NCBI GenBank assembly: GCA_019096195.1
Contig: JAGTXK010000169.1
Span: 1-64,000, forward strand
Direction of reading: 5' to 3'
Length of the DNA: 64,000 bases
Origin: Boletus sp. NGJ
Lineage: Eukaryota > Basidiomycota > Agaricomycetes > Boletales > Boletaceae
This document shows positions 1-64,000 of this stretch, in pieces (positions within the stretch are counted from its first letter, which is position 1; every line of letters begins with the position of its first letter). Under the pieces are notes generated by a model. It saw nothing but the letters and a program-made list of their open reading frames with translations, was not told the DNA's origin and ran no database searches. The position numbers and the translations under genes were made by a program.

Positions 1-108
1 GAGTGGCTGGAATCTCAAGGGATTAAGCTTCTTGACTGGCCAGCACAATCTCCAGACCTTAATCCCATTGAACATCTCTGGTAAATCCTAAAAAAAAAAC
101 TCAATAAC

Positions 109-588
109 TGTTATAATATATGAAATTTTCAAACTTTTCATACGAACACTTACTTTTCATTTTCATCAACCTTTTTCTTCATAAGTCATGTGACTGTGCA
201 TGTGACTGTGGGAACACATCACATGATTAGGTCTAGAACCTATGACATCATATGATGTCACACCTCATGTGATCCACGCCTCTTTAATTTCTGCTCTTTT
301 CACACAGCCCTGTTAATCTCCATCTTACTATACTTAGTAGATTATCACATGCACTGCTTGGTCTGTGTGCATCTCTCTCATATATATAAAGTAGCACTTT
401 GACGACTGGTAACCCCAGTCTAATCCACTTGTATTTTTCCTCCAACAATTCATTAGCTTTGGCCACTCTGGTCATCGTAGGGTTGGGAACAGTACGGACT
501 AAGACTCCCCACCTCATCCATTGAGCCAGGCTTCATGTAACCTGTGAATAGTTCAAGCCTTGTGGTTTGTGCCAAAAGGTTCATAACA
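109..588 (+). repeat. 5' LTR of chromovirus 1
   Basis: 480 bp with TG...CA termini. A TATA box (TATATATAAA, 381-390) lies about 27 bp before AGTCTAATCCA (417-427), the likely transcription start. That 11-mer is complementary to the primer-binding site at 591-601. The partner LTR is at 6040-6519. Confidence 0.95.
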
Positions 589-590
589 CT

Positions 591-601
591 TGGATTAGAC
601 T
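591..601 (+). promoter_or_regulatory. Self-priming primer-binding site, chromovirus 1
   Basis: TGGATTAGACT starts two bases after the 5' LTR. It is the exact reverse complement of AGTCTAATCCA at 417-427, just downstream of the LTR TATA box. In Tf1/sushi-type elements the first bases of the transcript fold back to prime minus-strand DNA at this place. Complementarity and spacing are seen; use in priming is inferred. Confidence 0.75.
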
Positions 602-1200
602 ATATACACAACGCTCGGACTCCAGAGCTAAGGAGATTATATGCAGGCCCAGCATTTAAGGGACATCTGAAGTCTTCAGCACTTGACGCTGACAAGTATA
701 GTACTCAGCGAAATACTAGTTATATACGCTCATCCAGTGTCATAAATACGGATAAAGTTGCTGCCAGGCATAGTGCACTAGCCCCACTTCTTAGGTGGTT
801 GCCAATCTAAGCATACGCTGGTTCTACAATAGTGAACCCAGGTTCTCGTGATTACCTGTGACGTCACGAAGTTACAATACAGAGATTTATCTCGACTTTC
901 TCCCATGTAACATCTACTAGTAGTAAAGCAGTTATACTCCGGTCCCCCATCACCGCTTGCCCACCATTTTTAACGACCTCTACTTCGACTCCTACAAAGG
1001 CGTAGGTGCTCCAGATCTTGGTTGTAAGATACCGGGAAGTAAGGCACTGAAAGAAAACCAACCTAGGAAAAGGAAAGTTTACCAAAGAAATCCCGACAAA
1101 GTCAGACCTCTCTGCCCATCCTCCGCATTCGCCCTATACCGCATCGCCCACTTTCACTCTTACCTTCGCCCAACCTCCCTTTTCAAACCCATAAAGAAAT

Positions 1201-2085
1201 ATGTCTCATCTAGACATTGACGAGCTCGTTCAGAAACTCGCCGACCTCACACAGGAATGCGACAAGGATAACATCACGAAAAAGATCGCTGACCCTGGAA
1301 AATGGGATGGCACAAGATCCACCTTCCGCCCATGGTGGATAAAACTTCGTCTCTGGGTCAACACACAGACCTGGAAAAATAATAAGATCATGGACACCAC
1401 AGTCCTCTCATGCCTCGAGGGAAAGGCAGAAAGCTTTGCTCAGCTTATAATGGAGCATTATCTCGATGAGGAGGCAACTATCGAGACAGATGCAAATGGG
1501 GTCATGCAACTGGCAAAAGGAGCCAATGCATGGCCTACTTGGAACAGGCTACAGGAGCAAATAAAGACGCACTTCTGTATCGACACATTGGTGCACGAGT
1601 CTCTAAGGAAACTGGAGACTTTAAAACAAAACGGTCACCCTATAGACCTGTTCCTACAAAAGTTCGAAATCCTAAGAAAAGAGTCATACATAGATGATTA
1701 TCATGCAGAGGTTCTCCTCAAAAAGGCCGTAGACTTTAAAATCTACGAGAGATCTCGTCTAAACAGTCCGGCTTGGAACTTTGACTATGAGGATCTAGTT
1801 ATAAACTACAGAGTAATTGGAAGGGCATTCGAACAAATGGCGAACGAATGTGGACTGCCCATCCAAACTCAACCTCCTCGATCATCATTCCCTCCGCCCC
1901 GTGGGCAACCCCCACACAATTCATACCGCCCTCAGTATACAGCAGTGGGCACGCAACCGGGTCGTGGCGCCCCAATGGAGATAGATGTCCAGCAGGCTGG
2001 ACCATCTAAGGACACAAGGACCTGTTTTCATTGTGGCAAACCAGGCCACATAAAACCAAATTGCCCCACAAACCCGTTTAAATGA
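1201..2085 (+). mobile_element. gag region of chromovirus 1
   Basis: An open frame of 294 codons with a retrotransposon gag-like fold region and a C-terminal CCHC zinc knuckle (CFHCGKPGHIKPNC, near 2023-2064). It follows a leader of about 600 bp after the LTR, as expected for gag. It is part of the fossil element at 109-6519. Confidence 0.85.
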
Positions 2086-2693
2086 ACCGGTTGTCTGCTG
2101 ATGCAAAGACAGATCTGGGATTGGAACCAAGGCTCGTATGTCAAGCAAACACAGGGAGAAAATGAGTATCCCCAGTTTTTTAATGAAACCCAATCCAGAC
2201 AATACGCATCTCGACCTCTTCCACAACCTCCCGTAGCTACAGTGGCACCAAGTATAGCAGCAAGGATGTACGTCTCAGATGAGGCAGAGGCATACTATAG
2301 AGATAAGTTTGAGGTGGAGGCAAAAGCCAGAGCTACTCAGGCTTTAAATGGACAGTGCCAATGAGTAAAGAGGGAACTCAGCAGCATGAACAATTATCTC
2401 TTTCTTCTTCTCTTACAAACTGTACCAGTAGCGATTTCCCGATTTCAGATCTATCTTCTGTCTTACGTAATTTATCAATACAATTCGCAAGGGCATCTCA
2501 ATTGAGTGTGGCACTGGACATAAGTGTGCTTAATTCCCTTGTCAAACAACAAAAAATATCTCATATCTATAAACCCACAAAAGTCACATTGAACCAAGCA
2601 TCTATGTTATCCTATGGTGGAGAATTCTCCCTCAAAACCATAGTATCATGCAACGTCAATGGATAGTGGTCACGTTACCGTTTCCAATCCCTC

Positions 2694-5600
2694 TTGGATT
2701 CAGGAGTGTCGCATACGTTTATCAACCAGGACTACGTTACTCGTCATGGTATCCCTTTCTATAATATTGAAAACCCCATAAAGATACATAACGTTGACAG
2801 TTCAGAAGGAGCGATCGGACCAATCTGTCACGCGGTAACCCTGATGGTGGAAATCCAAGGACATTATGAAGTCATAGATGCTTATATATCAAAACTAGGA
2901 ACCCACCGCATGATCATTGGTTATGACTGGCTATATCACCACAATCCTGACATCGATTGGGTAAAACAAACAATTATCTTCCCTCGTTGCACTTCATACT
3001 GTAAAATTATGGGACTAGGATCCACTTCTTCTTATGAACCAGTTCATCTTCGTACTATAGAAGAAGGACTCAAAGAAAAAGTTCCACTAACTTATCACGA
3101 ATTTCTAGATGTCTTTTCGGAAAAAGAATCACAAAGAATGCCTTTATGAAAACATTGGGATCACGCAATCGATCTCAAAGAAGACTTTATTCCAAAGAAA
3201 GGATGTGTTATTCCCCTTTCAGACATTGAAATGGAAGAAGTCAGAATATTTATCGAAAAGGAAGTCAAGAAGGGTTACATCAAACCTTCAAAATCTCCAC
3301 AGACATCACCCGTCTTCTTCATCCCCAAGAAAGACAGTAAAAAACGAATGGTAATGGATTACCGCTATTTAAACGAAGGAACTATCAAGAATTCCTATTC
3401 CCTCCCTTTGATTCCGCAATTAATTGATAGACTCAAGAACGCGGATCTATTTACAGCCATGGATCTTTGATGGGGATACAACAACGTACATATCAAAGAA
3501 GGCGACGAATGGAAAGCAGCCTTCGTCACCCCCATCGGAGCTTATGAACCAACTGTTATGTATTTTGGACTTACGAACTCTCCTCCTATGTTTCAGACCA
3601 TGATGAATGATATCTTTAACGACATGTATGCTGTAGTCGTTATTTACATCGACGACGTCATGATATTTACATCTGGAAAGACCAAAGAACAGCACAAAGA
3701 AGTTGTAAAGGAAGTTCTACGCTGCTTACAGAGAACAACCTTTACGTAAAACTGGAAAAGTGTACCTTCTCGGCTGATAAAGTGGACTTTCTGGGTATGG
3801 TCATATCTAAAGAGGGGGTGGAGATGCAGTTGAAGAAAGTAGCTGGGGTCATGGATTGGCTGGTACCTACGAGACTAAAGCAACTTCAAGGCTTCCTCAG
3901 ACTATGTAATTATTACAGACGATTCATAGAAGGCTTCACGCAAATCGCTCGACCTTTGAATGATCTTACCAAAAAAGATGTTTCTTTCAAATGGGGTCCT
4001 GAACAACAAGAAGCTTTCTCAAACCTAAAAAGAAAATTTACGGAAGCGCCGCTTCTCACATATCCAAACTGTGATCAAGAAATGTGCATGGAAACCGATG
4101 CTTCAGACATTGCCATGGGAGCTGTGCTCTCCACATTATGTAATGACGGTAACTGGCGACCAGTCGCCTTTATTTCCCACTCCTTTGATAGCGCAGAGCG
4201 CAACTACCCTATTTATGACAAAGAATTACTTGCAGTAATTCGGGCGCTAGAAGAATGGCATCACTATCTAATAGGTTGCGAAAGATTCGAGATCTGGACT
4301 AATCACAAAAATCTAGAGTACTGGAAGAAGCCTCAAACCCTTAGTGGTAGACAAGCACGCTGGCATGCCCTTCTTCAAGAATTCAATTATTTATTTGTAT
4401 ACAAACCAGGTTCTTCAAATGGAAGAGCAGACGCTCTTTCCAGAAGACCAGATCACAGTGACACAGTGCAAGATCACAACCAAAACGTTACCATTCTCCC
4501 CTCATCTATATTTATAAACCACATTTCCTTATCTTCCAACTTTATAACAAAAATCCAAAAAGAATCCAAAAAATATGACGTAGACACCATAAACAATTTC
4601 CTCTTCTATTCCGAACTTAGCCTATTCAAAAATGAATAAGACAAAATATTTGTCCCCGAACCTTTATGTACAGAACTCATTACTTTATGTCACGACTCAC
4701 TGATAGCAGGACATGGTGGTCATTCAAAAACTATTCACACACTCTCTCGTTATTTCTCGTGGCCAGGAGTCACAAAGGACGTAAAAAATTATGTAGATCA
4801 CTGCCAAGTGTGCGCCCTCACGAAGGGTAAGCAAAATGCACCGGCAGGAAAAGTTATCCCTTTATCTGCAGCAAAAAGACCCTGGGAAGATTTATCGGTA
4901 GACTTTATAACCGGTCTACCTCCATCACAATCATTTACCGCTATTTGCATTGTCATAGATAGATTTTCAAAAGAAGTCATCTTTATACCTACCTACGATA
5001 CTTGTTTCTCGAAGGACCTTGCAGTTTTATTTAGAGACCATGTTTGGTCAACAACACATGGACTCCCCTCCACCCTTGTATCAGATCGAGGACCCCAATT
5101 CGTGTCTGCGTTTACCCAAGAGCTTTGTAAGCTCCTTGGAATTAAACAAAAGATTTCCACTGCATATCATCCGCAAACGGACAGACAGACAGAGCGCATT
5201 AACCAAGATCTCGAGCAATATCTCCACACATATGCTGGAAAGAAACAACATGATTGGGTAGATTGGTTGAAGCTCGCTCAATTCTCACACAATAATATCG
5301 TAACAACGGCAACTGGCGAGATCCCCTTTAAAGTTACCAGAAACTACATACCACGTATGGGTTTCGAAGGGCATCTTACCAGTTTCGCAAACGAGATTGG
5401 ACGAAACCATAAAGAAATAGAAGAAGCACTGGAAGCTACACGAGAGAGGATGATCACCTCTTCCAATAAAAAACGATCCACTGCACCAGAATATTCTTTT
5501 GGCCAACAGGTTTGGCTTTCCACAGATAAATTAAAACTTCCATATACGGCGAAAAAGCTTACACAAAAATGGATTGGTCCTTACGCTATCACTTGGATCC

Positions 5601-6028
5601 TTCCTAACGCTGTAATGCTTAAACTCCCAAACTCTGCTCACATTCACCCAACTGTGAACATCTCTCACGTCAAACCTTATAAAGAAACGCTGCCTGGACA
5701 GCCTAAATCTCATCCTGATGCTATAGAGATTGATGAAGAGGGAGAAGAGCAATTTGAAGTCGACTTTATTGCCGCTTCTTGAATAAAGAAAGGCAAATTA
5801 GAATATTTGGTCCACTGGAAAGGTTACAATGATACCAACCATACCTGGGAATCTGAAGACATTCACATAACTGCACCGGATGCAGTTAGAGATTTCCATC
5901 GTCTTAACCCATCCGCACCACACAAGCTTTGTGGTTTATCCATTTCAGCTTTCACTTCTCTATTTACTCCTTATGAAAACTTCACTGAAAATGAAAAAAC
6001 AACAACTCACCTGGAATTCAAGTCTTAA
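2694..6028 (+). mobile_element. pol region of chromovirus 1 (PR-RT-RH-INT-chromodomain), broken
   Basis: Order seen: protease with DSG (from about 2694), reverse transcriptase (about 3230-3760, YIDD box near 3645), RNase H (about 4080-4430), integrase with zinc-binding region (about 4670-4830) and catalytic core (about 4880-5400), then a chromodomain (about 5790-5930, with LVHWKGY and TWE motifs). The order is that of Ty3/gypsy chromoviruses. The region is in several pieces and is treated as a fossil. Confidence 0.9.
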
Positions 6029-6039
6029 AGAGGGGGTAG
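6027..6039 (+). promoter_or_regulatory. Polypurine tract, chromovirus 1
   Basis: AAAGAGGGGGTAG abuts the 3' LTR, which starts at 6040. This purine run is where plus-strand synthesis starts in LTR retroelements. Confidence 0.8.
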
Positions 6040-6519
6040 TGTTATAATATATGAAATTTTCAAACTTTTCATACGAACACTTACTTTTCATTTTCATCAA
6101 CCTTTTTCTTCATAAGTCATGTGACTGTGCACGTGACTGTGGGAACACATCACATGATTAGGTCTAGAACCTATGACATCATATGATGTCATACCTCATG
6201 TGATCCACACCTCTTTAATTTCTGCTCTTTTCACACAGCCCTGTTAATCTCCGTCTTACTATACTTAGTAGATTATCACATGCACTGCTTGGTCTGTGTG
6301 CATCTCTCTCATATATATAAAGTAGCACTTTGACGACTGGTAACCCCAGTCTAATCCACTTGTATTTTTCCTCCAACAATTCATTAGCTTTGGCCACTCT
6401 GGTCATCATAGGGTTGGGAACAGTACGGACTAAGACTCCCCACCTCATCCATTGAGCCAGGCTTCGTGTAACCTGCGAATAGTTCGAGCCTTGTGGTTTG
6501 CGCCAAAAGGTTCATAACA
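6040..6519 (+). repeat. 3' LTR of chromovirus 1
   Basis: 480 bp, nearly identical to the 5' LTR. Almost all of the roughly nine differences are transitions at CpG sites. It is followed by the ATAAC target duplication at 6520-6524 and the rest of the interrupted Tc1 element. Confidence 0.95.
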
Positions 6520-6885
6520 ATAACTATACAACACCACCAAAAGGAGTATGGGAGCTTTGGAAGAGAATTGAAGTGGAGTGGGGGAAGATAGAGGTTGAGG
6601 AGTGTCAAGGATTGATAGAGAGTATGCCTAGAAGACTAGAGGCAGTGATAAAAGCAAAGGGAGGGCATACAAAGTACTAAATTGAAGAATAGAAATGTTG
6701 CTCAAAGAGTGTCCCAATGACATGTCACTTTAATATGGCTATATCTCAGTGCCATGACAACCAAATTATATGACTAAGGGCTCATCTTCAGGGCAAGGAT
6801 TAGGGCTAATACCTTTTGGTTCTTTTGCAAATATCAAGTCTTTGCAAAATAGCCAAACATTGGGACACTTTTTTGAGCCACTGTA

Positions 6886-7470
6886 CATCAGAGACACCAA
6901 AACTACCTCATTAGCCCCAGCCACACAGCATTTTCACAGATGGGATAATGTTCCATCTACTGGCATTCCTTAAGATGGTACATGAAGTCTATGAGATCAT
7001 GGTCTCAGGCTTGACCGCTGGGCTGAGCATGTTGCTCATTGAGGCCCAGGCATTTTTGATGATGCTTGCAGCATGTCTTATCTTCCTATGTATGTAGATG
7101 GCAATCCCACCATTGCTCTCTTCAAGCTCTACCCTGGTTTCAAGGTCAATGAATCTGTTCCAAGTGATCACATTATTTAGCATGAGGGTGTTGACTGTCT
7201 GCACATCAACTACTGTACCTTGAGCATGAAGCCTAAGTTCTTATTTCATTTCATTTGTCACATCAATCGCAATCCACTTTGTCCCCATCATCATGTCTTT
7301 CTCATTCCATTTCATCCGTCACAATGGTTGCATAACAGCATTTTGTCATTCATGCCCACTTTGTCCCCATCACACCTTCCTTGCATCATTGATCTTCAAG
7401 TTAGTACTGGTAATATGGCTTAGTTACCTTTGCAATACATGCTAGTTTTGTGTCGTTTCCTTACCCAGCC
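6886..7470. other. Low-CpG region without a recognisable gene
   Basis: Sequence between the Tc1 end and the GC-richer host DNA. Only short open frames occur (longest 71 codons, minus, 6989-7204) and none was recognised. The base composition resembles the transposon-derived parts of the window, so a decayed element is likely. Confidence 0.4.
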
Positions 7471-8430
7471 CTGCTTGAGCAGCCTCGACAAAAGAATCAA
7501 CATTTCTACCCCCGATACCCCCCACAGACATCTTTTCGACCTTAGCGAAATTTCCCTCCTCGGGGCACAGCCATCCGTGCACACGCGTCACCTGACGCCA
7601 AAGGGTCGCTTCGGTCACGGCCGAGCGGAGTGACCCCTGCGCATGCCGAGGCTCCCTGAGCGTGGCACCCGCGATATGCCAAATCGGGCAATGTCTACTT
7701 TCTGCGAGGTTTGTGATGACGTAGACCCAGACTCTCCGTGAGTCCAGCCGCTTTCGCCAGGTGAGACGGTGACTTCATACCCAATTATAGCCGAGTTAAC
7801 ATCCTACCTGGCAAGCATTCCGAACAGGGCCTTAGTGTAAAAGTATGTCTCCGTAAACAGGACTTGAGTCCCCAGGAGAGTTAGAGCTCTTCGCATGTTT
7901 CTCTCCAACTCCAGGCCGAACTTGGATGCCGGTCCGGTGAGCAAACCCACATACTACTATAGTTGGGGCTCGCCTTGAGCAGCTGCCAGTTACCGTGCCT
8001 CTCTCTCTCAAAAAAGTCACAGCCGCTTACAATCTAGGCCCACTGAAAAATAGTAATAAGCTTGGTGTACCAACCTATCGTCACTTATAGTTGATAAGTA
8101 CATCCGTAGGCAGCGGTCCAGGCTCATCGGTACAGCCGCACATGGCGTTCACCGTGGTGACTCGGATGCCCAATTCCCGCGCAACTCACATCGCGAAGGA
8201 TCCCGTAGGCGTGGAGGATATCGCCAGGAACAGCCGTCCGTCGCGGGAAATGACTGCGACTATTTTGACGTTATCGCGCGACATAGAAGCCTGCCAGTGG
8301 AAGGTGCGTGAACACCTTTATGTCTTGTTTGGAAATGAACTAGGATAACGGATACCCCGTACGTATGCTACAGCACTCGAAACCACACGTTCGACTGTCA
8401 CTGACTTTTAGATAATGATGATTCGATGGA
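7471..8430. other. GC-richer intergenic region upstream of the decarboxylase
   Basis: CpG reappears here, as in host DNA. Short open frames (for example 8091-8348 plus, 85 codons) show no recognisable domain. The stretch contains one copy of a 36-37-bp repeat (7798-7834) that is also found at 38381-38416. Confidence 0.4.
7798..7834 (-). repeat. 36-37-bp dispersed repeat, possible PIF/Harbinger-type terminus (copy 1)
   Basis: Nearly identical to 38381-38416. Read on the minus strand it starts GGCCCTGTTCGGAATGC and is bordered by TTA here and TAA there. TTA/TAA is the target duplication of PIF/Harbinger elements, and GGCCCTGTT-like ends are common among them. No matching opposite end was found nearby. 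Confidence 0.45.
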
Positions 8431-8440
8431 TATATAAAGG
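8431..8440 (+). promoter_or_regulatory. TATA box of the PSD-like gene
   Basis: TATATAAAGG lies 163 bp before the ATG at 8594. A transcription start near 8460-8470 would give a 5' leader of about 125 bases. Confidence 0.5.
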
Positions 8441-8593
8441 TAGTATGGAGACATCTTTTCCATACAATTCAATGTATATAATGGATTCAAACGTTCCCCT
8501 TCCGTTTCATCCGTGCCTCTATTTCCATTGTAAGTCGTCCTTTCCAATGAACGCGATCTCTGGATGACCGTTCGCAATACCAGGTGAACCAAT

Positions 8594-9990
8594 ATGCTTT
8601 CTAGGGTCAACTATCTCCGTACCATCGCCCGATGGCTCCCAAAGGATCCCGGGGGTGTCGTCCGGATGCACCAAAGTAACTCGCTCGCTCAACTCGTTAA
8701 GAAAGGTGTCTGCACACCAGTGGGTGATGTTGACGCGAAGCAGCTTTCTCCTGTCATGCTCGAGTTCAAGAAACTGATCGAGGAAGACGCCGAGATATTC
8801 CGAGCCTTCCACACGATGTTTGACCAGGTTCACCCTAACCCGAACTATGATCACCTCTTGGTAAGCGGCTGCTGTGACAATCACCACGCTGCTGACGATT
8901 GTTTGTCTTCCGTCGGGGTTAGCTCACGAACTATATGCAGTTCCTTGCTCTTCTCGATAGGACCATCACGGCGGCACCCACCTTCAGCTATACCAGCCCT
9001 CTCGTGAGCGGTGTCCCGATGTACGGCGTCCTCGCTCCATTCTGCAACACTCCAGCTGGCTACCACGCCTTCACGAATCCCAAAGTGAACATGATTTTCC
9101 ACAAAATCTTTGACCAGTGGACCAAATTCCTCGTCTCTCCAGCGTCGCGCGACGTCTTGGTCTCTACAGACGGTGGCTGGCTCAGCCTCGCCGCGCTCCA
9201 GGTACAGGGCGACCGCCTTGGCTTGCCTTTTGCGCAGGCGTGGTCGTGCTATCCCGACCAGCCCCACATGGGCTTCACCTCCTGGGACGACTTCTTCGTC
9301 AGACGCTTCAGACCTGGTGTCCGTCCAACCATCGCGCCAGACAACCCCGAGTTCATCAACGCTGCCTGCGAAGCGATCACATACCGCGTCGCTAAAAACG
9401 TACGCGCGACGGATGCGTTCTGGCTCAAGGAGATGCCCTACTCCCTCAACCACATCCTCGACAATGACCCGCTCGTGTCCCAGCTGGTTGGCGGTACTGT
9501 GTTCCAGGGCATCCTCAGTTCGCTCGACTACCACCGCTGGCACAGTCCCGTTGACGGACGCGTCGTGCGGACGCACGTCGCCCCCGGGACGTACTACGCC
9601 GCGCGTCTGGACGATGATCCAGACCCAGACGTCATCTCCCGCTCGCAAGCCTTTGTCACCGCCATCTCCACGCGCGCCATCATCTTCATCCAGTCGGATA
9701 ACCCACACATCGGGTTGATGTGTTTCGTCGGCGTCGGTCTGGGCGAGATCTCCACCACGCAGATCACCGTGCGGGTGGGGGATCGGGTCAGAAAAGGAGA
9801 CGAGCTCGGGTCATTCCACTTTGGGGGGTCGACGCATCTGCTAATGTTCCGACCAGAGACGGCGCTGACGTTGTTGCCCGGTCCCGAGAATCCCAACGAG
9901 GCGAGGAAGGTGGGCACGCTTTTGTTCCACGTGGATAATATGTCGATACCGTCGTTCAAGGCGACGACATGGACCCGAATGATGGAATGA
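8594..9990 (+). CDS. Phosphatidylserine decarboxylase-like / PsiD-like aromatic decarboxylase
   Basis: Two exons, 8594-8860 and 8923-9990, with a 62-bp GT-AG intron, encode 444 residues. An in-frame TGA at 8585 supports the start. The N-terminal part (LSPVMLEFKKLIEEDAEIF and onward) resembles the PSDC domain found before fungal PSD-like enzymes. The C-terminal part has DDFFVRRF and YHRWHSPVDG motifs and ends with a GGST self-cleavage site (Ser about 392). In this family the Ser becomes the pyruvoyl cofactor and the proenzyme splits into beta and alpha chains. No mitochondrial presequence or membrane helix is obvious. Length and layout match the soluble class that includes PsiD (L-tryptophan decarboxylase, 439 residues). 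The substrate cannot be read from sequence; PSD and aromatic amino acids are both possible. No other tryptamine or psilocybin pathway genes are in the window. Confidence 0.88.
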
Positions 9991-10380
9991 TCATCGGTGC
10001 CGTTCGCGTCGGAACATTGAATCTTGAAACAGTACCACTTGTAATATGTGCCACGCACGTACAGGCGGGATCAATCAGACTATAATTGATAATTATATGC
10101 TCAGAATGTTTATAATAGATACGTGTCTTGGTCATCTTGGATTGATTTTTCTGCACATTGCATAGTCGTTGATAGCTACGGGTACTTATCTCGAAAAACT
10201 TACATGCTGTGCACACTCGGATTGGTCGATGCCGCTCGCGAACACACGTGACTTGGGATTCCTCGCCCGTTTTGGGCACCGTCGACTGTCGCTCTCGCCT
10301 GCGCGCGTCTCGCGCTTGTCTCGAGAACGAGATGGATATGAACTGCTCAAATGGATATGATATATACTATAGAGACCACA
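9991..10380. other. 3' flank of the decarboxylase; edge of host DNA
   Basis: Host-like DNA with CpG up to about 10330, including an E-box-like CACGTGAC near 10246 and short frames without domains. From about 10380 the composition changes to CpG-poor transposon DNA. No gene was seen. Confidence 0.4.
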
Positions 10381-10467
10381 AATACTTGTGAAATGGTCCC
10401 CAGGTGGTGGAGTATGCTACGAGATGGATTAGTGCAGTACTGTATTGCTCTGCACAGTGTGTTACAC

Positions 10468-10484
10468 CTGTCACAGTGTGACAG
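10468..10484. repeat. 17-bp near-perfect palindrome near the left edge of the KDZ composite
   Basis: CTGTCACA-G-TGTGACAG lies among several CACAGTGTG-like words (10450-10530), with GGTCCCC repeated on both sides. It may be a subterminal binding site of the element. Function is inferred from position only. Confidence 0.35.
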
Positions 10485-10599
10485 AAAGGTCCCCACCTGT
10501 GCGGTCGCGGCACAGAGTGCACAGTGCTGTGCAGATTAAGTAACCTGTGTGATCCTGTACAAGTCAAGCTCAGCTGTATGCTCCTGTAGATGAGCCAAT

Positions 10600-12960
10600 G
10601 TAGTCACAATCTCCAGTAGCATACAGAGAGCCTGCTTGCAAAAGGCCCAATGTGTATGGATGACCCTGTGGTGGGCCTGAGATATATGAGGCTGGTGAGA
10701 CACAGTTGGGCCCAGCTGAGATGGGCATGCATAGAATACAGAAGGGCCTGGACATGGTGAATGAATGAGGTGTTGATAGAAATGGAAGGGCCTCAAGTGG
10801 GGTGAGTGTGACTGATAGTGATGTATATGGGGGGCCCGATTGGGCTGGTTTGACTGGGTGTGCATGCATATGTAGGGGCCAGACAGGGTGAGTGTGGTTC
10901 ACCACCAATGGGAATGAGGGCACCAGGCAGGGTGGATGTGTCCAACAACCAATTTATATGGGCACACTGGGTAGGGTGGGTGTTACCGATGATGATGTAT
11001 GTGTGGTGCCAGGGATGGTAGGTATACCTGACCTTGATGTCTGTGGGGGGACTGAGCAGGGTGGGGGGCTGAATGCTGTTATGGTTATGGAAGAGGGTAC
11101 ATCTTTTTCTCTTCCTTCACCCCCTCTCGGACTCTGGGACGACCTCTTCTTTGATGCCTCTGACTACCCAGAATTCCCCCATGACACCCACACAAGCATC
11201 CCCCATCCAGCATCCCCCTTTTAAGTGGTGCATCACTATGGCTGTAACACAGCCTGTCTTATTTCATTAGTATATGCATTTTACCTTTGATCTGATCCTA
11301 GACATTGCCTCCTTAGCTGTGTTCTCTCGCACACAGCCCAGTATTCCACTTTCTTCACTTAACTGATGCCATGATCCCTTATGGTAATATTCTAGTGTTA
11401 CCATATACGATACAAAGCCTGCCCTAAATAGGGGAGGCCTATATATATGGGCATCTGCCCTCCATGTAAACTCTAACCTAGATCTACACAACTTCCTGTG
11501 TAATCTACCAAGGTCTCGGTTCCATCTCATTTCAGACATCTTCTCCCTCTCTGGAAGCAATCACCATAGTGCTCGTGATCATTCTTCTCATCACTTTGCA
11601 CTTGTGTGGCCTTGTCACTGTTTGCTCACGTCCCTAGCCAATGGCAACACCAATGCAGACAGAGGTCTGCCCATATAAGCCCAGAACTCTGCCACTGGCA
11701 GCACAGTAAATCCAGGACTCCACCACTGGTCACTGTATAGGATAGGTCTGCACCTCCACCAGACTATGCCACCATCTTCAAAGTCCAAGACTCCACCATT
11801 GGTTGTAGAGTAGGCTCCAACTCCAAGGGAGGCTCTACGTTAAAGCTAGCTGTCGGTTCCCAGTCCTAGGAAGTTTGGGCCTAGGGAGGAATTATCACCT
11901 CAAGTCCAGCTAGTCCAGTAATCAACCAGGTGGTTGATTACTTGGGAACATGTTACTTGTTACATGGTGTAACAAATACTGATGGATACGGGGCACTGGG
12001 CAGGGAGAGTGTGACCAACAACCAAATGATATGAGGGGACTGTATAGGGTGGATATACCTAACCTTGCTGGATACAGGGGGACCGTGCAGGGCAGGGTGG
12101 GGCTGAGTGCTGATGGATACGGGGGGACCGAGTAGGGAGGGTGTGATCGACAATTGAATGATATGGGGGGACTGTGTAGGGTGGGTATACCTGACCTCAA
12201 TATATACCAGAGGACCGAGCAGGATGGGTAGAGCTAACTGCTGATGGATATGGGGTGCTGGACAGGGTGAGTATACCTGACTTCAGTGGATATGTGGGGA
12301 CTGAGCAGGGTGGGTGCGATCGACAACTGAATAATATGGGGGGACTATGTAGGGTGGATATACCTGACCTTGCTGGATACAGGAGGACTAAGCAGGATGG
12401 GTGGGGCTGAGTGCTGATGGATATGGGGGCACCGGGCAGGGAGAGTGTGACCCACCACTGAATGATACGAGGGGACTATGTAGGGTGGGTATACCTGACC
12501 TTGCTATGATATGCGGGGACTGAGCAGGGTGGGTGGGGCTGACTGCCAATGAATACAGGGTGCACTGGGCAGGGTGAGTATATCTGACCTTGGTGGATAC
12601 AAGGGGACTGAGCAGGGTGGGTGTGATTGACAACTGAATAATATGGGGGGACTGTGTAGGGTGGATATATGTGACCTCGATGTATATGAGGGGATTGAGC
12701 AGGGTGGGTGGGGCTGAGTGCCAATGGATACGGGGGCATTGGGAAGGGAGAGTGTGACTGACAACCGAATTATATGGGGGGACCAAGCAGGGTGGGTGTG
12801 ATCGACAACCGAATAATATGGTGGGTTTGTGTAGGGTGGGTATACCTGACCTCAATGTATATGAGGGGACCAAGCAGGGCGGGTGGGGCTGGATGCTGAT
12901 GGATATGGGGGTACCGGGCAGGGCGAATATATCTGACCTCAGTGGATACAGGGTGGTCTC
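10600..12960 (-). repeat. Left minisatellite array of the KDZ composite
   Basis: Diverged tandem units of about 41-47 bp. On the minus strand each has a CCCACCCTGC...GTCCCC...ATAT core followed by variant tails. The order of variants is the same as in the array at 28690-33540 on the plus strand, so the two are inverted copies. The proximal part (10570-10910) also matches 33190-33545. A solo LTR (11077-11974) interrupts it. Long open frames across it are a by-product of the repeat and not genes. Confidence 0.85.
11077..11974. repeat. Solo LTR (copy 1, 898 bp)
   Basis: Starts TGTTATGG and ends GTGTAACA. The flanks AATGC (11072-11076) and AATAC (11975-11979) are a 5-bp target duplication with one mismatch. 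It is clearly homologous to 16834-17792. It holds a TATA-like run near 11440 and tandem copies of a CCAGGACTC(T/C)(G/A)CCACTGG-like word. No internal region remains, so it is a recombination product of an LTR retrotransposon of unassigned family. Confidence 0.85.
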
Positions 12961-13439
12961 AAACTCCCACTCAACTTTGCAAGTTGAGTAGGTCCACCTT
13001 GGGTAGGAAACTCTCTTCCATTTATGATTCATGCAGCATATATAGTTACACATGCTGATCTTGAATGTATTCCAACATATCCAATAGCCTCACTTGGGTC
13101 TGGTACAATTCCATCCTATGCTGTGAAGCTTGAATAAATGACTCTGTGGCCATTTTCATGGCTACACAAGCCAGCAGATGTTCAATCGAATGATGCCGAA
13201 TGGTTGTCGACCCCTGCACCATGCCATCAACTGTGGCAGTGTTTGCAAACACTGCAGATATCTTCAGAGTTCGCTGTGTAGAGTGCTTCGGTGTACTCAC
13301 CAAAATTCGAAATTCTCTGGATTTTCACCCCCTCTCTGGCCAGCTGATGGTGCTCTGCATCATTGCTTGCATCTGCTGCATGTAGACAAGTGAATAAATG
13401 TGACCTTCAAATGTGAAATATAAATTTTGCTTACCCTTA

Positions 13440-15053
13440 CAGTGACTCCAAAAAACCCTTTCCATGCTAATCCTCAATGTGGTGCATGAAGCACACCACC
13501 ACACACTGTGGGAATTCTCGCTTAGCTTTGGTGGAGTTATAAATAGTACATACTCTTGGCTACGAGATTGCTCCCTAGGTCGTGTGATTTGGTCCACAGG
13601 CTGTGGAGATATGATTAATATGAAACAGTAATACCATGGAAAGGGTTTTTTCACCTTTGAATTGAAAAGGGTATTTGGATATTATCAGTACTTGGTATAG
13701 CCTCCTTTTGCTCTAAGCACTGCCTGAATCCTCCTAGGCATGCTTTCAATCAATTTCTGACACTCCTCCACTGGTATCCTATCCCACTCCACTTGAACCC
13801 TTTTCCACAATTCATGAATTCCATTAGGGGGGTTTTCATGCTTTGCAAGGCTCCTCTTCAGACAACTCCAGAGATGTTCAATAGGGTTGAGGTCAGGAGA
13901 TTGTGCAGGCCTCACCATAGTACTGAATTCTTGCTCCTCTAGCCAGTTCTTGACCAGCCTACAGGTATGCTTGGGGTCATTGTCCTGCTGAAAGATGATG
14001 TTAGGAGGATTGAGACCATAATACTCCAGGGTTTGCTGAAGCTCATCCTTCAAATTTGAAGGTAGAGGTCCCCATCCATCCTACCATCAATCTTAGTAGC
14101 AAAGCCAACTCCCTCCCAAGTCATACAGCCCCACATCATCAGAGAACCTCCTCCAAACTTGAGGGTTCCATCCACCAGCCTATCACTAAGCCCCTCACCT
14201 GCCGTCTTCCATGCCCATTTATGCCCATCTGACCCTAGGCGATTGATTTTGGTCTCATCAGACCATATCACCTTCTTCCAATCCTCCATAGTCCAATCCT
14301 TATGTGCATAGGCAAAATCCAAGCGAGCCTTGTGATGCCTAGCAGAGAGGAGGGGACATTTGGACTTCACCACAGCTTTCATACCAGCTTTCTTCAAGTG
14401 GAGGCGGACAGTATTGGCAGAGAGGGGTTGGTTGATGATATTGGTGAGGGCTTTGGTTACTTGGACAGCATTTTCAGCTTTCCCAGAGGTGATTAGATGT
14501 TGGGCATGACAAATGTTGGTGGGAGAAAGCTTGGAAGGACGACCCCCAGGAGCTTTGGGAGAGGGCAGAACGCTCTTTGGAGCGAAGCTTGGATATGGCA
14601 GAAGGGCTGACACCAGTTTGCTTGGCAATGGCTTCACCAGAGCAGCCAGAATCAAGCAAAGAGAGAATAGTGCTTTGTTGGGGAAGGGAGAGATTTGACC
14701 ATGGTGGTGGTTGAGAATCAAGAAGTGTGTGAACTTTTTTAAGCTCAGACATGCTATTTATATGTATATCTTTGTTTGCATGAACAAACAATGGCAAATA
14801 CGATATGATTTGACTAAGATCCTAGTCATCAGTTCAAAAGTGAAAAAATCCCTTTCCATGGTATTACTGTTTCACATTGATCATATCTCCACAGCCTGTG
14901 GACCAAATCACATGACCTAGGAAGCAATCTCATAGCCAAGAGTATGTACTATTTATAACTCCACCAAAGCTAAGCGAAAGTCCCACAGTGTGTGGTGGTG
15001 CGCTTCGCGCACCACATTGAGGGTTAGCATGGAAAGGGTTTTTGGAGTCACTG
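13440..15053 (-). mobile_element. Tc1/mariner element, complete copy with broken transposase
   Basis: 1,614 bp with long terminal inverted repeats (about 215 bp) beginning CAGTGACTCC and flanked by TA (13438-13439 and 15054-15055). It belongs to the same family as the outer element at 29471-32572. The terminal repeats contain short hairpins of the form GGTGCGC...GCGCACC. It lies inside core gene A of the KDZ composite. Confidence 0.93.
13685..14752 (-). pseudogene. Tc1 transposase (DD34E), two frameshifts
   Basis: The start is MSELKKVHTLL at 14752. An N-terminal helix-turn-helix region (SLLDSGCSGEAIAKQTGVS) is followed by the Tc1 domain. Catalytic signatures are WSDETKIN, FQQDNDPKH and SPDLNPIEHLW, and the end is GGYTKY. 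One frame change lies near 14570, just before the GGRPSKLSP motif. Another lies near 14050, where ...LYLQI runs into a one-base deletion before KDELQQTL. The sister copy in the outer element at 29471-32572 has LYLQILKDEL uninterrupted. The protein would be about 340 residues. Confidence 0.9.
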
Positions 15054-16076
15054 TACATTCAATAATCTCCATGGCCTGAGCCTGCCTCCTCTGTCTTGCC
15101 TCATGACCGAATAGGACCCAAGGATTACATTGTTCCTTGGCTGGTTGATGTTTTTGAATCAATGGACTGGTCTGCATTTTGGGTGTTGCCAGTTGCTGGG
15201 GGTGCTTTGCCCCCACAGCCTCTTGTGAAGCTGTGGCTGGAATATGGCCATGGCCCTTGGGGATGAATGGAGGAGGTGTGGGGATGTGTGGCAACCCAAA
15301 GTCACCTGTTGGATGAAATGGTAAAGAGGTCAGGAAGTTTGTGCCTAATGAGAGTTGAGGGTGAATGCCTGGCATTGACGTTAAATGCTTTCATGTGATG
15401 AGGGGTGTGGTTGACATATGTTCATGTGCACCAAAGACTTGGCCTTCGGCCATTGGGATGAATAGAGGAGGAATAGGGATACACAGAGACTGTGCGTCAC
15501 TATTTGGTTGAAAGGTTGGAGGGGTGGAAAAGTGGGTTCCAAAAAAATCATCAGGTTGAAGGCATGGCATCAATGTTGAATGCTGGGATGTGAAGGGAGG
15601 TGGTACCCATATGCCAGTGAAATTGTTGATGTTGGTAGTTATTGAAGAAGGTTGATAACAATGAAATGGAGGTGGGGTTGGAATGTGCCACTCCACCATT
15701 GTGTAAATCATATCCAGATCTAAAATAATGTGAATTACAGATCCAATCCCAGGACAATCACATACCGACAGAGTCAGACTCAGTATAAACCAAGACTAAT
15801 GTTTCTTCACTTGTAACTGAGGATCTATCTGCTTTGAACAATAATAAATATTTTCCTAGACCGAGCATAGTCACACCTATCTGGGATCTAGAATCAAACT
15901 TGCTTTTGCATGGTGGGTTGGTGCTGAAACAGAGAAAAGATAGAATGGTGGTGAAGGTTAGGTAAAGGACTTTAAATTGGATATGGGGATCCTTCAGTTA
16001 CTAGTGGAATTTACAGATACTGGCCATGGTGGACAGTGTGGAAAATAACACAATCAGTCAAAATTGCTGAACAATA

Positions 16077-19071
16077 ATGGCAGAGAGTGAATCTGTGGAA
16101 AGTTCCAATTGGTATTTTCGTACTAAAGCTCTCCATGCCCCACTCCTCTCTTTTCAATTCTTTCTCCCATTTCAATCCATTATGCCCGATGCTATTCAAT
16201 CCATCATCAATGATGCTACTGCCACCATTTGCAACATTCTGAAGGCCAAGGTACTCAGGATGACCAAACAAGGCACTGCACAGGGGAATGCATGGCACCA
16301 GGCCATCACCAAGATTAAAGGGCACCTGGTACATGATCGTATTTCTATTCCACTGAGCAGGCAATAAAGCATGTTCTAGGAAAAGATTTGGGACAATACA
16401 ACTTCAGCTGAGAGCATCCCTCTCCTGGCTGTTGCCTGTGACATCAGCCTCCTGGAATATGCAAATGGCCATTGGCCAGACTGGCGCAAGATTCTGACCC
16501 ATGACATCTCTGGTCTATCTGACCACCCATGGCTCAAGGTTGGCCAAGTTAATACCAGGAATGCTGTGGCCAGATCCTTAGCAAATGTCCCTACCCCAGG
16601 AATTCCCAACAAACCCCAGAATGAGAAGATACAGTAGGCCAAATTCCAGTCAATGGGGATGGCAACATGGAAAACTCTCAGCTGGGGCCAAAGACAGTTG
16701 GAGTAAGGAATGGTAAGGCTCGGAAGATTGATCCCGCAGATAGCAAGATAAAGTCACGCAGACAATCAAGACACCGTGGCGATGGCTTAGGAGCATCTAC
16801 CAGCAGCCAGCCAAGGGGATGCTCCATGGGAAGTGTTACAGTTACAGAAGGGGGTACATCTTTTTCTCTCCCTTCTCCTCCTCCCAGACTCTGGGACGAC
16901 CTGTTCTTTGACACCTCTGACTACCTGGGATTCCCCCACAATGCCCACATAAGCATCACCCCATCCAGAACTCCCTTTCTGAGTGATGCACCGCTATAGC
17001 TGTAACATAGCCCTCTCTATTTCACCTTCTATGTATTTCATCTCTGATATGATTATAAACATTGCCTCCTTGGCTATGTTCTCTTGTGCATAGCCCAGTA
17101 TTCCACCTTCCTCATTCGATTTATGACATGATCCATTATGATAATACTTATGATTACCATATACAATACGAAGCCTGCCCTGAATAGGGAAGGCCTATTT
17201 ATATGGGTGTCCACCCTTCATGTAAATCCAAACCTAGATCTACACAACTTCTCATGTAATCTACCCACATCTTGGTCCCACTTCACCTCAGAAGCCTGCA
17301 CCCACTCTGGAGGTGATCACCACAGTGCTTGTAATTGTCTTCCTCATCACTTCACACTTGTGTGGCCTTGTTGCCGTTCGCTTGCGTCACTAGCCAATAG
17401 CAACACCAATGCAGACAGAGGTCTGCCTGTGTAAGCCCAGGACTCTGCCACTGGCACCCACCTAAGCCCAGGACTCCACCACTGGCAGCACAGTAAATCC
17501 AGGACTCTGCCACTGGTACCCGTATTGGTCAGGACTCTGCCACTGACCCCTGTATAGGATAGGTCTGCCCTTCCTTTGGGTTGCACCACCATCCTCAAAG
17601 TCTGAGACTCCAACATCAGTTGTAGAGTAGCAGCTCCAACCCCAAGGGAGGCTCTACGTTAAAGCTAGCTGTCGGTCCCCAGTCCGAGGAACCATTGGGC
17701 CTTGGGAGGTATTTTCCCCTCAAGTCCAGCTAGTCCAGTAATCACACAGGGTTGATTACTTGGGAATGTGTTACTTGTTACATGGCATAACAGGAAGGAC
17801 TTGTCTACCATCATCTGCAGCAGATGTCCCAGGAGTGGAGAACACCAAGCAGGCATGTAACACCTGCAACCACTGGGGTTTTACCTGCACCCCAAATCCT
17901 GGACATGCCTGCCTGGAATGCCACCAATGCAAGGTTCGATGTTCCCTGACCAGAAAGCATCAACAGTCCCAATCCTGCATTCACTGATTCCCTTCACCTG
18001 ACACCACACAAACACGGCAGGGATGCAGTCAATCACAAGGTTGGCAACCTCAGTCAAAATCTCGACCAGCTTTCCCAGCACACCCCACTGCCCCAACTGC
18101 TCCCCATGCAAATGCCCCCTGCAGCAATACTGCCCCAATCCTCAAAACCACAGATTCCTCACTCAGTGAACTGGCTGCCAACTTGAAAACTGGCCCCCTA
18201 ACAAAGAAGGTCAAAAGATTCAAGCCAGCCTAGGGTAAGTTCAAATAGTGCATTTAATTGTCTCCAGATTTATACTCCTACCCCATAGTTCTCAACACTG
18301 TGGTGATACCAAGGGTGACCAAGTCAACCCCATTCACCAAAGAAGCCACACAATCAGCTGTACTGGAGACAAGCAACCCTTGTAACTACCACAAGTTGTT
18401 GAAGGCATACCAGGAACTTCAGGACAGCCACAAGCAGCTTTTGGTCAGGTCATGGCTGAGCTTCATGACAAGGCTGGCAGGTACAGGGGCAAGACAGTTC
18501 ATCATGTGTACACACTAATGTGCTACCCATTTGAATGAATTCCCCCACAGGCCGGTTCCATGGAGAAAGTCTCCAAGCCATCCATTGTGGCATTCATCCT
18601 GAATGTCACCAAGTCAGTTACCCCCTACTCACCCTCCCCCCAAGCACTGTCTTCAGCAGAACGAACACCACCCCTCACTCCCCCGGTAGCCACCCCAAAT
18701 GTCTTTCGTCCTAATGTCCCCCCATCTCCTTTTCTCCAGGGTCCTCAGCACCTCAATTGATTGCCCCCTTGCCCCAGCGAGCTTTGCCACCACACAGTCA
18801 GGCTGCACATACGGTATCATGGGGTAGTGGCCTGAGCACCATCCCAGACTTGGGTTGGGGACCTCCATTTCTTTTTCAAATAGGGACAGCATTGTTCAAC
18901 TGCCAACTGCCTCAACTCTGGCCTCCACTGTCCCTCCTACCACCCATAGCCAGCATCCAAGAGGTAGAAGGATTGGGTGATTCTGAAGCGGCGGTTGAAA
19001 CAGAAAGTGTGGCTGAGGACAAGATGGGCAGGAAAGCAGGTGAGAGTGGGCTGGGCTCTGACCTTACTTAG
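16077..19071 (+). pseudogene. KDZ-composite gene B: Cys-cluster protein (broken)
   Basis: The first exon-like frame (16077-16367) is followed by further coding sequence (16370-16640, with WDNTTSAESIPLLAVACD) and a basic KSRRQSRHRGDG stretch near 16760. After the solo LTR at 16834-17792 come a Cys-rich motif (17850-17960; C-x2-C-x6-C-x7-C-x2-C-x2-C-x3-C, like fungal binuclear clusters) and a helical segment (18320-18480). In-frame stops at 16365 and 16636 and the LTR make it non-functional. Proteins with this order (acidic helical N-terminus, basic linker, Cys cluster) are, from memory, multicopy in mushroom genomes. DNA binding is inferred from the Cys spacing only. Confidence 0.55.
16834..17792. 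repeat. Solo LTR (copy 2, 959 bp)
   Basis: Starts TGTTACAG and ends GCATAACA, flanked by a perfect 5-bp duplication GGAAG (16829-16833 and 17793-17797). It is homologous to 11077-11974. The extra length fits more copies of a CCAGGACTCTGCCACTGG-like tandem word (17430-17550). It interrupts gene B. No internal retroelement sequence remains. Confidence 0.9.
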
Positions 19072-19240
19072 TTTTATATCCAGTGATTATTCTATGCCAC
19101 AGTGTATTATATGCATGAGAAATAGACACTACAAGATTCAAAATAGGAGTATGAATGAAGAAGTATTCCACAGACCAGCTCATCTCTTTTTCAGCAGAAG
19201 ACCGGGTGTGGACAGCTCAGCATCTGGGGGAAGTGGTGCC

Positions 19241-21965
19241 TTACGTGCCCTTCCAGATTGATGTGGCATTGCACCTTTGTCCATATTGATGAATTAGATA
19301 GGATTCAAATGGTGGGAATGTGACAGTACTGTCAGGTAAAGTGCACATCTCAATGGATGTTCCTAGAGTGCAAGCACAGCACCTCGGCTTTTGATTCCTT
19401 GGTTTTGCACCACCATTGGTGTCTGCTATGCTGACCTCAGGAAGAGTCTTTGGCATTTTCATCGCCAATTTCAATTTTTTGGGATGGAGTTCCAGTGCTA
19501 AATTTATTATGAATGTCCCTGGCCTACCCAAGCAGAAATCCAGCCACCTACCATCCCTGCCATCATTGACTGGAGCTGGTCTCTTCTTTGTAGGCTTTGG
19601 ACAAGGATTGCCCCAGACCATTGATGTCTCATCCATTGATTCAACTGCTTCAGCATGATCTTCTGGCTATCCTATGGAGTGAGCAGTGGGTGCATTCACC
19701 TTGGTAATCAGCCAACATTCAATGATGTCTTTGATCCGAGTCACCTGATCAGACCTCCCAGCACTTGGGACATTCCTGGATTGTGTCCCTCGAGTATTCA
19801 TTGTCCCTGTGATCTCCCAAGTTCCTGATTTGACAATTTTTGAAACTGATTCTCCAACAAAGTCCATGATGAAAAGCATCATTCAAAAGTGTGTCACTCA
19901 CCTTTTCTTGGCAGTCCAACCTTAAACAGTTGTTGAGGGGGTTGTGATGTGTCTCTCTCTGATCTTGGAGTTATTCTCAACTGCTTCATAGCTGCACATA
20001 AAGATGCTGATAATCAATGGTTGAATGTGACCAGAATCTTGGACCCTACCATCTCTTGAAGATCTGACCTTGATCAGTCTTGGTTGGTGCTCTTTGTCAC
20101 TCTGGACTATTCTGTCACCACCATCCTCCACACTGGGATGCCTTGCCATTATTCCTTCATTGTGTAACTTGAGTTGAATTTCCAGAATGTGTGGGTAACC
20201 ACATACCTTGTTTATGTGACCCCATCCTAAATGCAACAGACTTCTAAGGTAACTCACCGACGTCTTTGTCGCTGTTGGATCAATTGGTGTATGAGACTGA
20301 TGGGCTCCATATCTCCCTGTGCTTTTCATTTCTGATCGCAGAGTTAAACTGCCTGCCATGTTCCTCCTGAGAATCAGATTGATTGCTGCCACTGTCAACC
20401 TGTCCCTGGTCTTGAGCCAGAAGCTGATCTGTCGGTCTTGGCTGTGCATTCTGGGATCTCCACAGTCATTTTACCTGGGTCAGGTCTTCATCTCCACTCT
20501 CTGCTGGATCCTGCAGCTGATTCTTCCCATCCAGAACATTCCATTGTTGCTTGCAAATGAATTCAAGAAAGCACCTTGTATCACTTGTGTTCATGTGGCT
20601 TGGATCATCTGAAAAGGAAAAATCATCTGGAAGATGTTCCGACCTGAACAGGTCATCCTGGAACTCACCCAGCCTTTTTAAGGGTGCTAAAATCTTTGGG
20701 ATTTTGCATATTAAACCTGAATACTTTGAGCATTGGCATGGAGGTCAGATATGAAGGGGACTTGCAGTAGTGCAAGGTGAGAAAGCTCCTGACCATGTTT
20801 TGCATATCAGCTTGGCTGTGGCCAGTAAAATCGGGGATCCAGATGGTTCCATCCAACCAGGTTACTGCATTCACCGCATCATCACCATGTTTCTACCTGG
20901 GCTTCCTCCCCTTTTTGGCTTCTTCCAGGATCACATCCTCACTGTCATCTTCACCCTCCCCACCATCCCTTTCCAGATCAAAACATTGGCCAAGATACCT
21001 ATTCCACTCCCTCTGAATGGTGTCCAAGCCCTCAAAGCCCAGGCCATTTTCAATGGCTGCATTGAAGTCAAACCTTTTTGCCATCAGATGGCTGCCAGAA
21101 TCCAAATGGCTAGAGGTGACCTACAGAGTGGAGAATATTTCACCTTTTTCATCCTTGAATCTGGTTAGTATGGCCATCCAGATTCCTCCCCTCTTTCACA
21201 TTTCCTGGGCAAACTGCTTCATCACAGAAGCTACACCCCAGGTTGCAAACCTGTATAACCTGTAGCATCTTCAATATCATCCTCTAAAAATTACTTACTG
21301 TGCCTTTGCTTCAGTCAAGGCACCTCATAAATTCCATACCATGGCAGTCAACTCAGCATTCTCGATCTCATCAGGAGAGAGACCCTTCATCACCTCTGCC
21401 AGCATGGACTGGTACTGCCGAAACATCACCGAGGACCCTGGTCAGGCACTGAACCATTCCTCTATGGTCCTCTTGATTTTGTCTTTGTGCTGCTTCCAGA
21501 TCACAGACTGCGCTGTCCATGTTGCACTGAGGGCGATGCCATCCTTCTTCTTTCCTATCCATCCTTGTTTGTGCATCCATTTCAGATATGACTTTCTGAA
21601 GTTTGGAATCAATTCTTCAAGGCATGGTAAATCCTTCTCACCTGAAGTTTATGGTCCCACATAGCATGCTCCAAAGTCAGATTTTCTCTGAGACACCATA
21701 TCTTGCCAACAAGAGCCCTCCAGATTGTTTGTCATTTCTTACCTCTTGCTGCCTTCCATGAAGGCCATTCTTCTTAAAGAATGAGTAGTACAGTGTCGGA
21801 TATGCCAGTGCCTTCATGCTGTGTTTCAATGCAAGATGGCCCTGCCTCATTTTCAGCAGAGATATCCTTGGGTTGGGATTCCCCTTCCTTTATCCCATTT
21901 TCTGAACCATTATCGGTGGTTTCTTGATACTCGGACTCAGCGTAATCCTGCAAGTAGTCAGACAT
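19241..21965 (-). pseudogene. KDZ-composite gene C: acidic KDZ-neighbourhood protein (broken)
   Basis: On the minus strand it starts with the acidic MSDYLQDYAESEYQE. It continues through a helical WTAQSVIWKQHKDKIKR segment near 21550, a GLSPDEIENAELTAMVWNL segment near 21400 and an RFDFNAAIENGLGF segment near 21080. Further on are an acidic DGGEGEDDSED stretch near 20960, a WIPDFTGHSQADMQ segment near 20830 and a Ser/Asn-rich tail to about 19241. The order resembles a large family of uncharacterised multicopy proteins near KDZ transposases in Agaricomycetes (recognised from memory). Many stops and frame changes show decay. Function unknown. Confidence 0.5.
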
Positions 21966-22780
21966 AGCAGAGGGTTGACTCAGAGTACAGTATGACCCTT
22001 CACCTTTCATTTGATATTGGGTTTACAACCATCGTGTATGCCAAGTAGCCAAGGTTACACCATAATGGCAAAACCACCGTGAAAACAAGCGAATGCATGT
22101 ACCTTGGCCTAGTGCCCTGAAGTTAACAGATGGCCTTACATACATGATGTAATGCCAGGCTACCGAGCACCCAAATTGGTCATATAACACTGGCAATGCC
22201 AGGTAAGTGGACCCAACTCATTTCTATACATAGTTGGTGTCAGATGGAGTTCCAAAGCAGCATGCAGTGATGGCTGGGCTATCTGTGCATATTCCATTTC
22301 GACTTCTGCCCATCACCACTACATAAGGGAAAGAGATGACTCCAGGCCCCATGTAGCCAAAGCCATCAGATCATAATATGGTATATCCAACATGCCTGGA
22401 TCTGAAAAACTACCTGAGGAGGAGGCAACCTCCCCACAGGTGACTAACCCTGTTATGGGTTGATTATTCTATTTTTCCCTGCCATCCTCCAAAAGCAGCT
22501 CTAAAATAGCCAGAGATAGAGTGGTCAAAGGATTAACATTACATTATGCCTTTGCAGATGTGGCAGCTAAGGTTACCCAATCACAGTAATGCTGCAGGTG
22601 CAGGGTCAAAGATCTGACATCCATGGACTCGGCTCGAACTAGCCAAGATGACACACTATAGTGTCTGAAAAACCATGTGGGTGAACAGAGGTGTGACTGA
22701 AGTATGTTATGGCTCACAGTGCGAAATGAGCTGTATCTGTTTGGATGCTACTGTACCAGTAGCCTTCCAACCATCTAAGA

Positions 22781-25700
22781 ATGCCAAAGAATCCCTCCAA
22801 ACAAAGGATTAACTCTGTGAGAGTTACTCATACCACATGGGTTACCAAAAATACTATAAGGGGGCCCAAGATGACTCTTGTCAGATTGGATGCTATCAAG
22901 GCTGCCACTTCCATGACTCCATCGCAATCAGTTCAATCTACCCCAAGCAAGCCTGGGCCACCCAGCTCTCAGTTTACCTTTGGTACTGACATGTATGTTT
23001 TTTGTACATTTGGAGTTATTAGTCTGGTGATATCTGGCCCAGGCAAAATGCAGCCGATATAGAATTAGATGAGATACATCCAATCTGATTACCTCTGAAA
23101 AATGTAACTGTCTGTTATTTTTGGTGAAGATGCTGATTCATATGGCCATAGATGTCAAATGATTATCTCTGGGACTGGATTTCTCACAAACAAGAATTTT
23201 TGCAAGCTTTGTTGGACATGGAAGCACCATCTCAATCCTGAGACTGTGGTACAGTACCTTCACCTTGCTGGATGATTTTATCCAGGATAATTTGGAGTGT
23301 GGAACCTTGGGAATGAACTATTATAGCAAGCTCCGAAGAATAACCTCCAATGTGTTTTCCCACATTATGCCTGTATGTTCCAGATTTGTTTCTTGCAAAT
23401 CACCTGCTCAGATAGGGCCAGAATCACTACCAAGAGTTGCTTCAGATCGCCAGGCAGTGGAGACTGCTCAAGCTGCCTAAGTGGAATGGCTTTGGCCACT
23501 AGTCCGGGGGCCCAACCAAGGGAGATCTTGCTCTTTTTTGCCCTGCCTGTCCACAATCTGGAATAAATTTAAAGTTGTCAGTAACTGAGCTCTCTGGGTT
23601 AGAACCTATGTGAAAGAGGAAGCCAAATGACCAAATCTGGCTCATGAATGGCCTTGGCTATATGATAACTCAGAAAGACTATGATGGGTATTTGAAGGAG
23701 ACACACCACCCCCTGAAGGTAATTGTACTGACCAGGAATTCCCTGTGACTGATCTCTGACTGAAGACCAGTGGTCAAGTTGCAACAATCACCAAGCCATG
23801 AACCAAGCGAATGCCAGCCAAGGTAAGTTGGACGCCACCAGGATTGGAGGTTCGGCATGTGCTTGGCATGAATGCTTTGTGCCACACTCAGTGGTTGACT
23901 TTCAGAAGAGGGGAGAGGTAACCAATTTCCTAGGAAGATTATACTGTCACTCAGAACCTCGCAGGCAGGTTAACATGGACTATTCATTTGTCAATGCTCT
24001 CTTCCACAACATGGACAATATTTCATGGGTCATAAGTTTCTATGATATTAATTGCTCTTACATGAAGAAGCTCCGAGCCTGACTAAGTAAGAACAGGTTC
24101 ATCTGGCTGCCATCAAATCTGGATATTGTACCTGGTATTGGAATGTGGCATATGCATGGCCATCAATCCTCATGTTTTGCTCAGTATACCCCCTTGTTTA
24201 TTTCTGACATGGGTTGGGTTAATGGTGAGATCATCAAGACATTGTGGTCCAATTTGAACATTGTGTCAGGATCTACATGTGGGATGTCCTCCCCCCATCG
24301 GCAGGAGCTGCTCAATTTCCAGATGAATGATTCCAATTTCATCAAAATGATCTGAATGTGTACATTCTTACATTGATGTGTTCCTTGGTGGATGCTTCCT
24401 ATGCCAGCTGGAAGTCTGGCCAGGAAGCTCAAGGCTGCTCAGAAATCCTCAGCATCAGCTCAGGAGACATTCTGTGACCTCAATGCAGGAGTTCCAGACA
24501 TTCAAAGACAACAGTGGCTGAGCCAGAAGTGGAAGGCCATGCAGAAACGACTCGGTGATCCATTGGCAATGGATATATTCGAGGTACAGCTAGAAAAAGG
24601 TATGTCAGAAGAGGAGATGCACTCACAGAGAACTCTTGTTTATACTTCCACAAGTATAGCACCCACCATAAAGGCCATAGAGATTGAAATGCTTGAGGCT
24701 GTCACAAAGACACCTGGCATGCACCACAGAGCAGCAACATGGCTCTCCAAGGGACTGAAACTCAAGGAGGTGCAGATCTCACTTTGAAGAGACATGAGAC
24801 GGATGGGATCAAGGGCTACTAATCTTCAATGGTTGGTGCTTACTTGGCAAGCTGATCGGCTAGCTACCGAACTTTCACATTTTTTCACTAAAGTGTCCAC
24901 CTTTATCTGCTATAAAGATGACAATGGAGTGCTATCTGATATATCGGACAGGAAGAGTAACGTCAGAGATGAAGAAGTGGCCGACAACCTCAGTGGTAAA
25001 TGACCTGATGAGGCAAAGCTGCCATTACCATCCAACTTGGGTCTGGATTAATGCATGGCCCTAGGGGCTGACCACCTTGTTCAATAGGAGCTGAAACTTC
25101 ATGCTGGCCAAGCAAATGATGCCTTGCATGAGATACGGCTGGTGTTGGCAGACAAGGTGGTGTTGTTCCACACCAAAGTTCAGCATGCTGCCAGTCATGC
25201 AACGACCACCTGGGCCTGGGGAAAAGTGAATTCTGTGGAAGCAGTCATCAGTTGGCATGTCGCCATATATCAGAGATGCAGATCTGCCATGGTACATCTT
25301 TTGGCAGATGATGACATGATGGCTAGATATGAGATGTTGAAGGATGAGGACTTTAAGGTTAGCACTGCGGTAACTGAGCCAAATGCCCACAATCAGAACT
25401 CAAACAAGCTGGCCTGGTTCTGATCAATGGATATACCAAGAGACATCAAGATGAATGACTGGATGTCTAAATGTATGTTCCACATCTAGCTAAATCTTCC
25501 CACCAATCTTATGGAATCCACAATTTACCGGGTACATTGGTTGCGTGCAAAAGCCACAATGGATATGTGGAAAGAGGAGAAAGAGCTGCTGATGGCAGAG
25601 CTTGAATGGACCATCAATTACTTCAATCACAAATCTCAGTGATGGAAAGAGCAGGTGGCCTGCAGTCAGAAAAATGATGACCAAGGAAAAACATGCTATG

Positions 25701-25787
25701 CTGCCTGCCAGCAGGCCATCTATGCACAGCTTCGGGAGCAGTGTCATGCAGATTGGGAAACCTGCTGAGCATCACAATGTGTAGAGA
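22781..25787 (+). pseudogene. KDZ (Kyakuja-Dileera-Zisupton) transposase, CxC2-associated type, decayed
   Basis: Diagnostic segments in order: LDDFIQDNLECGTLGMNYYS (23265 on), a DLALFCPACP-like stretch near 23540, ACAWHECFVPHSVVDFQK (near 23860), and the catalytic block SFYDINCSYMKKL near 24040, whose YDI Asp is a family signature. Next come MWHMHGHQSSCFAQY (24143 on), the second catalytic block GEIIKTLWSNLNI (near 24220), SSPHRQELLNFQMND (near 24290), and a C-terminal coiled segment with VHWLRAKATMDMWKEEKE (near 25530). Together these identify the RNase-H-fold transposase of KDZ elements. Several frameshifts and stops interrupt it. It lies mid-core with the TET/JBP-like gene 1.1 kb downstream. 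Confidence 0.85.
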
Positions 25788-25973
25788 TGTTTGATAGTAG
25801 CCCCATTACTTAAGCTGATGTCATATCATGACAAATATACACAGCCTATCCAAAAGTGTCCACAATTGTTGGTGAATCCAGGTTATTTCAGGCTCTGTGT
25901 GGGCTGCATACAAATAGCAACATACCTCCACACACTGAGATTCATTATTACCCCCCTTCCTTAATCCTCTGCC

Positions 25974-26720
25974 ATGGAGACATTTCCTGATGACACACCC
26001 ATTACCTCACTCCACATGATGCTTTGGTATCAGAAGTGCCGGATTGAAGTGGCCATGGCATGTCTTGCCCAACTTCCAGCAGAAAAATGGCTGGCAACTT
26101 GGTATGATAACTTGTCCATGGAGTCAGTATGTTTCCCACCTTACACATGACAAATGGGCATCCTGATCACATCACATTGCAGAATACTTTAAGCTTTTTC
26201 TTAGCCCTGTATGCACCCATGCAAACAGTGCCCCCACCGACCCCATCCTGCACCCAAATCATGAAAGTCAAAGCCAGCCCAGAAAATCTGAAATCAGACA
26301 TCATCTGCAGAATTCAAGATATACACATTGATGGCATCACTTGAACCCTAGAGCTCCTGCCAAACTGGCAGCCAACCACAGGTATGCCCACCTATGGATT
26401 CCAGCATTCATGGTGGGTGAATGACATACCCTCCTATTATGAGGAGGCCTTATAATTTTTTCTCTCTGAGTCATATGAGAGGGCAGATGCCTTCTTTCAG
26501 GTAAGTACATCAATGATGCCATCATCCTTGGCTCACATGTCACAAGGATTGTTGGCCAACAGATGAGTCTCCATTGGACAAGGCCCACAATGCTCAGCTG
26601 GACACACTGGAGGCCAGTATTTTGGCTGAGCTTCAGCAAAACATTATCGAGCTGGAGCAGACTGAGGCCACTATGATAGAGTCCTGGGTGGATATAGTTC
26701 AGCTGCAGAAATTATATTAG
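25974..26720 (+). pseudogene. KDZ-composite gene E: small conserved protein with C-terminal coiled coil (broken)
   Basis: ATG at 25974 begins METFPDDTPITSLHMML. The frame then runs through a Pro-rich stretch (PMQTVPPPTPSC, near 26220), ASPENLKSDIICRIQDIHI near 26290, and WVNDIPSYYEEAL near 26430. A GTAAGT intron donor follows near 26500. The last exon encodes the coiled-coil-like ASILAELQQNIIELEQTEA and ends with TAG at 26720. A few one-base frame changes interrupt it. No known domain was recognised. It lies between the transposase and the TET/JBP gene, so it may be an accessory factor of the element (inference). Confidence 0.45.
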
Positions 26721-26821
26721 AAGCATAGGTAACATGTGCTCAGCTGGTTATCAAAGGAAACATATTGCTATTTAAATATTTACCCTTTGTGACCAAATCT
26801 TTAAAGCCTATTTGCCGTTCA

Positions 26822-27829
26822 TTATCCTCCCCATGTTGAATATTGCATGTAATTACAGTAGGAAAGATCCATATATTCATGGACACTGTCCCACATGTAA
26901 TAAGAGAGTACCACCCATTCCCCCTCTGCCTGACCAACCCCATGTTCTAACATTTGCCCTGAGAGTGTGATCACCATGCCTGGATCATACCAAACCCAAT
27001 ACATGATGGTCGGAATCACAAAATCAAGTCTGATGTAGCTGCTGATTGAAACAAGAAGGTCCAACCACTGAGGTCTACCATTTATGTCAATATGAAATGG
27101 ACTAGCTCGGTTTGCCATGACAGACACGACGCTGTAAACAGACGACCACAAAGAGAATACCTCCCTCAAGTCAGGGTCATCCTGCACAGCCGCCCACTTG
27201 CTGAGTCTGACCATCACCTCCAGACCCATCTCATACATTTTGGAATGCATGATGGCAACCAATGCTGCTAGGAGGGCAGCATGTTCTTGCATGGCAACTA
27301 ACCACTTCCAGGTTCCATTTTTGCCCCAGCTAGCCTTCAGCAGTGTGGAGACCTTCAGTGGCCCATTTGTCTCCTATTGGCCGAAATCCGGTCAATGAAG
27401 GAGGGAGAGAAAAAAGCTACCAACATTTCTACCCTGTTGAAACCATGCCAGAGACAGGTTGAGAGCCCCCTGCAGCATTACCCTGGGGTGAAAGTTTGCT
27501 GAGGAGGTTTGCCATGCCTGAGAAGAGCTCTCTGTCACACTGTGTGAAAGTGGCTGTGACAAAAGTGGCAGCTGTTCCCAGATATATTGCTGGTTTGAAC
27601 TGGAAGTCAAAATGGTGGAGGACTTTGTGACAGACTGACTCACTTGATTAGGCTCACTTCTTGCCCAAGATAAATACCAAAGTAAGATGTAGCCTGAACG
27701 ATCAGTGATAATGGCAAGTTCAGTGAGTTCCCTATAACCCTGAATATCTGCATCAGATGGTTCTGTTAATTTGCCCCTCCGCTTTGTCCGTTCACCAAGC
27801 TGAATGATGTCAATATCACTGATTGTCAC
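26822..27829 (-). pseudogene. TET/JBP-family 2-oxoglutarate Fe(II) dioxygenase (predicted 5mC oxidase), probably inactive
   Basis: The core exon (27292-26822, 156 codons, open) shows the double-stranded beta-helix signatures of fungal TET/JBP enzymes. These are MANRASPFHIDINGRPQW with the Fe-binding HxD (about 27094-27086), YDPGMVITLSG, the distal His in LEHGV (26944), and the closing YYMWDSVHEY. An upstream part (27829-27392) has the typical LTELAIITDRSGYILLWYL entry. The family oxidises 5-methylcytosine or thymine in DNA and is amplified with KDZ transposons in mushrooms. The residue I align with the 2-oxoglutarate-binding Arg (TET2 R1896 position) is Trp here (TGG, 26917-26915), as is the Arg of the usual YYMRD. 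Both fit CGG-to-TGG CpG decay. Frame changes upstream also suggest a pseudogene. Confidence 0.75.
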
Positions 27830-28689
27830 TGGGTGGGCATTAGTGGAGAATTATCAAACTGGCAAGAGCATACCCTTGTTCTGGTATGCCCTTACAATGA
27901 TACCAATGATCTGGTCTGCCTCACAAACAGTCTGCCTCAGAATTTGTGGGTGGGGTACACATTTCTGCAAAATGTCCGGAGTGGTCTGCAAGGCTACCTG
28001 AAATCTGGAAACCATATAGTTGGCTAATTTATCAGTGTAGGATATGGCCCAATCATCAGGAATTTCAGAGGAGTTCATGGAGGAGACAAAAGAAGATCTG
28101 TGGAAGTTGGACAAAGCATGATTTATGGCAGATATAGGTCAACATGTTCCCATGGAAACTGATGTTTCAAATCTTAATCTGGGTATGGGCCCATGCGAGC
28201 AGTCCGACCTGTGTTCATCCTAGCTAGAACAAATGCATTGGCTGCTGGATCCTTCTAAAATAGATATATACAGGGAACATCAGGATGGGCCTGTGAATAA
28301 CATGGCATCTGAAACTGAAGTCACTTTTACATTGCCTGCTTGGCGCCCATGATGTATGCCAGATGTGTGATGGGTAACCCTTGCAGGTGGACCACTCAAG
28401 CATAATTCCTGATGCACATGAATGGTACACAAGGTCACAAACCCCAGCCAGGCCTATCATTGCACTAGGTGTGTTAACAAAGGTCTGTAATATAACCTTG
28501 TTGGTCTCCTTGCCTTGAGATTAGTCACATTCACACTGCTCAATCCAAGCGTATGCTTTGTGCCAAATGATACTCATCCAGTGCAGTCACCTTATTTGCA
28601 TCCGCATTCAGCACCACCCACCCTGCCTGGTGCTCCCATACCCAGCAGCATTCAGTCAAACCTGCCCTGCTCAGTCCCCTGATATACTA
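27830..28689. other. Region between the TET/JBP gene and the right array
   Basis: Short overlapping frames on both strands (for example 27854-28114 minus, 86 codons). They may be 5' exons or promoter of the oxygenase gene, but nothing was recognised. The sequence is CpG-poor. Confidence 0.35.
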
Positions 28690-29470
28690 TAAGGTTGGCG
28701 ATGCCTACTCTGCCCAGTGCCCCTGTACCCATCAGCACTCAGCCCCACCCTTCCTGCTCGGTCCCCCCATATTTAGCGAGGTCAGGTATACACACCCTGC
28801 TCAGTCCACCCATATCCACTGAAGTCAGGTATATCCACCCTGCTTGGTCCCCCTGTATACATCGAGGTCAGATATACCCACCCTGCCTGGTGCCCCCATA
28901 TCCATCAGCAGTCAGCCCTACCCACCCTACTTCGGTCCCCCCATATACATCAAGGTCAGGTATACCCACCCTACACAGTCCCCCTGTATCATTTGATTAT
29001 CAATCACACCCTCCCTTCCCAGTGCCCCCATATCCATCGGCAGTCAGCCCCACCCGCCCTACACAGTCCCCTCATATCATTTGGTTGTCAGTCACACTCT
29101 TCCTGCCTGGTGCCTCTATATCCATTGGCACTCAGCTCCACCCACCCTGCTCAGTCCCCTCATATACATTGAGGTCATGTATACCCACCCTACACAGTCC
29201 CCCTGTATCATTTGATTATCAATCACACCCTCCCTTCCCAGTGCCCCCATATCCATCGGCAGTCAGCCCCACCCGCCCTACACAGTCCCCTCATATCATT
29301 TGGTTGTCAGTCACACTCTCCCTGCCCGGTGCCCCTATATCCATTGGCACTCAGCCCCACCCACCCTGCTCAGTCCCCTCATATACATTGAGGTCATGTA
29401 TACCCACCCTACACAGTCCCCCCATATTATTCAGTTGTTGATCACATCCACCCTGCTCGGTCTCCACATA
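28690..29470 (+). repeat. Right minisatellite array, proximal part
   Basis: Tandem units of about 44 bp with a CCCACCCTGCTCAGTCCCC-like core. There is also a clear higher-order period of 219 bp (five units): the block starting at 28962 is repeated almost exactly from 29181. It is the inverted counterpart of 10600-12960. The array continues after the Tc1 nest at 32573. The 248-codon open frame across it is a by-product. Confidence 0.88.
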
Positions 29471-30513
29471 CAGTGATCTCCAAAACTGTTGCAATGTTTA
29501 ACCCTGATGTGGTGCACACTGCGTGCACCACAAACACCCGTGGGAATTACACTTTGCTTTGGTGGGAACGAACAAAGTACACACTCTTGGCTACAATCCG
29601 GCCTCTGGATCATGTGATTTGGATTAGAGGCTGTGGAGTTATGTCCATTTCAAAACAGCAATACCATTGCAACAGTTTTGCATCTCTTAATATGAAGTGG
29701 GTATTAGTACTTGGTATAGCCTCCTTTTGCCTTGAGCACTGCCTCAACCCTCCTAGGCATGCTTTCAATTAACGTCTGACACTCCTCAAGTGGTATCCCC
29801 TCCCATTCCACCTGAACTCTCTCCCATAACTCATGAATTCCACTAGAAGGTTGTTCTTGATCTGCTAGCCTTCTTTTGAGGTGACCCCAGAGATGTTCAA
29901 TGGGGTTGAGGTCAGGAGACTGTGCTGGCCATATCATAGTCCCAAACTCCTGCTCTCCAAGCCATTCTTTCGCCTTTTTGCAAGTATGCTTGGGGTCATT
30001 GTCTTGCTGAAAGATCATGTTAGGAGGATCTAGACCATAATACTGCAGAGTATTCAGCAGCTCATCCTTCAAAATCTGAAGGTAAAGGTCTCCATCCATC
30101 CTACCATCAATCTTGGTAGCATAGCCAACTCCCTGCCAAGTCATACACCCCCACATCATAAGAGAACCTCCTCCAAACTTCAAGGTCCCTTCAACCAATC
30201 TATCATTAAGCCCTTCACCTGCTTTTTTCCAACCCACTTTCGCCCAGCTGACCCTAGGTGATTGATTTTAGTCTCATCAGACCATACTACCTTCTTCCAG
30301 TCCTCTATGGTCCAATCCTTATGAGCATAGGCAAAGTCCAAGCAAGCCTTGCGATGCCTAGCTGATAGAAGGGGGTGTTTAGACTTTACCACAGCCTTCA
30401 TACCAGTTTTTCTCAAGTGCCGATGTACTGTGGAGGTAGAGAGGGGTTGGTTGACCACATTGGTGAGAGCCTTGGTCACCTGGACAGCATTTTCTGCCTT
30501 TCCAGATGAAATA

Positions 30514-32112
30514 CAGTGGCTCAAAAAAGTGTCCCAATGTTTGGCTATTTTGCAAAGACTTGACATTTGCAAAAGAACCAAAGGGTATTAGCCCTAGCCC
30601 TTGCTAAGCCATTGATAGCCCTAATCCTTGCCCTGAAGATGAGCCCTTAGCCATATAATTTGGTTGTCATGGCACTGAGATATAGCCATATTAAAGTGAT
30701 ATGTCATTGGGACACTTTTTTGAGCAACATTTCTATTCTTCAATTTAGTACTTTGTATGCCCTCCCTTTGCTTTTATCACTGCCTCTAGTCCTCTAGGCA
30801 TACTCTCTATCAATCCTTGACACTCCTCAACCTCTATCTTCCCCAACTCCACTTCAATTCTCTCCCAAAGCTCCCATACTCCTTTTGGTGGTGTTGTATA
30901 GCTATTGAGTTTTTTTTTGAGGATTTGCCAGAGATGTTCAATGGGATTAAGGTCTGGAGATTGTGCTGGCCAGTCAAGAAGCTTGATCTCTTGAGATTCC
31001 AGCCACTCCTTGGCTCTTTTAGAGGTGTGCTTGGGGTCATTATCTTGTTGAAAGATAATGCTCTCTTCAGGAATTCCAGATTTTTCCATGGAAGGAAGCA
31101 GATTATCCTCCAAAATGGGGACATACTGCTCAGCATTCATCCTCCCTTCAACCTCTGCAAGAATCCCCACTCCACTCCAACTCATGCATCCCCAAACCAT
31201 CAAGGAACCTCCTCCAAACTTTACTGTTCCCTGAACTTCCTTGTCTTGCAAAGACTTTCCTGCCAATTTCCATACATACTTCCTTCCATCTGACCCAATC
31301 CTGTTGATCTTGGTTTCATCTGACCATATAACCCTAGTCCAGTCCTCCACAGCCCAATGTTGGTGCTTGAGAGCAAAGGCTAGCCTATGTTGCCTATGCT
31401 TCACAGACAAGAGTGGCTTCTTTTTCTTGACTACAGCCTTGAGAGATGCAGACTTGAGAACATTCCTAACAGTTTGAGCAGAGACAGGAGAAGAGAGAGC
31501 AGAATTGATGAGATGGGTAGCCTGGACAGCATTTTCAACTTTGCCAGAGGTAATACTAGAGACAATTCTCCTTTTATCAGTAGGAGAAAGTTTAGAAGGA
31601 CATCCTAATTTGATGTTTTCCTTGCCTGGGTGGATCTCCTTGATAACCCTGGCCACAGTAGACTTCCCCAGACCAGTTTGGAATGATATTTGCCTAGTAG
31701 AAAGGCCAGATTCAGAGAGAGAAAGAATATTGGCTCTAGCAGAGGAGGGAGTGGATTTCATAATGAAGTAGGGTTGGCTGAATGGTATCTCTGCTCTTTA
31801 TACCATTTGGAGTTATGTAAGTGACATAATCAGACAGGGTTGAAGCACAGCATCCATCAGAACCTTATGTTGTTTACTAAATGATAGTTGATAATATCAG
31901 GGTCAAATAAGTGTCCCAATGACATATTCTTTTAATATGGCTATAACTCAGTACCATGACAACCAACTCACATGACTAAGGGCTCATCTTCAGGGCAAGG
32001 ATTAGGGCTATCAATGGCCCAGCAAGGATTAGAGCTAATGCCTTTTGGTTCTTTTGCAAATGTCAAGTCTTTGCAAAATAGTCAAACATTGGGACACTTT
32101 TTTGAGCCACTG
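30514..32112 (-). mobile_element. Inner Tc1/mariner element, complete and apparently intact
   Basis: 1,599 bp with terminal inverted repeats beginning CAGTGGCTCAAAAAAGTGTC, flanked by the TA duplication (30512-30513 and 32113-32114). A second copy of the GTGTCCCAAT word lies about 200 bp in from each end (30710-30720; 31910-31920), a typical double transposase-site layout. The transposase is full length. The same family is at 1-6883. Confidence 0.95.
30745..31761 (-). CDS. Tc1/mariner transposase, intact (338 aa)
   Basis: A single uninterrupted frame from MKSTPSSARANIL to GGHTKY. An N-terminal pair of helix-turn-helix motifs (LSESGLSTRQISFQTGLGKS and the region after PSKLSPTDKRR) should bind the terminal repeats. 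The catalytic DD34E triad is in WSDETKIN, FQQDNDPKH and PIEHLW. Full length for the family is about 340 residues. No stops or frameshifts are visible, so the enzyme could be active. It acts by cut-and-paste into TA sites. It is the only intact transposase in the window and also the innermost insertion, which fits a recent arrival. Confidence 0.93.
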   Translation of the reverse strand: MKSTPSSARANILSLSESGLSTRQISFQTGLGKSTVARVIKEIHPGKENIKLGCPSKLSPTDKRRIVSSITSGKVENAVQATHLINSALSSPVSAQTVRNVLKSASLKAVVKKKKPLLSVKHRQHRLAFALKHQHWAVEDWTRVIWSDETKINRIGSDGRKYVWKLAGKSLQDKEVQGTVKFGGGSLMVWGCMSWSGVGILAEVEGRMNAEQYVPILEDNLLPSMEKSGIPEESIIFQQDNDPKHTSKRAKEWLESQEIKLLDWPAQSPDLNPIEHLWQILKKKLNSYTTPPKGVWELWERIEVELGKIEVEECQGLIESMPRGLEAVIKAKGGHTKY

Positions 32113-32572
32113 TAAGACAAATGGCATGACGAAAATTAATAGGAGAAAGCTTAGATGGGCAACCTCCAGCAGACTTCTGAAGCTCAGAACGCTCTTTGGA
32201 GCAGAGCCTGGATATGGTAGAAGCATGGAGACCAGTGGTGGCAGCAATAGAATGAGCTGACTGGCCAGCATCAAGCATAGAGAGAATGGTGTTTTTCTGA
32301 GTAGAAGAGATGGATCTCATGATGATGTGGTTGGAAATAAAGAAGTGTGTGAACTATTTCAAACTCAGACATAATATTTGTATGTGTATCTTTGTTTGTA
32401 TAACCAAACATTGCCACTTATGATGATATTTCAACAAGATTGCACATTCTCTACTAAAAGATGCAAAACTGTTGCAATGGTATTGCTGTTTTGAAATAGA
32501 CATAATTCCACAGCCTCTGATCCAAATCACATGATCCAGAGGCCAGATTGTAGCCAAGAGTGTGTACTTTGT

Positions 32573-33860
32573 CCCTGCATCCATCAGCACTCAGCCCCAC
32601 CCACCCTGCTCAGTCCCCTTGTATACATTGAGGTCACATATACCCACTCCTACACAGTCCCACCATATTATTCAGTTGTCGATTGCACCCACCCTGCTTG
32701 GTCCCCACATATCCACTGAGGTCAGGTATACTCACCCTGCCCGGTGACCCCTGTATCCATCAGCACTCAGCCCCACCCACCCTGCTCAGTCCCCTCATAT
32801 ACATCAAGGTCATGTATACCCACCCTACACAGCCCCCCTGTATTATTTGGTTGTCGATCACACCCACCCTGCTTGGTCCCCATGTATCCACTGAGGTCAG
32901 GTATACTCACCCTGCCTAGTGCCCCTGCATTCATCAGCACTCAGCCCCACCCTCCCTGCTCGATCCCCCTGTATCCAGCAAGGTCAGGTATATCCACCCT
33001 ATACAGTCCCCTCATATCATTCGGTTGCTGGTCACACTCTCCCTGCCCGGTGCCCCGTATCCTCAGCATCAGCCCCCCACCCTGCTCAGTCCCCCCACAG
33101 ACATCGAGGTCAGGCATACCTACCATTCCTGACACCACGCATACGTTGTCATCAGTAACACCCACCCTACCCAGTGCCCCATATAAATCAGTTGTCAGAC
33201 ATATCCACCCTGCCCAGTGCCCTTGTTTCCCATTGGTGGTGAACTGCACTCACCCTGTCTGGCCCCTACGTATGCATGCACACCCAGTCAAACCAGCCCA
33301 ATTGGGCCCCCATATACATCACTGTCAGTCACACTCACCCCACTCTGGAGCCCTTCCGTTTCTATCAACACCTCATTCATTCACCATGTCCAGGCCCTTC
33401 CGTATTCTATGCATGCCCATCTCAGCCGGGCCCGACCATGTCTTACCAGCCTCATATATCTCGGGCCCACCACAGGGTCATCTGTACACATTGGGCCTTT
33501 TGCAAGCAGGCTCTCCGTATGCTATGGGGGATTGTGACTACATTATGTGCTACCCTGCTCGGTCTCGTCATATCCATCAAGGTCAGTGACACTCACACCA
33601 CTCAGTGTGGGCATATATATTGGCACTTGGTCACCTCCGCCCTACTTGGTCCCACCATATACATCGAGGTCAGTCACCCTCATACTGCTCAGTGTGGTCG
33701 TATACATCGGCCCTTGGTCACTCCCAACCTGCCTGGTCTCATCATATACATCAAGGTCAGCCATGCTCACACTGCTCAGTCCTGTCGTATATATCAGCAC
33801 TTGATCACCCCCACTCTGCTCAGTCCCATCATATGCATTGACCTCAATCTTACTCACCCC
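32573..33860 (+). repeat. Right minisatellite array, distal part
   Basis: Continuation of the array interrupted by the Tc1 nest. From 32573 to 33540 it mirrors, in inverted orientation and the same variant order, 12960 down to 10570. From 33545 to 33860 the units change to a related set with (A/G)TATACATCAAGGTCAG words. The open frames of 281 and 259 codons here are repeat by-products. Confidence 0.85.
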
Positions 33861-34080
33861 ACCAGGGGCTGTTTTATATCTATCGATCCTTCATCTAGTT
33901 ACCCTTTCCAGGCCCTTCCATATCCTACATATATGCATGTTAGGCAGGCCTGGGTGTGTCTTACACATCTCATATATCTCAGGCCTGTCACGGTATCATC
34001 TGTACATGTCGGGTGTTTTGCAAGCAGGCTCACCATATGCTATGGGCATATTTGACTGCATCATATGTGTAGATTTTATA
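33861..34080 (+). repeat. Duplicated end segment at the right edge of the KDZ composite
   Basis: 33896-34060 is a diverged second copy of 33380-33545 (CCAGGCCCTTCC..., CTCATATATCTC..., TTTTGCAAGCAGGCTC..., CATATGCTATGGG). The first copy has its inverted counterpart at 10580-10760. The segment marks the probable right limit of the element. Confidence 0.6.
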
Positions 34081-34552
34081 TGAACTATGGATACTATACA
34101 TTCTACAATACTACAAACAATCTGTGACCAATGAGCTTCTGAAATGAACTATGAGAGATCTGTCCAAGCCTGTAGGCACTGTTACCCATGTGGTTCTATG
34201 GGTAATTGTATGAATTGCATCACATCATGTCATATGTACTACTAGGCATAGTGCATATTTACTCATCAGCCTCCTCATTGCCAGACTTCTCACCATTGGA
34301 CTCCTTGCTGCCAGACTGTTCATCATCAGGTTGTTTGATACCAATTTGCTTGTCACCACTGGCAGACCACTCATCACCAGACTGCATACTGGCAAAATCA
34401 TAATGAGACTGCTTGTCACCAGACTGCTCACCATCAGAGATACTGTGATGGGACTGCTTGCCATGATCCATTGAACCAGAATCCGACTCTAAGTCTGATA
34501 TGACCATGCCAAATTCGCCACACATGTTGTCATCAGTAAATACAGGATTTCA
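34081..34552. other. Acidic low-complexity fragment, no clear gene
   Basis: A minus frame at 34525-34259 encodes a Ser-, Asp-, Glu- and Gly-rich stretch (SDGEQSGDKQSH-type repeats), like acidic tails of transposon proteins. No start, domain or intact gene could be supported. Confidence 0.3.
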
Positions 34553-35535
34553 TTATAGTGCTCATAGTGCCATAGTAGTTTCATAGATAACTCATAGTGT
34601 TCATAGTATCATAGTATTGAAAGTGTATTCATAGTATCCATAGTATATTCATAGTGTTCATAGTATCATACAGTAGTATCATAGTATCATAGTATCATAG
34701 CATTTCATAGCATTCATAGTACATTCATAGTAGTCATAGTCATAGTAGTAATTTTAAGCTAATTCTAACCCTAATCCTAATCCTAATCCTAAATCAAAAG
34801 CATACAAAATGTGTAGTCAAAAAGTGCACAAAAAGTTAGTCAAATGTGTAGTCAAATGTGTAGTCAAATGTTGTACAAAAAGTATAGGAAAGAGTGTAGT
34901 ACAGTGTAGCAAACAGAGTGTAGTAAAAAAAAGCAAACAAAAGTGTAGCAGAGTGTAGTACAGTGTAGCAAACAAAGTGTACCAAAAGTGTACCAAAAAT
35001 GCGCACCAAAGTGTAGTAAAAGTGTAGTCACAATGTGTACCAAAAGTGTAGACCTACACTCAAAAAAATTATCCAAGTCCATTTTCCCACACTCAGTGTT
35101 AAAAAGCGGACATTGTTTGCCAATGTTTGTGCCACCATTCTTATATAAACAAGCCAGACTTCAAGAACATTCCCACACCCTCTTGTTTCTTAATTTTATC
35201 CTTCTCTATTCATTACATGAAGTCAACACTTCACTTTGTAAATCATTAGGATTGGGATTAGGATTGGGAGTGAAACTGGGACTGGCATTAGAATTAGAAT
35301 TAGAATTAGAATTAGAATTAATAGAATTAATATTTGATTGAATTTGAAATTAGAATTGGCTTGAAATTGGATTAGGATTAGGATTAGGATTTGGATTTGG
35401 ATTGCTAAGCCACTATGGAAGCACTATGTATACTATGGCATCACTATGACCACGATGAAAGTACTATGAGAATACTATGAGACACTATGAGAATACTATG
35501 ACAGACTATGGCCATACTATGAACAGAGTATAAGA
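34553..35535. repeat. Inverted-symmetry block of CATAGT and telomere-like repeats
   Basis: Left arm: TCATAGTA-type repeats (34553-34750), then CCCTAATCCTAATCCTAA (34765-34793). Right arm: TTAGGATTGGGATTAGG (35245-35268) and GGATTAGGATTAGGATTAGG (35370-35400), then ACTATGA-type repeats (35407-35530). Each right-arm word is the reverse complement of the corresponding left-arm word. The centre (34800-35060) is full of GTGTAGTC, GTGTAGCA and GTGTACCA words. The telomere-like units are degenerate and internal, so this is not a chromosome end. Confidence 0.8.
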
Positions 35536-35640
35536 CACTGTCATAGTACTATCAAACCGCTATCCAGTTGGATCCCTCACTATGAGCACTATGTTACTGT
35601 CCAGTACTGGACAGCACTGGACAGTTAGTCCTGTTTTTAC

Positions 35641-35863
35641 TGATGGACAATGATCCGACTGGCAGCATTGGTGAGGATGAGGACAATGAAGATGACTATG
35701 CTATTGTACCACCTGCAGGCAATGTCTCTGTGGCTGCTGAGTGTGGTGTGGCCAGCACTATGCAAGACTATATTGCACAGTGAAAGTGGGAAGTCTATCA
35801 AGTCGCATTGGCAGATCATCATAATTTGGAGGAATTAGACTCTAGCTCCAACTCTGATGTATA
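35641..35863 (+). pseudogene. Possible C-terminal remnant of a PIF/Harbinger-type transposase
   Basis: Encodes MDNDPTGSIGEDEDNEDDYA...MQDYIAQ, then one stop, then WEVYQVALADHHNLEELDSS. An acidic linker followed by a short helical tail is common at the end of fungal Harbinger transposases. The catalytic domain is absent. It faces the Myb/SANT gene tail to tail. Weak evidence. Confidence 0.25.
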
Positions 35864-35974
35864 ATTGTTCATAGTAAAATTATACTGTTTTTCAGACATA
35901 CATACAATTACAATATGAACAAGCTATAATGGGTTCATACTAGTACTACCTGCACTTGGGTTCTGTATCTTGTA

Positions 35975-37215
35975 TCAATCAGCAACATAGTTGAAGACGA
36001 CTAGTGTCATCAGAAAGTGAGGTATATACAGTACAACAGTGATGGTAGGATTTAATGTCATTTGCATAGTCAAGAAGTGTTGATGTTCATCGGACATCCC
36101 AGTGTGGCTGTAAAGCAAACTGGTCGCACTCACAGTGCTTTTCAATGGATCAATGAAGTTGTTGTTAAATGTGTCACTAAGGTGCTGAATGGAGGAGTCA
36201 ACAGCATGGAGTGCAACACTGGTCATGTTCTTGTGGCTGCTGCTTGCAACAGCCTTGTCACTACTTGAATGATGGCTATATTTGGTTGTGTATATGGAGG
36301 GGGAGTGGTATGAAATCGTGGAAGGTGGGAGACCAGCCAGTGAGAAGAGGAGTGATTGGTCAGTAATATCTGGTGATAATGATGAGAGAGGGCATTTCCT
36401 GAAGCCAGATAATGTTGGGATCTTTGACGTGCAGGAATATCCATTGAAGGAGGCATGGCACTGAGCGAGTTGATGGCTGTTGTGGTTGTGAAAATAGCAC
36501 AGGGCAACATTAGGGTTCACACTATCATCTGCGGTTGGAAGGGAATTCATCTCAATGGGCATTGCAAGGCCACTAAAGTCTATATCCTCCTCCATATTGT
36601 CGGCAGTGTTATTACACGTACTAGACTGTGGAGCATTGGCGTTGGATGTACCTGCACCACGAGCACCTCAATAGGCTGCAAATCCTATTTGACCACCGTT
36701 TGGAAAAATCTCCTCTATTTTTTCAAGATATCTCCAACCCCAGTTTTGGAACCCTTTCATTAACTGGTGCTATGAGGGGAAGTCAATTGGGCATTGTAAA
36801 AATTGTATAGAACATACCTTTTGCTTAATGAATCCATCATAGACATCACTAGCCACAGTACCATCAATATTAGCCCCTTTTGTGTTATCCCAATGGACTC
36901 CCGACTTTTCATGCCAGGTACAGATTGTTGTATATGTATTCTTTAGCTATAATCTACATTAAGGCTGGATCATCCAGAGACCTGGTGATCTGACCAGCTT
37001 ACCTGCCTCCATTTGTACCTAATACTCTTCATATCTTTGGGCTTACCGCTTACCAGAAGGGCCTTGATGTGTAAGGCTGCTGCATTGAATGTTACATCCT
37101 TGAAATTTGCCCCATCTCCACATTCAGAATGATACTCCACAAGGAAATCCACCAAAGCATCTGTCTCTTGATTGGTCCACTTTGCCTTGCCTACCAATTG
37201 CACATCTTGGGACAT
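35975..37215 (-). pseudogene. Myb/SANT-like DNA-binding protein of PIF/Harbinger type (one in-frame stop)
   Basis: Exon 1 (37215 to about 37002) encodes the SANT-like KWTNQETDALVDFLVEYHSE and the SIRYKWRQ helix and ends at a GTAAGC donor. Exon 2 (about 36918-36833) encodes TWHEKSGVHWDNTKGANI. Exon 3 starts after an AG near 36765 with HQLMKGFQNWGWRYLEKIEE and runs to 35975 through a Ser/Thr-rich region and a LHAVDSSIQHLSDTF helix. Fungal Harbinger elements usually carry such a Myb-like partner that helps the transposase bind the element ends. A TGA after GFAAY near 36670 interrupts exon 3. A transposon gene is much likelier than a host regulator. Confidence 0.65.
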
Positions 37216-38380
37216 AATATAGACAGTTTGATGTATGAGACTAATTAGAGATCAGACTTGGTTGCAAGCAAATTGGCGATGTTTGTCTGCACGATCAACA
37301 TATGTAGGAATTGGAGAGGGATTGAATCATCTGTAGGATATGGGGGCAAAGAAGGTTTGCAATGTTTCAGTCTCCACACCAATTCTGGAAGACAATGCTG
37401 CACTTTGAGCCACTAACAAAATAAAAGCAATCAATGAAAGTTTCTAAACTAGCATGTCCCAAACAAGCTCTTATAGAAAGTGTGATCAGGATAATGTGAC
37501 AAGCTGTAGCATCCTTCTTTTATCATTCGATCATGTCTGTCTTATACTTCTCGACTTCAAGTTTCTCGTCTGCTGTGGTTGGTATCCATGCTGGAGATTT
37601 GCCAAGTGATGGGTCCATTGGTAGACTTTTGGTTCTGTCAAGGTAACCACTCAGGTCTTGCATTTGGAGTGCACAAGTGAGTCAGAATTTCCAAGAGGAC
37701 CATTCTTTTCCAGCAGTGTCAAGTTTGGGAAGTTTAAAATCTTCTGGCTTCGACAAGGACATGGTTGCAGGTCTTCAAGTTGGATTTCTGCTTTTGGTTT
37801 ACTCAGGCTTTCGAGCTAGGGCTGATAACCCATTGAATACAGTAGGACTCAGTCACTGTAGTAGATAGTTACTAAGGTGCTCATTACCTATTGAACACAG
37901 TAGGACTAAGGTAATGTTAGTAAGAGTGTAGCTAATGAATAGTGTAGCTCACCTCAGTCACTGTAGTAGACAGTTACTGAGGTGTGTAGTGTACGAAAAG
38001 AGAACAACTACGGTCCCATGTAATTATGTAATCAGTGTACTACCGTTTGTATCGTATAGAAATGCTACAACGTGACAGAGATTTACCTTGCAAGCCGCAC
38101 GAAGGGACTGAAAATCACCGTAAAAAAATACGCAATGGAAAATCACTACCAGTAACATGCCAATGAAAAGATGTGACCACGATATCAGTGCCAATGTCAA
38201 TGTTTTACTACAGAAAACTGCCATTGTGAATGGTTATAAGTTACTTTACTTCCCTCAGTGTACACGGACACATAGTTACGAGATAAAATTCCCTCCACGA
38301 GACTACAAAGGTTGTCGCTACTGTATGCGGCCATTGTAACTACCTACAAAGTCTATAAACGGGATAAAAATAAAATAAAA
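37216..38380. other. Region between the Myb/SANT gene and the host gene border
   Basis: No recognisable gene. It is CpG-poor to about 38000 and then host-like. Short repeats of ACAGTAGGACT(C/A)AG and CACTGTAGTAGA(T/C)AGTTACT words lie at 37840-37990. It is probably the 5' and terminal part of the Harbinger-like element. Confidence 0.35.
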
Positions 38381-38416
38381 AACATCCTACCTAGCAAGCA
38401 TTCCGAACAGGGCCTA
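38381..38416 (-). repeat. 36-37-bp dispersed repeat, possible PIF/Harbinger-type terminus (copy 2)
   Basis: Nearly identical to 7798-7834 and in the same orientation. It is bordered by TAA on the host side. It sits exactly where the transposon-like DNA carrying the Myb/SANT gene changes to host DNA, which supports its being the element end. Confidence 0.5.
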
Positions 38417-38671
38417 AGAGCTGGCGCCTGCCGGGAACGCCTACGGTGGATCAATTTTCCAAGTCCTCGATGACAAAAGAAAAAGAGCACTACAAACGAT
38501 ACGAGATCCATTATCGACAGACAGTTACGAAATATATACAATCCATGTGTACAGGGGGTGTCGAGTACGCATCTAACGACTTCGGATACGCCGCGGTTTC
38601 GAATATCAGGTTGGGGTGGGTTACGACCTTTTGGAGGCCGTTCCCAATCTACGACGACCGGCGTGGCGCGT

Positions 38672-40850
38672 TTAACCGAACCCAAACAAGATGCCGAACA
38701 GATCCTTCCACCCCCTCTTCACGACGAACCGCGCGCCCCCTCCGTATTCATCCGCGAGCCACTCGAGGTATCGACCGTCTAACGAACTGAGCGGCCCGAG
38801 CTCAAATGACAGGATGTCTTTGGGTGTAATGTAAATCACCTCCGCGTCTGGCGGTGTCCCAGATGAAGAGGTATGAACCAGTGTCGTGGACGATACGGGG
38901 ATCAAGCTTGCCAAACGCGAGAGTTGGAAACATGTGTTGGCGTGGAACGTCTGCAGTAACGCAAGCGTCGTCAACAGTTGCCGTTCTCGCCGCTCGTGCA
39001 GTGCCTGCTCCACATCCCCACTTGATTCGGGCCCGCTCAGCCTCGGCATTGAAACAAACGTAGAACCGGAACTAGAAGTTGTTTGGCGTCGCTGAACGCC
39101 GCTAGAAGACGAGGACGAAGAGGGTCCGCTGGTATGACCGCTGACCAAGGACATCCCGCCCGATTTTCGCATGCCCTTGACATTCGGACCTGAACTTCCA
39201 CTCGGCCGCCCTTCGATCCCCATTCCAACGTTTCTCATATAGGCTCCGCCCAAACTCAGGTCGTCATCTCCGTCCAGCCGAATCTTTCCCCAGTCAGCAA
39301 TCGAGCCATTATTTCCGGTGGAGTAAGACGTCGATGAATTACCTCGCCAGGATCCCATCCAGAGACCAGCACAGACGAGGCAGACGTCTTCATATACTTG
39401 CCACGCATCCGTCCAAGAGGATATCGGTTTTGCTCTGGGATCGACCTCGGAGGAAAGCTGGCAACAATCATATAAAGAGTCGCTTCCTTCCAGTCGTAGG
39501 ATTCTGTCCAATTCATTCCACTGGGAGTCGATTAGCAAAGCGAGCAACAGGGTGAATGATGATAAACTTGCCAATTTTACATCGCTCCAGGTGAATCGTA
39601 CAAGAGAAAGACGATGAGTAGGACTTTTGACGGTCGTTTGTTGAATCGGTTTAGACAAATACAACGTCGGTCTCGACGTTCGTGAGGGCGTCGAAGTCGT
39701 CAAGTCAATCACGAGATCATAATATGACGGTTTTTCGAGAAAAATTGCATCTGTCGTGCATGCGATCCATCCGCGACCCGTTTTTCCTTCGTGGTGCATC
39801 TTATCCAGGTCGCTAAGAGTGACCATCCCGAGGACCTTGATACCCTCTTTCGATTTACCCCTGAGTCGTGTGCGGGTCCATGACGAGGGATCTTCGGTCC
39901 CTTCTGAGGTGAGCAACGATGGATATAGCTGAGCTTCAAAGCAGATGTCGGCAGCCACTTGACAGAGGATGCAGGCAGCCTCTACTGGTGGCAATGTATA
40001 GATTAGAATACGCCGTCGTCCGAGCACGTGTTTATACAGAGTAAACACAGACGGGCCCAATATGCGCAGCAAGTGTGGGAGGTGGAGAGTTGGTTGAGAT
40101 GGGGAATACCCGATGCTGGACTAGATGAAAAACGTCCATTAGTACGCAGAGCAGGACTCGAAACCGTCTCGCCTCACGTCGTCTAGTTCATGACTCCATC
40201 CATGCCACTCCCCGGCTGCGCCGAGATCCGCCCTCCGAACCTTGCGCTCCTCGAAGAAAGTTTGCGCAGGAACCCAATCGGATTCGACAGGCTCTAGCAT
40301 GCCTCCGCTTTCCAAAGACGAATAAATAGTATCAACGAGTGTCTTGAGGGCATCCACGTGTCTCCAGGGCCTTGGTCTAACCGAATTTTTTACGAGTAGT
40401 ATGCCCAGCGAGGAAAGTCGGAATCCACGCTGTCCGTGTTCCGTAGTTTTCCGGCGGCGAAATACACAGACGCCTGGGTGACTGTCTTTTGTGAAGTACC
40501 TGAGGGTGATTGCTGTGAAGATAGGCAAAGTAACAGGGCCTGAGGAGTTGAACGTACACGACGTCCCGGTCAACCAAATGTAGGCCACTGGGGAGGGTAC
40601 TGAACTCGACACCATCAAGCTGGAGATCTACACGGTATTTGAGAACAAACTCGAGTCCAGAACGACACTACTTACCATCACTCGCCTTCAAGCACCAATC
40701 AACCACATTCCCCTTGGTCGGATGGAACGAGGCATGGAATATCGCAACTATGGCGAAAACCCAAAGTCGGTTGAGGGCTCGAATGACTGTAAAACATTGA
40801 AACATACCTATGTCCTGTGGTACGCACGCTGTCTGGTCGACGTTTTCCAT
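38672..40850 (-). CDS. Anr2/DENND11-like DENN-domain protein (DUF2347/DUF4484 type)
   Basis: Five exons: 40850-40808, 40747-40676, 40627-40558, 40499-40178 and 40120-38672. All introns are GT-AG of 47-60 bp, the last with a perfect TACTAAT branch site. They join in frame to 651 residues. The N-terminus VAIFHASFHPTKGNVVDW and LPSGLHLVDRDVVYFTKD, and the central VFTLYKHVLGRRRILIYTLPP, are hallmarks of the LCHN/Anr2 branch of DENN proteins. Members are thought to act in membrane traffic, possibly as Rab exchange factors; the substrate is unknown. A Ser-rich low-complexity insert lies near residues 470-530. The ATG at 40850 is the first in frame, though about 70 codons 5' of it are also open, so extra 5' exons cannot be excluded. 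It is divergent from prefoldin 5 and appears intact. Confidence 0.85.
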
Positions 40851-41634
40851 GATCTTCCTGACAACTGCGGACTGCTGTTGCCAGTACGCAGCATGCGGTG
40901 TGCAATGTGCGAGATACACGCGCCTCTCACGGTCTAAATACGTGGAACTAGCTCCTTTTCCAGCAGCCACTGGAGTCGCCTTTGCAAGCTTTACTTCTCC
41001 ACTTGGAGTGCTCAGTCTGGACGCTTTTGAAAGGATGGATTTTTCGTTTGCTTTACAAGGCAAGCTTATTTGTATCTGTTCCCCTGGTGCAGTGACCCAC
41101 TCTTCCTGGATTGATCACCACTGGCAGTATTGTCTCTGTGGATTCTCCAAAGGCCAATACAACTCGGTCACAAGACGCCGCGAGCCTTTCACAATTACAC
41201 AAGCGAGTTTCCCGACGCTATCTCTTGCAGACCACGATGCTCGTGTACACTTTTGATAAAATATCCTTGTCCATCATGTTCATGCATGAGCATATGAGTT
41301 GACGGCTAAATTTTAAACGTTGGCCGTGCTGGCAGGACAATGCGGACAACCTCGTACGCCATTCAGGCAAGCATTCAGGCTGCATAGTTAACGGGTCACG
41401 CGGTGACTGGTTGCGAGTTCCATATTGCTCCGAGAATAGAGATAGCACTGACGGTTACCATACGTTTCGATTCTGGGAGACTGAGAATCCGACATCCAGG
41501 GTCCACATCAAGTTGGTTAGTGACATTGGACATTGAATATTCCCGTTTTCCAAAGCAAGGAAGACAGGGGCTAATTGTCACGGAATGGTCACGCATGGAA
41601 GTATGGTCACGTTATCGTTTCTATTCCGCGTACC
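40851..41634. promoter_or_regulatory. Divergent intergenic region between the DENN gene and prefoldin 5
   Basis: About 780 bp between two start codons on opposite strands, so it should hold both promoters. No clear TATA box. Open frames of up to 148 codons on the plus strand show no domain and overlap the DENN gene's first exons. Confidence 0.5.
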
Positions 41635-42275
41635 ATGACCTCCTCTCAACCTCAACAAATCAACGTTGCTGACTTGGACATCCAACAGCTCGCTGACGTG
41701 CGACGGCAGCTGGAAGAAGTGAAATCTCCACTCTTCTCCCTAGTTTAGCCTGCCGATTCTGACATCCACGCTTTCACGTATCCAGGAATTGAATCACTTG
41801 ACTAGTTCCTTTGCCCAACTCAAGCAGGCTCAGTCGAAATTCAAGTCTTGCCTCGAGAATGTTGGCGAAGTTAAACCTAAAAATGCAGGTAAGTCGAATT
41901 GGTTCGCGCATAGTAAGCGGTAGGATTGACGTGGCGATTGCTTAGGCACGACAATCTTGGTTCCTTTGACTAACTCCCTCTACGTCCCTGGCAAGCTGAC
42001 TGACACGGAGCACGTTATCGTTGATGTCGGTACAGGCTACTACGTGAAAAAGGTGATTTCATATCAGCTGAAGCTGTGTTCCTGCTATTGATCAGGTTCA
42101 GACCCGCGCAGAGGCAACAAAATATTACAGGGCAAAAGTGGAGTTTATCCACACGAACCTTGAGACGTTATCAGATACCATACAAAAGAAGCAGGACAAC
42201 ATGAACTACTTGCTCAACGTGATGCAAGCAAAGCTTCAGGCACAGACTCAGGGCTCGTCGAAAAGCGTGTCGTGA
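41635..42275 (+). CDS. GIM5: Prefoldin subunit 5 (GIM5-type)
   Basis: Four exons (41635-41718, 41786-41888, 41946-42052, 42096-42275) join in frame to 157 residues, the normal size. The family core is clear: an N-terminal helix ([20 protein letters not shown]), [12 protein letters not shown], then the beta-hairpin region [17 protein letters not shown] and [13 protein letters not shown], then a C-terminal helix. The two helices form the coiled-coil arm of this alpha-type subunit. Prefoldin is a cytosolic hexamer that hands nascent actin and tubulin to the CCT chaperonin. All introns are GT-AG and 43-67 bp. The gene appears intact and is single in the window. Confidence 0.95.
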
Positions 42276-43043
42276 AGTGATTGCAGGATGGAAAGTGAAT
42301 GACGCGACTATATTTGATTTGGAGTGGATGATAGTTGGGCAGACGATGAAATACTTCTCTCAGGTGTAAACTACGATACCATTCATGTAAGTTTTTGTTG
42401 TCCCGAAGACCGACCTCGTCGTGGATCGATCGATAGAGTGTATTGACGGATGTCACAACAGGCTCGCAAAATGCCTTCCTTATTATGCTGTACGAATCAT
42501 TTGTCGTCCAGGACGCCAGCCAAGTGAGGTTATTCTCTGTACGTGGTGCTTGTGGTCTCAGTGAGCCCTATAGTGAACTTGCGTGCACCAAGGACGTGAT
42601 CTGTCAATCTTTGGGTGCATTGCCCTCTTCGAAGAGCATGACAACTGATTCGTTGGCGACCTCTCCCGCTTTATGCAGCAAGGGACATGTCTTTTGAGTG
42701 AAGCTTCACGTATCCACCGCGAAGCCATAGGCTGCTCGGTGTCATGTCAGGATACATTCACAGGGATTTCACCAAACTAAACGATAGCCAATCAGGAATT
42801 GGCGGATAAGTGGACTATCAAGTCGATCTGACGACCACTGCAATGGATGCCAAAGCATGCCACATGTCGGATCAACATTCTGGAAGTGGCCCATACGTCA
42901 CCTTCGTGTCCAACAGGATGTATGTATGTTCTGGTCATGCTATCGCAAATTTATTTCCTTTCCGAGCCAATGTCCACCGACAACATAAATACGCCTCCTC
43001 CGACGCACAGTTACATTCCCAACCCACCTTCCCCTCTCCAGCC
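42276..43043. other. Intergenic region, prefoldin 5 to hydrophobin
   Basis: No recognisable gene; short frames only (84 codons at 42443-42697). A TATA-like CATAAATA (42983-42990) lies 54 bp before the hydrophobin ATG, so the hydrophobin promoter is in this stretch. Confidence 0.5.
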
Positions 43044-43498
43044 ATGTTCCTTCCCTTCTCTGCCTATCTCGCCATTGCCACTGCCGTCGCCGCCAGCGCG
43101 CGCATGGAACGGCATATGCATATCCGCCGCGACAATACTTTCAGTCAGTGCGATACAGGCGCGGTCAAGTGCTGCAATAGCGTCACTAACGTAGGTTTCC
43201 GCCACTTGGTTGTCGCTCGTGCCCCTTGCTTACGCTTTCAAGGCATCTGATATCGCGAGCATCCTTGATATATTCTCCTACTCGTACGACCCAGCAGACA
43301 GCGTCGGGATCGACTGTACTCCGTTCAACATTTATGGCGCAGGAGAAGCTGCCTCTTGCCAGCAACAGCCTGTATGTTGTTCGAACAACAACTATGTAAG
43401 TCTTGGACCTTGTCTCTACCCGTCGCTTCTCAGATCTTCCCCTCGGGATCCAGAGCGGCTTCATCAATGTCGGGTGTTCTCCGATGGACTTCAACTAG
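43044..43498 (+). CDS. Class I hydrophobin
   Basis: Three exons (43044-43190, 43243-43395, 43454-43498) encode 114 residues. A signal peptide (MFLPFSAYLAIATAVAASA) is followed by the eight-Cys hydrophobin pattern: QCDTGAVKCCNS, then IDC, ASC, PVCC and VGCSPM. The first spacing, C-x6-CC, and the Cys-pair arrangement fit class I. These secreted proteins self-assemble into amphipathic rodlet layers on hyphae, spores and fruit bodies. The last intron acceptor (GGATCCAG|AGC) was chosen because it gives the conserved INVGCSPMDFN ending; an earlier AG would not. Two small introns at conserved places also fit basidiomycete hydrophobins. Confidence 0.93.
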
Positions 43499-43928
43499 GC
43501 ATCATCTTGCAGGAATCGCGCACGCCGCGTAGTTGTGTTTTCTTTCCTGTCTGTTTTCAAAAATTTGGGCATGTTTTGTTATCCACATGTTCGGTGGTCT
43601 TGGCGGTGTGTGTAGCTTCTTTAATGCCAAAAAAATATAGAAAGAGTCCTTCTGAACATTTATACGGGATATCCTCGAATACCCAGTGCAATCGGATCTA
43701 GACGAGTGGATAGCTTCTGCTCTTTGATTGTGATACCTAATAGCAAACTATCTAGACGCCGAGCTCCTTCTGGTGACCAGTCCGTAGACTTCGGCGCATC
43801 ACTTTGGTCGAATGCATAAACGTAGGCGATCTTTCTTCTTACCATTTACACAGCTTAGTTTGCTTTGGTCCATGCACCGAAGTCACGGTCCAACGTAGTA
43901 ACCGGCCGCCGTCAAGGACCAGGGTATA
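43499..43928. other. Intergenic region downstream of the hydrophobin
   Basis: 3' flank of the hydrophobin gene and sequence without recognisable coding content. Confidence 0.4.
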
Positions 43929-44200
43929 TGCGCATCGTACTCTTGCGTATATGGAAACCTAGAGACGACGGTCACCCAGAACTTGTGTATGATTTTAACT
44001 GGGGGCTCTTGGGAAGACGGTCAGGACTCGGACAGCAGCAAGTGTTTCGTATGTAACTCATCGCGCCTTCTCCGCATCCTCAGTCAATTTCGAAGATTCG
44101 GTGGACGCCGAGATTCGAGAATGATCCGATGGCCTTGTCTGCAACACTATGTTCGAGGAGAGTCCCGGAGAACACAGGTCGTTGGTGAATAGTCAGACGT
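43929..44200 (+). pseudogene. Fragment of a HET-domain gene (C-terminal part)
   Basis: LRIWKPRDDGHPELVYDF at about 43935-43999 matches LRVWKAGDDGPPELVYDF in the C-terminal part of the HET gene downstream (about 46551-46604). It is followed by a GGSWEDGQDSD-like acidic stretch resembling the SDSWEDISASDD tail. No HET domain precedes it. A partial duplication or remains of a deleted tandem copy is likely. Confidence 0.6.
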
Positions 44201-44678
44201 GCGACAGTGTCAAGGAGTTGGCGGGGATTGCCACGCTAGAGGTAAAAGTCTTTCAAGTTGAAATAGTGGCTGGTTGGCATTAGCGACCGCTTGTGAGTAA
44301 ATTAATTTGTTCCTGTTGTACATGATCATGATTTGAACTTGTCCGCACCGAAGACTTTGATGCCTTTCAAGCAGCATATCCATTGTCAGTGGTAAACTCG
44401 AGCTCCAATCTTCTGTTCCTGAGTCCGATACTGCTTTTGCATAAACTCAGGCCCGCGATAACACCGACTACACAGAAACATAATCTGGATTCTGGAGCTC
44501 TAGTTGCTGTGTCGGTGCCTGGTTGGCTGCCAATATTTGACCCTGAGCTGCCCTTATCCATCTCTCCCCCAACCATCTCCACGGATCCTTCATCGCTCGA
44601 GAGCTTCTAGGTATGTCTTCCAACCAATGACCCATAAATTTTAGTAACGTGAAACTGAGACCAGCATCATCAGACCAC
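44201..44678. other. Region upstream of the HET gene
   Basis: No recognisable gene. A 75-codon frame (44383-44610) ends near a GTATGT word and could be leader sequence. It probably holds the HET gene promoter. Confidence 0.35.
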
Positions 44679-47493
44679 ATGCCTCCCAAGGCCAAAGGAC
44701 GCGACCCCCATGCTACATCAAAGCTGGCTCCCGCTGACATTCTGGATTGTCTCTGCTTGATTTGTAGACAGGTGGGCCACCTCGCAGAGTCGTGCCCTCA
44801 ATTCCAGGGAAGACCTCAAAACGACGAGCGAGTCTCTGACACCAAACCTCAAACTTCATCCCCTCCCTTCCACCATCTTTCCCCCCGAACAAGGCATCTG
44901 CGCAGGTGCTGTGTCAACGATGCACCCAGCTGGACGACCAATTCGAAATCTTGGCGGGGACTCACTCATCTGAACGTGATCAATATATGGCAAATGTAAA
45001 GAGGAGGATGACCCCGATACCCCCTTTCGGTCCTGTAACGTCCGTCCGACTGCTCTCTACGTGCCCTCTGTGTCGTCTTATGTTCGACATCACGTACCTC
45101 TCGAACGATGACCTTCAGAGCATTCGTGATCCCGAAAGTGCAGACGAAGGTCACCTAGCGCTGGTTCCAGGATGGACGCTCGTGCATCTAGATTCAGACC
45201 AGAATACATGGCCGAAGAAGGAATGGGGTCCACATGCGATTTGCCTATATACCGCAGTGACGCGGGCGAGATCCCGTTGGCAACCTCAGATTGGTGTCCA
45301 TGCGGGTCTAGATGCAATTGCAGTGGTGGACGTTGAGGAGAACGGTGCAGTAGGCACCCCCATCTTGGGCGTGAAGAAAGTGGACCCACGAACGCCAAAG
45401 TACCATATGATCAAGGAATGGCTTCGCCGCTGCGATGCACTGCATCACATCACATGCCGACCACTCGTATCGGAGGGCTTGAAGAAGATCAAGCTTGTCG
45501 ATGTCGAGACCCGCCAGATCGTTATGTATCCATCGGACGGCTGTGATTACGTTGCGCTCAGTTACGTTTGGGGAGGGGTGGTTCAACCGAGTTACAAACT
45601 TGGAGATGTCCTGCCGACCATTCCTGCGACACTTGAGGATGCGATGGTCGTGACCCGCCACCTCGGCAAGCGATATCTATGGGCGGACTCACTATGCATT
45701 GACCAGGGAGATGAAGCCGAGAAGAACATGCAGATCCCGCTCATGAGCGCTATCTACACTGGTTCCTGGGCGACAATCTTCAACGTCGCTGGTCAGTCCG
45801 CTCAAGGTGGATTGCCCCGCGTAGGTGCGCTGGACGGTGTCATTCCTCAGTTGTCTTGCGAGATCGGAGGAAAACTGCTGTTGTCCTTGATGCCTCCACT
45901 GAGAGCTCAGCTCTCGGAGTCGCTTTGGAATACGAGGGCATGGACGTTTCAAGAAGGGTTACTCTCGCCTCGACGTCTGTTCTTCACGAGTCACCAAGTT
46001 TATTTCGAGTGCAATCTGGGTCAGTGCTGCGAATCCATAGACGACTCTCGTTCTGCTTTCCATCTTTTATCCGACGAGGAACGTGAAGTAACTTCTCGCA
46101 ATGCGCTCCACTCGCCAAACGCCTTGGTATTCTCTGATCCAGACGAGGAGTTTGATGGAGGCGTCCTGAGAGATCCCTTCCGACCCATTTTCACGTCGAA
46201 GAAACAGGGCATCAGTGAAAGTTTTCGAATCTGGAAATACAACCAGCTCGTGCACAGCTATACAGAAAGGAAAATGACCATGGACACCGACGCTCTCAAC
46301 GCATTTTCTGCCATCTTGACGCGCTTCCAAGAAACGCATTACGAAGGGGGATTCGTACATGGCCTTCCTGTGGAGGACCTACCTATGGCCCTACTATGGA
46401 TTCACGACGACGAAGTTGAACCATGTCGGCGGGATAGTTTTCCATCGTGGTCCTGGACGGGGTGGGAAGGTGCAGTGATGGGTGCTGCCGACGCATGTGT
46501 GCGTGGGACCACCAACCAGTTGAGGGATGTACAAAAGCAATACCTGCCGCCTTTGCGTGTCTGGAAAGCCGGAGACGATGGACCTCCAGAGCTCGTATAT
46601 GATTTCAGCCCAGTACTGGAAAACCATGGCACACGTGAGGATGAAGTAAATGAGGAAGATACAGGAGGTGAGGATGCCGTGATCACAGAGGATGAAGCAA
46701 GCACACCCCCGCAGTGCGATGGTGAGCATTCTCCACAAGAAGGCTCGGATTCTTGGGAAGACATTAGTGCTAGTGATGACGGTAAGGTTTCGCGGTGAGA
46801 CCGGAGGATATGTCTCTCATCGCATTCTCCCAAAAACACTAACTGAATTAGACCCCGAGAGCGTAGATACAGACTCGAACGAGGGCAGTTTGAGCTCCTC
46901 GTCAGAGTCCCTGCAGAGTAATGACGAACTTAATGGTGATGAAGATGGTCGTGCGCAGGATAGTACAATTTCTTCAAAACACGTCACTTGCGATGGTAAG
47001 GATATTCCAATGCTGCTCATCGCACCCATTTCTGACCCACCGAGTAGTCGGTGCAGACCCCAAGATAAAAACGATTCCCGCACTCGCAAGGATCATGCTT
47101 GAAGAAACTCCATTAGTTCACCCAATCATTGCTCGCGACGAACTGCTGGTACAGGGAATAATTTTCCGGCTCGCCTTCATGAAACTTGGGTCCGAATATC
47201 AAGACCCAGATGACCCAGGTGCGGAATGGTGCCGCATTAAAGTCAAGGACAGATGGCAAGACAATTGCCTGATACTCTATGGTCACAATCGTACGCAGCT
47301 GGCTACCGAGCGGCAAGGGAAGCAGCAAGAGTTTCTGCTCTTGAGACGCACACAGTTCGATTCCGCGTTGATGCTAATTGACCGGGAGGGCGACACAGCG
47401 AAGAGAGCAGGAGTAGCAAGCCTGGTTAATCTCAGTGCTGAAGATCTGTGGACGGTTTTCAAGCCGGAAGTATCATTGATCAAGCTCAAATAG
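44679..47493 (+). CDS. HET-domain protein (heterokaryon-incompatibility type)
   Basis: The exon model 44906-46781, 46852-46995, 47048-47493 joins in frame (821 residues). An upstream exon 44679-44831 joins through a 74-bp intron with a weak GTCTCT donor, giving about 872. The upstream exon has a CCHC zinc-knuckle-like CLICRQVGHLAESC. The HET domain is clear: DYVALSYVWGG, LGKRYLWADSLCID, AIYTGSWATIFNVAG and SLWNTRAWTFQEGLL. An N-terminal CQRC...CPLC Cys region precedes it, and an acidic Asp/Glu/Ser-rich linker and a unique C-terminal domain follow. HET domains trigger programmed cell death during non-self recognition; some act downstream of NLRs. A broken NACHT-ankyrin gene starts 227 bp downstream in the same direction. 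The HET gene itself shows no breaks. The N-terminal exon is the least certain part. Confidence 0.87.
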
Positions 47494-50400
47494 AGGTGTG
47501 ATGTACACGCAAGTCGTTCTCATTGTACAGCTGGTATCATTAATGGGAGTATGGCGCCTCCGAGTCGATTGTCTTTAATAACAGCCCGTCTCTGAGGCAA
47601 AGGGGAACTAATTTCTGAATCAGACTCAGACTACTAGGTTTTCAAACTCAGATCAGGACCGCGGCAGTAGTCTGCATGGGATGATCTGACCCCCTTCTGT
47701 TGTCACTTGTCAATGTCGAATGGACTCGGCTCGGGATACTCTCAGTGAAATTGCATCAGTTTCGCAGAGACTTATCGACGCAGCAGCAGTGCGGCTCGGT
47801 CGTGAAGGTGGCATGCTCGTCGAGATCTCCCTCATTCAGTTATCTGGAGACCTACACACAATTGTTGCTACCTCTCTGGCTATCGTGCAAACTCTCAATA
47901 AATCGCCGGATCGCAGGGATGATACCCTCGATGAACGATTGAACGACTGGTTAATGAGTCGAGAGCCCACCATGTGCCAGGATACACTCAATACGATGGC
48001 CAAACTGGGCAAGGCGGACGCGGATAAGGGGAGCATGGACATGGCTCGCCATGTTACCCCTTGCACTGAGCAAGGACAAAATGAAGGAGATTATTACGCT
48101 CTTTGCCGAACACAAAGTTAATTTCATTTCTTGCTAACAACAGACGTCTGGTAAATGTCTCAGCATTGCGGCGAATACATGACTGACTATTCTCAGGATT
48201 CGTGACAAGCATGCTCAACGGATGCTGGGAGCCAGTGGTCAGGCTGGTAGTGTCGATTTGGCCACGAGCAAGATAGCAACCTTCGCCGGGGTTAGTTTCC
48301 AGACTTTGGAGGTTTCGATGAGTCTCGATCAAGTTTCGATATGTCGCTACAAATGCATTTTTTCATCGGGCCTTAGTACCGCGATGCATGGAGTGGCAGG
48401 CACACCGAGCGAGAAGAGGAAGGAAGTTGATTGTATGTTCTCTGCATCGCATACAGCTAACCTTGATGAGAACACTACCTGAAGGGAAGCAACTGGACAA
48501 TGGCTCGACGGTCTCGATTGTACCGAAAAACAAGAGTTTACACTTGATCTCCGTCAATCCGGCACGTGTATGTGGTTGCCCGATACATATGCATACAAGG
48601 CTTGGAGACACGGAGAGTATTCGTTTTTGTGGTTTCATGGAAAACGTACGAGTTCTGAATCTACGAGACCTTCCCGACTGACAAGTTTGTGATGTTAGCG
48701 GGAGCAGGGAAGACTGTTTTGATGTACGTTCACCCATACCACGTCGTAATGATGTTGACTTCAGTTTCAGTGCTTCGGTGATCGAGGCCCTCGAATGTTC
48801 ACTCGAAGATGGCAAATTTCTTGCATTCTTCTACTGATTTCCGCAGTGAATGTTCCACGGTCGCCGCTGAGGTCATACGTTCTCTGCTCTCTCAGCTCAT
48901 ACACAGATTTCTTTATGACGCAGTGGACCCCGGAGATGTTCTCTGCGAGCTGATCAAAGAGAGGGGACGAAGTGGATCCATTATCAACAATGGTAAACAT
49001 CTTGCTCGCCTTCTCTCTAGTGCTGCAAAGCAGTTTACCCGGAAACCCCTCATTGTTATCGACGCACTTGATGAATGCGGCGACAAGCAAGACCTTCTTG
49101 ATGCGCTCATTACCTTGAGCCAGGCCGGACTACGTTTGTTTGTGAGCAGCAGGCCACTCCAAATCATCAAGGACCAATTTGTGGATCTTCCTTCACTCTC
49201 GTTGGAAAAAATGTTGACTGCTGTGTCGGCAGATATTCAATTACATGTCATACATGAACTTGATTCTGACAGGCAGTTAAGGATCGCCCCTCTCAGATTG
49301 AAGGAGGAGATTCGTTATACCCTATGCGAGAATGCGGACGGAATGTGAGAATGACCGCACCAGATAGCCGATTTTGAAACTTGCTAACATTACAGCAAAG
49401 GTTCCGTTGGATTCAATGTCAACTTGAAACCCTCAAACGATGCATGACGCCAACAGATATCCGAGGAGCACTTGACAGCCTTCCAAAGGGGCTTGAGGAG
49501 ACAAATTCTCCTTGCTATAGACAAAGAGAAGCAGGAAGCAGAGGTTGCTCGGCGTGCCTTGGCTTGGCTCATTGCTACCTTCTCCCCTCTGCAGCTGTCG
49601 CAGATTGTTGAAGCACTTTCGATTGACCTCGGTCTGCGCATCCTGGGCCCAGATCTCACGCCAATACACGGATCAGCCCTGTTGAGTAGTCTGGTAACAC
49701 ACGATGAAGAGACGGACATTGTGATTCTGTCGCACTTCAGTGTAAAGGTATGCTTCAAGTGTTGTAATCTATAACTTAGTGTGGCTAGACATCAAACTTT
49801 TAGGAATACTTGACTGGGGAACTGGCTTATGCAAGGTTGCCTGCATACCATATCGACCCACAATCTGCCGAGGGAATGTTAGTGCAATTTTGCATGTGTT
49901 ACATTGCTGCTTGCCTGGACCAAGCACGAGGGTTTGGCGGGGGTGGTTCACTATCTCATATTACCCATGGAAGCAAGATAGACCCTGATTATGAGGAGCT
50001 ATCTCGGACTTTGGGACATCATGCAGTAGCATCTTTAGAATGCAAACCACTTCTTGAATATGTGTTATCCCATGCCTTCGATCACATCACACTTGTCGAC
50101 CCGGGAAACAGTGTCGTCCTGAGAGCACTCATAGCTCTTGAAGTGGATGTGCAATGAAACCCATCGGAGTGGGAGCGAATGCGCAAGGAATGGAGCTCAA
50201 TGGGACCTGTTTGGCCGACTTCTAAGGATGACTTCATGCTCTACATCTTGATCGCTTTTGCACTGGAGCCACTTTTGTGTTCATTCCTTGGCCGTAGTTC
50301 AGTAAAGCCAAGGGCTGGCATGAACCCACCTGTGTATGCTGCACAGTTGAACAAGGCTGAACATGCTAGGACATTACTGTCACAAGGTGCCGCTCTAAAC

Positions 50401-50750
50401 CGAAGTGGGCTATGGCATTCTCATCAGGTCATGCCACTTGAGGCTGCTGTTTACTGCAAGTCTAGTGCTGTCGCTGATCTGTTCTTGATGGCAGGAAGCT
50501 CTATACCACAGGGGCTCTTTGTGAACATAGTCAAAACCATTCGCTTAGAAGTTGCAGCTCATGCTTGCATTGTGGCAAGGTTGCTACAAACCGATGACTT
50601 TGTGGAATGGGCAGCCAAAGTCAAGGACAAGTTTCCCTTGCTCAACTTCCTTGGCCCATTGGATGACACATGGGCATGTGCAGACTATCAGGGTGAAAGG
50701 TCAAGCAATGAGGATGTTACCATTATATGAAGACTTGTTCAAGTTGGCTT

Positions 50751-51801
50751 TGTGAAACGATCACCGATTATACCACCTATTTATTAGCAACCCCACCTAC
50801 ACTTTCATACCACCTGCAGACGATACACTCGCCTACCCTCACCCAATCTCCACCCTAGCCTCACCCCGCACACACCTAGAGTAGTCACTCATCGTATCCT
50901 CCCTCATACGATATACCACATACCGCATACACCCGCGTACACTTTCACTAGTCGTACCCTCATCATACCCATACAACTACGACACCAAGTAGCCTCACGG
51001 CTAAACCTGGCGTTCATCGCCACAAGCACAGGCCTGCATGCCTCTAAACTACCACACCCTGTGGATCTACCTGAAGCAGCGCTCAGTAGCCACACCATGC
51101 ACCACAACGCCCGGTACGATGACAACAACCCCTTTGTCATGTATACGCTCGTTACACGCACGTCACCCCGTAGACAGTACCTGATGCAGTGCTCGGTATG
51201 CTACACAAGTACTAATTAGGAGCTCGCCTCCAGATCCTCGAATCCCCCACTCGATCCCCGATCCCTGGCCCACACCGTAGATCATCCCTCACACCCCGCC
51301 AAGTACTAATCAAGCCCACGCTAGATTAACCCCTAGACAAGACCTGATCTATCACCCGATACGATCTCGTCTCGATACCAGATCCAACGATCACCCCATG
51401 CGATGCCTTATGCATCATCCCTTCATTTCCTTCTTTCATTTCTCATCTCCATTCCTATCTATTACTCCCCTTAGATATATCACATGTAGCCACACCTAGA
51501 GCACTCCGGACTACATCTCACTTACATGCGCGTACCGCACGCATCTCATTCCATCGTTTCTCCCTTTCGCCATTGGACACTAACATTCTCTCGTTCCTGT
51601 GATGTCATACCCAGTACCCACGATGTCATAGCATAGCACGGTCCGTGCACCACTATCGGTAGTATATAAGTAGCCAGTAGAAGTACCCTATTTCACCTAG
51701 TCTTGAAATTGCCTTTCTCTCTGTCGCATATTGCTTTAGTTAGCAACGCTTCAGATATTGGGTTTAGGTTTCTTTCTTTCATCCATTGCAAGTTCCTTTC
51801 A
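50751..51801. repeat. Solo-LTR-like insertion in the NLR gene (1,051 bp)
   Basis: The NLR coding sequence stops at ...GTTGGCTT and resumes at CTTTGAGCTG. The insert begins TGTGAAACG and ends CCTTTCA, with a short CTT duplication on each side. A TATA box (AGTATATAAG, about 51660-51669) lies 140 bp before the right end, as in an LTR promoter. The left part is C-rich and gene-free. No internal retroelement genes remain. Family unassigned. Confidence 0.65.
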
Positions 51802-52914
51802 CTTTGAGCTGTTTGCTCACGACTCAACCAGACAGAAACTCTTGGGTTGCCTCTATGGGACATATCTCAACCCTCAGGTATATGCTTTTAACGGGCATCC
51901 CTCTACCCCCTGACATCCTGCTTGTCATGTCACGCAGCACAGTCCTGAACAAAATGACAGTTCAATTACTTCTCAACAATGGAGCTGATCCACATGCGGT
52001 TACATATGACGAGCAGGCCGTGCTACACGTCGCAACAGACCACAATGTCTCTGAGACCAAATGCCTAGAGAGAGTCAAACTACTGGTCGACACTGGCTGC
52101 GATCCATCTGCATACAGTCTTCTCAGTGAAACACCCTTACACCTTGCTGTGAGATGGGGGTTTATATCTGTGATCCAGTACTTGCTATCTCTGGCTACAC
52201 TCCGGCCGCTGCCCAACATCTTACTCTCAGTCTCGACCAGGGACTCCTCAAAGAATGCATTGATGGTCATCCATTATCTCATCCACATGGGTGCTAATGT
52301 GCATGTTGTCAGAGCCAGTGGAGGCACGATACTTCATGCTATCCTGAATTATAACATCGCAGACTCTCAAGATACTGAAGAGAATTGTTTGGAGATCACC
52401 AAATTCCTTATCGAGGCCAGATGCAGTCTGACTATCGCCAATGCAGTCGGAGATATCCCTATGGACATCACAGTGCAGAATGGTCACGTTTCAGTCATGG
52501 TGTATTTCCTCACGCTGAATGTTGCCATTCCTCCTGATGCCTTACTCAGCACAACAAGTATTCAGAACGAACGCCTTGGTTCAGTGTGAATGATCAAATC
52601 GCTTCTTCAGAAGGGAGCTAGTGTACTTGCCCTTGATGCCAATGGAAACAATGCAATACATTGTACCATTTCAAACTACTTCAGAGAACATATGGAAACG
52701 GCAGTGAAAATACTCATCGAGGCTGGGTGTGACCCTGGTGCGCACAACATTGCTAGACAGACAGCATGGTATCTTGCCACAAGATATAAACATAACTCAA
52801 TCGTTGCATACTTCCTTTCGCAGGGTGTACCGCTCCCTCGTGACCACAGGGAAGCTATATACCTTGCTTACTGAACAAGGGGCTGACCCACACATCATCA
52901 CGAAGAACGGGGTA

Positions 52915-53282
52915 TGAAAGAGAAAAGACCTCAATATCCCAAGGGTCGCGAAGCGCGATATTCGAGGGAGAGAAGAGGAATTCCAAGATTGAGCTAATAC
53001 AGGTGTTGTGGCGCTACTTATATACTAACTACTGGCGTGAGCACGGACCAGCTTAGGGCCGGTCGTGGAACCTACTAGAATGTTCCGTACGACGTACGGT
53101 GACGTAGTGGGGTCTAGCCTGTTCTATGGGTATAGGGGTTGTGACGTAGGCTGACTAGATGTGTGACGTATGGTCTAGACGTAAGGTCTAGGCATAATGG
53201 TAACTACGTAAGTGCGTTCGTGGGGTCGTCTAAGTGTTAGCTAACTACGTAAATAAAGGCGAAAACGTCCGAGTTCGTTTCA
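52915..53282 (-). repeat. 3' LTR of chromovirus 2
   Basis: 368 bp. A polypurine tract (AAAGGGGGTAA on the minus strand, 53283-53293) abuts its inner edge. The partner is at 59819-60182. Confidence 0.93.
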
Positions 53283-53293
53283 TTACCCCCTTT

Positions 53294-56200
53294 CTAGCCA
53301 TCGAACTCCCGGTCGATGATGATACCGGTGAGGTTGACGTCGCTATGGGGTGTAGGGATCTCGAAGAGTTGGTCGGGGAGGCGGTTTAGGGAGGCCGCGT
53401 ACGAGCGGAAGGATGGGTCGTCGAATAGGGGGGTTCCGGGGAACGCGCAGGTTGGGCAGTCGCACTCGCCGTCGGCAAGGGTGCGGATGGCGGTGGGGTT
53501 CTCTCGGTGGAACTTCTCGATCGCCTGTGGGGCGTTTGAGACGTTCTTTTTCGGTTCCCATGTGCGTTCCTCGCGGGGGTACCCTTTCCACTGTACTAGG
53601 TACTCGGTTCTGCCGCGTCGCTTACGTGAGTCGGCGACGTGCTCCACTTCGTACTCTTCTTGTTGCTGGACGATAACCGGGGGTGGCGGTTTCGGTTTCG
53701 TCTGGGAGGGGGATGTGCCCGGGTGGTAGGGCGTAAGAAGCGACTCGTGGAATACGGGGTGAATCCCTTTCCACGTGCGCGGGAGGTCCTAGCTCGTAGG
53801 AGGCCTCGCCGATCTTACGCTTCACCTTGAACGGGCCGTGTCGTTTATCGTCGAACTTCTTGGTCGGGCGATCGGTCCGAACGTGGGTTCCTTCGAGTAG
53901 GACCTGCTGGCCGACCGTGTATTCGACGGCGGGGGATGCACGTTTGTCGTGCGCCTTCTTCATCGCTTCTGCCGCTTTTTCCAGCGCGTCCTTGGCCGTG
54001 TTGTGGTGGGTTTTCATTGTTTCGGCGAAGGAGGCGGCGGATTCGTTTCTCACTTCCACTCGTTTGTTCGGTATGAGCGGCTGTTGCCCGTAGTTGAGCA
54101 GGAAGGGAGAGACGCCGGTTGCGCTGGTGGTCTGCGAGTTGTGGGCGAACTCGGCTAGGGGTAGCCATTCGGCCCAGTCGGTTTGGCGATGGTTGACGTA
54201 GATGCGCAGGTATTTCTCTACCTCTCGGTTGATGCGCTCCGTCTGCCCGTCGGTCTGGGGGTGGTAAGCGGTAGACGGGTTGGCTTGGATGCCGAGGAGG
54301 GAGTAAAGGTCGCGCATGAACGACGACACGAATTGCGTTCCTCTGTCGGAGATCACCTTGCGTGGGACACCGTGGAGCTTGAAGATCTGGTCGCGGAAGA
54401 TTGTTGCGACCCCTTGGGACGTTATGGTGTCCATTACCGGTGCTAGGTGGATCATCTTGGAGAAACGATCGACGACGACCAGGATGGCGTTCTTGCCATC
54501 TGATTGGGGGAGGGGGCCGATCAGGTCGACGGAGATGATTTCCCAGGGGGACGATGGGATCTCATTCGGGTGGAGCGGTGTGTTGATGGCCGAGGTTTTG
54601 GCTTTTACCTTTTGGCACGTATCACACCCTTTGACGTAAGATCTCCACGTCGCGTCGAAGCGAGGGCCAGTAGTATTCGCTCATGATCAAATCGCGAGTG
54701 CGCCGGATGCCGGGGTGGCCAGCGATCGGATGATCATGGTTCGCGATGAGGATGTCCTCTCTGAGTTTCGCGTCGTTCGGCACGTAGACGAGCGTCTTCC
54801 AGTGGACAAGTCCTTCTTTGCGGCTCCAGGGGGAGTTCTCCTTTTCCAAGCCTTCCTTGGCGAACTGCTCTAGTTTGTACTGTAGCTTTGTGATCCTTGA
54901 GAGCGTGCTCGCCGGTGCGACGGCTTTGAGGGAGACCGTCGTGGAGGTAGGTGACGGTGGGGGCGAAAAAAGGGCGTCAGGCAGTAGTGTCTGCGCGGTG
55001 TTGTCGGATGTCACCCCCTTTTCAAAGTCTGGCCTCCTGGACAGAGGGTCCGCGGGGTTGGTTTTGCCAGGGCGGTGGCTGATCACCACATGGTATTCCT
55101 GTAGGACCTGTTGCCAGCGGGCCTGACGGCGGGTGAGATCCTGGGGTTTCCGGAAGAACTCGAGGTTCTTGTGGTCCGTCCAGATCTCGATCGGGTGGGC
55201 TGCCTCGAGGAGATATTGTCGCCATCTCGTTGAGGGCGAACATGATGGCTAACATCTCGAGGTCAGCGGCGTGGTAGTTCCTCTCGGCGTCGTTGAGGGA
55301 ACGGGAGATGAAGGCGACGGGGTGCCATGTGCCGTCGTGTCTTTTGGGAGAGGATGGCGCCGATGCCAATGCCCGAGCCGTCGGTTTCGATGCGGTAGGG
55401 GTCGGTGTCGGTGGGCATGGCGAGCGCCGGGGCGGAGGAGATGGTGTCCTTGAGGGTTTGGAAGGCCGCTTGGCAGGCCGTCGTCCACTCGAAGTCTCTT
55501 CTTCACCGACGTGAGCGCGTTGAGGGGGCGCGCGATCATGGCGAAGTTCTTGACGAACCGTCGGTAGAAGTTGAGGAACCCGAGGAATCCTCTGCAGTGT
55601 TTTCTTCGAGGTGGGGACGTTGGCCAGCTCTTGATGGCTTCCACCTTCTTCTCGTCCATCTTCACCTTGTCTTGTGCGACGATGAGCCCGAGGAACTCGG
55701 TCTCTTGGACCTCAAAGTCGCATTTGTCGTGACGCAGGTAGAGGTGTGCGTCGCGGAGGATTTGTAGCACCTCGCGTACTACCTTGCGGTGTTCTTCGAG
55801 TGTCTCTCGTGAATATCATGATATCGTCTATGTAGACGACCACTACGCCTCGGTCCACCAAGTGTCTAAACAGCGCGTTCATCATTGTCTGAAACGTCGC
55901 TGGTGAATTGGTGAGCCCGAAGAACATCACGAGGGGCTCGAATAGCCCGCGGTTTGCTCGGAAGGCGGCCTTCCACTCGTCGCCTTCTGCCATCCGTACG
56001 TTGTTGTACCCCCATCTCACGTCGAACTTGGTGTAGTACTTGGCCGACTTGAGCTTGTCGACCAGTTCGCTTATGAGCGGGAGCGGGTAGCGGTTGCGTC
56101 TTGTCACCGCGTTCAGCTTGCGGTAGTCTTGCACGGGGCGGAGGCGTCCGTCTTTCTTCTTGATGAAGAAGAAGGCCGATGCGAAGGGTGACTTGGAGGG

Positions 56201-57360
56201 TCGTATCCTCCCGGACTTGAGATTCTCCTCGAGGAAGGAGTCCAGTTCCTTCTGCTCGCCCGGGATTGAGAGGGATAGACCTTGCAGTCTACCTCATGGT
56301 TCCCGGGGAGGAGCTCGATGGCGTGATCCCAAGGGCGTCTCGGGGGTAGCGCATCGAAGCTTTCTTTGTCGAAGACGTCCTTATACTCGTGGACGTACTT
56401 CGGGGCGGCTTCCTCGAAGGTCTCTCTTCTTTTTCTGGGACGTAGTCCTTGATGGCCACCTCCGTGGCGACGTTTCGATTTCGCATGTACTCTACTACAT
56501 CGAGTTCGAATAGTCTGTCGCCTTGGGACGGCCTGTAGTCTACGTCCATCTCGTCTTCCTCCTCGTCTACACTGCCCACGGCGTGATCCCCTCTTGCATC
56601 TGAAAGGAAATTCTCCCGGTTTTCCAGTTGATGGCTGGGTTGTGCATCTTCAGCCAGTCGTGTCCGAGGAACACGGTGTTCGGCCCGAGGTTGGTTACTG
56701 CGAGGGCCAACTGTTCCCTGTGGTCGTTCACCTGGAGCTTCGAGGATCACGAATTTCTCTACTTTGCCTCCGGCGTTCGGCGTGCCATCGGCGTTGTAGA
56801 CGGTGAGGGGGCGGGGGAGGGAGTGTGTCTTTTACCCCCTTTTCAGCCACGAACTTCTCGTGGATGGACGATCCGGTGCAGCCTGAATCGATCAGTGCCT
56901 TGACGTTGGCGGTCTGTCGGTTCGGGAGGGTTAGCGTCACCGGGATCTCCAGCGAGTTTCGCTTCGTGGATCGAGGGGATGCTTTCCGGAATTTCGGGGC
57001 GTGCTGTAGGTCATGGAGGACCCAGTACGCGTCTTCGTCGGAAAGTCTTCGGAGGTCCTGCACGAGGTCCCGAGACACTTCGATCGTCCGGCTGTCGTGA
57101 ACGAAGGACTTCAGGTGGTGGATGCTGCGGTCAACATCCGTGTTTTCCACTTGGGCCTTCATCCAACGTATGGACCAGGGGTCCAACGTGTTCAGCCAGG
57201 AACGAGAGGACGTCTCTCCCTTTCGTGCTTCCTTTGGGTGTTTGCGCGGGATGGTGTCTGCGTCGTTCGGGCCGTCGTCTCGCTTTACGGACGGCGCGAA
57301 CTTCACCTTTCGTGGCATGATGGTCATTTTCTTAACGGGCGGAGTGCCCGGGAGGTTCAC
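53294..57360 (-). mobile_element. pol region of chromovirus 2 (PR-RT-RH-INT-chromodomain), broken
   Basis: From right to left: protease with ALIDSGCTGSS (about 56890), reverse transcriptase (about 56240-55700, YIDD box near 55830), RNase H (about 55400-55090), integrase (about 54960-53800) with SDRGTQF and YHPQTDGQTER, then a chromodomain (53647-53500) with LVQWKGYPREERTWEP. The order is that of a Ty3/gypsy chromovirus. Treated as a fossil. Confidence 0.92.
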
Positions 57361-57459
57361 GCGTTGCTCGTTTCCTCGTCTTCAGTCTCGTCAATGCTTA
57401 GGACGGAAAACATGTTACTTTCTGCAATGACTTATGTTGTACAGCAGGTCGACTGGTGT

Positions 57460-58961
57460 CTACTGTACAGACTGAAAACCCGAGTCACTTTGTACATCGG
57501 GGGCGTAAACTACTGGTTCTACTTGCGGGGTCTCCGCTGAGTCCATCATGGCTCGTATCGTAGCAAACATGTCCGGGGAAACTTCCTGACCGTTTACCGT
57601 GATGCTCCTCGCTTGCGGGCGAGGGCGGGGCGGGTGATCGGCGCAGGGCCAGGGCTTCCTGCATTTTCGGCACAGTCCAGCTGCGCGTGCCTTGTCGAGC
57701 TCCATGGGAGCGCCTTGTCCGGGGAAGACCCCGGTGGTCTGAGGGTGCGGGCGCGCGACGGGCGCCGAGGGGGGCGGGCGGGTAGGCGGGGGTGCAGCGG
57801 GAGGTGCGTACGAACGGGGACGCGGGATGAAACGCGGGTTGTAGGTAGGGGCCGGTGGCGAAGACGTTGGAGGCCTTCTTGCGCTCTGCGATGGCGCCGA
57901 GGACCTCCTCTGCCCGTACCAGGGCGGTCTCCCACTCACGGACGTCGGTGGAGTCGATGAGGTCCGGCTTGTACCTCTCGACGTACTCAACCAGTTCGTT
58001 CCGGGCCTGGTGCCGGATCTGATTGACGATCGTCCTCCCGTTTATCCTGACGTCGAATTTGGCCTCGATGGCCAGCTGGAACAGGCGCGTGAAGTAGTCT
58101 TCCACGCTGTCCTTCCCTTGGCGAAGGGAGAACAGTTTCTGTTCCGCCAGGCGCACGAGGCCGGCGGGTTGGAACGTCTTCTTGAGTTTCTCCACGAAAA
58201 ACTCAAAGTTGACGGCGGCGTATGCGTCTCCTTCGACCAGGAGGTCTGAGAATCGCCCGGCGGCGTTATCGCCTCGCATGTACGACAGCGTGATTAGTAT
58301 TTTTTGCCGATCGGTCGGCGTGCTTTCGAAGCCGTTGAGGTAGAGAGTGACGGTTCTCCACCACTGAACGAACTTCTCCTTGTTTCCGTCGTAATGCTCT
58401 GGCTTAGCGGCCAGGCTCTTCCCGATCCTCGGGGAAGTCGGGGGGAAGCCACGTGCGGCGGGCCGAGGGATCCCAGGTGAATTCGAGTGGGATGGGGAGC
58501 TCGGCTGCGGGGGCGTGGGGAGCGGGCGCGAGGGAGCTGGGCCCTGCGGTGGGACCAGTCGGGGTGTCCTCCCGGGAGAAGGGATGTGGACTCGGATACC
58601 GTGAGCTCGGGGAGTGGGCTCCGGAGAGGAGCGGGAGAGGGAGCGGGAGGGTCCACCCGGGGAGCGCGATTGGTGGGGGCGGTCCAGCCGCTACGGGTCT
58701 GCCGCGAACGCTTGGCGCCACACGTTGTACCGGAGGACGGACTGGTGCAGCAGGTACTGCTCGATGTCCTGCTGGCGCGTGGGGGACGGAGGGGCCTGCG
58801 GTAGCGGCGCCGGGATCGTCTGCGGGGTCGGCTGGACAAGTTGGAGGGTAGGGAGGCCCTTGGGCGGCGGCCCGGTTGGCCAGGTCCCTGAAGCTGAACC
58901 CGGGGCGGCGGCGGCGGACGGGGGGCGTGAGTATGGCATGCTGCGGGGGTACGTGGCTCAT
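57460..58961 (-). mobile_element. gag region of chromovirus 2
   Basis: Pro-rich N-terminal part (58961-58404), a gag core with helical segments such as FFVEKLKKTFQPAGLVRLAE (about 58210-58150), and a C-terminal CxxC...H region (LCRKCRKPWPCADH, near 57660) in place of a standard knuckle. It is in more than one frame and fossil. Confidence 0.8.
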
Positions 58962-59806
58962 CGCGTCTTAAGCCGGCGAGACTGAGCTAGGCGGGTGATG
59001 GTGCGGTGGCGGTGGTCGTGCGTGGAGTAGGTCGTCAGGACCGTGTGGATGACGAAAGAATAGTCGGGGTGTACCCAGACGTAGCGGCGTCTGAATACGT
59101 TGTAGGTGCGGGGGCCGTCTGAAGACAGGGCTGTAAAGAATAACGGCGGGAAAGACCGCGCACCGTCAGGAGGGGGGAGAGTCGGGCGGTGATAGGGGAC
59201 CGGAGGATGACTTCCTTACTACAGGAAGGTGGTGCACGCTCGAAAGTCGAGATAAATCGAGTTATCGCACCTACGTGACGTCACGGGTGATCACGCGAAC
59301 CCGGGTCCACTATCGTAGGACCAGCGTACGCTTGGGTCGACAACCACCCAAGAAGCGGGGCTAGTGCACTATGCCCGGTAGCAACGTTATCCTTATTTGT
59401 AAACGCCGGACGAGCGTATGACAAAGCGTTTCGCCGAGTGCTTTACTCGCGTACGTCACGTGTACGAGCGGGTCCCTCTAAACCTGAGGTCCGGTGTATG
59501 GGTGAACGGCGGCGACGAGCCCACGCGTTCGGAAGTGGATGGGGGAGGAGGGAGAAGCGAGACCCGAACTCCTTATTCGTTCCCTGCAGTCGAGGAGATC
59601 CCTGCGCTGACAACCGCCGTATAGGTCCGGTATTTACGTCTATCGCTAACGGGGATCCCTCGGTTCCTCTGAGGGTCAGATACGGGGAGTGTTGGATCGA
59701 AGGGCGAGAGCGGTACTAGCGAGCAAAAAGTTTGCTCGACTAGGCAAAAACAGTAGGGGTAGAGGGGAGGAAATGTCCAGAGGCGAAGAGCCCGGGGACG
59801 AGGGAT
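58962..59806 (-). mobile_element. Untranslated leader of chromovirus 2
   Basis: About 850 bp between gag and the primer-binding site, with short frames only. Part of it (about 59219-59410) resembles the leader of chromovirus 1 (about 780-900): both contain GCATACGCTGG-like, CACCTACGTGACGTCACG/CCTGTGACGTCACG-like and TTATCTCGACTTTC-like words. The two families are therefore related. Confidence 0.6.
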
Positions 59807-59818
59807 AATCTTGGAATT
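59807..59818 (-). promoter_or_regulatory. Self-priming primer-binding site, chromovirus 2
   Basis: On the minus strand AATTCCAAGATT directly follows the 5' LTR. It is the exact reverse complement of AATCTTGGAATT in the LTR (minus strand, 59893-59882), about 30 bases after the LTR TATA box (59928-59919), at the expected transcript start. This is the Tf1-type self-priming arrangement. Confidence 0.78.
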
Positions 59819-60182
59819 TGAAAGGAAGAAGACCTTAATATCTCAAGAGTCGCAAGCGCGATATTCGAGAGAGAGAAAAGGAATTCCAAGATTAGCTAAT
59901 ACAGGTGTTGTAGCGCTACTTATATACTAACTACTGGCGGGCACGGACCAGCTTAGGGCCGGTCATGGGGCCTACTAGAATGTTCCGTATGACGTACGGT
60001 GACGTAGTGGGGTCTAGCCTGTTCTATGGGTATAGGGGTTGTGACGTAGGCTGACTGAGTGAGTGACGTATGGTCTAGGACGTAAGGCCTAGGCCTAGTG
60101 GTAACTACGTAAGGTCGTTCGTGGGATCGCCTAGGTGTTAGCTAACTACGTAAATAATGGCGAAAACGTCCGGTTCGTATCA
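59819..60182 (-). repeat. 5' LTR of chromovirus 2
   Basis: 364 bp with a TATA box on the minus strand (TAGTATATAAG, about 59928-59918). It is followed on the right by the GGATA duplication and the resumed ankyrin coding sequence. Confidence 0.93.
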
Positions 60183-60187
60183 GGATA

Positions 60188-61526
60188 CAGTGCTACATCG
60201 CATCATTGACTGGAGTTCAGATCTTGATGTGCTGAAAAGTGCCATCCATGCCAGATGCAACCCTTCTGTGTTCAATTCAGCTGGCGAAACTCCCCTCCAT
60301 ATGGCCGTACGCAAAGGATCCATCTCTATTGTCGAATATCTGCTTTCAGTCGAAACACCACTCCCTTCCGAAATATTATTGACTGCGTCGGACCCCCTGT
60401 CACCGCTACATCGCAACCGGTTACGAATAATTTGTATTCTCGTCGAGAAGGGGGCTGCCACAAATGTCATCACCGAGAATGGTGATAGTGCGTTACATCT
60501 AGCCCTTTCCTCCGATTTTTCCACGGAAGACGAGGCCTTGAAGGCTGCTAAAATCCTGATTGGCGCCGGATGTGAACCTCGGGCACAGAATTTAGCTGGA
60601 GAAACAACGCTCCATGCTGCGGCGAAAGGCGGATACATCCGAAGCATGGAATATCTCATCTCACAAGGCGTACCGTTTAATCCAAACGTTTTGCTTGCCG
60701 CGGCCGCGGCTGTGAACCGGAGAAACAAACCCGCAATGATGCGTTTCCTCATCAACAAAGGCGCCAATATACAAGCCACGACAGTAAATGGTGATACTGC
60801 ACTGCATCTTACGTTGGCCGTTAGCTCCGAAGCCACTCGTCTGGAAACCACTCGAATCCTCATTGACTCAGGATGCAATCCCTCACAGTCCAATTTAGCT
60901 GGCGAAATGCCATTACATGTCGCAGCAAGCAGTGGATTTCCCATTCTCGTGAAATATCTATGTTCGTAGAATGTCCCTCTTCATTCTGACACCCTCCTTG
61001 CTGCTGCTGCCATACTAGGGAAGGCACACGACATACAATTTCGTCATGTATCACCAGTCTTTCGTCTACTTATCCGTGAGGGAGCTAGCGCAAATGTCAC
61101 TGCACCGAACGGGGATACCCCCCTGCACATTGCCGTCCGATAACACTATCATGCCCACCAGAACACTGCCAGTGACATCCAGCGTGACTCGAAGTGATGG
61201 GATATGCGTACATTTTTCAGCACATGGGAGCTTATCGAGATCTTGCTCAGCGCCGGTTGTGATCCTTTTGTGTGTAACGTGAATGGACAGACGTCGTGTG
61301 AGCTTGCGGAAGAGCAAGGGCATTTCTTTCACAACAATTTTTTGCGGTTAGTGAACGCCCATTGTGGCTCTGTTCAACATCAACCCTGTATTCAGGCATC
61401 GAGTTCGAAGAGGCGGACTAAGAGATGGACCAGGACACGGCTGGACGACTGATGAAACGGGGTCGCCTGGATGACATTGGAGACGAGGACGAGATTGCTG
61501 AAGTCGACGAACAGCTCGTGATGTAG
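60188..61526 (+). pseudogene. 3' part of the NACHT-ankyrin gene beyond chromovirus 2
   Basis: Continuation of the NLR gene with seven or so ankyrin units, each with a (G)ETPLHxAxxxG- or GDxALHLAL-type core, for example GETPLHMAVRKG, GETTLHAAAKGG and GDTALHLTLAVS. Stops at 60967 and 61141 interrupt the frame, but ankyrin coding continues to about 61330. A tail with SSKRRTKR and, in another frame, RLDDIGDEDEIAEVDEQ ends at 61526. The ankyrins are similar to one another in sequence, which fits recent unit duplication. Confidence 0.8.
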
Positions 61527-61765
61527 CTTAGTAGGGGTGCCTGCGGGCATCACTTTCTGTACTTTGATAGCGTGCCACAGCCATTTGTACCAAGTACCTT
61601 TTATTTTTCCATCTTCGCTACACGATTGAGCATCATACCGTCTCATTACTTATCCTGCTACAGTATCTATTATGAGCGTGCGCTCGTGCCTGGTCATGGC
61701 TCTGTCTAATGTCAACTCGATTGTTGTCGCGCGTACCAAATCAATATCGTTTATCTCCAGCATTG
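61527..61765. other. Convergent intergenic gap
   Basis: About 240 bp between the ends of the NLR and the transporter, which converge. It should hold both 3' ends. No other feature seen. Confidence 0.45.
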
Positions 61766-63963
61766 TCACAGCGAACCACCAACAGATTCCATCGTCTATA
61801 AGAAGGCACCGTCGTGAGGGCTCGGTTGAAACGGAGGATGAACAAATAACTGAGACTCACGAAAGGAGACGCCGTTGGACCATCGAGGATGGCCAACTCT
61901 TCGGGTGTGAAGGGGAGTCGCGGAATGACCAACATCCGAAGTGGGACAAGCAAAATAATGATGACTGGAAAGCCGATTGCAGCTAAAGCACCGAGCCACG
62001 TCAGTAAATGGATGAAATTCACGGGGACGATTTAGCACAAGTCACGGATAACAGGATTCCCACATACGTACCTATCGTCTGTGTGATGGCAAAGGTTGCA
62101 CCAAAACCAATGAGCTGGATGGTGACGAACAGGATCAGACGTGATCTGCGGACTTTTTGGAGGGGCTCGTCCGGAGGGGTGAGCGATTTGTCTCTGAGGA
62201 GGTAGAGCAATTTGAGGGTGATACCGTTGCCTTGGAGGGCGTCTGTGCCCATGTACCAGCTACGGAATGTACACAGTACTCAGTATTCGATGACATGTAT
62301 GACAAATAACGAAGGAAGTCTCACAAGAGCCCAGCGAGCACGCCGCTCGGGATGAGATTGAGAAGGTGCAAGATCGGTTTAAGGAGGAGGAGGAGACAAA
62401 TTACACCTTGGACAAGGTTCGAGACCCGTTGCTCGACCACAGCAATGGGAACTTCTCGCAATGAATGTCTAGCATGATGTTTGGGTTGGTATTCTTCTGG
62501 AGGGGTGGAAGTGGCGATAGCTCTTCCAGGTGTTAGTATTTGCCCTTCTTCGTCTGACTTTTCCGACGGGTGACCCATGACAACAAGAGAGGCCGTGTGG
62601 ATTGGTGCTTGAGGAATCAATCCATTTGGAGCAGGGACACCAATCAGTCCAGCAATGAAGGTCGTAATTCCTAGCAAGAAAAAGTCGTAGTGAAATCCTG
62701 GAGGCTTGTGCAAAGGAAATTGTGAGCCCTGCGCTATCAGCGACTAGTGTGTAGATTAGGTTTTTCGTGGCAGCAAAGCGAGTTGTCGGGAGAACGTACA
62801 GAAACATTGTGGTCAAAAAAGAACAAGATCCACAATACAATGCCAAATGGGAGAGCGATGCCCACCCATTTTACATCGAGCTCCCAGAACCTGACAAGCC
62901 ATGCTCTTCCATTTGCAGGCTGGAAAGCATTACCCACTGGGAGTGTAGTTGGGTGTGCAGTGTCGAAATGTCCCCAGTATGCCATACCAGAAGCAGCGAT
63001 GAGAGATATCGGCATGCCATAGTCTGCAAAAAAACAACGGACGATCCGATTAAAATAGGCTGTCTTTGAGAGTGCTCGAAAAAGGAAGGAGGTGACGAGC
63101 ATGAGAAATGCCAATATGATGGCGACGAATGCGCCATCACTGGTGTCGTTGAACTGGCGGGTGATAACCTGTACACCATACTGAAGATAGACCCAGGAAA
63201 CATAAAATCCAAAAGTATCGCAGGAGAAGAGGGTGACATATTTCAAAAAGTTACACCCTGCATCTTCTGCATAAGACCCCGAATGGAATTGGTGCCACTA
63301 CACTCACAGTTGAACGAAGCGGTGAGCCAGTGGATGATGGCGGCCCAGAGGTATACCCAACCGATAAACCAGAGGTAATTGGGTGGGTTGGGATGCTTTT
63401 CTATAATGTCATGGATTGTCTTGTTAAAAACAGTGATGGGACCTAGATATTAATTTGTGTGAATTCACAGGCACAAAAATCGCAACAGCCGATAGCTGTA
63501 AGTATTGCACACCAGTTACACCAGCAATAGTTAAGGGCTGGGCACCAAAAACGGAAAATATGAACGCAGCCATGAATGAGGATATCAAAACCTCCGTAAC
63601 TCCATATTGTTGGGTGGTTTCTATAAGGTCTAGAGAAAAGGCTATCCCAGGCAGGACACTGTATAACGAATCAGATGTCTAGCCAAAGCAGTGTACGAGA
63701 CAAGAAGCATACTTTGCGAAGAATATCAGAACGGTAGCCGGAATGACTCTATAATTCCAGGCATCGGACCAGTCACTCAGGTACCAGGACGCACGGGCAC
63801 GGATGTCGCGAAAAATTCCAGCACCAACCTTGCGAGTGAATTGTGGCATTCACGAGCGAGAAAAGAACGAAGAACTTGAACGAGCACCTCACCTGTCGAA
63901 CAAGTTGTCAAGGGCCAAGTGAGGTCAAACACATACCATCACGCTTTGTGTTGAAATATCCAT
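61766..63963 (-). CDS. BOR1: Bor1/SLC4-like anion (borate or bicarbonate) transporter
   Basis: A multi-exon gene with about nine short introns. Conserved blocks in order: DIRARASWYLSDWSDAWNYR, LPGIAFSLDLIETTQQYG, SSFMAAFIFSVFGAQPLTIAGVTG, VFNKTIHDIIEK, FGFYVSWVYLQYG, FFADYGMPISLIAASG, KWVGIALPFGIVLWILFFFD, FLLGITTFIAGLIGVPAPNG and the family signature LIPQAPIHTASLVVMG. Then come VVEQRVSNLVQG, LNLIPSGVLAGL, MGTDALQGNGI, AAIGFPVIIILLVPLR and the end ILDGPTASPF plus TMESVGGSL. About a dozen hydrophobic segments are expected. Yeast Bor1 exports borate at the plasma membrane; substrate here is inferred. The start ATG at 63963 (MDISTQSVM) is tentative, since the exon after it is uncertain. No breaks seen. 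Confidence 0.88.
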
Positions 63964-64000
63964 ATATCTACAACCATATTCCAAGTAAGAAACGCCGAGT
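63964..64000. other. Window end upstream of the transporter
   Basis: Only 37 bases; the 5' leader or promoter of the transporter. Nothing else seen. Confidence 0.3.

Follow-up and report, generated by a model that had tools for sequence, protein, structure and literature searches.

Between two inverted arms built largely of tandem 43/44-bp units, the window (a 64,000-nucleotide stretch of contig JAGTXK010000169.1 of Boletus sp. NGJ) carries a decayed KDZ transposase gene, a TET/JBP dioxygenase gene and four further genes. The whole occupies about 23 kb (10592-34067) and is bordered on both sides by a perfect 7-bp duplication, TGTAGAT (10585..10591 and 34068..34074, no strand assigned). An earlier sequence-only reading had placed the start at 10381; this has to be corrected to 10592, and 10381-10591 was covered by no genome match among those listed (40 of 599 candidates scored).

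The transposase gene lies at 23163..25420 on the plus strand, with approximate outer limits, and was identified by Pfam PF18758 and by comparison with other copies. The PF18758 domain spans 23765-24337 (+) and includes YDINC at 24041 and GEIIKTLWSNLN at 24224, as the sequence-only reading had proposed for a KDZ transposase between the arrays. The profile gave 48.7 bits for the frame in this element, 72.8 bits for that of a copy on C73 and 82.4 bits for C5:23963-24337, against a curated cut-off of 26.6. Ahead of the transposase, at 23163-23477, PF18803 (CxC2) gave a sub-threshold match (14.1 bits against a cut-off of 27); in Pleurotus, CxC2 has been reported upstream of intact KDZ (PMC7641404).

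The dioxygenase domain, recognised by Pfam, PDB and residue matches, is open over 183 codons at 26825..27373 on the minus strand. PF12851 (TET/JBP) matches at 26927-27319 (-), in agreement with the TET/JBP oxygenase read there earlier, and the piece matches CcTet (7vpn) at 2.8e-16. Moreover, HIDINGRPQWLD at 27059-27094 contains HxD, whose His is followed by Gly at position +5 and Asp at position +11; this is the pattern of AG-type TET/JBP proteins, the two residues corresponding to Gly331 and Asp337 of CcTET (Kojima 2025, PMC12730594). At the level of sequence, these matches show the predicted domain to be of the CcTET kind. A conserved stretch 3' of TET, probe X (26340..26711, -), recurs in other copies and may be a gene of its own or a later TET exon.

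Support for the four other genes comes from protein probes (A, B, D and E), all of which were found again in other copies. Probe A (15442..15855, -) covers a decayed Pro-rich protein, probe B (16461..18254, +) a gene interrupted by an insertion and holding a cysteine cluster at 17856-17942, probe D (19244..19666, -) a predicted protein-coding stretch and probe E (21612..22022, -) a decayed one. Zn2Cys6 proteins follow the consensus C-x2-C-x6-C-x5-12-C-x2-C-x6-8-C, which the cysteine spacing fits in the gene B frames of both this element and the C73 copy. A Pfam search with the C73 frame returned no family up to E 0.5, and gene B is therefore termed Zn2Cys6-like only. Pfam searches with the A, B, D and E frames found nothing, and B and E had no PDB match up to E 1. 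Codon periodicity of substitutions (against C73 and C101) gave no clear signal, decay being dominant, and a frame-by-frame substitution score gave mere hints of minus-strand genes; the gene calls thus rest on protein-level conservation of the probes between copies, where some D matches are weak (E 1.5e-4 on C133, 4.9e-4 on C68).

Several later insertions interrupt the element. One of 899 bp in the left arm (11077..11975, no strand assigned) has more than 30 other family matches among those listed and is not the element's own; a second, 77% identical to it, lies within gene B (16834..17792, no strand assigned) and is missing in the C73 copy, as is a Tc1/mariner-like insertion with a TA duplication (13440..15053, -). 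Repeat comparison placed two Tc1-like elements, one nested, at 29471..32568 (-, limits approximate), and one of them has an open transposase frame (30748-31797). The C73 copy is likewise broken up by insertions. Subtraction of coordinates leaves about 16.9 kb without these later insertions, close to the earlier estimate of about 17 kb.

The arms contain the same diverged tandem array in opposite orientations, as already noted from the sequence alone, the left array running from 10.78 to 12.95 kb and the inverted right array from 28.6 to 33.36 kb. By array and arm comparison, the left arm starts with a terminal stretch of about 190 bp followed by the first array units (10597..11076, +), the rest of the array lying at 11976..12950 (+); the right array consists of an inner part (28600..29470, -) and an outer part that leads into the inner right arm of the element's own subfamily (32569..33544, -). 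The claim that both arms share one order of unit variants held for the outer nine units (9/9 best matches in order) and failed for the inner right array. Whole-arm collinearity was 3.89 against a maximum of 2.89 in 500 shuffles, and 2.92 against 2.70 (500 shuffles) once the outer seven units were left out, whereas the inner right array (28.6-29.5 kb) scored 1.99 against the left array, within the shuffles (mean 1.81, maximum 2.23; n = 500). Left and right arms share 91.6% of positions over the outermost 485 bp, where transversions amount to 0.2%. The units are not confined to this locus, being present at 45 of the 46 end loci examined, at a similar distance from the tip. An arm's closest match is not always its partner: for the elements on C133 (177-205 kb) and on C3, ends of other elements are nearer to the arrays than the partner arm is, and on C114 the two are about equally close.

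Comparison with other ends defined the tips. The left tip is GAGCC (10592..10596, +) and the outer right tip is CATAT (ATATG on the plus strand; 34063..34067, -), which is of the CACAT type; all 11 two-ended copies have one GAGCC-type and one CACAT-type tip. Their flanks differ, as do their 7-bp sequences. The two flanking heptamers agreed at 7/7 positions in five copies; two further copies reached 6/7, a single one 5/7, another two 4/7 and the last 1/7, so that 8/11 have duplications with 5-7 equal bases and three lack a convincing duplication by this comparison. Among 110 wrong pairings of flanks used as a control, the best reached 4/7, and the summed agreement of 61/77 positions was equalled in none of 100,000 permutations. 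The eighth base was equal in one and unequal in eight of the nine copies compared, which indicates a duplication of 7 bp and not 8.

A search of the genome for copies with the same gene order and arrays, as the sequence-only reading had suggested, returned ten loci at which the seven probes all follow one order with unchanged strands, namely A(-) B(+) D(-) E(-) KDZ(+) X(-) TET/JBP(-). They lie on C3, C5, C33, C56, C68, C73 (499-545 kb), C97, C128 and, twice, C133. These loci are partly dependent, since C56 and C128 have common flanks and several probes score equally at both C133 loci (36-49 and 56-70 kb). Common flanks are also seen for C35/C50 and for C127/C59. All element copies examined are broken. 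Because paired inverted ends, 7-bp duplications and gene order recur together, the four other genes are best regarded as parts of one mobile unit with the arrays, KDZ and TET/JBP, as had been proposed, and the block most likely moved as a whole, as far as sequence comparison can tell. A small KDZ-TET element lying by chance amid unrelated minisatellites and host genes in a transposon graveyard would fit the many nested insertions of the region and the interruption of the C73 copy, but seven probes in order at ten loci, paired tips with target duplications and arrays at a similar tip distance make it extremely improbable. We give hardly more credence to a segmental or subtelomeric duplication block spread through recombination, of which the common flanks of C56/C128, C35/C50 and C127/C59 are reminiscent, given that the 11 two-ended copies sit in flanks that differ, as do their 7-bp sequences.

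Loci where arrays or outer genes lack the KDZ core, which the earlier reading had named as a result that would refute a single unit, do occur in this genome; we read them as remnants. At C114:429605-444037 both ends are present together with probes A, B and D, with no E, KDZ, X or TET match and no matching target duplication, and we read this locus as an internal-deletion derivative. Single ends with A, B and D were found on C35 and C50, which are mutual duplicates, and on C82, where the locus reaches the contig end. Among the probe matches listed, none lies beside eight of the ends (C114:549 kb, C127, C59, C81:45 kb, C75, C87, C97:28.8 kb and C35:514 kb).

Taken with the PF18758 match, we consider it very probable that 10592-34067 is a decayed, dead copy of a large cut-and-paste KDZ (Kyakuja-Dileera-Zisupton) DNA transposon, called Kyakuja-like because of the length of its target duplication and its TET type. 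Relative to the nearest copy, C73, it has 1,254 substitutions over 13,037 aligned bases, of which 92.1% are transitions, and its CpG observed/expected ratio is 0.16, against 1.18 beside the element. The predominance of transitions and the CpG loss are what decay through methylation would be expected to leave. Across nine elements, no correlation was seen between CpG depletion in the arms and their left-right divergence (rho 0.13, p 0.73).

The right end is double. The arm of the element's own subfamily ends at 33549 with an inner CACAT tip (ATGTG on the plus strand; 33545..33549, -), now internal, and a second-subfamily arm runs on to 34067, with seven array units and a terminal stretch at 33550..34062 (-). 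What had been taken for one continuous right array to 33.86 kb is therefore, beyond 33549, a second arm of another subfamily; the junction 33549/33550 is spanned by no genome match among those listed. An element of one subfamily may have entered an arm of the other, a later jump then using the outer tip. Alternatively, the site could have held a second-subfamily element flanked by TGTAGAT, into one arm of which an own-subfamily element inserted; the rest of the resident would then have been lost by deletion between the directly repeated GAGCC arms of the two. Such a deletion likewise leaves equal outer duplications, and the junction does set an own-subfamily tip against a second-subfamily array, but the left arm is own-subfamily right to the tip (AATGTAGTCACAATC), so that the crossover would have to fall at or inside the last bases; we regard this recombination as somewhat unlikely compared with an outer-tip jump.

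In transposition, the KDZ transposase would bring together a GAGCC-type end and a CACAT-type end and insert with a 7-bp stagger. The arrays may be subterminal binding sites at which the transposase, and perhaps also the zinc-cluster-like gene B product, would gather. In maize Spm/CACTA, an element protein binds subterminal repeats and the ends are under methylation control, although the transposase is unrelated to KDZ and no TET gene is present. Each array unit would have had about three CpG sites, and the TET enzyme may have oxidised 5-methylcytosine on the element, thereby opposing silencing. Equally compatible with the sequence, and quite possible if not our preference, is that TET/JBP instead makes a regulatory mark (5hmC or further) or works genome-wide; Kojima (PMC12730594) treats both options, and Coprinopsis retrotransposons also bear oxidised methylcytosines.

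If the enzyme did free the element from methylation, arrays, gene B protein and TET eraser might together form a self-demethylating switch, a combination that we think rather unlikely to hold in full. The gene B protein and the KDZ transposase would bind arm units only when unmethylated, and TET would be recruited to the tens of CpG-bearing 43/44-bp units of each arm to clear methylation. The unequal tips would enforce correct end pairing, and the near-identical arms could recombine, inverting the interior and joining the arms of subfamilies into larger composites.

Iyer et al. 2014, the founding paper, and the supplements lay outside the scope of our literature search, within which no array-bearing KDZ element and no description of such flanks and extra genes as one unit was found, in line with the novelty suspected earlier. 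KDZ and Plavaka TIR motifs are given in the supplement of PMC8290104. TET+ Kyakuja elements of Agaricomycetes also combine a KDZ transposase with an AG-type TET/JBP and 7-bp target duplications (Kojima 2025, PMC12730594). However, Kyakuja-1_LB and -2_LB of Laccaria are described there as having CA..TG termini without TIRs, whereas the Boletus element has inverted arms with 43/44-bp arrays, tips of the CACAT and GAGCC types and another four conserved genes. The terms 'tandem repeat' and 'subterminal' are absent from the main text of that paper. Zisupton also belongs to the KDZ group and has inverted terminal repeats, with an 8-bp duplication instead of 7 bp (PMC12730594). KDZ1 of Cryptococcus is large too (~11 kb) and has long TIRs (241 bp), but its target duplications are 8 bp and it has a CxC1 domain, TET or arrays not being mentioned in the part of PMC12810828 consulted. 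Long inverted ends with tandem subterminal repeats are known in Aedes from Muta1 and its Mutator-like relatives (PMC5225508), which belong to another superfamily, with 9-15 bp repeats and 8-9-bp duplications, so that the likeness is one of design only.

TET+ KDZ elements are already known, and what appears new, judged from sequence, is that a KDZ element with several genes has unequal tips and inverted arms that bear arrays. TET/JBP genes have multiplied alongside KDZ transposons in mushrooms, and few complete structures are described in the literature consulted. Here, many copies in one genome define the ends, the target duplication, the gene order and the conserved partner genes, and this definition makes testable both the substrate of a transposon-borne TET enzyme and the role of the array-bearing arms.

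The element, a decayed KDZ (Kyakuja-Dileera-Zisupton) DNA transposon at 10592-34067, was delimited from its tips and flanks. For this, the left arm's outer 234 bases and the outermost 213 bases at the right end were searched against the sampled genome (32.8 Mb in 141 contigs, of which the window is the opening 64 kb of one; the genome's content points to a mushroom-forming fungus). Scoring 40 candidates per search, we found at least 60 loci, representing at least 54 distinct ends. A tip was readable in 53 of these 54 ends, 52 without any tip condition being set and one read separately (C33:33054; C numbers are other contigs of the genome); the sole exception, C37:101519, is truncated. The readable tips are either GAGCC-like (GAGCC, AAGCC or GAGTC; 26 of 53) or CACAT-like (CACAT, CATAT, TACAT or TATAT; 27 of 53), counts that include the duplicate contigs C56/C128, C35/C50 and C127/C59. 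The element-end flanks are common to both members of each of these pairs, which reflect either segmental duplication or two haplotypes assembled separately.

The window copy has GAGCC (at 10592) and CATAT (ending at 34067) as its outermost tips, each bordered directly on its outer side by TGTAGAT. Moreover, all 11 copies with both ends readable carry one tip of each type. Their 7-bp flanks are identical in five copies (C5, C33, C37, C101 and C133, 177-205 kb), agree at 6/7 positions in C68 and C73 (483-497 kb), at 5/7 in C56, at 4/7 in C3 and C73 (499-545 kb) and at 1/7 in C114. Overall, 61 of 77 positions agree, a total reached in none of 100,000 permutations. Wrong pairings of ends (n = 110) never match at more than 4/7; since they do reach 4/7, the flanks of C3 and C73 (499-545 kb) alone are no evidence. 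The eighth flanking base disagrees in 8 of the 9 copies compared, indicating that the target duplication is 7 bp.

According to the excerpted text of PMC12730594, TET-bearing KDZ transposons are already known and Kyakuja target duplications are 7 bp long, but two Kyakuja families of Laccaria have CA..TG ends and no terminal inverted repeats (TIRs). The ends found here differ, and we therefore file the element as a Kyakuja-like KDZ rather than Kyakuja proper. Long TIRs are described for KDZ1 of Cryptococcus in the excerpt of PMC12810828, and that of PMC8290104 refers to TIR motifs of KDZ elements in Marasmius. Searches of open-licence papers yielded no description of array-bearing arms, two kinds of tip or conserved partner genes.

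The sequence-only reading had proposed inverted arrays, and the two diverged tandem arrays of the window (10.8-12.95 kb and 28.6-33.36 kb) are indeed mutually inverted copies. Its claim that both arms share one order of unit variants held for the outer nine units, which correspond one-to-one, but the inner right array departs from the left. Units spaced 43 and 44 bp were found in the window and in 45 of the 46 end loci examined (a survey excluding the end loci L027, L048, L059, L071 and L074), with no units at L043 on C87 only. In most ends examined the arrays begin ~180-230 bp from the tip, and each array has 3 to 34 units within the stretch analysed. Within one element, the outer 400 bp of the two arms show 0.5-1% transversions (six copies compared), and likeness drops inward. 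Among eight arm pairs, the terminal 186 bp are less alike in C3 (81%) and C37 (85%), and the arrays of C3 and C133 (177-205 kb) are nearer to other elements' ends than to their own partner. This outer likeness with inward divergence indicates that the arms are true inverted repeats in their outer part, whereas their inner arrays are similar but evolve separately. Three unit positions read CG, TG or CA in 95%, 97% and 81% of 762 unit alignments, pointing to roughly three CpG sites in the ancestral unit.

Several insertions were observed. A Tc1-like transposase whose 350-codon frame is open lies in an insertion in the right arm (30748-31797); it shares 97.6% identity with a copy within C73, so its activity was probably recent. 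An insertion family of ~900-950 bp occupies 11077-11975 and 16834-17792, with more than 30 other genome matches among those listed. Outside the element, a ~1-kb repeat with degenerate hexamer stretches (34649-35645, with GGATTA close by at 35369-35403) recurs in reverse orientation and with 89% identity as an insertion in the C73 copy (C73:504197-505192), and a 98% identical direct pair of 480 bp (109-588 and 6040-6519) resembles the LTR pair of a ~6.4-kb retrotransposon (109-6519).

The right end of the element is double: an own-subfamily arm with a CACAT tip runs to 33549, followed by an array and arm of a second subfamily to 34067. In a genome search with the junction at 33549/33550, own-subfamily ends terminate a few bases from it at most, array copies begin equally close to it or further on, and no spanning match occurs among the matches listed. 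The likeliest origin is insertion into a second-subfamily arm followed by a jump using the outer tip; the rival is a deletion between GAGCC arms. The closest kin (C73, C37, C26 and C27) have a CACAT-like tip on the side of gene A or a GAGCC-like tip on the TET side. The window has the opposite polarity, which is that of most other copies (23 loci against 7, by hand reading of tip and gene tables). Recombination between the arms, flipping the interior, would account for this.

As had been claimed, KDZ transposase and TET/JBP domains both lie between the window arrays. Using Pfam models for these two and protein probes A, B, D, E and X (window or C73 frames), we recovered one common set of relatives. 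Matches were placed on contigs by hand, with fragments merged or omitted; of 88 KDZ matches, only those adjoining other probes were placed, along with a small number of further ones. Copies of the same gene order, for which the earlier reading had proposed a search, do exist: all seven probes keep the same order and strands at ten loci (C3, C5, C33, C56, C68, C73 at 499-545 kb, C97, C128 and two on C133), which are partly non-independent, as C56 and C128 have flanks in common and the C133 pair has similar scores for several probes. Other copies hold subsets in unchanged order, except that part of X is inverted in C27 and A and B are reversed relative to the rest in C17, where they probably come from a neighbouring copy. 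By these searches, C101 has no X or TET match, C114 has both ends with A, B and D and no match for E, KDZ, X or TET, and eight ends have no adjoining probe match. The C73 sister copy holds a 19.7-kb insertion (C73:511730-531392) with a KDZ match of 141.7 bits (514569-515087), far above the 70.5 bits of its own KDZ, so that another KDZ family is probably nested there.

Gene B matched no Pfam model; both copies read contain C-x2-C-x6-C-x8-C-x2-C-x6-C, which we take to be the spacing of a Zn2Cys6 cluster. The TET piece retains the catalytic HxD and has Gly and Asp at the AG-type marker places (sites as in the excerpt of PMC12730594), and its closest solved structures are CcTet entries of Coprinopsis and others of the same kind (7vpn, 8jkk).

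Over 13,037 aligned bases, the window copy is 9.6% divergent from the C73 copy, and 92.1% of the differences are transitions. By context counts, 645 of 1,155 transitions (56%) fall in dinucleotides reading CG, TG or CA in both copies, 478 of them being TG versus CA. The element core has a CpG observed/expected ratio of 0.16, versus 1.18 in the adjoining region of a phosphatidylserine decarboxylase-like gene (8923-9990), a useful control in which CpG is undepleted. This decay fits deamination of methylated CpG, plus a further non-CpG share of transitions, and makes clear that these two copies were not rescued by their TET gene.

Removal of methylation by TET has been proposed generally by Kojima, who notes no experimental validation (excerpt of PMC12730594). 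In the element, TET may likewise act as a methylation remover, the KDZ protein would perform DDE-type cut-and-paste transposition, and the arrays would be putative binding sites with the gene B product as their putative partner.
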